Part shown: piece by piece, positions 1-64,000 of the stretch
Layout of the letters: each line of letters begins with the position of its first letter
Numbering within the stretch: position 1 is the first letter of the stretch
Assembly (NCBI RefSeq): GCF_910592395.1
Contig: NC_088309.1
Coordinates: 10,914,501 to 10,978,500 of the forward strand
Source: Lineus longissimus
Taxonomy: Eukaryota > Nemertea > Pilidiophora > Heteronemertea > Lineidae
DNA: 64,000 bases
Direction: 5' to 3'
Made by a program: the position numbers and the translations under genes
The notes under the pieces: model-generated
What the model was told of the DNA's origin: nothing
What the model saw: the letters and a program-made list of their open reading frames with translations, nothing else
The model's database searches: none

Positions 1-349
1 GTTCTGCCAAGCGTGGTGTGGGTACTAATTACCCTGCAACTGTCGCAACCAATCGACCCTACAGTAGAGATGGAGATGTGCAATTGCGCAACGAGAGCCT
101 CGGTCTGGGTACCAGGGTAGTCGTAAGTCGGTCAATCGAAATGAGAAACCGTTCCGAATCCGGAGAGTATTGGTACTCATGGCAATGTGGTCGGCAACCA
201 GGATTCCACTGTCATCATAGGCGTGCCTTAGTTGTTCTTCGTTAGTGCTAAGCTTGGACTAATTATAGAATGTTTTGAAATAAGCGAGAACAGGTGTCAT
301 TCGACTTTAGAACATTGCTTTAAAAAATTCATTATTTCACTCTTTCCAG
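1..349. other. Unassigned sequence, probably intron of the zinc-finger gene
   Basis: This stretch precedes a clear splice acceptor (pyrimidine tract and AG at 348-349). A short open frame covers 18-245, but I see no splice, start or domain evidence for coding. It is most simply the last intron of the gene whose final exon begins at 350. Confidence 0.4.
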
Positions 350-1238
350 CGATGCTGATTCTTCGATAACCGGAACGAAGAGGCGCCTCGCGTTTGGCTC
401 GGGCAAAACCAGATCCAAAAAGCTGCCGTCCTTTGCCACATTCTTCAGCGATTTCTATCCTGCAGATACGCCGAAGTTCGACCTTATTTTCGGCGAAGAT
501 GAGAGACGAGAATTGCAAAACGATATCGTGGATACGACTGAGGAAAGCTCACAGACACTAAAGACATACTTTGACGAGACCACGTCTGACACGTGGGAAG
601 TGGATGATGAATCCCCGCCAAAGAATATCCTCCCCGTTAACGCCGAGTCAGCTATTGATGCATCCCAGAGAACTTCGGAGTGGGTTACGTCCGTTACAAT
701 GAGTTTTCGTGCATGCCTCATCGAACCGTATCCCAATCTGTCGTCAGTCCGTAAAACGTCCAAGTTGTCGGCTGTCCCGGTAATTCCCAAGAACGACACG
801 AGAAGAGCCAGTTACAACTTCCATGGTCTTGTGATGAGCGGTCGTAAAGAGAAACAAGAGAACATGTCGTACCAATGCCGCATCTGCCGCCGTGACTTCA
901 CCAGCCGAATAGGTCTCCAGAATCACTCCCGTGTGCACAGCGTCCAAGGGAATCAATACGAGTGCAAGAAATGCCAGACGATTTTCGCCACGAAGACGAA
1001 GCTCACTGCCCACCTGAAGCTCCACCGACCACTCCCCTACTCCCACTGTAGCAAGTGCGAGAACCCGTTAACCATGTCTGATGAGCACGGACTTCAACCA
1101 CATTTTTGTCCTATCTGCGGCTTGTCGTTCGTCGCGAAAGATTGTCTTCTACAGCATATCAATCATCTTCATCCACAGTATTGTCCGCTATGTGCTGTCC
1201 CGATCGCGTGGTTAGGCCCGCATAAACATACAAACTAA
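350..1238 (+). CDS. C2H2 zinc-finger protein, terminal exon (partial gene)
   Basis: The frame is open from a splice acceptor at 348-349 to a TAA stop at 1236-1238, so this is a last coding exon with the rest of the gene left of the window. The N-terminal part (about 170 residues) is low-complexity, Ser/Thr/Asp-rich and unrecognised. The C-terminal third holds C2H2 zinc fingers: one at about 868-936 (CRIC...HSRVH), one at about 955-1023 (CKKC...HLKLH) and one at about 1105-1173 (CPIC...HINHLH). A CSKC pair lies between fingers 2 and 3, and an incomplete CPLC...HKH motif sits at the very end. Such proteins usually bind DNA in the nucleus, but no target or orthologue can be named. The first ATG in frame is internal, so an ATG start inside this exon is unlikely. 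Confidence 0.75.
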
Positions 1239-1406
1239 CATTTTTATCACGATTTCATATACTGTTTGAGAGCGAGTTATCCGACCAGATACGGTTCGCT
1301 TGTTCTGTCGTACAGGTCCCTGCATGCATTGAACAATATCTTAGATTCTGATATCATGACCATGTACTGCCATTTGTTTGTGTTCATACCAATTATTTTA
1401 GCTCCA

Positions 1407-1479
1407 AATAAAGTATTATGGCGTCTGCACAGTAGTACTACATGTTCCTTTAGTAGAGAATGTGCAATGTATCAATAAA
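1407..1479 (+). promoter_or_regulatory. Polyadenylation signals of the zinc-finger gene
   Basis: Two AATAAA hexamers lie at 1407-1412 and 1474-1479, about 170 and 240 bases after the stop codon. This is the expected place for 3' end processing on this strand. Confidence 0.6.
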
Positions 1480-1758
1480 AATGAAACGCCTTAAAAATTG
1501 ACTGCATTTGTTTGTATGTTTTTGGGCTTCAGGTATATTTGGCGATGGATTTCCATGAAGGCACCAGCTGAGAAATCATTCACCTGTGACGTGAATCATT
1601 GCCTGACTGTTAACTTGGAGCAGGAATGAGTAACCGGTTAAGGCAAAGTTGAAGAAAGTTACACTGGGAGTAAAAAATAAATTTTTTTATAACGCTGCGT
1701 TCGATACTACTCAATTGTAAACTGCTGCATTCTTAACTGCGATAAAAAATATTCAATC
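1480..1758. other. Intergenic spacer, nothing recognised
   Basis: AT-rich sequence between the zinc-finger 3' end and the tRNA. I see no coding potential or repeat. Confidence 0.5.
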
Positions 1759-1763
1759 AAAAA
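1759..1763 (-). terminator. RNA polymerase III T-run terminator of tRNA-Leu
   Basis: Five As on the + strand give TTTTT a few bases after the tRNA 3' end on the - strand, the usual pol III stop. Confidence 0.7.
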
Positions 1764-1766
1764 GTT

Positions 1767-1848
1767 TGGCAGCGGTGGGATTCGAACCCACGCCTCCGAG
1801 GAGACTGGTGCCTTAAACCAGCGCCTTAGACCGCTCGGCCACGCTACC
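1767..1848 (-). tRNA. tRNA-Leu (anticodon AAG)
   Basis: Read on the - strand this is an intact 82-nt class II tRNA. The acceptor stem GGTAGCG pairs with CGCTGCC, with A as the discriminator base. The D arm is normal and the anticodon stem CTGGT/ACCAG closes the loop TTAAGGC, giving anticodon AAG (Leu, CUU codons). A variable arm is present, and the T stem GTGGG/CCCAC encloses TTCGAAT. The internal A and B boxes are intact, there is no intron, and a T5 terminator follows. Confidence 0.95.
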
Positions 1849-2454
1849 ATCATGGCCTTCTGTAACCTTCCCTCGGTTAAAACAGTCAAATTGATGATTT
1901 TGGTCAAGTGTGATACCTTGTGGGAATGGTCATCTGTTGATTACTGACTGCTTATTCGTATTGTGTTAATCAGTTTAGGTAATACACCCAGGAGAATCAC
2001 TTCCCCAGACTACCGAGAATCGGGCAGGCCGTCCAACTCGCCGAGCTAGCCTGCCGTGGGAAATAATGTCGATGTTTTCACCTGGTAATAAGGTTCGTCA
2101 AGCACGAAGTGCATCAAAAATAGAAAACATGCACGACAGGTTGATCCTGAGGAGAGCAAGCAAATCGCTGAGCTTGAATAAACACTGATTTGTTTGTGCT
2201 GAAAAGGAACGGGGTGGTTCATAACCTGAAAAAAATTAATGCATATGATATCCACTGGTACCACCAGTTACCAGATTTGTTTTGTAAATTTACCAACGAG
2301 CGCACGCATTGGCTGACGAAGCAGACATTTTTCCAGGCACCAATGCTCAGTAAGTCGGAGGGCCTGTCCTGAATACACAAGATTTTGATAAGAATCTCGG
2401 CAAGCTGGGGAATTAATTCTCAAGGGTGTCAGCTAATTTTGTTGGATAATTTTG
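1849..2454. other. Intergenic spacer, nothing recognised
   Basis: No credible coding frame, RNA or repeat, apart from a short GC-rich hairpin-forming stretch near 2020-2055 whose significance is unclear. Confidence 0.4.
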
Positions 2455-2520
2455 AAAGCCATTCGGTGGGAAAGCCGACTGGTCGTCCCGGAGGCGTGGG
2501 TTCGAATCCCACCGCTGCCA
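2455..2520 (+). pseudogene. tRNA-Leu pseudogene (3' half preserved)
   Basis: The 3' part (2491-2520) matches the variable and T arms plus the acceptor strand of the tRNA-Leu at 1767-1848, including the B box GGTTCGAATCC and the end CCGCTGCCA. The 5' half is scrambled and cannot form the acceptor, D or anticodon arms. It lies about 650 bases away in the opposite orientation, so it is probably a decayed local copy or a tRNA-derived element. Confidence 0.7.
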
Positions 2521-2542
2521 CAACTTTCTTTCTTCGAATCGC

Positions 2543-2638
2543 CGGTAAATTTTGAATGTTTTAATAGGCTATTTGTCGAATATTCTATTTCGGTAAATTT
2601 TAAATGTTTTAATAGGCTATTTGTCGAATATTCTATTT
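2543..2638. repeat. 48-bp tandem duplication
   Basis: Two nearly identical 48-bp units (2543-2590 and 2591-2638), each starting CGGTAAATTTT and ending TATTCTATTT, differ by about one base. They directly follow the tRNA pseudogene. Confidence 0.9.
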
Positions 2639-2759
2639 CGACCTTGGCAATAGCCCTACCTTAATTTTCAGATGTTTTTCCTTTTTTGGAAATTGGTGAA
2701 ACAATAAGTTCTGCTAGTTCGAACTACTACAGCTGGGTGTTTTTGATCCCTGTGACACT

Positions 2760-2830
2760 GGCGTATGAGGCCAGAACCAACTGATGGCTACATCATAACC
2801 AAGTCCTGGTTCGAATCCTGACCCTTAACC
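2760..2830 (+). repeat. Possible tRNA-derived (SINE-like) B-box remnant
   Basis: A B-box-like GGTTCGAATCC lies at about 2808-2818, but I cannot fold a complete tRNA around it. It may be a degenerate tRNA or SINE head. Support is weak. Confidence 0.3.
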
Positions 2831-4031
2831 TGACTGAAACTTGATACGGATTAGCCTCTAACATCATCAAACCTGTAAATTTCCATGGCAGGTACAGGTA
2901 TTTCTTTGAAAACGTTAATTTGGTATGTTACAGTACATTTGTACATGTAAGAGAGGAGACATAACCCGGGGAACATAGGACCCTGGGCACATAGGGGATG
3001 ATGTTATTTATGATGTTATTTATTTCCAAAATGTTCTTGTAATATTGTTTCAAACAGTTACATATATATATTAGTCCTCCCACCTGCCCCGACCACCTGC
3101 CTGACCCCACTGCATTGCTGCACATGTATATTTCATGTTAAATGGCCAATATTTAATACGCTGATATATGAATATTTATCGAATAATTCATTGTTTCGTT
3201 GTATATATACATGTACACAACATAATAGCTTGCGAAACACATTAAAAATCATATATATATATATATTGACATTCTGTTCGACCTCGCATTTCATGAAAGG
3301 GTGAAGGAAAGCGCACGCCGGCCGGTGTTTCATGCAGATAATATTGAGGACTTTACCAAAAACTTATAATTGTGATTTTGGATTTTATCTTCTAAAACTG
3401 TGGATATAACATTTGTTCTGTACTCTAGTTTAGGAAACACTCTTTTAATGGACAGAGAACACCTTATATAATGTAGGGTGCGTTCGAAAAAGGTAATAGT
3501 CCGGGAGCTGAACGACAAATGATTTGAATGTGTTGAGGGATAGAGTTCGCCTACCTGACCACAGAAACCCAATTGTTAAGTTTTTCCAGTGGTGGGTGTA
3601 GGAGATAGAGGGGTTAGAATTTTTGTTAATGGCTTCATCCCGGACTACAATATCCACTCCAATATCGAGACAACCCAATTGAAGGTGCCATTTGACAACT
3701 ACACATAGCGCAATCGAGGCGAATCGCAATGTATGCCCCCGCTCTGTCGTGGGCACCGGAGATGTTTCAGGCCTGTCACTAAACTGGTTCTGAAGTTACG
3801 GGGTGGATAAGGAAGATGGTGGCCATATTGAATTTAGCGTCGGGTTATAAATCGATAGGGAAGCTCCCTCACACTAGGCCATCACATCATAGAAGTTTCA
3901 GGTCTGTCACTCACTCATTTCCAGAGTTATGCGTCGGAATGCGAAAAACAAACGTTTGCCATGTGATTTTTTTAAAAAGGACACCCAAATGAAAACAGGT
4001 TTACACACTGCAAGCTGAAGCTAATACAAAT
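2831..4031. other. Upstream region of the giant gene
   Basis: AT-rich non-coding sequence with an (AT)n microsatellite at about 3250-3266 and no credible coding frame. The promoter and any 5' non-coding exon of the giant gene probably lie here, but I could not identify a core promoter. Confidence 0.35.
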
Positions 4032-4063
4032 TAATCTTTTCAGCCCCTAACTTCCGCTGAAAG
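4032..4063 (+). promoter_or_regulatory. Probable 5'UTR splice acceptor and start context
   Basis: A pyrimidine-rich tract ending TTTTCAG (AG at 4042-4043) is followed by a 20-base leader and an ATG in strong context (A at -3, G at +4). This suggests at least one upstream non-coding exon. Confidence 0.5.
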
Positions 4064-4130
4064 ATGGGTTTAGAATCATTAGTCGCCGTACTGGCGACTG
4101 CAGCCGTCCTTCAATCCCTTTCATTGGCAG
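4064..4130 (+). CDS. Exon 1: signal peptide
   Basis: This encodes 22 residues plus the first base of the next codon. MGLES is followed by a hydrophobic core (LVAVLATAAVL) and a small-residue region (SLSLA) that would suit signal peptidase. The donor GTAAGT at 4131 leaves a phase-1 intron, matching the phase-1 acceptors that follow. I chose this start because of its strong context, its secretory signal and its phase compatibility with the downstream exons. Confidence 0.8.
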
Positions 4131-7100
4131 GTAAGTCTTGTATATCTTCAACAAAGTGCAGTCAACAACCAGTATTTCATACTTCGTAATTTGTCCAGGG
4201 ACAGAATTCGACACTAATTCACCCAGTGCTTAAAATCAAATCGTCAGGCATTCATCATTCTTTCCTCACATTTTTACTGACACATCATAAAGTAACTTTC
4301 TGTAATGACGAGAAATTCTTTTGGCGGAACTAACCCTAGCTCAAAATTCGACACTTAGAAACACAGAACCAGAAAGTGCAGGTTTCAGATTGATTGCTGG
4401 CATTAGGGACTACACCGCCAAGAAGCAAAAAGGGTCAGACACGAAGTCATATGCGAAACATGTAAGGTAGAATGGGGTAGTTGTAGCCCCGGTTTAATTG
4501 TAGTTCCATAGCACGGCGACAGATGGCGCGTTCGATTTCTGTAATAGCAATCCCTATGGCGCATGCGTGATACACACTTTCTAACCTCCAACATTTACAA
4601 AACACTGGAGAGGTACTAACTGCAGCGGCACCTGTCGCCGGATCGACTAACAATGTCTTAAATGGCGTCCCTTTAATGTGATGCAGGCCAGCCGTCAATA
4701 AATTTAAACACGTGCGTAGGAGTTATTAATGTATTCCATGATGAATGGACTAATGCAAGTATCAATTCGTTTCTTGTACCCCCCCCCCCCCCCCTCCTCA
4801 AGGGTAGTTAAGCTATCACCACTAATCTTTGCCGATGCTGGAGTAGTATTTATTTTACCTTTAGTGAAAATTTGGCGAAGCTGGAAAGAATAAGGATGCT
4901 AATGTGTCGATGTCTTGTCGAACATACAGCCTTACCCAGTAAAATTAGTCCGGTTACTTTATATGGCGGTGATAACTGATATATTGTTGATGGTGATGTC
5001 TTGACGAAAGAAAAAGTAGCATTGGTGAAAAAAGGGTGATGCTTGAGCCTTAAGATGTCGTTATAGGGTGATAGGATGACGTACCCTTGAGGAGGGGGGG
5101 GGGGGGGTACAAGACACGAATTGATACTTGCATAAAAAGGTGTGGTTAATACCCAACAATGAGACAATACCACCAATTAATATTCATAGGTTTTAACTAT
5201 CAAGTACATATTTGGAGAGATTTTGAAAAAATATTTGCTGTTGCAAGTCTACAGATATAAAGAAATTATTTGATGAAAACATTAATTATGAATTTTGATA
5301 ATTTGGCAATAGTGGGCGTGTTTTGAGTTTTTCCTGCCAGTTGGCTGAAAAGAGTGGAAATATCAGTGTCTGTCCAATTTGTCGATTATCAAAAAATTTC
5401 GGTGGTCAACTACCAGTTTACTTTTCACCATTTACTTGCCCGACTGTCCGGAATATCATACCAAAATTTCAGATTCACAACCCCACGCAGTATTTGATGC
5501 GTCGCGGTCAAACATTGACAATTTAATTGTTAAAAGGCTTAAAAAATCAATGGTGGTCTTTTCTCCATTTACACTACATTTTGGGTCAATTTAGTGAAAA
5601 ATTTGAATGTGCTCAAATCACTCTAATTCATTTAGAATATTGTATTGCTGATGATTTAAGGTCAAAACAAGCTAAAATAATGAGAAAAAAAATTAATTTG
5701 ACCCCAATATGAGCCAAGCTAGCCTCGGTCTAAGTTTGGTTTCATTTTTACATGACTTATTGTGTTGCCATTCATTATGTAATTTCTTTGAAACAACTTA
5801 CGCCTTGATTCTGAAAGTTGTCCTAAGCAGCAAAGATATTCCTAAATCACATCCTAAATTTTCCGCTCCATAGATTGCTTATTCTGGCCAGGGCGGGTCT
5901 TTGAACTTGATGCTGTTGGCTGGAAAATCACGACTTCATGTCCTTTACGTCCTTTTTCGTCGCTTTTTGCACAGTTGTACCTCTCTTGGAAATGTCTCTC
6001 ATTTCTCAAAAAATTTCCAGATATCACTTTCCTTTGTTGGAGAGTTGTGGGATGTCATCTACATTAGGAAAATCAAGTTTGAAAAAATGCTCAAAATTTT
6101 AAACCCCCGATTTCTACCTTCATTGAGACAATACCACCAATGAATATTCATAGGTTGGAGGGTCCAGACCTATCAATTAGGAGCGAGTATGTTTTAAACT
6201 ATCAAGTACATATTTGGAGAGGTATTGAAAAAATATTTGCTGTAGCAAGTCTACAGATATAGAGCAATTATTTGATGAAACAAATTAAATTTTGAATTTT
6301 GCTAATTTGGCTGCTGCTGTTTTGAGATTTTTCTGCCAGTTGGCTGAAAAGAGTGGAAATATCAATGTCTGTCCAATTTGTCGATTATCAAAAAATTTCC
6401 GTGGTCAACTACCAGTTTTTCTTTTCATCATTTACTTGCCGGACTGTCCGGAATATCATCTCGAAAGATTTAGATCCACAACCCCACGCAGTATTGGATG
6501 CGTCTCGGTCAAACATTGACAATTTGACTGTTAAAAGGCTTAACAAATCAATGGTGGTCTTGTCTCCAATTGGCATGTTGGAAACTGGATGTCCGAAAAA
6601 GGGTTGTTTCCAACACCTTCTGATTGGCACTAAATTTGCTTGATGATAACGACTCATTCCAGCGAAATGATTCTTGCTACGGTCTAATTGAAAATAACCC
6701 ATTTATGGCTCAAAACTTACTATCTGTTACAATTCTGCTTAATCTATCATGTGACGCACGGTTGAATCTGGTCTCAAGCAAAAGTTTTTATGTCATTGAT
6801 GTAGTGCCTCTGAACTAAAAGCAAAAACAAGAAAATGAAACTTTTTTTGTTTATTAATCCATCTTTGTGGTGTTTTTCTATCATTTCCTTTTTTATTTCT
6901 GTTTTTTTTTCACACACCTATACAAGAATAATGCTATTCGACCCACGGTATTCGATAAAGCCATGCTAGTACAATGTATCTTGCTTTATCAACATCTGCA
7001 TGCTATTTGGACCGTTTTAGCTCAAGTGAGCGCAATCTTTGATTATTTAAGATGTCTTGCCCTGTCCAGCGCGAAGTTTGTGACATCTCAATAATTCAAC

Positions 7101-10100
7101 ATACACAATGTTAGGTATGTGGGCTACGCCTCACACGTTTACGGAGAGTGCTCCTATACATTTTCTGAGCACTTTTGTTTCAGTGATGGCGGGTGGTGGC
7201 TGCCCAAAGGGCTACACGATGCAGAAGGAACACGGACATGTAATATGTACCGAGACATTGAATTGTCCTACTGGATACGAAAAGGGAGAAGAAAATGGTG
7301 TACAAATCTGCACTCAAACAACAACGACGGGGGCCAAAGGCGTCGCGAAATGTCCAGCCGGGTACACGAGGACAGTGATGAATGGGGAAGTGGTTTGTGA
7401 GAGTACGGAAATCCAAAAGTGCCCTCCTGGGTACACGAAGACCACCCAAAACGGGAAACAGGTCTGCACATCAGATGTTACCGAGACAACTACCACGACC
7501 ACGGGTACGGCACTCTAATGCGAACCTCTTTTTCCTTCGAAGAGAAAAGTATCACAATTCTTACGTGGTGTCACCACCTCTAACCATCATGTACCGGTAC
7601 ACGCGTAGAAAATTGTTGTTGGATGATTTTGGGAGACTCCGGCAGAAACACATTTTGAGTGTCTTTGCGTGAGAAAAGTATCCAGTATATTCAAATGTGC
7701 TAAACCTAGGATTTTCATAGCAATCGTTACTAATCCTATCATACGTAAAATGGGAAGTTGTAAATTTTGAATGGTGTCCTATACAGGGGTTTTGTATCAG
7801 TAATGTGGATTCATCATAATCATTCTAAATTCAGAAACGGTGGAACCACATGAGAAAGCAACTACAGTCCAGGTACGAAATGTCGAACATGCGGTGAAAA
7901 CATCTAAGTGGAAGCATGCTCCGACCCTTATCAAGTATGCTGGCGTCAAGGAGACCGTGGTCGAGATAGGTAAGTGAGAAGTCCCCATTTGCCAGCCGCA
8001 GACATAGCGTTTGAGGATGTAGGGGCATAAAGGTGGTTATCAAGTGTCATCCATGAAAATTGTGTAGAGTAACATAGTGAATAATTATCTAGCCTTCAAT
8101 ATGGACAAATCGAATGTAGGTAAAATAGGTACAGGTAAATTAGGTACGGGTAAAACAGGTACGGTAAAATAGGTACAAGGTAAAATAGGTACGGGTAAAG
8201 TAGGTACAGGTAAATTAGGTATGGGTAAATTAGGTATGGGTAAAATTGATACTAGGAAAAATAGGTACTGGGTAAAATAGGTACACAAAAAAGAGAGACT
8301 AGGTAATATAAAGGTATGATCATATATTTTTATCATGATTCTTTTATTTCTGATTTTATCAATGCTTATTGAAAGAGTTTTCTTAATGATTACTTTTTAC
8401 CTTTTATGGGAAAAAAATCATGCACTTTAGATAAGTTTAAGTAAGTTCAATAGATTAATGCATTTTCATTTAACTGGGCCAAGTTTGTGCTGTAACTCAG
8501 AGGTCGTCATTTGTGTAAAAATAAATACATGCAGTCTCATTAAACTATATTTTGCCTTCGTTGTTACCACTTGTCGTTGTCACCAAAAAACTCTCAATTC
8601 AACATATAAAAAAAGCCAGGAACCCAACCCCAGACTTGAAACCTAAGAAGCCATACGATCATTAAAGAAGAACTTTTCCCCTCATGAGACATGGAAAATA
8701 TTGAGGCCATACCAAGCTGTTGGAAACCATACAAAAGCAGAAAAAAGCAGGTGCACTCTTGCTGTTCTACCAGACAAATCTAGTTTTCTAACAGCAATCA
8801 ATCATAGTTACTTAGCAACAGTTAATCATAATTAGTATTAGTTGGTAGTGATATCAGCACCAGCAAAAAACAACAATCACTAGAGAATTATTTCAATAAC
8901 AAGCATTAATTAGCACTCCAAGTAATTGATTAAAATTATCATAAAGTGAACCCTTTCAATAAGCTCAATTAGCATTGAAGAAGTGAAAAATTAAAAAAAT
9001 CTGGAAACTCAGATAAAATTTTGTGATTGACCCTATTTTACCTAGTTTCTCTTTTTTGTGTACCTATTTTACCCGGTACCTATTTTACCCGTACCTAATT
9101 TACTTGTACCTATTTTACCTGTACCTATTATACCGTACCTATTTTACCTGTACCTATTTTACCTGTACCTATTTTACCTGTACCTATTTTACTGGATACC
9201 GGACAAATCGCCTGTATAACGGATGTATAGCATACATGTACCTCCGTGCCAGTATGAAGCATTGAGCGTTGCTGTTCTAATGCATTTCACTTTAGCCTTA
9301 TTGTGCAAGGTTTTTGCCGAGGTTCACGAAATGGAAAAAAAAATTGTACTTGGCCACCTTCTAGCCATACTAAATTTCCAGCGGTATTACCACTTTTTTG
9401 CCTCACCTTCCGTTGTTTCTTTGAATGAATTCAGGAATTCTTCGAAAATGTTTTTTTTTACCTTTTTCCTTTTACACCATACTACTTGACAAGACGTAAA
9501 GCAACAAACCCACCCCGGCCTACCCAAACACTACCATTGAATTGAGAACAATTTCTGCATATTAAAAATTAAAACATATCCCTTCAGTCTAGCAAACAAA
9601 ACAACCCACCTGCTAGACTGAATAACTGATGATGATATATACAAAAATGTATCCTACAGACATTGTTCACATAGAATAAGGTAGAATGGGGTATTTGTAG
9701 ACCCGGTTATTTGAGGCCCCTGCGTTGTTTGATGCATGGGGATATCAATCAACATCATAGGCAGGGGCTACAATTAAACTGGGGCTACAAAAAAAACCCC
9801 AATCTATCTTACCAGATAGAGCGTGTAGCTTTTCAACATCCACCACCATTTTCCCCGATAGCTTTTAAATGGGCTTTTAACAATCAAAATAGATTTCATC
9901 AATTCATCGCAAGATTCCTATTGTTGAGGTATCCTCATCAGACGTACATGCAGAGATCGTGATGAAGAACTCTGGATACACACAGAGAAATACTCGCGTA
10001 ACTTTCGAGCCGAAGCCGAGGTATATAATTGACAAAGCCACTAACACTGTGTCGCCTCTGAACCAAAGGTGATGAGATCAAGCGAGGTCATAATTTTTAT

Positions 10101-13100
10101 CGCTCTTCGGGTATATTCGTTCATTTGTCAGAGACCGCATACAGCTAGGTTCAAATAAATGTACTTCCATTTTTCTGATCCCTGGGTTCCCCGTGTTATA
10201 TGAAAGTGCGGTTAGGTATTCCCATGCAGCTCTACAGCCTTAAGATCAGACTAAAGTGTCGACCATTGCTATCTTAGAGTCTAATGAGCCTCCTATCTAG
10301 CTCAAGCAGGTTTTGGCTTTGAAACAACCAATAAGCAAGGTACTTTTGCAACCGCTATCAGGGTGAAGAGAACAGCCAAATTTGTTCAAATATTCATCGA
10401 GTCTAGCAACGAATTACATGTCACTATTTTAATTCCAGCACATGACGTGGTGTTTCTTCTCGATTCTTCGGCCCAGACAGGAAAATCCAACTTCTACTTC
10501 TTCAAGAAACTCATCCTCGAGTTGACACATCAATTTGGCAACTTTGGAGGAAGCCACACCCACGTTGCCGTAATCCTTGTATCAGATAAAGCAAAGACGA
10601 AAGAAGTCATTCACTTGGACACCTATAACAAATTCAGCGATTTTAAACGTGCTGTGATGCGATTACCTTTCATTGGCGGAAGCGCCGACCTCGCGAACGC
10701 CATAAACTTAATGGGAAAGTCCTCATTTTCCAAGAAGTACCACGCAAGAGCGGAAGCCATTCGAACAGCCATTATTCTTGCCGGAAGCAAGATCAGTCGA
10801 CGTGATTTGCCACGGTTGGAGCAGGCTGTGGACTCGGCCAAAGGTGCCGAAATAGATGCCTACACAATCGGGGCAGCGGCAAGAAACAAGTACTATTCGA
10901 CTTTACTTGGACCAGGAAACGTGTTCAAGATCAAGACACCTCACATTGCGATGACCTTGGTCCCTAGGTTGCACTTCGCAAAAGAGTTTGGTAAGTTTCA
11001 TTCTGCATCTATAAATGCACTCTGAATTGCTGCTGTATAAACTATTGTAATTAAGATACACAATGTAATTAAAGGTACCAAACTAAACCATTGAAAGTCC
11101 GTAGGTTTAACATTTGAGGGTATCCGGTTGGCGAACCAGTGTGAGCTTCGGTACTAAGGAAAGGAGGAGCATGCTCACGACTGCGTTAGTAATCATAACA
11201 CTACGAGAATACGATAACACGGGAGTCGAGAAAAAACATCATGGCCAACGTGGAGTCATAGCATTTTCGATTACAGTCCAAAGGTTTAGCCCTGTATGCT
11301 GCATGTCATAATAGTTCGAAGTTTTAGTAACTACATTTTGATTGTTTTGCTGTCTTTAGAGGTGAGCTTCTCCGGCATGATTGACATGGTGTTTGTGGTC
11401 GATGCTGACTCCAAAGTCAGCCAGGGCCATCTCCTCATGCTGATGGTGTTTATCGAAGACATAATCTCCGGCCTTGGAGATGTGAACCCTGATCATATCA
11501 GAGTCGCACTGGCCTTCTACGGCGCCAAAGGCAATGCCAAAATAGACTTCGGGTTCAATAAGTACAGGAGCAACAACGCATTATCCAAGGCGTTGCACAG
11601 GGTTCAGAAGCTTGAAGGAAAAGGAGAATACCTTGGCGAGGCCCTTGCACTTGTCAGGAAGAAGGTTTGGCCCTACGCCCGTAAGAGTGCCAAGAAGATG
11701 CTTTTCGTGCTAACTGCAGAAAAGTCCAGTGATTACAAGGCGATCGTGAAGGAGCGGCACTGGCTGATGAAGCACCATGTCTTCATCGTTGCCGTTGGAG
11801 TTGGCGCCTACGCCTCAACAGATGAGATTAGGATGCTCGCTGGGCACACGGGTATCTTCTACAAACTGGCTGACTGGGAACGGCTGTACATTGATGCCTT
11901 TAATCTTGTTGCTAAGATCATGGGTAAGTAAATATTAATTAATGCCTACGTCTCGTATCTGTACATCATTCTATCGTATAAGTTTAGTTTAAATGGAGGG
12001 GGACGTGTTTGGAAAAGGAGGAGGCTGACATCGAAGTGGTTGTCGTTGTGGGCAACAGCTGGTACATTTCAGTGATTGGGCCACATCATTTAAAAAGGCA
12101 AAAACGAAAAAAACCGGCTCTTTTAAACAATTTTTTTACGAATGAATCAAATATAAAATGAAAAATCAATTATTCGAAAAGTTGAGAATTAAATGCTTTT
12201 CTGTTGGTAGGCATTTTATTCCTGTCATGTCGAGAATACAATGATCCGTCATAAAAAGCCATCCTACCCTCGATTATTCTTGTTTTTACACAGGCTGCCC
12301 TGTTGGCTTTCGAAGACATGGGACACATTGCAGATGTAAGCAAATTTCTACTTCACTGACGACGAAACTAGGTCACACAAATGGCATCATTTGCACATGA
12401 TAATTACTTTGAATACCAATTGGAAATATTTAGTGATACCGTGCATGTAATGCAGAATATGTTATGTTCCTGTTTCAATCAGTCCTCCACGAATACTCCC
12501 TAGTTATACTGATTATATTGTATTATTCAGGATTGAAAGGTGTACAAATATTTTTAATCACTAGATACATAATGATTTGACATGTAGTTATAAATCATAG
12601 ATGATTACCTATTCTGACAAATACATACATGAACATCTCATTAAAAAGACCTACAAATAAATGTATGACATGATAGATAGCCGCCAAAAACTGCTTTGCC
12701 AAATCTCATATTTTCCAAATTTAAGGCAAATTCTTTTTTTATATACAATGTGTTATCATTGTATAAACTTCTTAATGTTAGCCAAAGAGATGCTGCACCG
12801 ATAAAAATTAAAAAAAACATACTCTATGCTTCTTTTCAGTTGCTTATTGTCCGTACGGATTTAAGAAGAAGAAAATAGGCAATGCTTTGGCGCAGTGCCG
12901 GCAAATTGCTGGTGAGTGTACCATAACACAAAACTCTTCCAAAAATTGCGTTAAATTCTGTATACAGATCCCATAGTGAGCCTGTAAATGCATTCGCAAG
13001 GATGACCACGTGTCAGTGACTGTATGGTTTCCAGATTGTATAATGGGTGATAGGGTCAAGCGGACTTTGCGACATAACTCTCGACCGTCATCTAACGACA

Positions 13101-16100
13101 TTTGGCTGGCCCACTGAGGCAATTCATGTAATTACGCGTGATTTAACCAATTATTTTTCAGTTTGTCCTCCCGGTTACAAGAATATCAAGAAACTGTGTG
13201 TTTGTAAGTATGAGCGTGGAACGGATGGTTTCACTAAACAGATCCAACTTAACAAATTGTTTTCTCCACTTTCTACAGAACAGTATACCTTATAAATGGC
13301 GATTTCTGTAGTATTTCCATTAGATAACGTGCTTCAAACTGCTTCTGTTTTGACAGTTCATCCCAAATATGACGGAAAAAGCCGTTATCAGCCTCCGACA
13401 TAGACTCTTTCACCAGTCTCCTCCATTCACTCATTACAGAGACTAGTACTTGACGACATTACTCTATTTGGGGGCCTAAGCTTCCGGTGTTCGGTCAGGT
13501 GTTTTTTCTGTAGGATGGGTAACCTCGATCCAAGTGAAAAACCAGGAATACCAGAGCGCTCAGTATTGACAGTTCATCCACTCTATGCACTGAAAATGTA
13601 TGGCTCGCCTCGGGTAACTCAACGTGGCCTCCTCTACGACGAGGCCGCCGCTACACGGCGGATAGGGTCGAGGTTACCTGGACTACTTCCGACATAATCC
13701 ATGATCTTCTAGATCAACACGTTCAATCTCTCTTGGTTGCTAGACACCAGGGCTGGACAGCGCCTCAAACATTTAACCTGCCCGTATTTCTATCACATCC
13801 GTCAATTCATAACAAGTTTTTTCTATTTAATTCTAGTCTCTAAATGTCCCCGCGGATACCACGTGAAACACCTCGACTCCTTAATCCCCGTTTGCTACAC
13901 AAATCGTAAGTATCATATTAAACAAAACTGTCCAAGTTTAAAATTTGATATCTACACTTGAATTTGAGAATTTCCAGTCACAAGTGGAGACAAAATCAAG
14001 ATTTTGGAATCATAAATCGCTCTGTTCTTTGCAGCTTGTCCGATCGGGTACAGGAACTTCGCTGGAAAGTGTGTATGTAAGTAAATGTTACTTTGTTTAG
14101 TGATGATTTGCATTGTCCATGATGTGTTCCATGTACGACATTCATAGAACCCGTTATAGTTTGTACATATATTTGCATCACTTTTTCAAAATTGGTCCGA
14201 AGTGACCTGTCATCTTGAGCTTAACCGTACGGAATTCTAGTATTGCTTTTCAAAGGTAAGTATACATTCCTGAAAACAGGCGTAACTTTGAAAGTCGTTT
14301 CTCTGCTTTAATTGTGTAAGTTAATTGTACCATTTTGAAGTTGGCATTGATGGATTGTTTTGACTCTTTTGACCTACCACATGCTCACCCCAGGTTTGGG
14401 GAAACTGATACATCTTCCTTTTCTTTAACATTTGACTTGAATACCTCTGGGAAACTAAGCTATTATTTTACCAAATGCAATACTGATGACTGAAGTAAGA
14501 CTTGAGAAAACTCAGATAAAAGACTGTGGTATATTCCGTTGTTTCTTTACAGTTCAGCTTTGCCCAGTCGGATACAAATTGTCACTGTATGGTGGTTTCA
14601 AGAGGTGTGTCTTCAGTTGTAAGTATGACCAAAGACGATCACGAGTGATGTTAGAATAATTCTGGTGTGTCATTAATAGACTCTCAAAGAGGATTATAGG
14701 CTGCCATATCGCAGAATTCGGATGCCAAAGACACATTGCTGTTGTAGGTACCTCAATATTTACTAGGATGCTATACCAGGACTCCACGCATAACCCAATA
14801 GCATGGTGTGCAGACTTCAATAGCCAAACCTGCAAGTTTTCTTTAGTGAGTTGGTGGATGCACGGGAGAAATTCGAAAGATTGCTATTAACATCGCCAAA
14901 AATAACGTTACTCATTCATTTCAGTCTGCCCATCTGGTTACAATAAGGTTGGATTCACTTGTGTCTGTGAGTATATACTATCTACGTTCGCACGAGCAGT
15001 AAATATGACTGAAAGATACTGAAGTTCCCAACTATATCAAAATGTTGCAAAATATCGATTTCATTCAGTCGGTCTGTCTATCAAAAGCTAACAGTGAGTC
15101 ATGCCAAATTCTGTATCAGAAAAACTGTCAAGTTGGCCCAAGAATGAAATAATTTCTTCAGAAGCAGGAAAGCTAGTTTACTGGCACCGAAGTCATTTCA
15201 CTGAAAAATGACGCGTCGAGAGAAAAAAACCTCTGATTTTTCCATTATGATTGACCAGATTCCAAGTGTCCAGTTGGATACAAGTCACACCTACAAGATG
15301 GCCGAAGGGTTTGTCTATTTTATAGTGAGTAGAGCGGAATATAGACAGACATCTGCATGGGACTGGTTTTACTGTATTTTCTATGAGCGTTTTCTATTTT
15401 TGTTAGCTTTTCGCAACATTCACGGCGCGTTTTGCCCCGCTGATACCTTGCTTGCGTAACACTCCTGTGACGATAATGCATTATAGCGGAGTAAAATAAA
15501 AATTAAACTATCGCATGTCTAACTCATGATGGTGCTTTCAAATGTTTTATACCCCCATTGTACAGGAAGGACATGACCTATTTTAATGTCCCTCACATAC
15601 GACAGAGTGCTCTAAAACAAGGCAAAGTAAAATTCCATCATGTCATCTTCGACCTATCATTTTTGTCAAAATTTCCTTTCAGAATGTCCACAAGATTACA
15701 TCCAAAGAGGACCAGTTTGTCGTACGTATCATTCGCACATACAGATACATTGCGTTCGAAAGGCGGCTCATTCAGAACTTTTTTCAAAATTATTTCACTT
15801 GATTTGGTTGGTTGTCTTAAAGTGATACTATGATGTGATCTACAACTTTGCGGAAATACGTCCGTGTTTAATTGTTGATCACAAATGTAAAGCTCAAATT
15901 TTCCATTTTTGATTAGATTTATTATAAAATCGCTGAATGTAAACCACCGCGACCGCGAAAATGTTCATGTTGTGACGTCATCAACGAAAACGGCATCGAA
16001 GCGAGCCGTCCGGGCGGGATTAAACCATCAATTTCTAGAAAATGTGCATTTCAATTCGAAAACCTTACCGATTTATGAGAAAGTGACGTAGTCATTTGTC

Positions 16101-19100
16101 AAAAACAGCTAAAACATTATATGGTGAAATTTGACACGAGTTACCCTATGGTTCCAGAAAAAGAGGTTCACGAACTTATCTGATTCATTTTGGACCGGTA
16201 TGACAGTGCATATCCTGTTTTGAGAGCAAAATTACTACTGACACTGTCCCTACGTACACAATCGGGCGAATGGACATGCCGAGGCGTTTGGGCAGGCATT
16301 TACATAGGCATAATGATGGACACAAACAATGAGAGACAACACTGCAACACTCCGACAGATAGGCTTTGGGCTCTGGTCGTTAGTGTACAGTGAGACGTCA
16401 TTCTCATCCTGTTCAAAGACCTTTTCTCACGCATTTTCAAAGGACACAATTCAAATCTTTCAGTGGTGAAATGTGCACCTGGATTCAAGAAAGTGTTGTC
16501 GGGGCATCTCGCCTACTGCACAAGTCGTAAGTACACAAGCGGCAGCTTTGACCCAGCGCTTACAATGCTACGTTCAATCCCAAGATTCCCCCAATTTTGA
16601 CAGATCTTCCAATGAACATAATGTCCCATTAGAAAACAGAAGACAGCAGTGATGTCGACGGATACGTTGAGTTAATTACTTCTTCTTGGATTTTGATCAC
16701 ACAGGCCTACTGCAGCACGAAATCTACAGTCAATTGTCAGTAACTGATAATAGACTGAGAAGTGCGCGCTTTGACCCTGTTTTAGGTTCTTCAGCGTTAT
16801 CAGCAGATGGAGACCTTATTACATATTTTTGTATCAGGTGCAGAACATTATTCTAATGACAGCCTACACGACGTCATGTGCAATTGTTCTGGTTTTCAGG
16901 TTGCCTCCCAGGATTCAACTGGCGCAAAGGAAAATGTAAATGTAGGTATAAGAAAAGATATTTCCACTTCGTCAAAAGGACAAAATTCTCAGAAACCAAC
17001 AAAGGAGTAATTTGATTTAAACAGCTTTTAAAACATCTATTTCCATTGTAACGTTTGGAGGAACTAACATTATTTAAAAAATGAAAACATTGAGTTTTCA
17101 ACAATAACGTTAGTTCAAGCAAACATAGATTTAGATTTGATAAAAGTGAAGATAAATTGGCCCCCATTAAAGTCCCCACAGTGTAAAAAGTAGCTGGCAA
17201 TACACATTTATGCACACATGGGCTATAATTGTTCCGGGGATATGACTGTACCACTTTAACATGTTTAACCTTCATTGTATCATCCATGTCATAATATGTT
17301 TACAGTCGGGACATGTCCGAAAGGCTACACCAGGAAGCGAACAGGAAAGAAGAAGGCCATTATCTGCCTCTTTAAATGTAAGTATATTCTAATTCTCATT
17401 ATCAGAATATCATTTTCTGCCAGTGAACGTAAGTTTCTTCGCGCTGTCATTGCGATTTGCTCCTCCCTTGCTCTGTAATGTTGTGTTACTGTGCATGGTT
17501 TTTGAGACTAGAACCTTACGTAGCGAATTAAGATATCTTCTTACCCAGACTTTCACCTGAGGGTATAATATCCCTTTTTCACCCGCACTAACTGAAGTTC
17601 ATGCTCTATTTGCAGTCTGTCCCAAAGGATATCAATTAGTTTTGATGCATGGTGTAAAACGATGTATCAGTAAGTATCGATTTACGCCATCGTGAGCATC
17701 GTAGCAACATACGCATCCGGGCTATAATCTATTCCATGAAGAAAACCGCAATCGGATTTAAATTTTTGACGATTTGACATATGAGATATCTTCCTTCATC
17801 GAGACCTCTTAGTCTGACAGAATCGGAGTTTGGCATACCTGCAATCGTACCGCTCATCGCACCATTTACAAGCGAGTTTAAAACAAACACTGGTGAATTG
17901 TATACAACATAACTTCCGCGTAAGGCTGACCGGGAAGGCTGACAAGTTAATCATCAAATATAAATATCACTGTCGGAATACTTATCACGCATTTATTCAA
18001 AACCTGTTTTATTTTGCTCTCCACAGAGCCGAAATGCCCTTATGGATATGAGATGGTCAGAGTCCCAAGTGAGAACACAGTCAGGTGCAGAAAGAGGATT
18101 TCTGGTAAGAATCATGGTTCAGCTATGACTCAATAAAGAAGCTATGCTATGATATCCATTCTAAAGCCACGAAGTAAGCCTGTTGTAACATCAGCCAGGA
18201 GCTTTTACAACCTGTTCGACGGTATCGTCATTCAACTCAGGTTTACATGTACATGTACGCCGTTAAACTAGGTGTTGACAGCATTACAAAGAGACCTAGA
18301 TAAAATGTTTCGTCGACTGTTGGGTTTGAACCATGGACCTCTTGACCGCTAGCCGAGAGTCGCAACCCACTGGTCCATAGTTAGTATACTTGCAGATCAA
18401 GGTATGCTTACTAGCTTTATCATCCTTAATCATTGCAGTGAGTAAATGCGCAAAAGGATTCCAATTACGGCAAAGAAAAGGAAAAGCTCCTGACTGTGTC
18501 AAGACAACCCTGAGGTGTCCGATGGGATTCGTATTGTACAAACAAGGAAACAATACTATCTGTAAGGAAGAAGGTACGGAATGCATCAATGCAACGTTTA
18601 AGTTATCTGCAACCTTGCATTTTTCATGTTTCTCTTTTCATTACTGAACATCTTAGGTGTCGGGGAGTTTTTGAAAGTTCCACTGGACGAATGGAGGCAT
18701 GAGAGAAACTTTCTTATCTATTCTAATGAGTTGATTAATAATGTTTCATGCCAATGATACACCATTTTAAGCTCCCGTCGAATATTGCTATCGAAGTACA
18801 AATGTATGCAAATAACTGAATTGCGACATTGTGCATTGGTTTTAACAGGTAAGTTTGATACTGTTCATGTTAATGCTCCCTCTAAAAATGTTATACTGAA
18901 AAAGGACATAATGTACCAAATAGGGGTTTAGAGTAAACTCCTCAATTTATCTACTTTGAAATATTGTATAGCCCCGTAAAAGTTAACAGTAACATTGAGG
19001 CTTTCAATAAAACTACATGTATGTGTTTAATTTGTATTTGCTGCATTAATTGGTTAGCTTTGTTCTTTTGCCTTATTTTCCTGTAATACGTTTTGTAGTT

Positions 19101-22100
19101 ACAACCCGAGAGACTGAACTTGAAGCAGAGAAGCAGTTAAGGAGGAAAATCTACAAACCTGCAAAACTTCACAGACATAGATTTGTGTTGAGGCATAAGA
19201 AGTATGAAAATATTAGACCAGTGAAAAGGAAGAAATCACCAGAAGAGGTAAAGCCTATTGTTAGAAAAATCGAGAAACGAAGAAGAATATTTTTAAAGAA
19301 GGTGAAGGAAAATAAGAGGATTATACGATTGATGAGGAAAATCAAACACACCAGAAAACACTCAGTTCGTCGGCTCAGACTTTTACGAAAAATCAAGCAC
19401 GTGAGGAAGAAAATCTATGCGAGAATAAAGTATAGGAGATTGAAACATGGGATAATCAGGCAATACAGAAAAAGAAGACACAGCTTTATATTGAGGAGAA
19501 GAAAACAATTGAGATCGAGATTACAGACCTGGCTTAAATGGTACCAGAAGCACACAAGGGAACTGATGAAACAATTAGCAATTTACAGAAAGGCCTACAA
19601 CCGATTGTGGCGCAGGAAAACGAGGATTAAGTATGTAAAAATTGCAGTACCTGAGAAAACTACAGTTAAAACTATTACGAAAAAACTTAATCTGATGATG
19701 AAGAAAAACAGCCATTTAAGACAGAAGCTTGAGAAGAAAAAAAGACAACTTCAAAAAACAAAGACGAAGGTAGTAACAAGGGTGAAATACATCTATAAAA
19801 CACAGAAGTTGACTAAAAGGATTAGGATACTGATGAAAAAAATGAAACGTATGAAGCAGCAAGAAAAAACGATGGCGAAAAGAAGGAGACTTCGAATTGC
19901 AAGAATGAAAGCAAAACTGGTGGCAATGATAAAACGCATGATCAAGAAAAAGGTAAAAAAACAACTCGATTTGCAGAAATTGAAAACACAAAGGATATTA
20001 GCAAAGAGGAAAAAACTTTTGATGAAGACCAAACAAGACATGGTCAGTATAATGAAGCAATTGACACTGATGTGGAAGGAAAATAAACGATTAAAGGTGA
20101 CAATTGTTACAAATAAGCAACAACAACAAAGTGTTAGGCACCAGCAGCTTGCCCGACTGAAGCGGAAATTAACTACCAAGTTACAGAAAGAAATGTATCA
20201 AAAACATAATATGCATATGATGATACTCAAGCAAACACAAGAAATTCAAAATATTGAGAAACTACTGCAGCAACAAGAAAAGGAATGTAAACAACTCAGG
20301 ATGCAACTGACTCAGGAACACAATAAACAGCTGAAGGCAATTCAAAGGATGCAAAAGCTCAAGATTATCAAAATGAAAAAAGAGCTCACCACTAGACTGA
20401 AAAGGGAATTTCAGCTTTTGGCAAAGAAGAAGTATCAGAGGAAACTGATTTTGAGAAGGAAGAAACACCATCATGCCTTAATGAGAAAGAATAAAGAAAT
20501 AGCGTATGTTTTACAGAAGTTAACGACACTGCATAATAAATTGATAAAAAAGATTGTTGGGCTCCAGATCAAACGTCATAAGGAAATTACTACAATATCA
20601 AGGAGATTACAAGTATTGTTGAAAGAAAATAAACGAATCAGGGCTAAGTTGGTATCACAGAGAAAGACACAGAATAAAATTCAGAAACAACGTCTTGCAG
20701 CAATGCGTAAAAAGATAACAGCTCATCTTAGGAAACAAATGAAGAAATTGGCTGAGAAGAAAACAAAGAAGACGACACAGGTGAAAAGAGTAGTGAAAAA
20801 TCATGTCAGTTCAATAAAAACAATGCATGTTAATGTCAATGTATTAAAGAAATTGAGGAAAGAAAACAGGCTCCTTAAGCATAAGTTACAGAAAGATGCA
20901 CAAGAAAGGGTGAAGCTGTTGAAAGATTTGAAATTCGCTATTTTGAAGAAGAAACCAACAAAGCAAATAATTCGGAAGTTGCAGAAAATAACTAAGACAG
21001 TGAGGAAAAAGACAAGACTGTTGAAGGAAGGAAAACATGAAAGTAAATATCTTCAACCAAAGAAGATTAGAATGATGAAAAAAGAAATAAAAAGGCTAAA
21101 AAGGAAATTGATGAAAGCCGAGAAGAATAAAAATTGTAGACCAAGTCTGAAGACAAAAAGGATCCTGCAAATAAGAAAGGACTTGATAGCTAGATTAAGG
21201 AAGGAAATCAAATATCTGGTTAAAGCTAAAGTTCAAAAAAAGCTCATAGTAAAAGGAAGAAAGCAGCACAATGTCAAGATAGTGAAGAAGGTCAAACAGC
21301 TAAGGAAGAAACACAAGGAAATAGCAAGAATACTGAAGAAATTGAGGATACTGACAAAAAAGAACAAAAGACTAAGAGAAAAACTTGCAACTAAGAAACC
21401 AAAAAGTATTAGTAAAAAGCTGGTTTTGAAATCGAAGAAGAAGTTAGAGGCCAAGATAAGTAGGGCAAGGAAGAAGTTAGCAAGGAAGACTGTTCACCAA
21501 AAGAAAATTCAGAAGAAAATGAAACATCACAACATAATGGCAATTGTGAAAACCAGGCAACTTGAAAAGAACAAGAGGAACATTGCAAGAGTATCAAAGC
21601 ATTTGAATTTGCTGCTGAAAGAAAATAAGAGGCTTACAATTAAAATGCAGAACATCAGAAAAACAAACCTTAAGAGGAAACATCTGCGGCAGCTAAGGAT
21701 AGCAAAAATGATTAGAAAAATAAAAATACAGATGCACAAACAAATGAAGAAAGCAATCAAGAATATATTAGTGCACAAGCTGAAGAAATGGAAGAGAAAT
21801 GTTTTAAGAAAGCAAAAGCAAAAGCACCCAGCACAATGTAAAGTATCAAAGAAGCTCAAGATGATGCAGGTGGAGATGAAACGATTAAAAAAGAAGCTTG
21901 TCCTTGAGAGGAAGAAGGTACATGAGATACAAAGAGTTCATAAGCAAAAACATAAGAAAAAACTTCAACTAGCCACCAAGAAAAAATTGCCAGCCACAAA
22001 GATTATTAAGCAATTGAAACATCTCAAAAAGAAAGGGATTAAAAGACAATTGATAGTAAAGGAAAAGAAACCACATACCTTCACAAACCTGATAAAGGAA

Positions 22101-25100
22101 AACCAACTACTGAAATATCTAATAAAGAAACAAAAGCAAGAATGTACAAGAAAAACGGAGAAAACCATAAAACAAAAGAAAATAACGAAAGTCAAGAGGC
22201 ACAAGATGCAGGTAAAACAAATCAAGAACATGCGTAAAAGAATTATTGCCAAGATTAAAAAGTCACTAAAGGCAAAACTGCAGAAACAGATTAAACATGT
22301 CCTCTTGAAGAAGATTCATATGAAAATGACAAGGCAAAGAATGAAGAGACAAAAGATGAAACTGCTGAAGAAACTAAAAATAGCCAGAAAGCAAAAGAAA
22401 CCTGTCATCAAAATAATAAAGAAATTAAAACAACTTAAGATTAAGAGGATAATGCCAATGATTAAGAAGAAAAAGATAAAGCTCCTGAAGCAACTCCGCC
22501 TTGCAAAGAAAATGAAAATACCAACTATAAAAATCATAAAGAAACTCAGAAAAATAAAACAAATTCAAAAGAAATTAAGACTTAAGAAACAAGTATATGT
22601 TAAGACAAGACGGCCAAACGAACTTCGAAGGAAGATCAAGAGACTTCAACATAAGTTGCAGAAGGAGAGACGTCTGAGAAAAACAAGAACACTGCAGATA
22701 AAGAAGTTGAAAAGGAAATGGATTGCCAAATCCAAAAAGACAGAAAAGTGTTTGAAGACAAGAAAAGTTCCAAAGAACATACAGAACGAGAAGGAGAACA
22801 AAACAAAGAAGTTGAAAAGGAAAATGAAAATGATGATGAGAAAAATTAAGCAGCTTAGTATTAGACTAAGCAAGAGAGACAGAATTATCAAGAAACTGAA
22901 ATTTGTAAGGAAGGAATACAAACCAAACGCTAAACCAGTGAAGAAGAAGAAAGCATTTCACAATGTAAAGAAGACACAGGAAAGGGGAGTACATAAGGTA
23001 CCACAACGAGAACTGAAATTACTCAGAAAGATTGAGCTGCTTGAAATAAAGCTTAGGCAACAGAAATCACAGAAGAAAACAAGGAGGATAAAGGAAGCAC
23101 AGAGGGTACAGAAAGTGGAAAAGAAACCAGTTACAAGAGACATGAAACTGATTCTCAGAAAACTGAAGCAGATGATAGATGAAAACAAACGATTGAGAAT
23201 AAAGTTGAAAGAACGAAGGACACCTGTCATTAGGCACAAAGAGAGGACGACAACAAGAATAAAGAAGTGGCCTGAGAAAATCAAGCTCCAAAAGGTTCCT
23301 GCAAAATGTACTAAATTGTTGGAAAAATTTAAGACATTACGACAAAAGTTTAAACAAATGAAGGTGAAAGAACAGAAACAAAGGAAATTACGAAAGCTGA
23401 AACTTGCCAAACTTACCAGAAAGTTAACCATGAAATTGAGACAAAAATTAAAGCACGTTGTCATAAAGAAGATCCAAAAAAAACTGTTATTAAAGGAAAA
23501 GAAGCGACGAATAATCAGGCTAAATAAACTGAACAAATTGGTAAAGGAAATAAAACAACTAAAACTAAGACTAAACAAACAAAATATGACTATCCACAGG
23601 AAACAAAAACAGCAAGTGGTGACTAGGAGAGTAAAAGTCACTAAACCGAAGGCAAATGTGGCTTGGAGGTTGAACATGTTGCAAAGGGAAAATAACCTAT
23701 TGAAACTAAAGCTAATGAATAGGCAGAAGCTTATAAAATCACTGATTGTTGCCAGAAACAAAAACAACAAAAACATAATCAATCAACTAAAACACTTGAA
23801 AATACAGCCAGTTGCTCACAAAATCAAGACGATCAAACGTCTCATGAGGACGACTGTCCAGAGAAAACTGAAATTAAAACGCAAACTGGTCCACCATATT
23901 TCAAAGAAGGTTTCTCATTTGAAGACAGTTGTCAGGCACCTTATAACGAAACAAAAGAAAGGAAAGCCAGTTACTCACCAAATCGAGGCGATCAAACGAC
24001 TCATAAGGAAGACTGTCCAGAGAAAGCTGAAGTTAAAACGCAAGATAATCCACAAAATCTCACATCGGGTACATTTGATGAAGGTCAACGAAAAGCTGAG
24101 GGAGAAACTTCAAAAGAAAACAAAGCAAATCAAGAAACTTAGGTTAGTCCTAATGACAAAGAAAAGAACACACAGAATCACTAGGGTTCAACAAAAGAAA
24201 AGAATGCAACCAATCTTGAAACAGGTGAACAAATGTAAGGCAGAACTGAGAAGGAATGTGGGGTTGATAAAGACAATGAAAACAAAGAAAGTCCTTAAAG
24301 TTTCACATCAGAGACATTTGATGAAAGTTATCAAGCACCTGAAGAGGAAACTACAGAAACACACACTGGTCCACCATATTTCAAAGAAGGTTTCTCATTT
24401 GAAGGCAGTTGTCAGGCATCTTATAACGAAACAAAAGAAGGGAGAGCCAGTTACTCACAAAATCAAGACTATCAAACGTCTCATCAGGAAGACTGTCCAA
24501 AGAAAGCTGAAGTTAAAACGCAAGATAATCCACAAAATCTCACATCGGGTACATTTGATGAAGGTCATTGAACAGCAGAGGAAGAAACTACAAAAGAAAA
24601 CAAAGCAAATCAAGAAACTAAGGTTAGTCCTAAAGACAAAGAAAATAACACACAGAGTCACGAAGGTTCACCAGAAGAAAAGAATACAACCAATCTTGAA
24701 ACAGGTGAACAAATGTAAGGCAGAACTGAGAAGGAAAGTGGGGTTGATAAAGACAATGGAAACAAAGAAAGTCCTTAAAGTTTCACATCAGAGACATCTG
24801 ATGAAAGTTATCAAGCACCTGAAGAGGAAACTACAGAAACACACACTGGTCCACCATATTTCAAAGCAGGTTTCTCATTTGAAGGCAGTTGTCAGGCATC
24901 TTATAACGAAACAAAAGAAGGGAGAGCCAGTGACTCACAAAATCAAGACTATCAAACGTCTCATCAGGAAGACTGTCCGAAGAAAGCTGAAGTTAAAACG
25001 CAAGATAATCCACAAAATCTCACATCCGATACACTTGATTGAAGTTATCAAGCACCTGAAGAGGAAACTACAGAAACACACACTGGTCCACCATATTTCA

Positions 25101-28100
25101 AAGAAGGTTTCTCATTTGAAGGCAATTGTCAGGCATCTTATAACGAAACAAAAGAAGGGAAAGCCAGTTACTCACAAACTCAAGATGATCAAACGTCTCA
25201 TCAGGAAGACTGTCCAGAGAAAGCTGAAGTTAAAACGCAAGATAATCCACAAAATCTCACATCGGGTACATTTGATGAAGGTCATCGAACAGCTGAGGAA
25301 AAAACTGCACAAGAAAACGAAGCAAATTAAGAAACTTAGATTTGTCAAAAAGACAAAGAAAATAACACACAGAATTACAAAGGTTCACAAGAAGAAAAGA
25401 ATACAACCAGTCTTGGAACAGGTGAACAAATGTAAGGCAGAACTGAGAAGGAAAGTGGGGTTGATAAAGACAATGAAAACAAAGAAAGTCCTTAAAGTTT
25501 CACATCAGAGACATTTGATGAAAGTTATCAAGCACCTGAAGAGGAAACTACAGAAACACACACTGGTCCACCATATTTCAAAGAAGGTTTCTCATTTGAA
25601 GGCAGTTGTCAGGCATCTTATAACGAAACAAAAGAAAGGGAAGCCAGTTACTCACAAAATCAAGACGATCAAACGTCTCATAAGGAAGAATGTCCAGAGA
25701 AAACTGAAGTTAAAACGCAAGATAATCCACAAAATCTCACAGCGCGTACAATTGATGAAGGTCAACGAACAGCTGAGGAAGAAACTGCACAAGAAAACGA
25801 AGCAAATCAAGAAACTTAGATTAGTCAGAAAGACAAAGAAAATAACACACGGAATCACAAAGGTTCACAACAAGAAAAGAATGCAACCAATCTTGAAACA
25901 GGTGAACAAATGTAAGGCAGAACTAAGAAGGAAGGTGAGGTTGATAAAGACAATGAAAACAAAGAAAGTCCTTAAAGTTTCACATCAGAGACATCTGATG
26001 AAAGTTATCAAGCACCTGGAGAGGAAACTACAGAAACACACACTGGTCCACCATATTTCAAAGAAGGTTTCTCATTTGAAGGCAGTTGTTAGGCATCTTA
26101 TAACGAAACAAAAGAAAGGGAAGCCAGTTACTCACAAAATCAAGACGATCAAACGTCTCATAAGGAAGACTGTCCAGAGAAAGCTGAAGTTAAAACGCAA
26201 GATAATCCACAAAATTTCACATCGGGTACATTTGATGAAGGTCATTGAACAGCAAAGGAAGAAACTGCACAAGAAAACGAAGCAAATCAAGAAACTTAGG
26301 TTAGTCCTAAAGTCAAAGAAAATAACATCCAGAGTCACGAAGGTTCACCAGAAGAAAAGAATACAACCAATCTTGAAACAGGTGAACAAATGTAAGGCAG
26401 AACTGAGAAGGAAAGTGGGGTTGATAAAGACAATGAAAACAAAGAAAGTCCTTAAAATTTCACATCAGAGACATTTGATGAAAGTTATCAAGCACCTGAA
26501 GAGGAAACTACAGAAACACACACTGGTCCACCATATTTCAAAGAAGGTTTCTCATTTGAAGGCAGTTGTCAGGCATCTTATAACGAAACAAAAGAAAGGG
26601 AAGCCAGTTACTCACCAAATCAAGATGATCAAACGCCTCATAAGGAAGACTGTCCATAGAAAGCTGAAGTTAAAACGAAAGATAATCCACAAAATTTCAC
26701 ATCGGGTAAATTTGATGAAGGTTATCAAACAGCTGAGAAAGACACTGCACAAGAAAACGAAGCAAATCAAGAAATTAAGATTAGTCAGAAAGACAAAGAA
26801 AATAACACACGGAATTACAAAGGTTCACAACAAGAAAAGAATGCGACCAATCTTGAAACAGGTGAACAAATGTAAGGCAGAACTGAGAAGGAAGGTGAGG
26901 TTGATAAAGACAATGAAAACAAAGAAAGTCCTTAAAGTTTCACATCAGAGACATCTGATGAAAGTTATCAAGCACCTGGAGAGGAAACTACAGAAACACA
27001 CACTGGTCCACCATATTTCAAAGAAGGTTTCTCATTTGAAGGCAGTTGTTAGGCATCTTATAACGAAACAAAAGAAAGGGAAGCCAGTTACTCACAAAAT
27101 CAAGACGATCAAACGTCTCATAAGGAAGACTGTCCAGAGAAAGCTGAAGTTAAAACGCAAGATAATCCACAAAATCTCACATCCGATACACTTGATTGAA
27201 GTTATCAAGCACCTGAAGAGGAAACTACAGAAACACACACTGGTCCACCATATTTCAAAGAAGGTTTCTCATTTGAAGGCAATTGTCAGGCATCTTATAA
27301 CGAAACAAAAGAAGGGAAAGCCAGTTACTCACAAACTCAAGATGATCAAACGTCTCATCAGGAGGACTGTCCAGAGAAAGCTGAAGTTAAAACGCAAGAT
27401 AATCCACAAAATCTCACATCGGGTACATTTGATGAAGGTCATCGAACAGCTGAGGAAAAAACTGCACAAGAAAACGAAGCAAATTAAGAAACTTAGATTT
27501 GTCAAAAAGACAAAGAAAATAACACACAGAATTACAAAGGTTCACAAGAAGAAAAGAATACAACCAGTCTTGGAACAGGTGAACAAATGTAAGGCAGAAC
27601 TGAGAATGAAAGTGGGGTTGATAAAGACAATGAAAACAAAGAAAGTCCTTAAAGTTTCACATCAGAGACATTTGATGAAAGTTATCAAGCACCTGAAGAG
27701 GAAACTACAGAAACACACACTGGTCCACCATATTTCAAAGAAGGTTTCTCATTTGAAGGCAGTTGTCAGGCATCTTATAACGAAACAAAAGAAAGGGAAG
27801 CCAGTTACTCACAAAATCAAGACGATCAAACGTCTCATAAGGAAGAATGTCCAGAGAAAACTGAAGTTAAAACGAAAGATAATCCACAAAATCTCACAGC
27901 GCGTACAATTGATGAAGGTCAACGAACAGCTGAGGAAGAAACTGCACAAGAAAACGAAGCAAATCAAGAAACTTAGATTAGTCAGAAAGACAAAGAAAAT
28001 AACACACGGAATCACAAAGGTTCACAACAAGAAAAGAATGCAACCAATCTTGAAACAGGTGAACAAATGTAAGGGAGAACTAAGAAGGAAGGTGAGGTTG

Positions 28101-31100
28101 ATAAAGACAATGAAAACAAAGAAAGTCCTTAAAGTTTCACATCAGAGACATCTGATGAAAGTTATCAAGCACCTGGAGAGGAAACTACAGAAACACACAA
28201 TGGTCCACCATATTTCAAAGAAGGTTTCTCATTTGAAGGCAGTTGTTAGGCATCTTATAACGAAACAAAAGAAAGGGAAGCCAGTTACTCACAAAATCAA
28301 GACGATCAAACGTCTCATAAGGAAGACTGTCCAGAGAAAGCTGAAGTTAAAACGCAAGATAATCCACAAAATTTCACATCGGGTACATTTGATGAAGGTC
28401 ATCGAACAGCAAAGGAAGAAACTGCACAAGAAAACGAAGCAAATCAAGAAACTTAGGTTAGTCCTAAAGTCAAAGAAAATAACATCCAGAGTCACGAAGG
28501 TTCACCAGAAGAAAAGAATACAACCAATCTTGAAACAGGTGAACAAATGTAAGGCAGAACTGAGAAGGAAAGTGGGGTTGATAAAGACAATGAAAACAAA
28601 GAAAGTCCTTAAAATTTCACATCAGAGACATTTGATGAAAGTTATCAAGCACCTGAAGAGGAAACTACAGAAACACACACTGGTCCACCATATTTCAAAG
28701 AAGGTTTCTCATTTGAAGGCAGTTGTCAGGCATCTTATAACGAAACAAAAGAAAGGGAAGCCAGTTACTCACCAAATCAAGATGATCAAACGCCTCATAA
28801 GGAAGACTGTCCAGAGAAAGCTGAAGTTAAAACGAAAGATAATCCACAAAATTTCACATCGGGTAAATTTGATGAAGGTTATCAAACAGCTGAGAAAGAC
28901 ACTGCACAGGAAAACGAAGCAAATCAAGAAATTAAGATTAGTCAGAAAGACAAAGAAAATAACACACGGAATTACAAAGGTTCACAACAAGAAAAGAATG
29001 CGACCAATCTTGAAACAGGTGAACAAATGTAAGGCAGAACTGAGAAGGAAGGTGAGGTTGATAAAGACAATGAAAACAAAGAAAGTCCTTAAAGTTTCAC
29101 ATCAGAGACATCTGATGAAAGTTATCAAGCACCTGGAGAGGAAACTACAGAAACACACACTGGTCCACCATATTTCAAAGAAGGTTTCTCATTTGAAGGC
29201 AGTTGTTAGGCATCTTATAACGAAACAAAAGAAAGGGAAGCCAGTTACTCACAAAATCAAGACGATCAAACGTCTCATAAGGAAGACTGTCCAGAGAAAG
29301 CTGAAGTTAAAACGCAAGATAATCCACAAAATTTCAAAGCGCGTACAATTGATGAAGGTCAACGAACAGCTGAGGAAGAAACTACATCAGAAAAGGAAGC
29401 AAATCGAGAAACTCAGATTAGTCAGAAAGACAAAGAAAATAACACACAGAATTACCAAGGTTCACGAGAAGAAAAGAATGCAACCAATCTTGAAACAAGT
29501 GAACAAATGTAAGGCAGAACTGAGAAGGAAAGTGAGGTTGATAAAGACAATTAAAACAAAGAAAGTCCTTAAAGTTTCACATCAGAGACATTTAATGAAA
29601 GTTATCAAGCACCTGAAGAGGAAACTACAGAAGCACACAGTGGTCCACCATATTTCAAAGAAGGTTTCTCATTTGAAGGCAGTTGTCAGGCACCTTATAA
29701 CGAAACAAAAGAAGGGAAAGCCAGTTACTCACCAAATCAAGACGATCAAACGTCTCATCAGGAAGACTGTCCAAAGAAAGCTGAAGTTAAAACGCAAGAT
29801 AATCCACAAAATCTCACATCGGGTACATTTGATGAAGGTCATTGAACAGCAGAGGAAGAAACTACAAAAGAAAACAAAGCAAATCAAGAAACTAAGGTTA
29901 GTCCTAAAGACAAAGAAAATAACACACAGAGTCACGAAGGTTCACCAGAAGAAAAGAATACAACCAATCTTGAAACAGGTGAACAAATGTAAGGCAGAAC
30001 TGAGAAGGAAAGTGGGGTTGATAAAGACAATGAAAACAAAGAAAGTCCTTAAAGTTTCACATCAGAGACATTTGATGAAAGTTATCAAGCACCTGAAGAG
30101 GAAACTACAGAAACACACACTGGTCCACCATATTTCAAAGCAGGTTTCTCATTTGAAGGCAGTTGTCAGGCATCTTATAACGAAACAAAAGAAGGGAGAG
30201 CCAGTGACTCACAAAATCAAGACTATCAAACGTCTCATAAGGAAGAATGTCCAGAGAAAACTGAAGTTAAAACGAAAGATAATCCACAAAATCTCACATC
30301 CGATACACTTGATTAAAGTTATCAAGCACCTGAAGAGGAAACTACAGAAACACACACTGGTCCACCATATTTCAAAGAAGGTTTCTCATTTGAAGGCAAT
30401 TGTCAGGCATCTTATAACGAAACAAAAGAAGGGAAAGCCAGTTACTCACAAACTCAAGATGATCAAACGTCTCATCAGGAAGACTGTCCAAAGAAAGCTG
30501 AAGTTAAAACGCAAGATAATCCACAAAATCTCACATCGGGTACATTTGATGAAGGTCATCGAACAGCTGAGGAAAAAACTGCACAAGAAAACGAAGCAAA
30601 TTAAGAAACTTAGATTTGTCAAAAAAACAAAGAAAATAACACACAGAATTACAAAGGTTCACAAGAAGAAAAGAATACAACCAGTCTTGGAACAGGTGAA
30701 CAAATGTAAGGCAGAACTGAGAAGGAAAGTGGGGTTGATAAAGACAATGAAAACAAAGAAAGTCCTTAAAGTTTCACATCAGAGACATTTGATGAAAGTT
30801 ATCAAGCACCTAAAGAGGAAACTACAGAAACACACACTGGTCCACCATATTTCAAAGAAGGTTTCTCATTTGAAGGCAGTTGTCAGGCATCTTATAAGGA
30901 AACAAAAGAAAGGGAAGCCAGTTACTCACAAAATCAAGACGATCAAACGTCTCATAAGGAAGAATGTCCAGAGAAAACTGAAGTTAAAACGAAAGATAAT
31001 CCACAAAATCTCACAGCGCGTACAATTGATGAAGGTCAACGAACAGCTGAGGAAGAAACTGCACAAGAAAACGAAGCAAATCGAGAAACTTAGATTAGTC

Positions 31101-34100
31101 AGAAAGACAAAGAAAATAACACACAGAATTACCAAGGTTCACGAGAAGAAAAGAATGCAACCAATCTTGAAACAAGTGAACAAATGTAAAGCAGAACTGA
31201 GAAGGAAAGTGAGGTTGATAAAGACAATTAAAACAAAGAAAGTCCTTAAAGTTTCACATCAGAGACATTTGATGAAAGTTATCAGGCACCTGAAGAGGAA
31301 ACTACAGAAGCACACAGTGGTCCACCATGTTTCAAAGAAGGTTTCTCATTTGAAGGCAGTTGTCAGGCACCTTATAACGAAACAAAAGAAGGGAAAGCCA
31401 GTTACTCACCAAATCAAGACGATCAAACGTCTCATCAGGAAGACTGTCCAGAGAAAGCTGAAGTTAAAACGAAAGATAATCCACAAAATTTCACATCGGG
31501 TAAATTTGTTGAAGGTCATCGAACAGCAAAGGAAAATACTGCACAAGAAGTCAAAGCAAATCAAGAAACTTAGGTTAGTCCTAAAGTCAAAGAAAATAAC
31601 ATCCAGAGTCACGAAGGTTCACCAGAAGAAAAGAATACAACCAATCTTGAAACAGGTGAACAAATGTAAGGCAGAACTGAGAAGGAAAGTGGGGTTGATA
31701 AAGACAATGAAAACAAAGAAAGTCCTTAAAATTTCACATCAGAGACATTTGATGAAAGTTATCAAGCACCTGAAGAGGAAACTACAGAAACACACACTGG
31801 TCCACCATATTTCAAAGAAGGTTTCTCATTTGAAGGCAGTTGTCAGGCATCTTATAACGAAACAAAAGAAAGGGAAGCCAGTTACTCACCAAATCAAGAT
31901 GATCAAACGCCTCATAAGGAAGACTGTCCAGAGAAAGCTGAAGTTAAAACGAAAGATAATCCACAAAATTTCACATCGGGTAAATTTGATGAAGGTTATC
32001 AAACAGCTGAGAAAGACACTGCACAAGAAAACGAAGCAAATCAAGAAATTAAGATTAGTCAGAAAGACAAAGAAAATAACACACGGAATTACAAAGGTTC
32101 ACAACAAGAAAAGAATGCAACCAATCTTGAAACAGGTGAACAAATGTAAGGCAGAACTGAGAAGGAAGGTGAGGTTGATAAAGACAATGAAAACAAAGAA
32201 AGTCCTTAAAGTATCACATCAGAGACATCTGATGAAAGTTATCAAGCACCTGGAGAGGAAACTACAGAAACACACACTGGTCCACCATATTTCAAAGAAG
32301 GTTTCTCATTTGAAGGCAGTTGTTAGGCATCTTATAACGAAACAAAAGAAAGGGAAGCCAGTTACTCACCAAATCAAGACGATCAAACGTCTCATCAGGA
32401 AGACTGTCCAGAGAAAGCTGAAGTTAAAACGAAAGATAATCCACAAAATCTCACAGCGCGTACAATTGATGAAGGTCAACGAACAGCTGAGGAAGAAACT
32501 GCATAAGAAAAGGAAGCAAATCGAGAAACTCAGATTAGTCAGAAAGACAAAGAAAATAACACACGGAATTACAAAGGTTCACAACAAGAAAAGAATGCAA
32601 CCAATCTTGAAACAAGTGAACAAATGTAAAGCAGAACTGAGAAGGAAAGTGAGGTTGATAAAGACAATTAAAACAAAGAAAGTCCTTAAAGTTTCACATC
32701 AGAGCCATTTGATGAAAGTTATCAAGCACCTGAAGAGGAAACTACAGAAGCACACAGTGGTCCACCATATTTCAAAGAAGGTTTCTCATTTGAAGGCAGT
32801 TGTCAGGCACCTTATAACGAAACAAAAGAAGGGAAAGCCAGTTACTCACCAAATCAAGACGATCAAACGTCTCATCAGGAAGACTGTCCAAAGAAAGCTG
32901 AAGTTAAAACGCAAGATAATCCACAAAATCTCACATCGGGTACATTTGATGAAGGTCATCGAACAGCTGAGGAAGAAACTGCACAAGAAAACGAAGCAAA
33001 TTAAGAAACTTAGATTTGTCAAAAAGACAAAGAAAATAACACACAGAGTCACGAAGGTTCACCAGAAGAAAACAATACAACCAGTCTTGAAACAGGTGAA
33101 CAAATGTAAGGCAGAACTGAGAAGGAAAGTGGGGTTGATAAAGACAATGAAAACAAAGAAAGTCCTTAAAGTTTCACATCAGAGACATTTGATGAAAGTT
33201 ATCAAGCACCTAAAGAGGAAACTACAGAAACACACACTGGTCCACCATATTTCAAAGAAGGTTTCTCATTTGAAGGCAGTTGTCAGGCATCTTATAACGA
33301 AACAAAAGAAAGGGAAGCCAGTTACTCACAAAATCAAGACGATCAAACGTCTCATAAGGAAGAATGTCCAGAGAAAGCTGAAGTTAAAACGAAAGATAAT
33401 CCACAAAATCTCACAGCGCGTACAATTGATGAAGGTCAACGAACAGCTGAGGAAGAAACTGCACAAGAAAACGAAGCAAATCGAGAAACTTAGATTAGTC
33501 AGAAAGACAAAGAAAATAACACACAGAATTACCAAGGTTCACGAGAAGAAAAGAATGCAACCAATCTTGAAACAAGTGAACAAATGTAAAGCAGAACTGA
33601 GAAGGAAAGTGAGGTTGATAAAGACAATTAAAACAAAGAAAGTCCTTAAAGTTTCACATCAGAGACATTTGATGAAAGTTATCAGGCACCTGAAGAGGAA
33701 ACTACAGAAGCACACAGTGGTCCACCATATTTCAAAGAAGGTTTCTCATTTGAAGGCAGTTGTCAGGCACCTTATAACGAAACAAAAGAAGGGAAAGCCA
33801 GTTACTCACCAAATCAAGACGATCAAACGTCTCATCAGGAAGACTGTCCAGAGAAAGCTGAAGTTAAAACGAAAGCTAATCCACAAAATTTCACATCGGG
33901 TAAATTTGTTGAAGGTCATCGAACAGCAAAGGAAGAAACTGCACAAGAAATCAAAGCAAATCAAGAAACTTAGGTTAGTCGTAAAGTCAAAGAAAATAAC
34001 ATCCAGAGTCACGAAGGTTCACCAGAAGAAAAGAATACAACCAATCTTGAAACAGGTGAACAAATGTAAGGCAGAACTGAGAAGGAAAGTGGGGTTGATA

Positions 34101-37100
34101 AAGACAATGAAAACAAAGAAAGTCCTTAAAGTTTCACATCAGAGACATTTGATGAAAGTTATCAAGCACCTAAAGAGGAAACTACAGAAACACACACTGG
34201 TCCACCATATTTCAAAGAAGGTTTCTCATTTGAAGGCAGTTGTCAGGCATCTTATAACGAAACAAAAGAAAGGGAAGCCAGTTACTCACAAAATCAAGAC
34301 GATCAAACGTCTCATAAGGAAGAATGTCCAGAGAAAACTGAAGTTAAAACGAAAGATAATCCACAAAATCTCACAGCGCGTACAATTGATGAAGGTTATC
34401 AAACAGCTGAGAAAGACACTGCACAAGAAAACGAAGCAAATCAAGAAATTAAGATTAGTCAGAAAGACAAAGAAAATAACACACGGAATTACAAAGGTTC
34501 ACAACAAGAAAAGAATGCAACCAATCTTGAAACAGGTGAACAAATGTAAGGCACAACTGAGAAGGAAGGTGAGGTTGATAAAGACAATGAAAACAAAGAA
34601 AGTCCTTAAAGTTTCACATCAGAGACATCTGATGAAAGTTATCAAGCACCTGGAGAGGAAACTACAGAAACACACATTGGTCCACCATATTTCAAAGAAG
34701 GTTTCTCATTTGAAGGCAGTTGTTAGGAACCTTATAACGAAACAAAAGAAGGGAAAGCCAGTTACTCACCAAATCAAGACGATCAAACGTCTCATCAGGA
34801 AGACTGTCCAAAGAAAGCTGAAGTTAAAACGCAAGATAATCCACAAAATCTCACATCGGGTACATTTGATGAAGGTCATCGAACAGCTGAGGAAGAAACT
34901 GCACAAGAAAACGAAGCAAATTAAGAAACTTAGATTTGTCAAAAAGACAAAGAGAATAACACACAGAGTCACGAAGGTTCACCAGAAGAAAAGAATACAA
35001 CCAATCTTGAAACAGGCGAACAAATGTAAGGCAGAACTGAGAAGGAAAGTGGGGTTGATAAAGACAATGAAAACAAAGAAAGTCCTTAAAGTTTCACATC
35101 AGAGACATTTGATGAAAGTTATCAAGCACCTAAAGAGGAAACTACAGAAACACACACTGGTCCACCATATTTCAAAGAAGGTTTCTCATTTGAAGGCAGT
35201 TGTCAGGCATCTTATAACGAAACAAAAGAAAGGGAAGCCAGTTACTCACAAAATCAAGACGATCAAACGTCTCATAAGGAAGTATGTCCAGAGAAAGCTG
35301 AAGTTAAAGCGAAAGATAATCCACAAAATTTCACATCGCGTACAATTGATGAAGGTCAACGAACAGCTGAGGAAGAAACTGCACAAGAAAACGAAGCAAA
35401 TCGAGAAACTTAGATTAGTTACAAAGACAAAGAAAATAACACACAGAATTACCAAGGTTCACGAGAAGAAAAGAATGCAACCAATCTTGAAACAAGTGAA
35501 CAAATGTAAAGCAGAACTGAGAAGGAAAGTGAGGTTGATCAAGACAATTAAAACAAAGAAAGTCCTCAAAGTTTCACATCAGAGACATTTGATGAAAGTT
35601 ATCAAGCACCTTAAGAGGAAACTACAGAAGCACACAGTGGTCCACCATATTTCAAAGAAGGTTTCTCATTTGAAGGCAGTTGTCAGGCACCTTATAACGA
35701 AACAAAAGAAGGGAAAGCCAGTTACTCACCAAATCAAGACGATCAAACGTCTCATCAAGAAGACTGTCCAAAGAAAGCTGAAGTTAAAACGCAAGATAAT
35801 CCACAAAATCTCACATCGGGTACATTTGATGAAGGTCATCGAACAGCTGAGGAAGAAACTGCACAAGAAAACGAAGCAAATTAAGAAACTTAGATTTGTC
35901 AAAAAGACAAAGAAAATAACACACAGAGTCACGAAGGTTCACCAGAAGAAAAGAATACAACCAATCTTGAAACAGGTGAACAAATGTAAGGCAGAACTGA
36001 GAAGGAAAGTGGGGTTGATAAAGACAATGAAAACAAAGAAAGTCCTTAAAGTTTCACATCAGAGACATTTGATGAAAGTTATCAGGCACCTGAAGAGGAA
36101 ACTACAGAAGCACACAGTGGTCCACCATATTTCAAAGAAGGTTTCTCATTTGAAGGCAGTTGTCAGGCACCTTATAACGAAACAAAAGAAGGGAAAGCCA
36201 GTTACTCACCAAATCAAGACGATCAAACGTCTTATCAGGAAGACTGTCCAGAGAAAGCTAAAGTTAAAACGAAAGATAATCCACAAAATTTCACATCGGG
36301 TAAATTTGTTGAAGGTCATCGAACAGCAAAGGAAGAAACTGCACAAGAAATCAAAGCAAATCAAGAAACTTAGGTTAGTCCTAAAGTCAAAGAAAATAAC
36401 ATCCAGAGTCACGAAGGTTCACCAGAAGAAAAGAATACAACCAATCTTGAAACAGGTGAACAAATGTAAGGCAGAACTGAGAAGGAAAGTGGGGTTGATA
36501 AAGACAATGAAAACAAAGAAAGTCCTTAAAATTTCACATCAGAGACATTTGATGAAAGTTATCAAGCACCTGAAGAGGAAACTACAGAAACACACACTGG
36601 TCCACCATATTTCAAAGAAGGTTTCTCATTTGAAGGCAGTTGTCAGGCATCTTATAACGAAACAAAAGAAAGGGAAGCCAGTTACTCACCAAATCAAGAT
36701 GATCAAACGTCTCATAAGGAAGACTGTCCAGAGAAAGCTGAAGTTAAAACGAAAGACAATCCACAAAATTTCACATCGGGTAAATTTGATGAAGGTTATC
36801 AAACAGCTGAGAAAGACACTGCACAAGAAAACGAAGCAAATCAAGAAATTAAGATTAGTCAGAAAGACAAAGAAAATAACACACGGAATTACAAAGGTTC
36901 ACAACAAGAAAAGAATGCAACCAATCTTGAAACAGGTGAACAAATGTAAGGCAGAACTGAGAAGGAAGGTGAGGTTGATAAAGACAATGAAAACAAAGAA
37001 AGTCCTTAAAGTTTCACATCAGAGACATCTGATGAAAGTTATCAAGCACCTGGAGAGGAAACTACAGAAACACACAGTGGTCCACCATATTTCAAAGAAG

Positions 37101-40100
37101 GTTTCTCATTTGAAGGCAGTTGTTAGGCATCTTATAACGAAACAAAAGAAAGGGAAGCCAGTTACTCACAAAATCAAGACGATCAAACGTCTCATAAGGA
37201 AGACTGTCCAGAGAAAGCTGAAGTTAAAACGCAAGATAATCCACAAAATTTCACATCGGGTACATTTGATGAAGGTCATCGAACAGCAAAGGAAGAAACT
37301 GCACAAGAAAACGAAGCAAATCAAGAAACTTAGGTTAGTCCTAAAGTCAAAGAAAATAACATCCAGAGTCACGAAGGTTCACCAGAAGAAAAGAATACAA
37401 CCAATCTTGAAACAGGTGAACAAATGTAAGGCAGAACTGAGAAGGAAAGTGGGGTTGATAAAGACAATGAAAACAAAGAAAGTCCTTAAAGTTTCACATC
37501 AGAGACATTTGATGAAAGTTATCAAGCACCTGAAGAGGAAACTACAGAAACACACAGTGGTCCACCATATTTCAAAGAAGGTTTCTCATTTGAAGGCAGT
37601 TGTCAGGCATCTTATAACGAAACAAAAGAAAGGGAAGCCAGTTACTCACAAAATCAAGACGATCAAACGTCTCATAAGGAAGAATGTCCAGAGAAAACTG
37701 AAGTTAAAACGAAAGATAATCCACAAAATCTCACAGCGCGTACAATTGATGAAGGTCAACGAACAGCTGAGGAAGAAACTGCACAAGAAAACGAAGCAAA
37801 TCGAGAAACTTAGATTAGTCAGAAAGACAAAGAAAATAACACACAGAATTACCAAGGTTCACGAGAAGAAAAGAATGCAACCAATCTTGAAACAAGTGAA
37901 CAAATGTAAGGCAGAACTGAGAAGGAAAGTGAGGTTGATAAAGACATTTAAAACAAAGAAAGTCCTTAAAGTTTCACATCAGAGACATTTGATGAAAGTT
38001 ATCAAGCACCTGAAGAGGAAACTACAGAAGCACACAGTGGTCCACCATATATCAAAGAAGGTTTCTCATTTGAAGGCAGTTGTCAGGCACCTTAAAACGA
38101 AACAAAAGAAGGGAAAGCCAGTTACTCACCAAATCAAGACGATCAAACGTCTCATCAGGAAGACTGTCCAAAGAAAGCTGAAGTTAAAACGCAAGATAAT
38201 CCACAAAATCTCACATCGGGTACATTTGATGAAGGTCATCGAACAGCTGAGGAAGAAACTGCACAAGAAAACGAAGCAAATTAAGAAACTTAGATTTGTC
38301 AAAAAGACAAAGAAAATAACACACAGAGTCACAAAGGTTCACCAGAAGAAAAGAATACAACCAATCTTGAAACAGGTGAACAAATGTAAGGCAGAACTGA
38401 GAAGGAAAGTGGGGTTGATAAAGACAATGAAAACAAAGAAAGTCCTTAAAGTTTCACATCAGAGACATTTGATGAAAGTTATCAAGCACCTGATGAGGAA
38501 ACTACAGAAACACACAGTGGTCCACCATATTTCAAAGAAGGTTTCTCATTTGAAGGCAGTTGTCAGGCATCTTATAACGAAACAAAAGAAAGGGAAGCCA
38601 GTTACTCACAAAATCAAGACGATCAAACGTCTCATAAGGAAGAATGTCCAGAGAAAACTGAAGTTAAAACGAAAGATAATCCACAAAATTTCACAGCGCG
38701 TACAATTGATGAAGGTCAACGAACAGCTGAGGAAGAAACTGCATCAGAAAAGGAAGCAAATCGAGAAACTGAGATTAGTTAGAAAGACAAAGAAAATAAC
38801 ACACAGAATTACCAAGGTTCACGAGAAGAAAAGAATGCAACCAATCTTGAAACAAGTGAACAAATGTGAGGCAGAACTGAGAAGGAAAGTGAGGTTGATA
38901 AAGACAATTAAAACAAAGAAAGTCCTTAAAGTTTCACATCAGAGACATTTGATGAAAGTTATCAAGCACCTGAAGAGGAAACTACAGAAGCACACAGTGG
39001 TCCACCATATATCAAAGAAGGTTTCTCATTTGAAGGCAGTTGTCAGGCACCTTATAACGAAACAAAAGAAGGGAAAGCCAGTTACTCACCAAATCAAGAC
39101 GATCAAACATCTCATCAGGAAGACTGTCCAAAGAAAGCTGAAGTTAAAACGCAAGATAATCCACAAAATCTCACATCGGGTACATTTGATGAAGGTCATC
39201 GAACAGCTGAGGAAGAAACTGCACAAGAAAACGAAGCAAATTAAGAAACTTAGATTTGTCAAAAAGACAAAGAAAATAACACACAGAGTCACAAAGGTTC
39301 ACCAGAAGAAAAGAATACAACCAATCTTGAAACAGGTGAACAAATGTAAGGCAGAACTGAGAAGGAAAGTGGGGTTGATAAAGACAATGAAAACAAAGAA
39401 AGTCCTTAAAGTTTCACATCAGAGACATTTGATGAAAGTTATCAAGCACCTGAAGAGGAAACTACAGAAACACACAGTGGCCCACCATATTTCAAAGAAG
39501 GTTTCTCATTTGAAGGCAGTTGTCAGGCACCTTATAACGAAACAAAAGAAGGGAGAGCCAGTGACTCAAAAAATCAAAACTATCAAACGTCTCATCAGGA
39601 AGACTGTCCAAAGAAAGCTGAAGTTAAAACGCAAGATAATCCACAAAATCTCACATCGGGTACATTTGATGAAGGTGATTGAACAGCAGAGGAAGAAACT
39701 ACAAAAGAAAACAAAGCAAATCAAGAAACTAAGGTTAGTCCTAAAAACAAAGAAAATAACACACAGAGTCACGAAGGTTCACCAGAAGAAAAGAATACAA
39801 CCAATCTTGAAACAGGTGAAGAAATGTAAGGCAGAACTGAGAAGGAAAGTGAGGTTGATCAAGACAATTAAAACAAAGAAAGTCCTCAAAGTTTCACATC
39901 AGAGACATTTGATGAAAGTTATCAAGCACCTGATGAGGAAACTACAGAAACACACAGTGGCCCACCATATTTCAAAGCAGGTTTCTCATTTGAAGGCACT
40001 TGTCAGGCATCTTATAACGAAACAAAAGAAGGGAGAGCCAGTGACTCACAAAATCAAGACTATCAAACGTCTCATCAGGAAGACTGTCCAAAGAAAGCTG

Positions 40101-43100
40101 AAGTTAAAACGCAAGATAATCCACAATATCTCACATCCGATACACTTGATTAAAGTTATCAAGCACCTGAAGAGGAAACAACAGAAACACACACTGGTCC
40201 ACCATATTTCAAAGAAGGTTTCTCATTTGAAGGCAGTTGTCAGGCATCTTATAACGAAACAAAAGAAAGGGAAGCCAGTTACTCACAAACTCAAGATGAT
40301 CAAACGTCTCATCAGGAAGACTGTCCAGAGAAAGCTGCAGTTAAAACGCAAGATAATCCACAAAATCTCACATCGGGTACATTTGATGAAGGTCATCGAA
40401 CAGCTGAGGAAGAAACTGCACAAGAAAACGAAGCAAATCGAGAAACTTAGATTAGTCAGAAAGACAAAGAAAATAACACACAGAATTACCAAGGTTCACG
40501 AGAAGAAAAGAATGCAACCAATCTTGAAACAAGTGAACAAATGTAAGGCAGAACTGAGAAGGAAAGTGAGGTTGATAAAGACAATTAAAACAAAGAAAGT
40601 CCTTAAAGTTTCACATCAGAGACATTTGATGAAAGTTATCAAGCACCTGAAGAGGAAACTACAGAAACACACAGTGGTCCACCATATTTCAAAGAAGGTT
40701 TCTCATTTGAAGGCAGTTGTCAGGCACCTTATAACGAAACAAAAGAAGGGAAAGCCAGTTACTCACCAAATCAAGACGATCAAACGTCTCATCAGGAAGA
40801 CTGTCCAAAGAAAGCTGAAGTTAAAACGCAAGATAATCCACAAAATCTCACATCGGGTACATTTGATGAAGGTCATCGAACAGCTGAGGAAGAAACTGCA
40901 CAAGAAAACGAAGCAAATTAAGAAACTTAGATTTGTCAAAAAGACAAAGAAAAAAACACACAGAGTCACGAAGGTTCACCAGAAGAAAAGAATACAACCA
41001 ATCTTGAAACAGGTGAAGAAATGTAAGGCAGAACTGAGAAGGAAAGTGGGGTTGATAAAGACAATGAAAACAAAGAAAGTCCTTAAAGTTTCACATCAGA
41101 GACATTTGATGAAAGTTATCAAGCACCTGAAGAGGAAACTACAGAAGCACACAGTGGTCCACCATATTTCAAAGAAGGTTTCTCATTTGAAGGCAGTTGT
41201 CAGGCACCTTATAACGAAACAAAAGAAGGGAGAGCCAGTGACTCACAAAATCAAAACTATCAAACGTCTCATCAGGAAGACTGTCCTAAGAAAGCTGAAG
41301 TTAAAACGCAAGATAATCCACAAAATCTCACATCGGGTACATTTGATGAAGGTCATTGAACAGCAGAGGAAGAAACTACAAAAGAAAACAAAGCAAATCA
41401 AGAAACTAAGGTTAGTCCTTAAGTCAAAGAAAATAACACACAGAGTCACGAAGGTTCACCAGAAGAAAAGAATACAACCAATCTTGAAACAGGTGAACAA
41501 ATGTAAGGCAGAACTGAGAAGGAAAGTGGGGTTGATAAAGACAATGAAAACAAAGAAAGTCCTTAAAGTTTCATATCAGAGACATTTGATGAAAATTATC
41601 AAGCACCTGAAGAGGAAACTACAGAAACACACACTGGTCCACCATATTTCAAAGCAGGTTTCTCATTTGAAGGCAGTTGTCAGGCATCTTATAACGAAAC
41701 AAAAGAAGGGAGAGCCAGTGACTCACAAAATCAAGACTATCAAACGTCTCATCAGGAAGACTGTCCAAAGAAAACTGAAGTTAAAACGCAAGATAATCCA
41801 CAAAATCTCACATCGGGTACATTTGATGAAGGTCATCGAACAGCTGAGGAAAAAACTGCACAAGAAAACGAAGCAAATTAAGAAACTTAGATTTGTCAAA
41901 AAGACAAAGAAAATAACACACAGAATTACAAAGGTTCACAAGAAGAAAAGAATACAACCAGTTTTGGAACAGGTGAACAAATGTAAGGCAGAACTGAGAA
42001 GGAAAGTGGGGTTGATAAAGACAATGAAAACAAAGAAAGTCCTTAAAGTTTCACATCAGAGACATTTGATGAAAGTTATCAAGCACCTAAAGAGGAAACT
42101 ACAGAAACACACACTGGTCCACCATATTTCAAAGAAGGTTTCTCATTTGAAGGCAGTTGTCAGGCATCTTATAACGAAACAAAAGAAAGGGAAGCCAGTT
42201 ACTCACAAAATCAAGACGATCAAACGTCTCATAAGGAAGTATGTCCAGAGAAAACTGAAGTTAAAACGAAAGATAATCCACAAAATCTCACAGCGCGTAC
42301 AATTGATGAAGGTCAACGAACAGCTGAGGAAGAAACTGCACAAGAAAACGAAGCAAATCGAGAAACTTAGATTAGTTAGAAAGACAAAGAAAATAACACA
42401 CAGAATTACCAAGGTTCACGAGAAGAAAAGAATGCAACCAATCTTGAAACAAGTGAACAAATGTAAAGCAGAACTGAGAAGGAAAGTGAGGTTGATAAAG
42501 ACAATTAAAACAAAGAAAGTCCTCAAAGTTTCACATCAGAGACATTTGATGAAAGTTATCAAGCACCTTAAGAGGAAACTACAGAAGCACACAGTGGTCC
42601 ACCATATTTCAAAGAAGGTTTCTCATTTGAAGGCAGTTGTCAGGCACCTTATAACGAAACAAAAGAAGGGAAAGCCAGTTACTCACCAAATCAAGACGAT
42701 CAAACGTCTCATCAAGAAGACTGTCCAAAGAAAGCTGAAGTTAAAACGCAAGATAATCCACAAAATCTCACATCGGGTACATTTGATGAAGGTCATCGAA
42801 CAGCAAAGGAAGAAACTGCACAAGAAATCAAAGCAAATCAAGAAACTTAGGTTAGTCCTAAAGTCAAAGAAAATAACATCCAGAGTCACGAAGGTTCACC
42901 AGAAGAAAAGAATACAACCAATCTTGAAACAGGTGAACAAATGTAAGGCAGAACTGAGAAGGAAAGTGGGGTTGATAAAGACAATGAAAACAAAGAAAGT
43001 CCTTAAAATTTCACATCAGAGACATTTGATGAAAGTTATCAAGCACCTGAAGAGGAAACTACAGAAACACACACTGGTCCACCATATTTCAAAGAAGGTT

Positions 43101-46100
43101 TCTCATTTGAAGGCAGTTGTCAGGCATCTTATAACGAAACAAAAGAAAGGGAAGCCAGTTACTCACCAAATCAAGATGATCAAACGTCTCATAAGGAAGA
43201 CTGTCCAGAGAAAGCTGAAGTTAAAACGAAAGACAATCCACAAAATTTCACATCGGGTAAATTTGATGAAGGTTATCAAACAGCTGAGAAAGACACTGCA
43301 CAAGAAAACGAAGCAAATCAAGAAATTAAGATTAGTCAGAAAGACAAAGAAAATAACACACGGAATTACAAAGGTTCACAACAAGAAAAGAATGCAACCA
43401 ATCTTGAAACAGGTGAACAAATGTAAGGCAGAACTGAGAAGGAAGGTGGGGTTGATAAAGACAATGAAAACAAAGAAAGTCCTTAAAGTTTCACATCAGA
43501 GACATTTGATGAAAGTTATCAAGCACCTGAAGAGGAAACTACAGAAACACACAGTGGTCCACCATATTTCAAAGAAGGTTTCTCATTTGAAGGCAGTTGT
43601 CAGGCATCTTATAACGAAACAAAAGAAAGGGAAGCCAGTTACTCACAAAATCAAGACGATCAAACGTCTCATAAGGAAGAATGTCCAGAGAAAACTGAAG
43701 TTAAAACGAAAGATAATCCACAAAATCTCACAGCGCGTACAATTGATGAAGGTCAACGAACAGCTGAGGAAGAAACTGCACAAGAAAACGAAGCAAATCG
43801 AGAAACTTAGATTAGTCAGAAAGACAAAGAAAATAACACACAGAATTACCAAGGTTCACGAGAAGAAAAGAATGCAACCAATCTTGAAACAAGTGAACAA
43901 ATGTAAGGCAGAACTGAGAAGGAAAGTGAGGTTGATAAAGACATTTAAAACAAAGAAAGTCCTTAAAGTTTCACATCAGAGACATTTGATGAAAGTTATC
44001 AAGCACCTGAAGAGGAAACTACAGAAGCACACAGTGGTCCACCATATATCAAAGAAGGTTTCTCATTTGAAGGCAGTTGTCAGGCACCTTAAAACGAAAC
44101 AAAAGAAGGGAAAGCCAGTTACTCACCAAATCAAGACGATCAAACGTCTCATCAGGAAGACTGTCCAAAGAAAGCTGAAGTTAAAACGCAAGATAATCCA
44201 CAAAATCTCACATCGGGTACATTTGATGAAGGTCATCGAACAGCTGAGGAAGAAACTGGACAAGAAAACAAAGCAAATCAAGAAACTAAGGTTAGTCCTT
44301 AAGTCAAAGAAAATAACATCCAGAGTCACGAAGGTTCACCAGAAGAAAAGAATACAACCAATCTCGAAACAGGTGAAGAAATGTAAGGCAGAACTGAGAA
44401 GGAAAGTGGGGTTGATAAAGACGATGAAAACAAAGAAAGTCCTTAAAGTTACACATCAGAGACATTTGATGAAAGTTATCAAGCACCTGAAGAGGAAACT
44501 ACAGAAACACACAATGGTCCACCATATTTCAAAGAAGGTTTCTCATTTGAAGGCAGTTGTCAGGCACCTTATAACGAAACAAAAGAAGGGAGAGCCAGTG
44601 ACTCACAAAATCAAAACTATCAAACGTCTCATCAGGAAGACTGTCCAAAGAAAGCTGAAGTTAAAACGCAAGATAATCCACAAAATCTCACATCGGGTAC
44701 ATTTGATGAAGGTCATTGAACAGCAGAGGAAGAAACTACAAAAGAAAACAAAGCAAATCAAGAAACTAAGGATAGTCCTAAAGACAAAGAAAATAACACA
44801 CAGAGTCACGAAGGTTCACCAAAAGAAAAGAATACAACCAATCTTGAAACAGGTGAACAAATGTAAGGCAGAACTGAGTAGGAAAGTGGGGTTGATAAAG
44901 ACAATGAAAACAAAGAAAGTCCTTAAAGTTTCACATCAGAGACATTTGATGAAAGTTATCAAGCACCTGAAGAGGAAACTACAGAAACACACACTGGTCC
45001 ACCATATTTCAAAGAAGGTTTCTCATTTGAAGGCAGTTGTCAGGCATCTTATAACGAAACAAAAGAAGGGAGAGCCAGTGACTCACAAAATCAAGACTAT
45101 CAAACGTCTCATCAGGAAGACTGTCCAAAGAAAGCTGAAGTTAAAACACAAGATAATCCACAAAATTTCACATCCGATACACTTGATTAAAGTTATCAAG
45201 CACCTGAAGAGGAAACTACAGAAACACACACTGGTCCACCATATTTCAAAGAAGGTTTCTCATTTGAAGGCAGTTGTCAGGCATCTTATAACGAAACAAA
45301 AGAAGGGAAAGCCAGTTACTCACAAACTCAAGATGATCAAACGTCTCATCAGGAAGACTGTCCAGAGAAAGCTGCAGTTAAAACGCAAGATAATCCACAA
45401 AATCTCACATCGGGTACATTTGATGAAGGTCATCGAACAGCTGAGGAAAAAACTGCACAAGAAAACGAAGCAAATTAAGAAACTTAGATTTGTCAAAAAG
45501 ACAAAGAAAATAACACACAGAATTACAAAGGTTCACAAGAAGAAAAGAATACAACCAGTCTTGGAACAGGTGAACAAATGTAAGGCAGAACTGAGAAGGA
45601 AAGTGGGGTTGATAAAGACAATGAAAATAAAGAAAGTCCTTAAAGTTTCACATCAGAGACATTTGATGAAAGTTATCAAGCACCTGAAGAGGAAACTACA
45701 GAAACACACACTGGTCCACCATATTTCAAAGAAGGTTTCTTATTTGAAGGCAGTTGTCAGGCATCTTATAACGAAACAAAAGAAAGGGAAGCCAGTTACT
45801 CACAAAATCAAGACGATCAAACGTCTCATAAGGAAGACTGTCCAGAGAAAGCTGAGGTTAAAACGAAAGATAATCCACAAAATTTCACATCGGGTAAATT
45901 TGATGAAGGTCATCGAACAGCAAAGGAAGAAACTGCACAAGAAAACGAAGCAAATCAAGAGACTTAGGTTAGTCCTAAAGTCAAAGAAAATAACATCCAG
46001 AGTCACGAAGGTTCACCAGAAGAAAAGAATAAAACCAATCTTGAAACAGGTGAACAAATGTAAGGCTGATCTGAGAAGGAAAGTGAGGTTGATAAAGACA

Positions 46101-49100
46101 ATGAAAACAAAGAAAGTCCTTAAAATTTCACATCAGAGACATTTGATGAAAGTTATCAAGCACCTGAAGAGGAAACTACAGAAACACACACTGGTCCACC
46201 ATATTTCAAAGAAGGTTTCTCATTTGAAGGCAGTTGTCGGGCATCTTATAATGAAACAAAAGAAAGGGAAGCCAGTTACTCACCAAATCAAGATGATCAA
46301 ACGTCTCATAAGGAAGACTGTCCAGAGAAAGCTGAAGTTAAAACGAAAGATAATCCACAAAATTTCACATCGGGTAAATTTGATGAAGGTTATCAAACAG
46401 CTGAGGAAGAAACTGCACAAGAAAACGAAGCAAATCAAGAAATTAAGATTAGTCAGAAAAACAAAGAAAATAACACACGGAATAACACAGGTTCACAACA
46501 AGAAAAGAATGCAACCAATCTTGAAACAGGTGAACAAATGTAAGGCAGAACTGAGAAGGAAGGTGAGGTTGATAAAGACAATGAAAACAAAGAAAGTCCT
46601 CAAAGTTTCACATCAGAGACATCTGATGAAAGTTATCAAGCACCTGGAGAGGAAACTACAGAAACACACACTGGTCCACCATATTTCAAAGAAGGTTTCT
46701 CATTTGAAGGCAGTTGTCAGGCATCTTATAACGAAACAAAAGAAAGGGAAGCCAGTTACTCACAAAATCAAGACGATCAAACGTCTCATAAGGAAGACTG
46801 TCCAGAGAAAGCTGAAGTTAAAACGCAAGATAATTCACAAAATTTCACATCGGGTACATTTGATGAAGGTCATCGAACAGCAAAGGAAGAAACTGCACAA
46901 GAAAACGACGCAAATTAAGAAACTTAGGTTAGTCCTAAAGTCAAAGAAAATAACATCCAGAGTCACGAAGGTTCACCAGAAGAAAAGAATACAACCAATC
47001 TTGAAACAGGTGAACAAATGTAAGGCAGAACTGAGAAGGAAAGTGAGGTTGATAAAGACAATTAAAACAAAGAAAGTCCTTAAAGTTTCACATCGGACAC
47101 ACTTGATGAAAGTTATCAAGCACCTGAAGAGGAAAATACAGAAACACACACTGGTCCACCATATTTCAAAGAAGGTTTCTCATTTGAAGGCAGTTGTCAG
47201 GCATCTTATAACGAAACAAAAGAAAGGGAAGCCAGTTACTCTCCAAATCAAGAGGATCAAACGTCTCATAAGGAAGAATGTCCAGAGAAAACTGAAGTTA
47301 AAACGAAAGATAATCCACAAAATCTCACAGCGCGTACAATTGATGAAGGTCAACGAACAGCTGAGGAAAAAACTGCACAAGAAAACGAAGCAAATCGAGA
47401 AACTTAGATTAGTCAGAAAGACAAAGAAAATAACACACAGAATTACCAAGGTTCACGAGAAGAAAAGAATGCAACCAATCTTGAAACAGGTGAACAAATG
47501 TAAGGCAGAACTGAGAAGGAAAGTGAGGTTGATAAAGACAATTAAAACAAAGAAAGTCCTTAAAGTTTCACGTCAGAGACATTTGATGAAAGTTATCAAG
47601 CACCTGAAGAGGAAACTACAGAAGCACACAGTGGTCCACCATATTTCAAAGAAGGTTTCTCATTTGAAGGCAGTTGTCAAACGTCTCAGAAAGGAGCTAC
47701 AACTGGTTCGACTTTCAAGGAATCTTCAGGTCGCTGAGAAGAAGAGGAGACCTGTCATGAAAATAATCCAGAAGCTGAAGCGCCGCAGGTTAAAAATGCC
47801 ATTCAAGAGACTTGAACTCAGGAAGATTCAGCTGTTGAAGAAATTGAAAATTGCCAGGAAGGAGAAGAAACCGACTCATCAAATATTTAAAAAGCTGAAA
47901 TATACAAGGAGAAAAACGTCTGTGCTCCAGGACAAACGAGTTAAAGCATTACAAATTCTTAATCAAACAATGACCAAGGAAATTGAAGAATTGAAGGAGA
48001 AAATAAGGCTCTGTAAGACACAGAAATTGGTCCAGGTGAGGACTCCAACAAGTCGGATGACAAAGAAGCTCAAGCATCTTAAGATGAAGAGAATCCATGA
48101 ACGGCTTGTAAGGCAGAAACTGAAATTAAAGAGGATGCGTTTATTGAAAAAATTGAAACTGGCTAGGACGATGAAGAAACCCACAACATTGATCATCAGG
48201 AAGTTAAAGCATCTAAAGTTGAAGACAACACAAAGAACTATTCGAAGGAGACTGACTCTGAAGCAAAGGAAGACACTGACGACAAAGCTACTCAAGAAAC
48301 TTCGACTTGCTAAACGTGAAAAGAGACCAACCACTAAGATTGTTAGACAGCTTGAACAATTAGCAATGATGAAAGAGAAGAAACGCTACCTGTCTGTAAG
48401 ACAGAGGGTGGAAGGCAAAGAGTTACAAAAACCTGAGGAGAGAGAAGAACCTGAAGAAAGGGAAAACCATAGAGAGGTGGAAACCCCGGAAGAACTCACT
48501 CGGGGACAAATAGAAGGCAAAGAGCTGAAAAGGAAGCCAGTGAAACACAAGGAAGGACTTGAGTTCCAGAGGCCAATCGTGAGACAGGAGGCACTGGGGA
48601 TACGACGAAATCTGCTCTACATGACTCGATATAGAACCAGGAAAGAGGTTGTGGTTTACGAAATATCATACAGTTGCAATCATGGTTTCAGATTACGCAC
48701 CATAAGCAGTGATAAGGTGATATGTTATAAGGTTATTCAGAAGTGCCAAGAAGGGTACAAGTTGATTAAGAAGCCTGGGGAGAAAGTGCTTTGCCACAAG
48801 AAGATACCGAGATGTTCGAAGGAATATAAATTGCGAAGATTACAGGAAGGGGTAAGCACATGTTACAGAAAACACCCCTCTTGTCCGCCCGGCTATGAAT
48901 TCAAACATACACCTAGTATGACAGCAGATTGCTTGAAGACAATCAGAACGTGCAAGGGTGGTTTTATAAAGAGGAAAAGAGGAGAAGAGACCGTGTGTGT
49001 CAAGAAGACTCCGAGATGCAAGTCTGGTTACAAACTGATGAATAAGTTGATTGGTCAAGCCAGGTGTCATAGAAGGGTACCTAAATGCCCGCAGAAATAC

Positions 49101-52100
49101 GAGCTCAAGAAAACCAAAGAAAATACCTTTGAATGCATCCACGATGTTCCGATCTGTGACGATGGATTTACGTTAAAGAAACAAGGAGAGGTGCCAGTCT
49201 GCACAAAGAGAGTAACAAGTAAGTAAAAGCAATCAGTATAAACTTAGAGCCTCATGTGATTCATATAACTGACCAACATGTGCTCTCTTTTCATTTTAAT
49301 AACGTCATTAGGAGGCAAATTTCACTTTTGCTGCTAACTTTTTTTATACATGAAGTTCAGTGGCGTAAAGAATAGGCTTACCTGGGCTAGCATTTGGTGA
49401 CAAGTTATCAATCAATCCACAGCTAACCAGAATGCTGTCAATGCGATGGATATTCTTGCCCAAGGTAACTACCGTGATACAACAAACATTATAAAAGTGA
49501 AAAGCGAGTGTACAAGAACAGTATATTGATCAATACACCACAACATCAAAAATTGGTTGCAAAAATTCTGCTTCAGCAGCCATAGTTTTACCAGTCATGT
49601 CAACAAAGACAAAGCTGTAACGTCGTTGTATAACCCTGTTGAACTCAAACTTGCTTTGCAGAACTTTCCTGTGAAAAAGACTACGAACTGAAAAAGAAGG
49701 ACGGAAAGAAGCAGTGTGTAAAAGTAGAGTACAAATGTCTGCCAGGCTTCACTCTGAAACAGGAACCGGGCAAAGAAGTTATCTGTGAAAAGATGGTGAC
49801 AGGTTAGATCCGTTTAAAGTCTTTCTCTACATCCGTTTTACTATTCTGTGTATTCGAATTAGCGCTGAACACACTTGCAGATCACGAATTATCGGAATGA
49901 CCAATGTGAAAGTGATTTTGGATTCCCGAGGAGAAGAAGCTAGAGAGATAAATGTACGATGTAATATTAGACTTCTGGTCTCCATTGTTTATCAAACAAG
50001 GGAGAGAAACCATACCCAACACCTGAAGCATACGATAGTCTACACTATTCTCGATATTTTCAGCTAGTATTTTGTCTTGTGTTAGGGGTGGTTTATAAGT
50101 GCTCCTTTATATCTCTAAGCCAATCGGACCTCAAGCTCCAACGCTGCAATCTGCCGCAACAGCGCAGTCAGACACTCACTAATATACATTTTGGCATGAT
50201 TTTTCAGAAGAACCAGAAGAATCGCGACATGGACTTAAAATGCCAAAGAAACTGGTCCCAAAGACTGTAAATGAAACCATACCTGCAATCCCAAGAGAAC
50301 TCAACGAAGTACGAGAATATACTACCATTGTGAAGGAAATCATTAAGTTACCCAGGCACGTTGTCTTGAGAGAGAAGCCTCAGGAGACTGATGAATTCGT
50401 TCAGCCTTTGGAGAAGGAGGTGACAACGGAACCAAAGGAGGTTGTGCTGAAGCGTAGGCCTGTTGAAGCTGCTGATGAAGTGAATCCAGTGATTGAGGAC
50501 CGTACAGAGACACCTGAGGCAAAGGAGGTGACAGTTGGGCCGAACATTCTTCGGAAGCAAGTGGCCGGACGAACACGGATTGTGACGTCTGGACATTCTC
50601 CGCTGACGACTGTGAAGTCGATGGAAAGATTCAGAAAAGGTAACACTGTCGAAATTTCGGAGTCTTACAAATGTAACGTCGATGTTATACAAAGCGATCA
50701 TCGCCGACCATGTTTACTGCATGCCCCTTCGATCCCCTTAAACGTGTTTTATTAAAGGGATGTACAATGTATATAAAATGGTGTCAAGGCGACTCTATAA
50801 GGATGAATAAATGTGAACCACTTAGAAAAATTTGCTCAGTAAAATTGACATTGCCACCCATGTTTTTATCACAAATGCCTACTTTACAGTTGCGTTTTCT
50901 TGCAGTTGCTGAATGTGATGAAGGATATAGCGTCATCAAACAAGGAGACAGGAAAGAATGCGTCCGATGCCCTGAAGGCTTTAACATCCAGCACAAGAAA
51001 GGATACATCGCCTGCTTCAAAACTATTCTAAAGTGTATGGAAGGCTATAAACCAACATGGAAATATGGAAAAGGACTTTGCGTGATGAAAATTCCGGAAT
51101 GTTCTAAGGGCTTCGAACTGACACAAGAAGGAGGGTTAGCGTTGTGCGTGAAGAGGGCCCCTCCAGAGTGCAAAGACCCGAGGAACAGTGACCCAGCCTG
51201 CTCGAAGACTGTCCGCTCATGCCCCAGCGATTATCAACTCAGTGGAAAAGAAGACTTGATGGTGTGCGTTAAGAGGCGCCTCATGTGTTTGAAAGGATAT
51301 AAGATTAAAAAGAAGGCCTCAGGAGCCAACTGCGTGAAGAATATCCCCACTTGTGACCATGGATTTAGTTTGGTGAAGAGACAGGGTGTGCCAGTTTGCG
51401 CCAAGAACTCAGCGACTTGTTCGGACGGGTACGAACTACGAAACACTGGACCAAAACCGGAGTGTGCAAAGAAGGTCTACACGTGTGAAGAAGGCTGTGA
51501 CCTCAGAGAACGGGGAGGAAAGATGACATGCATAATGCGCAAGACAGGTGAGTGCATTGAATTAAACACAGTCTTGAAACTTGACGGCAATCTCACCCTC
51601 TCCTTGGATAGGCCTCGGTCTATTCAAAGCAGTTTTCGTTATCTTGAAACACGCCGCTCAAAAACCAGTCGAGCCTACACGAACGTCTATTTTACCAAGC
51701 ATTTTAGGCTACGTATCACGCACAATGCCTTTGTTATGCCTAAAGAGATGGACCAGAGAGTGGGTGTGGCATGGCGTGGTAGCCACTAGATTTGTAGTTC
51801 ATTGAGACATTGTGTAAGTTTTGCAAACCCTGTCATCCTTTTGCAGAAATGCAAGGCGAACCGAAAGAAGTCCCAGCTTCCGTGGTTGAAGTCACCATCC
51901 AACCCGAAGAAAAGATGTCTTTTGCCGACCCTCGTAGTATCGAAATTGACACCAGGCCTGTGATGATCGATGTGGACAGAGTTCCAGCGACTGTTAGGAC
52001 CATCTTTGTCAAGGACGAAATACGTAAACCAACGTTCATCGAAATAAAGGTTGAACCCTTGACCCACACCGTGACAATGCCAGTAGAAATAAATCCTGTG

Positions 52101-55100
52101 CGGAAACTAAAAACTGAGCCGAAATTGATCTTTGAAAGGATGGCGCCAAAGCTGTACGCTACAATGTATCCGTTCTTCCATCCAATAACAAAGACTGGAG
52201 CCCCTGCACCTCTCCATATCGTATTTGTAATTGATAACTCCAAGGATATCAGACGGAAAGAGTTTTGTTATATTCGTCGATTCCTTCACGGGTTGATCAC
52301 TACGCCACGTCTGGATTGGAAGATCACGAAAATAAGCGTTATTACAAACAGTAACACACCTGAAGTGGTATTCGGTCTGTCGCCGAGGAGACGCATCAGG
52401 CGCCTACTCTCGAGGCTGAGGCATGCTGGAGGTGTCGCAAACATGGCTGGAGCTTTAGAGGTAGCTTCCGAAATGTTTGATAACAATCCCAGTAAGACAG
52501 CTAGGAACGTGGCCATCGTCTTGAGTGCAAATTCCCCATCGTTGCGACAGGTAGGATGTCTATTATTTTTTGCATTTTGCTATTTTAGGGTCTGTCCAGC
52601 AAATGGTAACAACTTCGGAAAAAATTAAACAAGTAACTGAGAATACGTCTGAGAAACGTACGACCTGCCTTGCCAGCATTCAACAAGCCACGGGTATTTA
52701 ATATCTTCCCAGGCAACTGAATAATAATCTTTTGATGAACAGTACCGGTAGTAAATTAAAATGTTATCTTGAAATATGATCTCTATTCCTGCTAGCACTC
52801 TTCTTTGGCAAAGTACTCTTGGTCTTTGCTTAATCATTGAAAATCTATAGCCAAAGTTTTATAATGATTTCCCCTCCAACTCTAGGTATCAACAAGACTT
52901 TGGGACGACCTTATTGAGAAGGGTGTGGCCACTCTCACAATCTCCGCAGGCAAGGGTCCATATCCAACATTCTACCACCACTTAAAACGAAGCAAGTTGT
53001 CCAGTGCTATGCTTCTTCAATCCTTCAAAATACTACCATCATTCAATTGGCACTTGCACAGAAGTGACCAGTTGAGAGTGTGGAAGACTGTGAACGTATC
53101 GTCCAAGGACCACACGAAGCTCAGGTCATTCGTGACTGCGTTCACGTGCAGGCCGCGATACAGCTTAAGATACGGAAAAGGGAAAGGCCCAATTTGCTTC
53201 AGGAAGGTCAAAAAGCTTCTTAGATGTCCTAGAGGATACGAAATCACTAGTGGGAAGACTGCGAAGTGTCTAAGGAAGGTGAAAAAATGTCCTGGCGGGT
53301 TCAGTCTGCAGCTGAACGGAAAGCAGTCCCTCTGCGTAAAGAAAACTTCTTCTTGTTCGGAGAAGTACCAACTGGTACCACTGAAGGGAGGGGACTTAGT
53401 TTGTGTGGAACAGGTCCATAAGTGCGACCAGGGCTACATGCTTCGACTGACTGAAGACAAGAAGACGGAGTGTCTAAAGACGATTAACGCTTGTAACCCC
53501 GGTTTCAATTTGGAAGAGCGTCCTGGAAAGAAGCCTGTCTGCGTCAAGCAGTTAACAAGTAAGAACTGACATTTTTATTGAGATCGACTTTGTAAATGCC
53601 ATGCACAAAAGTGACATAACCGAGTTTAAAATAGGTCTATGTTGTCGAAAGGCTTTTAGATATCTGATTCTTTGAAATTAGAATCACCATAAGCATTTTA
53701 TAATCAGTCAGTAGTGGCTATCGCTCGTCATGTTCACGAAGCAAGCAGTAGTACTCCATGGTCCATGACCACATATATATATGTGATGAAGTTGTCAAGG
53801 ACCAATAATAGAACTGCATAGATTGGGTGTGTTATGAGAGCTACTATTCAACAGTTAAATAGAATCGTTGATACGACCATCTTGATACCGTATTCTAGCG
53901 TCAGTCGATCGATGTTCCGGCGTTTATTTGCTAACCCCGTGTATCTTCTTCCAGTTCGCAAATGTGATTTGGGTTATAAGCTGAAACAGCATGATGAAGT
54001 CTTTGTATGCATCAGGGTAACAACTGAGCATTCCAGGCCGGTAGACTCGCAAGGTTTGATCAAAGAAGTACTACCAGAAACGAAGGGCGTCACTATTGTA
54101 GAAAAGCACATAAAACGGCCAGCGGACGAGAGAGAATTCGCACGAGGGCCGAGAGATGCAGTGGAAATCATCAAACCGAAAGTAAATATGGAAGTTAAGG
54201 AGCCACGAGAGGTGACGATGACGAAGGAGCCAGTAGAGGTGAAGAAGAGAGACAAGATTGCAAGCAAAGACCACCGTAGTCTGGAGCGTGTCGTTGAGGA
54301 AACAGCTGGAGTGACCGTCATTAGGAGACCAGTCGTGAGTAGGACAAAGGTGTTCCGGGACGAAGGCCCGCCGATTGAAGTAGTGTCTTTAGGCAAACGG
54401 ATGCAAGTCCGGCCAAAGACAGGGGAGATCAGTCAGTGTCCGGATGGATACGAAGTCAAGTCTAACCAGAACGGGAAAACGGTGAAATGTGTACGACAGT
54501 GTACAAAGCCTACTTGTTATAGGACGGTCCATGAATGCCATGATGGCTACACTTTTGATACAGCGAGAGGTATCTGCATACGAAGTAAGCTGAAGTGCAC
54601 TAATGGGTACAAGTTGAAGACCAATGGTGATAAAACAGTATGCATGAAGGAGGTCCCAAACTGTGACGATGGGTACGTGCTCGACAAGAGTCAAGAGAAA
54701 CCAACCTGTATCAAGAACATGCCTAGCTACTGCAGGAATGATTACGAACTCCAAGTGAGGGGATCAGAGAAGCAATGTATCAAGAAGGTCTACTTGTGTG
54801 GCGATGGCTTCAAACTGAAAACCAAGGAAGGAAAGAAGATCTGCTCCATGCAAAGGCAGGGTAAGCATTGTTTTCATTACGATTTTACACTGACCTTGTG
54901 ACCTTTAGATATCGTCACTTCCTAAACCGAATGGGGACTTTAACCGAAAAGAAGAAGTCGGCATTTCATTAAAGATCTTCAATTAACGAATGGGACAACT
55001 TCTCCTGTAGTGAACATGTCAAATCATTCATGAACAGACTGTGACGATACCGAGTTTAGATAATAAGTTTTGGAGGACGTCTTCATTCGACACAAGGACA

Positions 55101-56364
55101 GTCGACAGAAATGGGAGGAGCAGTCGTAAACCGGTTGCTTCATCAGCACCAGCAGTAACGTTGGCAATAAGTCCTAACGCAGATAAAATTTACTAAAATG
55201 AGATACAATGTATCGCTTACTTGAGCTAACGCTGGCGTAGACTCTAACGCCGATGCCCAATGGAGCAACTGGGTCTTCAATACAAAAATTGCCATTTTGC
55301 ATTGCAGTGCTGACGTGTGGCAACGGCTATGAACTCAAAAGGGAGACCGGAGAGAAACCACATTGCGCGAAGGCGTCTAGATCAGGTAATTTGGTCGGGT
55401 CGACTCAATTTAAACGAGAACGTTGGTCATGCAGAATGCAGGTAGTGCATGAGTGTGATTTCGTGCGTCTCTGAAAAAATACCACTGCAGAATCTAATTT
55501 TTGCGTTAGCGAGATCATCCTCGGGGCTTTCTTTCAATACGTTTTCCCTAAAATCTGAATGAAATACTAAAGTGTTTGGTATACTGCTGCTAAAGGATGT
55601 TTCTCTTTTGTTCTCACAGATACAATCAAGTATATGAATGTCTGTCTCCTCAATTCAACAGAAACTCGTCTAGAAAGGTACCATTACATTGAGTTCTTTT
55701 GTTATAACCTCAACATTGTGACATCCACATTTACCTTTCAGGAAAGGGAGAGGCAGTGATAGAACCGACACTTGAAACCGTTGAAAAGTACAAGGAGCCT
55801 TCAGTCACAGAGGTAACGATTCAACCAGAGGAGAGAACATTGCAAACCACGCCACGTAACATAGACGTTGAAACAGTCCCATTCCAGATCATATTGGACA
55901 GCGCACCGGCAAAAGTGGAAAAGGTCCGCACCGATGTGGAGACAGTGCAGCCGAGAGAAGTGGCTGTCGACATGAAACTTATCAACGAAACTGCCGAAGA
56001 GGGCGTCGAAATGAAACATGGCAATGCAGAGGAGACCAAGTTCAATACGCCTTCTGCCCTTACGCATCTGTTCGGAGAGATACCCATGGACCGACAGCGC
56101 AACCGTATTTTGGACATGTCTCTGCAAGATTTCCTGAAGAAATTCGGTGAGGGCAAGAAGCAGAAAGTTGAGTTTGCGGGCGGACAGGGCCCATACCATT
56201 GGAGTCCTTTAGAACTGCATCGGCCGCGTTCTGAAGGCTATGCAGGACACGAGGAGACGCACCATACCGGGCCTTGGTATCTATTTTCGACAGCTGCCGA
56301 TTATGAGCAGGACGTCATCAATAAAGATGCGAAGAAACTCTACGATGAAGTTATAAATCCGTAA
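4064..56364 (+). CDS. Giant secreted VWA / CPxGY-repeat / polybasic-array protein gene (29 coding exons, full span)
   Basis: Span of a single gene model. Exon lengths sum to 36,882 nt, a whole number of codons ending in TAA, for about 12,293 residues. Order along the protein: signal peptide (1-22), four CPxGY modules (to about 129), unrecognised segment (to 174), VWA1 (175-358), VWA2 (359-546), mini-exon CPxGY modules (547-854), giant-exon segment (855-10,894) with the basic array at about 2,425-10,385, then CPxGY modules, acidic linkers and VWA3, to a unique C-terminus at 12,293. Every junction joins phase-compatible consensus GT/AG sites. All introns are phase 1 except the one inside VWA3 (phase 0). 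The signal peptide and paired cysteines imply secretion. I do not recognise the family and give no gene symbol. The model is my reading without transcript data; small exons could be missed, above all in introns 1 and 3. Confidence 0.8.
4466..4504 (+). repeat. Dispersed repeat end shared with the 9,679 element
   Basis: About 38 bases here (starting GGTAGAATGGGGTA) match both termini of the short inverted-repeat element at 9679-9813. Only one end is recognisable, so this may be a truncated or different family member. Confidence 0.55.
4753..5133. mobile_element. MITE-like inverted-repeat element with poly-C/poly-G arms
   Basis: The ends are inverted copies: ATGCAAGTATCAATTCG at 4753 and its reverse complement ending at 5133. 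Each arm continues as TCTTGTAC, a run of about 14 Cs (poly-G on the right arm), then CTCCTCAAGGGTA. The element is about 380 bp and non-coding, as expected of a non-autonomous foldback or MITE. I could not confirm a target-site duplication. Confidence 0.75.
5157..5573. repeat. Dispersed repeat, copy A
   Basis: About 415 bases recur as a direct copy at 6122-6569. Both copies start with GAGACAATACCACCAAT and end in a shared CAATGGTGGTCTT stretch, and they differ by scattered substitutions and small indels. No protein is recognised, so this is probably a non-autonomous repeat family. Confidence 0.8.
6122..6569. repeat. Dispersed repeat, copy B
   Basis: Direct, diverged copy of 5157-5573, offset by about 965 bases. 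It carries an extra insertion of about 35 bases near 6155-6190 relative to copy A. Confidence 0.8.
7184..7504 (+). CDS. Exon 2: four CPxGY two-cysteine modules and Thr-rich tail
   Basis: 107 codons, phase 1 in and out (acceptor AG 7182-7183, donor GTACGG at 7505). It encodes MAGGG followed by four modules of about 23 residues: CPKGY, CPTGY, CPAGY and CPPGY, each with a second cysteine 12-15 residues on (VIC, QIC, VVC, QVC). A TTTTT-type threonine tract at the end suggests an O-glycosylated linker. An upstream ATG at 7108 opens the same frame, but the acceptor and the signal exon make splicing into 7184 the better model. Confidence 0.75.
7835..7969 (+). CDS. Exon 3: unrecognised 45-residue segment
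   Basis: 45 codons, phase 1 in and out (TTCAG acceptor, GTAAGT donor). The peptide begins ETVEPHEKATTVQV and ends KETVVEI. It has no cysteine. It loosely resembles the 'E-V-T-I-Q-P-E-E' segments of exons 25 and 29, so it may be a divergent copy of that domain. Confidence 0.65.
8093..9205. mobile_element. Foldback element with about 15-bp minisatellite arms
   Basis: The left arm (about 8115-8302) is a tandem array of about 15-bp units of the form GGTACGGGTAAAATA. The right arm (about 9029-9200) is the same minisatellite in inverted orientation. The inner edges of both arms share an inverted copy of TACACAAAAAAGAGA...CTAGG. The roughly 0.73-kb centre is AT-rich and has no convincing coding frame. 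The arrangement fits a non-autonomous foldback-type transposon. Confidence 0.75.
9679..9813. mobile_element. Short MITE-like inverted-repeat element
   Basis: About 135 bp with inverted termini: GGTAGAATGGGGTATTTGTAG on the left, and GGGGCTACAA...CCCC-AATCTATCTTACC on the right. A matching single end lies at 4466, which suggests a family present in several copies. Confidence 0.65.
10439..10990 (+). CDS. Exon 4: VWA domain 1
   Basis: 184 codons, phase 1 in and out (TTCCAG acceptor, GTAAGT donor). It is a complete von Willebrand factor A-type fold: the first strand DVVFLLDSSAQ, an amphipathic helix, HVAVILVSD, and the later strands RTAIILAGS and EIDAYTIG. The metal site looks degraded. The DxSxS motif reads D-S-S-A-Q, and the usual TDG is replaced by AGS. 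VWA domains usually mediate adhesion or matrix assembly; with a poor metal site, a scaffolding role is more likely. The whole domain lies in one exon, the common layout for matrix-protein VWA modules. Confidence 0.8.
11360..11923 (+). CDS. Exon 5: VWA domain 2
   Basis: 188 codons, phase 1 in and out (TGTCTTTAG acceptor, GTAAGT donor). It begins with a VWA first strand (IDMVFVVDADSKVS), followed by VALAFYG, FVLTAEKSS and VFIVAVGVGA strands in the usual order. The MIDAS signature is degenerate: DxSxS is D-A-D-S-K and TDG is TAE. It is diverged from VWA1 but lies in an equivalent exon, so the two probably arose by exon duplication. Confidence 0.8.
12294..12335 (+). CDS. Exon 6: mini-exon, CPVGF module (short type)
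   Basis: 42 nt, phase 1 in and out, acceptor TTTACACAG, donor GTAAGC. It encodes GCPVGFRRHGTHCR, one short two-cysteine module. Confidence 0.7.
12840..12911 (+). CDS. Exon 7: mini-exon, CPYGF module (long type)
   Basis: 72 nt, phase 1 in and out, acceptor CTTTTCAG, donor GTGAGT. It encodes AYCPYGF, a Lys-rich stretch and a second Cys (AQCRQ). Confidence 0.7.
13162..13203 (+). CDS. Exon 8: mini-exon, CPPGY module (short type)
   Basis: 42 nt, phase 1 in and out, acceptor TTTTTCAG, donor GTAAGT. It encodes CPPGYKNIKKLCV. Confidence 0.75.
13837..13905 (+). CDS. Exon 9: mini-exon, CPRGY module (long type)
   Basis: 69 nt, phase 1 in and out, acceptor TTCTAG, donor GTAAGT. It encodes SKCPRGYHVK and a second Cys (PVCYTN). 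Confidence 0.75.
14035..14076 (+). CDS. Exon 10: mini-exon, CPIGY module (short type)
   Basis: 42 nt, phase 1 in and out, acceptor CTTTGCAG, donor GTAAGT. It encodes CPIGYRNFAGKCV. Confidence 0.75.
14553..14618 (+). CDS. Exon 11: mini-exon, CPVGY module (long type)
   Basis: 66 nt, phase 1 in and out, acceptor CTTTACAG, donor GTAAGT. It encodes QLCPVGYKLSLY and a second Cys (KRCVFS). Confidence 0.75.
14925..14966 (+). CDS. Exon 12: mini-exon, CPSGY module (short type)
   Basis: 42 nt, phase 1 in and out, acceptor CATTTCAG, donor GTGAGT. It encodes CPSGYNKVGFTCV. Confidence 0.75.
15259..15324 (+). CDS. Exon 13: mini-exon, CPVGY module (long type)
   Basis: 66 nt, phase 1 in and out, acceptor TGACCAG (weak pyrimidine tract), donor GTGAGT. 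It encodes SKCPVGYKSHLQ and a second Cys (RVCLFY). The acceptor is the weakest of the set, but phase and module fit exactly. Confidence 0.65.
15683..15721 (+). CDS. Exon 14: mini-exon, CPQDY module (short type)
   Basis: 39 nt, phase 1 in and out, acceptor CCTTTCAG, donor GTACGT. It encodes CPQDYIQRGPVC. The usual Gly is replaced by Asp, and it is one codon shorter than the other short-type exons. Confidence 0.7.
16464..16526 (+). CDS. Exon 15: mini-exon, CAPGF module (long type)
   Basis: 63 nt, phase 1 in and out, acceptor TCTTTCAG, donor GTAAGT. It encodes VKCAPGFKKVL and a second Cys (AYCTS). Confidence 0.75.
16900..16941 (+). CDS. Exon 16: mini-exon, CLPGF module (short type)
   Basis: 42 nt, phase 1 in and out, acceptor GTTTTCAG, donor GTAGGT. 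It encodes CLPGFNWRKGKCK. Confidence 0.7.
17306..17377 (+). CDS. Exon 17: mini-exon, CPKGY module (long type)
   Basis: 72 nt, phase 1 in and out, acceptor GTTTACAG, donor GTAAGT. It encodes GTCPKGYTRKR, a basic stretch and a second Cys (IICLFK). Confidence 0.75.
17616..17669 (+). CDS. Exon 18: mini-exon, CPKGY module
   Basis: 54 nt, phase 1 in and out, acceptor ATTTGCAG, donor GTAAGT. It encodes CPKGYQLVLMHGVKRCI, intermediate in length between the short and long types. Confidence 0.75.
18027..18104 (+). CDS. Exon 19: mini-exon, CPYGY module
   Basis: 78 nt, phase 1 in and out, acceptor CTCCACAG, donor GTAAGA. It encodes PKCPYGYEMVRV and a second Cys in a basic context (RCRKRIS). Confidence 0.75.
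18310..18378 (-). repeat. tRNA-derived SINE-like head in intron 19
   Basis: On the - strand, an A-box-like TGGACCAGTGG (18367-18377) and a B-box-like GGTTCAAACCC (18322-18332) are about 45 bases apart, as in a tRNA. The arms do not pair well enough for a functional tRNA. It fits a tRNA-derived SINE promoter. Confidence 0.55.
18439..18573 (+). CDS. Exon 20: two CxxGF modules before the giant exon
   Basis: 135 nt, phase 1 in and out, acceptor CATTGCAG, donor GTACGG. It encodes SKCAKGFQLRQRKGKAPDC, then CPMGFVLYKQG and a final Cys. The two modules are fused without an intron between them, unlike exons 6-19. Confidence 0.75.
18836..18856 (+). promoter_or_regulatory. Recursive-splice-like AG|GTAAGT site in intron 20
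   Basis: A pyrimidine-rich tract ends in ACAG and is followed at once by GTAAGT (junction after 18849), about 250 bases before the acceptor of the giant exon. This is the zero-length-exon pattern of recursive splicing. It may be chance, because the intron is only 525 bases long. Confidence 0.3.
19099..23807 (+). other. Giant exon part 1: degenerate basic helical repeats
   Basis: About 1,570 residues with no long exact repeats. Two themes recur. One is KENKRL followed by R or K at coiled-coil spacing (near 20,080, 20,625, 21,615 and 23,180). The other is a module of form LLKKLK-A-(x3)-KKPT-(x2)-II-KLK (near 20,920, 22,370 and 22,485). The second theme resembles parts of the array unit, so this looks like the older, diverged form of the array. 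Confidence 0.65.
19099..49218 (+). CDS. Exon 21: 30,120-nt giant exon, polybasic repeat array and CPxGY modules
   Basis: One open frame runs from a TTTTGTAG acceptor (AG 19097-19098) to a GTAAGT donor at 49219, phase 1 in and out, about 10,040 residues. Parts: (1) 19,099-23,807, Lys/Arg-rich with heptad-like and KENKRL-type segments, predicted largely helical; (2) 23,808-47,678, the 480-bp tandem array; (3) 47,679-48,400, a basic tail with three LLKKLKLA-type repeats; (4) about 48,400-48,540, a short Glu-rich segment; (5) 48,660-49,210, eight CPxGY-type two-cysteine modules. Acidic residues are very scarce before part 4. An intact frame over 10,000 codons argues strongly for a real selected product. 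Location and partners are unknown; with the signal exon it would be secreted. By composition alone it could be mistaken for a nuclear coiled-coil protein. Confidence 0.9.
24935..25171 (+). repeat. Shortened 237-bp array unit 1
   Basis: The interval between equivalent landmarks is 237 rather than 480 bp. The junction near 25,022 joins HKISHP to IHLIEVIKHLKRK, removing 81 residues in frame. Confidence 0.9.
27092..27328 (+). repeat. Shortened 237-bp array unit 2
   Basis: Same junction as unit 1 (IHLIEVI form), exactly 2,157 bp downstream of it, as part of a longer duplicated block. Confidence 0.9.
30209..30445 (+). repeat. Shortened 237-bp array unit 3
   Basis: Same deletion junction (near 30,300), here with the IHLIKVI variant. 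Confidence 0.9.
40046..40282 (+). repeat. Shortened 237-bp array unit 4
   Basis: Same deletion junction (near 40,135), IHLIKVI variant, followed by KHLKRKQQ. Confidence 0.9.
45083..45319 (+). repeat. Shortened 237-bp array unit 5
   Basis: Same deletion junction (near 45,172), IHLIKVI variant. Confidence 0.9.
49219..49661 (+). other. Intron 21
   Basis: 443 bases between GTAAGT and a TTGCTTTGCAG acceptor. Nothing else is recognised. Confidence 0.6.
49662..49802 (+). CDS. Exon 22: two CPxGY-type modules
   Basis: 47 codons, phase 1 in and out. The donor GTTAGA is weaker than most. It encodes modules CEKDY...QC and CLPGF...IC, ending EKMVTG, and continues the module series that closes the giant exon. 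Confidence 0.75.
49803..50207 (+). other. Intron 22
   Basis: 405 bases of non-coding sequence with nothing else recognised. Confidence 0.55.
50208..50639 (+). CDS. Exon 23: charged Pro/Glu/Val-rich linker
   Basis: 144 codons, phase 1 in and out (TTTTTCAG acceptor, GTAACA donor). There are no cysteines. The sequence is rich in Glu, Pro, Val and Lys, with repeated xVTTEPKEVVL-like and EAKEVTV-like phrases. It recalls the extended charged segments of exons 25, 27 and 29, and no known domain is recognised. It contrasts with the nearly Glu-free giant array. Confidence 0.7.
50906..51547 (+). CDS. Exon 24: run of about nine CPxGY-type modules
   Basis: 214 codons, phase 1 in and out (TTCTTGCAG acceptor, GTGAGT donor). 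Modules in order: CDEGY, CPEGF, CMEGY, CSKGF, an atypical CKDPRNSDPAC insert, CPSDY, CLKGY, CDHGF, CSDGY and CEEGC. Each module is about 23 residues with a second Cys before a Val/Met-Lys stretch. The regular pairs suggest small disulphide-linked hairpins in an extracellular protein. I do not recognise an existing domain name with confidence. Confidence 0.8.
51847..52550 (+). CDS. Exon 25: EVTIQPEE domain and first part of VWA domain 3
   Basis: Enters in phase 1 and leaves in phase 0 (acceptor TTTTGCAG, donor GTAGGA). The first 100 or so residues carry a conserved but unnamed segment (VVEVTIQPEE, then PRSIEID, then DRVPATV) that recurs in exon 29. A VWA domain follows: HIVFVIDNSKD, ISVITNS, a helix, GGVANMAGAL and NVAIVLSAN. 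Its metal site is degenerate, with D-N-S-K-D for DxSxS, Val for the MIDAS Thr, and SAN for TDG. The domain finishes in exon 26. Confidence 0.75.
52551..52885 (+). other. Intron 25 (phase 0, interrupts VWA3)
   Basis: 335 bases. It is the only non-phase-1 intron in the model and splits the third VWA domain after its TDG-equivalent strand. Confidence 0.65.
52886..53558 (+). CDS. Exon 26: end of VWA domain 3 and about six CPxGY-type modules
   Basis: Enters in phase 0 and leaves in phase 1 (acceptor AACTCTAG, donor GTAAGA). The first 80 residues finish the VWA fold (VSTRLWDDLIEKGVATLTIS). Modules follow: CRPRY, CPRGY, CPGGF, CSEKY, CDQGY and CNPGF, each with its second Cys. The exon ends VKQLTS, like the ends of exons 21 and 22, which suggests repeated use of one linker at module-block ends. 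Confidence 0.75.
53559..53954 (+). other. Intron 26
   Basis: 396 bases, with a short TA-rich stretch near 53,773. Nothing else is recognised. Confidence 0.55.
53955..54860 (+). CDS. Exon 27: module, charged linker, then six CPxGY-type modules
   Basis: 302 codons, phase 1 in and out (TTCTTCCAG acceptor, GTAAGC donor). It starts with one module (CDLGY...VC). About 145 residues of charged Pro/Glu/Val-rich sequence follow, with repeated VKEPREVTMTKEPVEV-like phrases. It ends with modules CPDGY, CHDGY, CTNGY, CDDGY, CRNDY and CGDGF. A short CTKPTC insert breaks the spacing between the first two of these. Confidence 0.75.
54861..55307 (+). other. Intron 27
   Basis: 447 bases of non-coding sequence with nothing else recognised. 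Confidence 0.55.
55308..55385 (+). CDS. Exon 28: single CGNGY module
   Basis: 26 codons, phase 1 in and out (CATTGCAG acceptor, GTAATT donor). It encodes LTCGNGYELKRE and a second Cys (PHCAKAS). It is a lone mini-exon like exons 6-19, although neighbouring blocks of the same module have lost their introns. Confidence 0.7.
55386..55741 (+). other. Intron 28
   Basis: 356 bases. A further acceptor/donor pair (55620-55677) would give a 58-nt exon that breaks the frame, so I leave it out. Confidence 0.55.
55742..56364 (+). CDS. Exon 29: EVTIQPEE domain and unique C-terminus (terminal coding exon)
   Basis: Acceptor ACCTTTCAG, phase 1 in, with TAA at 56362-56364. It encodes 206 residues plus the stop. 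The first 90 residues repeat the exon 25 domain (VTEVTIQPEE, PRNIDVE, LDSAPAKV), and an acidic stretch follows. The last 110 residues are unique, with a possible helix (DMSLQDFLKKFGEG) and then an aromatic, His-rich segment (GPYHWSPLELHRPRSEGYAG) ending DEVINP. It has no transmembrane segment or GPI-like tail, which supports a soluble secreted product. Confidence 0.75.
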
Positions 56365-56550
56365 AAAGAGAATACATTTACATACTTTTAAATATGTCAG
56401 GAGCCAGAATGCGTAATCGATTCAGACACGCCGCTGGGTTGCATGTTTTGAAAATCGTCTCGTCGCTGTGCCAGTAGGATGTTACTGCGAGTTATACGCA
56501 TTAAACGACTTCCCTCAACATTAGTGATGTAACTGTATTTTACATCCAAG

Positions 56551-56556
56551 AATAAA
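56551..56556 (+). promoter_or_regulatory. Polyadenylation signal of the giant gene
   Basis: AATAAA lies about 190 bases after the stop codon. A second AATAAA at about 56,879-56,884 could serve a longer 3' end. Confidence 0.6.
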
Positions 56557-58064
56557 CTGGAGTGAAGTTATTCCTGGAAAAGTCATGAGCGATTTTGCGA
56601 GGCTCTTGACAGATTGATCAGTTAATTCGTCTTTAGGGACAGAAGAACAACGTCACAGACAATTAGGTATTCGGGATTGATACAAGTACGGTGAATTCGG
56701 CTGTGTCTCGTATAAAATTCCAGGCCAGAAACGACATTAGAATCTTTACAACCATTTCCGAACAACAGTCCTTTGAATCAGTAAAGTTGGCCACATTCTG
56801 CGTGCAATTTCGTCTCTTCGGGAGAATGCGCTCTAGCTTTCGAACATTTTTTTTCTGATGCCGTACGGGGCAGAGCCGAATAAACCGTATTTTAAAATCG
56901 AACGATGTCTTTTCTAATACATCTGATGTCCAATCTCTATGTCAGTATGTTCAAGTTACATTCATTACCAGACATGATGATGGATAAAGGAAAAAGTAGA
57001 TGGACCAAATGAGAAAAACACTTTTTGGAGATCTTTGTAAATATCAGCATTCGTGACGTGTGGATCTTCTGATTTTTTTTCAGTCATTACTAATATAACT
57101 AAAATTATAACCAGTACTTATGGGATTAGGGTGTTTTAAAAAAAATATTATGGAACTGTTTGGTTGAGGATAGTGAGTATTGTGATAAATATTATTGTGA
57201 TAAAACAGATCAGTCAATGTTCATAAGGGATTGTACACAAAAAAGCTAAATTTCAGAAAACATCTAAAATTTATCAGACCCCTCCCATTCTCCGAATAAA
57301 GAGTTAAGGACACATATCACGGACGTCCATGCACATAGTCGACTGTAGGTTAATCACATTGTAAAAAGAATCAAAAATTTTCAATTTGCTTCATCTTCAC
57401 CCTCAGCTCCGCTCCCTTTAATTTCAGACTTTTTAAAAAGTTTAACGTCAAGGTGGGTCTTTTTGCACACGATCCCTAACGAAGGACTACTGTTATTTGT
57501 GAATATTGCTAAGGTTTGGGTGAAATGCTTCGTTTTGCTAAGGAAGTTAACTTCCTTCTTTCGGTTTTGGTTGTGGGCTTTTTATCACATAGACGACTTG
57601 ATGACTGTAAAATGGGCGAGGTATTTTAGATTTCTCTGTATGCCGCTATGTTATTGGTGAATTCAAATTGTAAAATTTACCAGTCGTGGGCTTTGAAGCA
57701 CTGACCAATTAAACTAAATATGAAAACAACACTCCTGTTCTTTTTTCGTCATTTGCTAGCTTACACACGAGGTCATCCTGACAAGCAGGGCTTCCACCCC
57801 ATTATACCGTCACCCTCATAAAATTATTGCCCAAGTTGTATGTTCTACTTTTGAGAAAAATGGAAAAAACTTATTCATTTCCGACCTATTTCAAATTTAT
57901 TTTGCAGCTAACTAAGAATAATATGTTTAAACTTGACAATGAACATGTAATTTATTTTATTTGAGCCGGTGCAGAAGTAGAAAATGTCTTCCTGGAAAAA
58001 GTAACCTGCCCTATTGTCTTCTGACGGGTTCTATCCCATATGCCACAGCGCAGACTAGAATCCG
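56557..58064. other. Intergenic region, nothing recognised
   Basis: AT-rich non-coding sequence beyond the giant gene. Short open frames occur, but none shows a domain or splice support. Confidence 0.45.
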
Positions 58065-58247
58065 TTGCGCCCCGGACGTTCCATCCGAAGAAATTTCAAA
58101 CTACCAACGATGTGCGGCAAATGGTCAAGAAAAATCATTCTAAAATACCTTGGTACCGTAAAGTCAACTTTTAAATGGAAAATGCATAAGCCCCGTTCTG
58201 AGAGTGGAGTGTTTTGGACACGCAACCAAGATGCTCTACCAAAGTTC

Positions 58248-58541
58248 CCTCGGGTTGCACTAAAATGTGGAAACCATGCACACGTCACCCATTTTCATGA
58301 ATTTCCAAATCCAGTTGAACGAGAGAGGAGGAAGCTGTGGATTCGGAAGTGCAAACGTTTGGAGTGTTGGAAGCCTGGGCCTTCGGCCAAACATTGCAAT
58401 GATCACTTTATCGATACGGATTATCACATGAAGCCGGATATCTGCATCCAACTGAATATTAAATGTCACTTGTTAAAAACAGTTGTTCCATCTGTATTCG
58501 ATTTGACCAACCCCACTTACATGCGACAGCCTCCAAAGTAA
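58248..58541 (+). pseudogene. THAP-domain fragment (degenerate, transposon-associated)
   Basis: In one frame ending at TAA (58541), the segment from ALKCGN to the stop has THAP landmarks. These are a central FP, a W followed by IRKC (58330-58355), and the C-x2-H-F end as HCNDHF (about 58,393-58,410). The first zinc cysteine of the C2CH set is missing, so zinc binding is doubtful. Upstream codons in the frame look non-coding. Pieces of the same segment recur inverted at 62395-62596 and 63764-63965, so it is probably a relic of a P-element/THAP9-like or other THAP-bearing element rather than a host gene. Confidence 0.6.
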
Positions 58542-60652
58542 CGTTCGTTAGCCAAAAAACGTAAACATCAAGAAGTGAGTTGAACACTATTTCATGATTT
58601 ATACACTGCTGATGCACACAACACTCATACTACTCAAATAGCACATGTCATCCACTGTACAGTGGCTACACAACCATGTCAATTGCATTTAATGCCCGAG
58701 GCTGCATTGATAGACGGTTGCAGATGCATAACATGTATGATTTTTAAACAGACTAATGTTGCACAATATTGTTTCGCCTCGTCTATGTTGTATCGCCAGT
58801 TATGTCATGACGCTGAACTACTATTGAAAAATATTATGCTACCAAATGTTCTTGGCCAATAGCGTAACTCGATTCACATCATGTGATTTCAAGTCATCAC
58901 ATCGTATCGGATCCAAAAAAGCAATAACGGATCCAAAAAAATGTCGTAACGGATCCTAAAAGGTTTTAATCCAATCAAAATGAAGTTTACAAATGATCTT
59001 GGATGGTCGTCGGTAGTTACGTTTAAGAAACAAATTTGCCATCAATTCAAAAGCAAGATGGCTGCCACTTCAAGATTTGCAATGGAATTTTGTATCATAA
59101 ATTCCAATGCTGTTTACATTTTGTATATTTCATTAAAAACAAATTGTTTCATTATTTTCCTTTGGATTGATTTCTTTGCCAAGACATTTGGTTGCATAAT
59201 ATAGCAAATAGTGGATGTTTAAGGTTGTCCAATATCAAGGAGGATACCGCGGTGACGTCACATCACGTGATCCCGACCCATATTAGTGATCGCTATGGCA
59301 AATCAGATTCAGTCTACTGACAGCACCAGCACTGAACATATCTCCACGTCTCACTGTCTGGTGCGCTCCTGTACACAAAAACACCAATAGACATGAAATA
59401 TTGCAATACCTAGTATGGATTCTTCCTGTGTAGAATAAAATTTACAGAGCAGATTAACTTCCACGAATAAAAAAGACGTTTGGCGTGGCCAAAGTGCGGA
59501 AATAATGGGAAATAATGTCTCCGCTAAAATACACTACGAAATACACTAGGCAATGCACTACGCGATACACGGTAGAGATGCAGTTGAGTTTGTTATTGTT
59601 TTGACTTAGAAGCCCGCCCATATCATAATATATTCATGTATTCATGAAGTATGAACTCATTTCTGTCCCATACAACTCTAAGAACAGTCAATTTCTCCTT
59701 AAATCATCACCGAAACCGCGATATCCGCAGGAAGATTTCGTTCTAGTGTCCGAAAATGCATGATCTTACAGGGGCGCTAACTCGACAAATAGAGGGGATC
59801 TATGGGGATCTATGCGAGTTTTAGGTATTACAGGTCTCGAACTTGTAAAATCTGTAAACATGCCTCCAAATCCCCTTATGATAATGAAGAGATTGCCCCA
59901 TATCTGGGAGACTGTTTTGAAACCATCGCTAATTTTGGAAGATCGGTGCCGGCTATTTGGTTTAAAAAAACCTATTTTTCCCCATCAAATCAGCACTTTT
60001 CATTATTCAAATGATAGCTTATTGTCTGAAGACTTATTTCATAGCAGAAAAGTACTAATAACTCTGATTTGATGCGAAAAATCTAACTTTTTTGATGACT
60101 TGATTTTCCCTTGGCCGTGGATCGAGTTTGTTTACAATATGCAGCGCCATCTTGGAAAAGCCGTGACGTCACTCGCAAAGCCTCGTCCGCCATGACATTT
60201 CTTCGTCCATCAAAATTCCATATCGGACTCCCAAACATCCACTATTTGTATAGTGACGGTATTATGCACAATCATCTTGACGTGACGATATAATGCCGTG
60301 CAACGTTAGATAGGCCTAGATGTCAGATGACAATAATCTGTCATTGACAGTGGCTGTCACTGACACTGACCTGTGTCGCTGTCACCTTGCTATGGCAGGA
60401 ACACAAGAAGACACTATGCGGTATCACAGGCCCCAATAGGGCCTACACATTATGTATAACAACCGACCTCAGCAGCCTAGGGCATTAAATGCAATTGACA
60501 TGGTTGTGTAGCCACTGTACAGTGGATGACATGTGCCATTTGGGTAGTATGAGTGTTGTGTGCATCAGCAGTGTATAAATCATGAAATAGTGTTCAACTC
60601 ATTTCTTGATGTTTACGTTTTTTGGCTAACGAACGTTACTTTGGAGGCTGTC
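58525..60652. mobile_element. Foldback element with about 180-bp inverted arms
   Basis: The left arm (about 58,525-58,705), starting GACAGCCTCCAAAGTAACGT, is repeated inverted at about 60,470-60,652. The 1.76-kb interior has no recognised coding sequence. It contains further smaller inverted pairs, such as AACATCCACTATTTG near 60,230 against its inverse near 59,200. The left edge abuts the THAP fragment. Confidence 0.75.
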
Positions 60653-62430
60653 TATGGCAAGCCAAAGCGGAATTTATTCAAGACCGTGGAATTACTATTC
60701 AAGAAGTTAAATATATGTTCAAGACCAAAATATGTTCAATCCTGAATCAAATATTGTCAACCTTGAATCAAATATTGTCAACCTTGAATCAAATATTGTC
60801 AACCTTGAACAAAATATATTCAACCTTGAACAAAATATATTCAAGACTCACGTGACCATATTCAAGACGCACGTGACCACAAAAATTGATGACGTAGTTG
60901 CTCATGTTTTGATGCTTAACGGACTTTCCCGAACCCGCGTCCGGACTTTCCCGAACCCATGGTACTTGTGTTGCGTTTCGGAGCTCGAATTGTTCGCACG
61001 AGGTTTTGACACATGGTTGTACACGTACCTAGCCGCCTGCGAAATTTTTTTCTGCAGGATACTTCTGCCATAGTGTACATCTGACAGCCAATCAGAATTC
61101 AAGGCAAGCACGTGTCTTTGTTGACATCATCTTTCCACATGGCGCAATAATGTCAACAATGCCACGTGTTCTGATAATCTTGGAAATAACAAGTTAGCAA
61201 ATGGTTAGAGGAGTATATTAGCTAAAATATATTTATTTGCAGTATCTTAACATGTATTTTCATTGTCGAGTGGACTGTATTTATTGGACTTGTCTGTTAA
61301 AGGCGCACTGTGCTCGGCAAAATAGCCGAGGTTGAATGTTTATCTGTCAACCGTGTAACTAGTTCTGCTGTATATGCATAGGTGGCGCCACCATTCAATT
61401 TATTTTGTTTGCTTGTCAAAATGTGTTTTATACAATGGCCCTTCAACAATGTTCAAACTACCAAAATAGGCCTGATACCTTCAACAGCAGACATCGGATA
61501 CACTGTCCCTTTAATAATTATCAACATTGGCAACACTGTCAGTGTCACTGCCCCTTAAAATTTCACAAATCGCGAGACATCGGATACACTGTCCCTTTAA
61601 TAATTATCAACATTGGCAACACTGTCAGTGTCACTGCCCCTTAAAATTTCACAAATCAATGCATGCACTGCAATGTAGCGATCAGATCAGCTGATGCCTC
61701 TTTTGTATGCATAATATCATCAATTTTACAATGAATCTGTGCAATTCATTCCTAAACACTACGACACAAACCTTGAGTTGAGCATAATTGGGGTCAGACA
61801 ATGAACTATTGTCACATTCACAGTTGAAGTGGCACTCGGCATGCGACTCGGTATCGTCCATTGTATTTGCATTATCATGCATAAATAAACAGTGTGACGT
61901 CAAAGATCGCGCCAATTGTGATTGGCTGTCAGATGTACACTGTGGCAGAAGTATCCTGCAGAAAAAAATTTCGCTAGCCGCCTACACCTGACATGTACTG
62001 TAATCCTACACATCATGACATGGATGCCGAGTGAATGTCAGAGTCGATACATGTTTCACAGACATATCAGGCAAATTATAGGTTCAAAATGCGCAATGCC
62101 TGTCGTGAAACAGAACGCATCGGAAGTACCACATATTCTACGCTCTACGTCATCAATTTTGTGGTCACGTGCGTCTTGAATATGGTCACGTGAGTCTTGA
62201 ATATATTTTGTTCAAGGTTGAATATATTTTGTTCAAGGTTGGACATATTTTATTCAAGGTTGAACATATTTTATTCAAGGTTGAACATATTTTATTCAAG
62301 GTTGAAAACATTTGATTCAAGGTTGAACATATTTTAGTCTTGAACATATATTTCCTTCTTGAACTTATATTTAACTTCTTGAATGGTAATTCTAAAGTCT
62401 TGAATAAATTCCGCTTTGGCTTGCCATAGC
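60653..62430. mobile_element. Second foldback element with minisatellite arms
   Basis: The left arm (about 60,653-61,095) and right arm (about 61,925-62,430) are inverted copies. Both share the CTATGGCAAGCCAAAGCGG edge, a 21-bp minisatellite, a CACGTGACCACAAAAATTGA block, and a block running from AAATTTTTTTCTGCAGGATA to the CAGCCAATCA motif. The arms are diverged, with different minisatellite copy numbers. The centre (about 0.83 kb) is non-coding. Confidence 0.75.
60732..60845 (+). repeat. 21-bp minisatellite
   Basis: About five copies of a 21-bp unit of the form TCAACCTTGAATCAAATATTG or its TTGAACAAAATATAT variant. It is inverted at about 62,195-62,340 and 63,564-63,709. Confidence 0.85.
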
Positions 62431-62596
62431 TGTCGCATGTAAGTGGGGTTGGTCAAATCGAATACAGATGGAACAGCTGTTTTTAACAAGTGGCATTTAA
62501 TATTCAGTTGGATGCAGATATCCGGCTTCATGTGATAATCCGTATCGATAAAGTGATCACTGCAAAGTTTGGCCGAAGGCCCAGGCTTCCAACATA
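61228..62596. repeat. 1,369-bp tandem repeat, copy 1
   Basis: Full copy, near-identical to 62597-63965. It contains an 86-bp internal tandem duplication (starting at about 61,490 and 61,576), the right arm of the second foldback element, and an inverted THAP fragment at its end. Confidence 0.9.
62395..62596 (-). pseudogene. Inverted THAP fragment in tandem copy 1
   Basis: On the - strand the segment from WKPGPSAKLCSDHF to DLTNPTYMRQ matches the C-terminal half of the THAP fragment at 58,370-58,530. It then continues into unrelated LWQAKAEFIQ sequence. The N-terminal half of the domain is absent. Confidence 0.65.
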
Positions 62597-63965
62597 TATA
62601 TTTATTTGCAGTATCTTAACATGTATTTTCATTGTCGAGTGGACTGTATTTATTGGACTTGTCTGTTAAAGGCGCACTGTGCTCGGCAAAATAGCCGAGG
62701 TTGAATGTTTATCTGTCAACCGTGTAACTAGTTCTGCTGTATATGCATAGGTGGCGCCACCATTCAATTTATTTTGTTTGCTTGTCAAAATGTGTTTTAT
62801 ACAATGGCCCTTCAACAATGTTCAAACTACCAAAATAGGCCTGATACCTTCAACAGCAGACATCGGATACACTGTCCCTTTAATAATTATCAACATTGGC
62901 AACACTGTCAGTGTCACTGCCCCTTAAAATTTCACAAATCGCGAGACATCGGATACACTGTCCCTTTAATAATTATCAACATTGGCAACACTGTCAGTGT
63001 CACTGCCCCTTAAAATTTCACAAATCAATGCATGCACTGCAATGTAGCGATCAGATCAGCTGATGCCTCTTTTGTATGCATAATATCATCAATTTTACAA
63101 AGAATCTGTGCAATTCATTCCTAAACACTACGACACAAACCTTGAGTTGAGCATAATTGGGGTCAGACAATGAACTATTGTCACATTCACAGTTGAAGTG
63201 GCACTCGGCATGCGACTCGGTATCGTCCATTGTATTTGCATTATCATGCATAAATAAACAGTGTGACGTCAAAGATCGCGCCAATTGTGATTGGCTGTCA
63301 GATGTACACTGTGGCAGAAGTATCCTGCAGAAAAAAATTTCGCTAGCCGCCTACACCTGACATGTACTGTAATCCTACACATCATGACATGGATGCCGAG
63401 TGAATGTCAGAGTCGATACATGTTTCACAGACATATCAGGCAAATTATAGGTTCAAAATGCGCAATGCCTGTCGTGAAACAGAACGCATCGGAAGTACCA
63501 CATATTCTACGCTCTACGTCATCAATTTTGTGGTCACGTGCGTCTTGAATATGGTCACGTGAGTCTTGAATATATTTTGTTCAAGGTTGAATATATTTTG
63601 TTCAAGGTTGGACATATTTTATTCAAGGTTGAACATATTTTATTCAAGGTTGAACATATTTTATTCAAGGTTGAAAACATTTGATTCAAGGTTGAACATA
63701 TTTTAGTCTTGAACATATATTTCCTTCTTGAACTTATATTTAACTTCTTGAATGGTAATTCTAAAGTCTTGAATAAATTCCGCTTTGGCTTGCCATAGCT
63801 GTCGCATGTAAGTGGGGTTGGTCAAATCGAATACAGATGGAACAGCTGTTTTTAACAAGTGGCATTTAATATTCAGTTGGATGCAGATATCCGGCTTCAT
63901 GTGATAATCCGTATCGATAAAGTGATCACTGCAAAGTTTGGCCGAAGGCCCAGGCTTCCAACATA
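62597..63965. repeat. 1,369-bp tandem repeat, copy 2
   Basis: Direct copy of 61228-62596. I noticed one clear substitution, CAATGAATC at about 61,729 against CAAAGAATC at 63,098. It includes the same internal 86-bp duplication and THAP fragment. Confidence 0.9.
63764..63965 (-). pseudogene. Inverted THAP fragment in tandem copy 2
   Basis: Same content as 62395-62596, offset by 1,369 bases. Confidence 0.65.
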
Positions 63966-64000
63966 TATATTTATTTGCAGTATCTTAACATGTATTTTCA
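63966..64000. repeat. 1,369-bp tandem repeat, start of copy 3 (cut by window end)
   Basis: The last 35 bases repeat the start of copies 1 and 2 (TTTATTTGCAGTATCTTAAC), so the array continues past the window. Confidence 0.85.

Follow-up and report, generated by a model that had tools for sequence, protein, structure and literature searches.

A 28-exon gene of the nemertean Lineus longissimus predicted to encode a secreted megadalton protein that joins VWA domains, two-cysteine modules and a giant polycationic array

The window considered here is a stretch of 64,000 nucleotides of the Lineus longissimus genome (NCBI RefSeq assembly GCF_910592395.1, contig NC_088309.1, positions 10,914,501 to 10,978,500 of the forward strand). 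Its plus strand carries one spliced gene model of 36,747 nt, free of internal stops (Table 1), whose product would have a mass of 1.46 MDa, a net charge of +3,484 and a pI of 11.7. To build this model, open frames, cysteine modules and VWA domains were sought first, and splice sites were then placed as AG/GT with simple donor and acceptor score matrices. An earlier note on this DNA, made from its letters, had chained 29 exons and 12,293 codons in frame behind a signal peptide; the single in-frame chain and the signal-peptide exon stand, while the present model differs by one exon and 45 codons. The same note described a secreted product of megadalton size that joins VWA domains, two-cysteine modules and a Lys/Arg-rich array of about 7,900 residues, and this description agrees with the mass, the signal-peptide exon, the spliced chain, the Pfam matches to VWA, the module counts and the subunits of the array. 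The gene architecture and the secretion of the product are well supported.

Other features are also found in the window. For instance, there is a C2H2 zinc-finger open frame at 324-1235 (Pfam zf-C2H2 above cut-off), a tRNA-Leu with anticodon AAG on the minus strand at 1766-1849 and, downstream of the giant gene, a THAP-domain open frame at 58059-58538 (34.1 bits, cut-off 23.9). Additionally, intron 2 holds two minisatellites with 15-bp units that are near reverse complements of each other (8118-8285 and 9032-9192), and a tandem duplication, whose period is about 1,369 bp and which contains 86-bp and 21-bp repeats, occupies 61489-64000.

Table 1. Features of the giant gene, in positions of the window
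Feature	Positions	Strand	Remarks
Whole coding span, 28 exons, 12,248 aa	4064..56364	+	stop TAA at 56,362-56,364
Exon 1, start codon and signal-peptide-like segment, phase-1 donor	4064..4130	+	candidate unique in the window
Exon 2, four CPxGY modules and Thr-rich end	7184..7504	+	
Exon 3, VWA1, degenerate MIDAS	10439..10990	+	PF00092 E 3.4e-20; PDB COL6A3 E 1.5e-32
Exon 4, VWA2, degenerate MIDAS	11360..11923	+	PF00092 E 3e-21; PDB COL6A3 E 1.1e-38
Exons 5-19, 15 small phase 1-1 exons with 16 two-cysteine modules	12294..18573	+	
Exon 20, 30,120 nt	19099..49218	+	
Non-repetitive cationic stretch 5' of the array, K+R 37.8%	19101..23720	+	
Polycationic array, 52 A (79 aa) and 47 B (81 aa) subunits	23721..47780	+	approximate limits
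Two-cysteine modules, end of exon 20 and exon 21	48675..49802	+	intron between
Exon 22, charged linker	50208..50639	+	no Pfam family above cut-off
Exon 23, nine two-cysteine modules in a run	50906..51547	+	
Exons 24-25, linker, VWA3 split by a phase-0 intron, modules	51847..53558	+	PF00092 E 1.9e-10
Exons 26-27, linker and modules	53955..55385	+	
Exon 28, linker and C-terminal region, stop	55742..56364	+	AATAAA follows at 56,551

The splice sites form a regular series, as 26 of the 27 introns are in phase 1 and the lone exception, in phase 0, lies inside VWA3. Of 53 ranked sites, 48 have the top score in their own listing, the others being the acceptors 10,439 (second by score), 16,464 and 16,900 and the donors 14,618 and 15,721; acceptor 52,886 is the top-scoring one in one of two listings. 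At 16,464 and 16,900 the phase is identical to that of the better-scoring alternative, whereas acceptor 10,439 and the two donors were chosen for phase or module fit and, consequently, a small share of the phase regularity is the analyst's choice. Exon 1 is the sole place on either strand of the window where an ATG start codon coincides with a hydrophobic core and with a phase-1 donor of high score; its signal peptide is predicted by a hydropathy criterion and this donor scan.

Pfam was searched with 15 pieces, two of them outside the gene and the others lying apart from exons 1, 5-19, 21 and 27 and from most of the array. Three of these pieces matched PF00092 with 73.4, 76.8 and 41.7 bits, above the cut-off of 23.8. 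The metal site of VWA domains, called MIDAS, is formed by a DxSxS motif, a T and a D, and it is degenerate in all three window domains when read by eye. As many VWAs do not have a canonical MIDAS, the window domains keep their place in the family, but metal-mediated binding by this copy is improbable. VWA genes as such are common in the L. longissimus genome, since a VWA2 query gave 17 matches there, 15 of them outside the window and the paralogous locus described below. Eight VWA matches are clustered on the minus strand of C6 (19,184,219-19,193,022 and 19,553,318-19,554,906), which perhaps represents a VWA gene cluster.

The two-cysteine modules are about 22 residues long, follow the pattern C-x2-G-[YF]-x-L-...-G-...-C and mostly have two cysteines each. 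This pattern was matched 58 times on the plus strand of the window (in some cases outside the gene) and five times on the minus strand, while the spliced protein contains 54 modules, compared with a mean of 1.6 and at most 5 when its 2,678 non-array residues were shuffled 200 times. Five of the six module pieces scanned touch the complement Clr-like EGF family (cEGF, PF12662) with 13.5-22.9 bits, all below the cut-off of 26.6, and the sixth has no match; a profile of six module stretches had no PDB match up to E = 1. Structure prediction gives beta hairpins for the modules (mean pLDDT 70.7, pTM 0.42), and we infer that they are either related to the final hairpin of an EGF domain or imitate it.

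Exon 20 is open for about 10,040 codons and consists, in this order, of about 1,500 non-repetitive cationic residues (in which no lag identity surpassed the highest of 30 shuffles), the A/B array, a cationic and mixed-charge stretch and a group of modules. The 99 subunits of the array alternate save for five extra A copies, and neighbouring unit starts (47 in number) are, in all 46 cases, 160 or 239 residues apart, in frame. An array collapsed during assembly is unlikely, because the longest exact repeat in the exon, of 813 nt, is far below the 12-20 kb sheared fragments that were sequenced according to the accessible part of the report on the assembly project (PMC8593623). In an array slice of 8,020 residues, K+R amount to 35.9%, His to 8.8% and D+E to 1.7%, for a net charge of +2,742, and the array has 47 cysteines; the giant frame as a whole contains 6.3% T, 2.7% S, 1.5% P, 1.1% Gly and 0.4% Tyr. 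The array is under purifying selection: over 1,035 of the 1,081 unit pairs (after removal of 46 pairs with less than 60% identity, and with units that hold an extra A copy kept in their original alignment) the median dN/dS is 0.32 and the pooled pN/pS 0.43.

With regard to its structure, the array has a hydrophobic moment of 0.365 at 100 degrees, compared with 0.259 in one shuffle, and falls below the shuffle at 160-180 degrees, which points to a helical rather than a strand-like pattern. Runs of five K/R residues are absent, compared with 49 in shuffles, so that the charge is spaced out. AlphaFold2 predicted helices of 19-62 residues from 15 of the 47 unit starts, the best model having a mean pLDDT of 76.8 and a pTM of 0.45; all alignment rows were copies of this one array, and the mean pLDDT of the five models ranged from 49.4 to 76.8. 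With moderate confidence, the subunits may thus be described as predicted cationic amphipathic helices. An assignment to known coiled coils or repeats was discarded, as the PDB gave two weak matches (E 0.03 and 0.043) and no Pfam family was above cut-off for the array. Selection on charge within the array is visible but modest. Among 476 changes from the consensus in 42 of the 47 units, the replacement of one hydrophobic residue by another is the commonest (103); a positive residue is lost to a neutral or acidic one in 114 (to an acidic one in 26) and to His in two more, and is gained in 68. Losses therefore exceed gains, and positive positions account for only a little less than their share of the changes.

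A second locus of the same genome (391,118,348 bases in 30 contigs) was found with two module queries, each giving 6 listed matches at E up to 1e-3, all of them in the window or at 18.29-18.33 Mb of C2, the contig that also carries the window. The paralogue spans C2:18,293,222-18,332,859, about 7.3 Mb from the window, and is described here from separate exons and pieces. Its 5′ part comprises a signal-peptide exon (the sole candidate in 10.4 kb of plus strand, with a laxer donor cut-off), a module exon whose CPPGS repeats are rich in Thr/Ser, a VWA, a module exon and a second VWA. These are followed by the giant frame, modules, further VWA pieces and module exons, and a VWA3, and the C-terminal exon holds further basic repeats and a Gly/Arg-rich end. 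Twelve of the 15 exons picked are in phase 1-1, which the score favoured; by contrast, the score did not favour the phase-0 intron that interrupts VWA3 at a matching place, after SANSPSLRQ in the window and SANTPSFRN in the paralogue. The two VWA3 domains are 41% identical over 178 residues (E 1.2e-34), and the modules at the end of the giant exons 37.5% over 200 (E 3.9e-29). VWA1 is 34-36% identical to two paralogue VWAs; both leading VWAs of the paralogue are VWA1-like, and the piece there that is most like VWA2 lies 3′ of the giant frame, so the number and order of VWAs differ between the two genes. Two pieces of the paralogue, at 18,316,518 and 18,317,533, retain the canonical MIDAS residues when read by eye. 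On these sequence comparisons, the paralogue appears to have the same overall plan as the window gene, although not at every position.

The giant cationic frame of the paralogue has 4,709 codons (K 34.7%, R 6.0%), and its array contains no Cys and includes three near-identical copies of 1,217 residues with a dN/dS of 0.48 between them; within one such period no lag identity exceeded the best of 30 shuffles. A subunit HMM of the window array scored -1007 on the paralogue array, compared with -1320 to -1422 on 20 shuffles, and the value is strongly negative after bias correction. Sequence homology between the arrays was, consequently, not demonstrated once composition was discounted. The paralogue array nevertheless has a moment at 100 degrees of 0.438 (0.268 in the shuffle) and 14 runs of five K/R residues (53 in shuffles). 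What the two arrays have in common is thus composition and helical pattern, not detectable sequence, and the common composition, 100-degree moment and depletion of K/R runs are read as selection on charge and helical pattern.

It may be proposed that the product is a secreted structural polyelectrolyte that binds polyanions in mucus or matrix, a role on which we are evenly divided. In this model, the hairpin modules and the VWAs, with their degenerate metal sites, would hold the molecule in place or join it into multimers. The array, which carries about +2,700 net charges, would condense with polyanions, glycans or others, of the epidermal mucus, the proboscis secretion or the connective matrix. 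The Cys, Lys, Gln and His residues that recur, among them the 47 Cys of the array, could provide sites for cross-links or metals, and the property held in the arrays would be charge and helical patterning more than exact sequence. The chain of exons and its phases, the unique signal exon, the constrained in-frame array and the plan of the paralogue count for this model, as do the composition, charge, 100-degree moment and scarcity of K/R runs in both arrays, the predicted helices, the VWA3 likeness with its phase-0 intron, the restriction of the listed module matches to the two loci and the nemertean secretions described below; the modest selection on charge, the dN/dS of 0.48 in the paralogue, the pTM values of 0.42-0.45, the spread in pLDDT of the array models and the different number and order of VWAs count against it. 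The interpretation of the earlier note is supported in part, as regards one secreted product that joins VWA domains, modules and array and resembles no described family; the polycation might, as the note suggested, pair with polyanions in a matrix, cuticle, mucus or adhesive.

The accessible text of PMC6410017 describes nemertean mucus and glue-like proboscis secretions, which would be a natural place for such a protein, and calls this mucus 'not well chemically explored'. In the accessible parts of two secretion-proteome papers on other nemerteans (PMC9132205, PMC12846013) the terms 'VWA' and 'lysine' do not occur; according to the former, the upregulated genes include von Willebrand factor and several mucins, and the latter states that the majority of mucus sequences had no known match. 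Tryptic proteomics would, we infer, see little of a K/R-rich array.

Among the alternatives, the protein could belong to the internal connective matrix of the body wall, as a partner of collagen or proteoglycans, rather than to a surface secretion. Collagen VI alpha-3 as the nearest PDB match of VWA1 and VWA2 agrees with this option, and matrix polyanions would suit the array; on the other side, the paralogue has a module exon that is Thr/Ser-rich like secreted mucus proteins, a weak hint, and we consider the option unlikely. It is improbable, too, that the array is a polyprotein store, cut after secretion into antimicrobial or cytolytic cationic helical peptides, for example in a defensive mucus. 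Although the predicted helices are of the appropriate kind, such peptides occur in nemertean mucus (PMC12846013 and PMC6410017, as far as their accessible text goes) and dibasic [KR]R sites are close to the shuffled number (250 and 267), there are no acidic spacers between subunits, the array has no Pfam family above cut-off and the flanking VWAs and modules suit a structural molecule. Furin-type R-x-[KR]-R sites number 2 in the array compared with 25 in shuffles, a count in which the copies are not independent; in the unique parts there is no clear lack of them (5 and 0, with 7.0 and 2.3 in shuffles).

A division into two genes, with 4,064-18,573 and 19,099-56,364 on separate transcripts, is very doubtful. 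Introns 1 and 2, of about 3 kb each, could accommodate such a view, as the remaining 25 span 129-742 nt, but the junction 18,573/19,099 is in phase 1, exon 1 is the only signal-peptide candidate and the paralogue keeps modules and VWAs on either side of its giant frame. Separate transcripts and a nuclear product had been named in the earlier note as findings that would overturn its reading; the former is countered by the overall plan of the paralogue and the latter by the signal-peptide exon, the cysteine modules and the VWAs. A chance open frame, a non-coding satellite or a nuclear basic protein is, despite the extreme basic composition and the tandem repeats, scarcely credible, and the nuclear protein and the chance frame were rejected in view of the signal-peptide exon, the modules and VWAs, the in-frame spacing, a dN/dS below 1 and the depletion of five-residue K/R runs.

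Taking the secreted polyelectrolyte further, we tentatively suggest, with somewhat more doubt than belief, an ancient two-gene nemertean family of megadalton secreted polycations that gel with polyanions and whose very long arrays of cationic amphipathic helices are free in sequence but held in charge and helix. Such a protein would correspond to chitosan or polylysine in the form of a single chain encoded by a 30-kb exon, although the protein itself must be in evidence before one can speak of a new class. Should it be produced and secreted intact, this single polypeptide would be exceptional in size and very high in charge, and a concrete candidate for the build of nemertean mucus, proboscis secretion or extensible body matrix. 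The two-gene family additionally offers a test of which array properties are under selection, charge and helix pattern or exact sequence, and a protein-based polycation material might be suggested.

The view that no described family has this architecture is in line with our searches. Among 5.8 billion proteins, where shared 5-residue words were required and lengths were limited, so that distant or differently annotated relatives can escape, the N-terminal query of 809 residues gave 7,824 candidates and a single match, through VWA, to a protein of Owenia. Residues 9,001-9,989 of the giant exon (915 candidates) gave no match at E up to 1e-3, and neither did residues 440-1,400 of the 1,614-residue C-terminal part (4,133 candidates) give any; the PDB and Pfam add no relative for the array or modules. 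The listed titles and abstract openings of literature on giant exons, on VWA or lysine-rich polycations, on nemertean mucus and on VWA in Nemertea describe no such protein. Judged from sequence, the window gene would encode a giant modular extracellular protein, of a known kind, with an array that had no relative in these searches.

Comparison with known systems helps to delimit this kind. Collagen VI alpha-3 supplies the best PDB matches of VWA1 and VWA2, but the window protein adds the polycationic array and the two-cysteine modules, and no collagen family appears in the Pfam-scanned pieces; the giant frame, with 1.1% Gly, also speaks against a Gly-X-Y triple helix. The match in Owenia fusiformis, the VWA/EGF protein P0001, has 1,405 residues and is similar in the VWA region (E 1.7e-32, 23% identity, 52% of the N-terminal query). 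The modules, with their two cysteines and sub-cut-off scores, do not establish membership in EGF or cEGF. Proximal thread matrix protein 1 of the mussel byssus, likewise a secreted lophotrochozoan protein, has similarity in VWA (E 1e-7 and 1.9e-13), but its PDB chain has 454 residues compared with 12,248 here, and we know of no array in it. The shell matrix proteins Pif and BMSP also combine VWA with a low-complexity region rich in basic residues; their chitin-binding domain was not found beside VWA in the 15 scanned pieces. According to the accessible part of PMC11291548, VWA/chitin-binding proteins are present in nemerteans, and the Pif region is Asp-rich (24-26% in Pinctada), unlike the window array with its few acidic residues. 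Gel-forming mucins, which have VWD domains and PTS-rich regions, are not matched either, with no VWD in the scanned pieces and the T, S and P contents given above for the giant frame. DOPA adhesives are Tyr-rich, which the giant frame is not. Finally, marine polybasic and mussel adhesive proteins are, like the predicted product, secreted and lysine-rich, but the window protein is far larger and its giant frame poor in Tyr.
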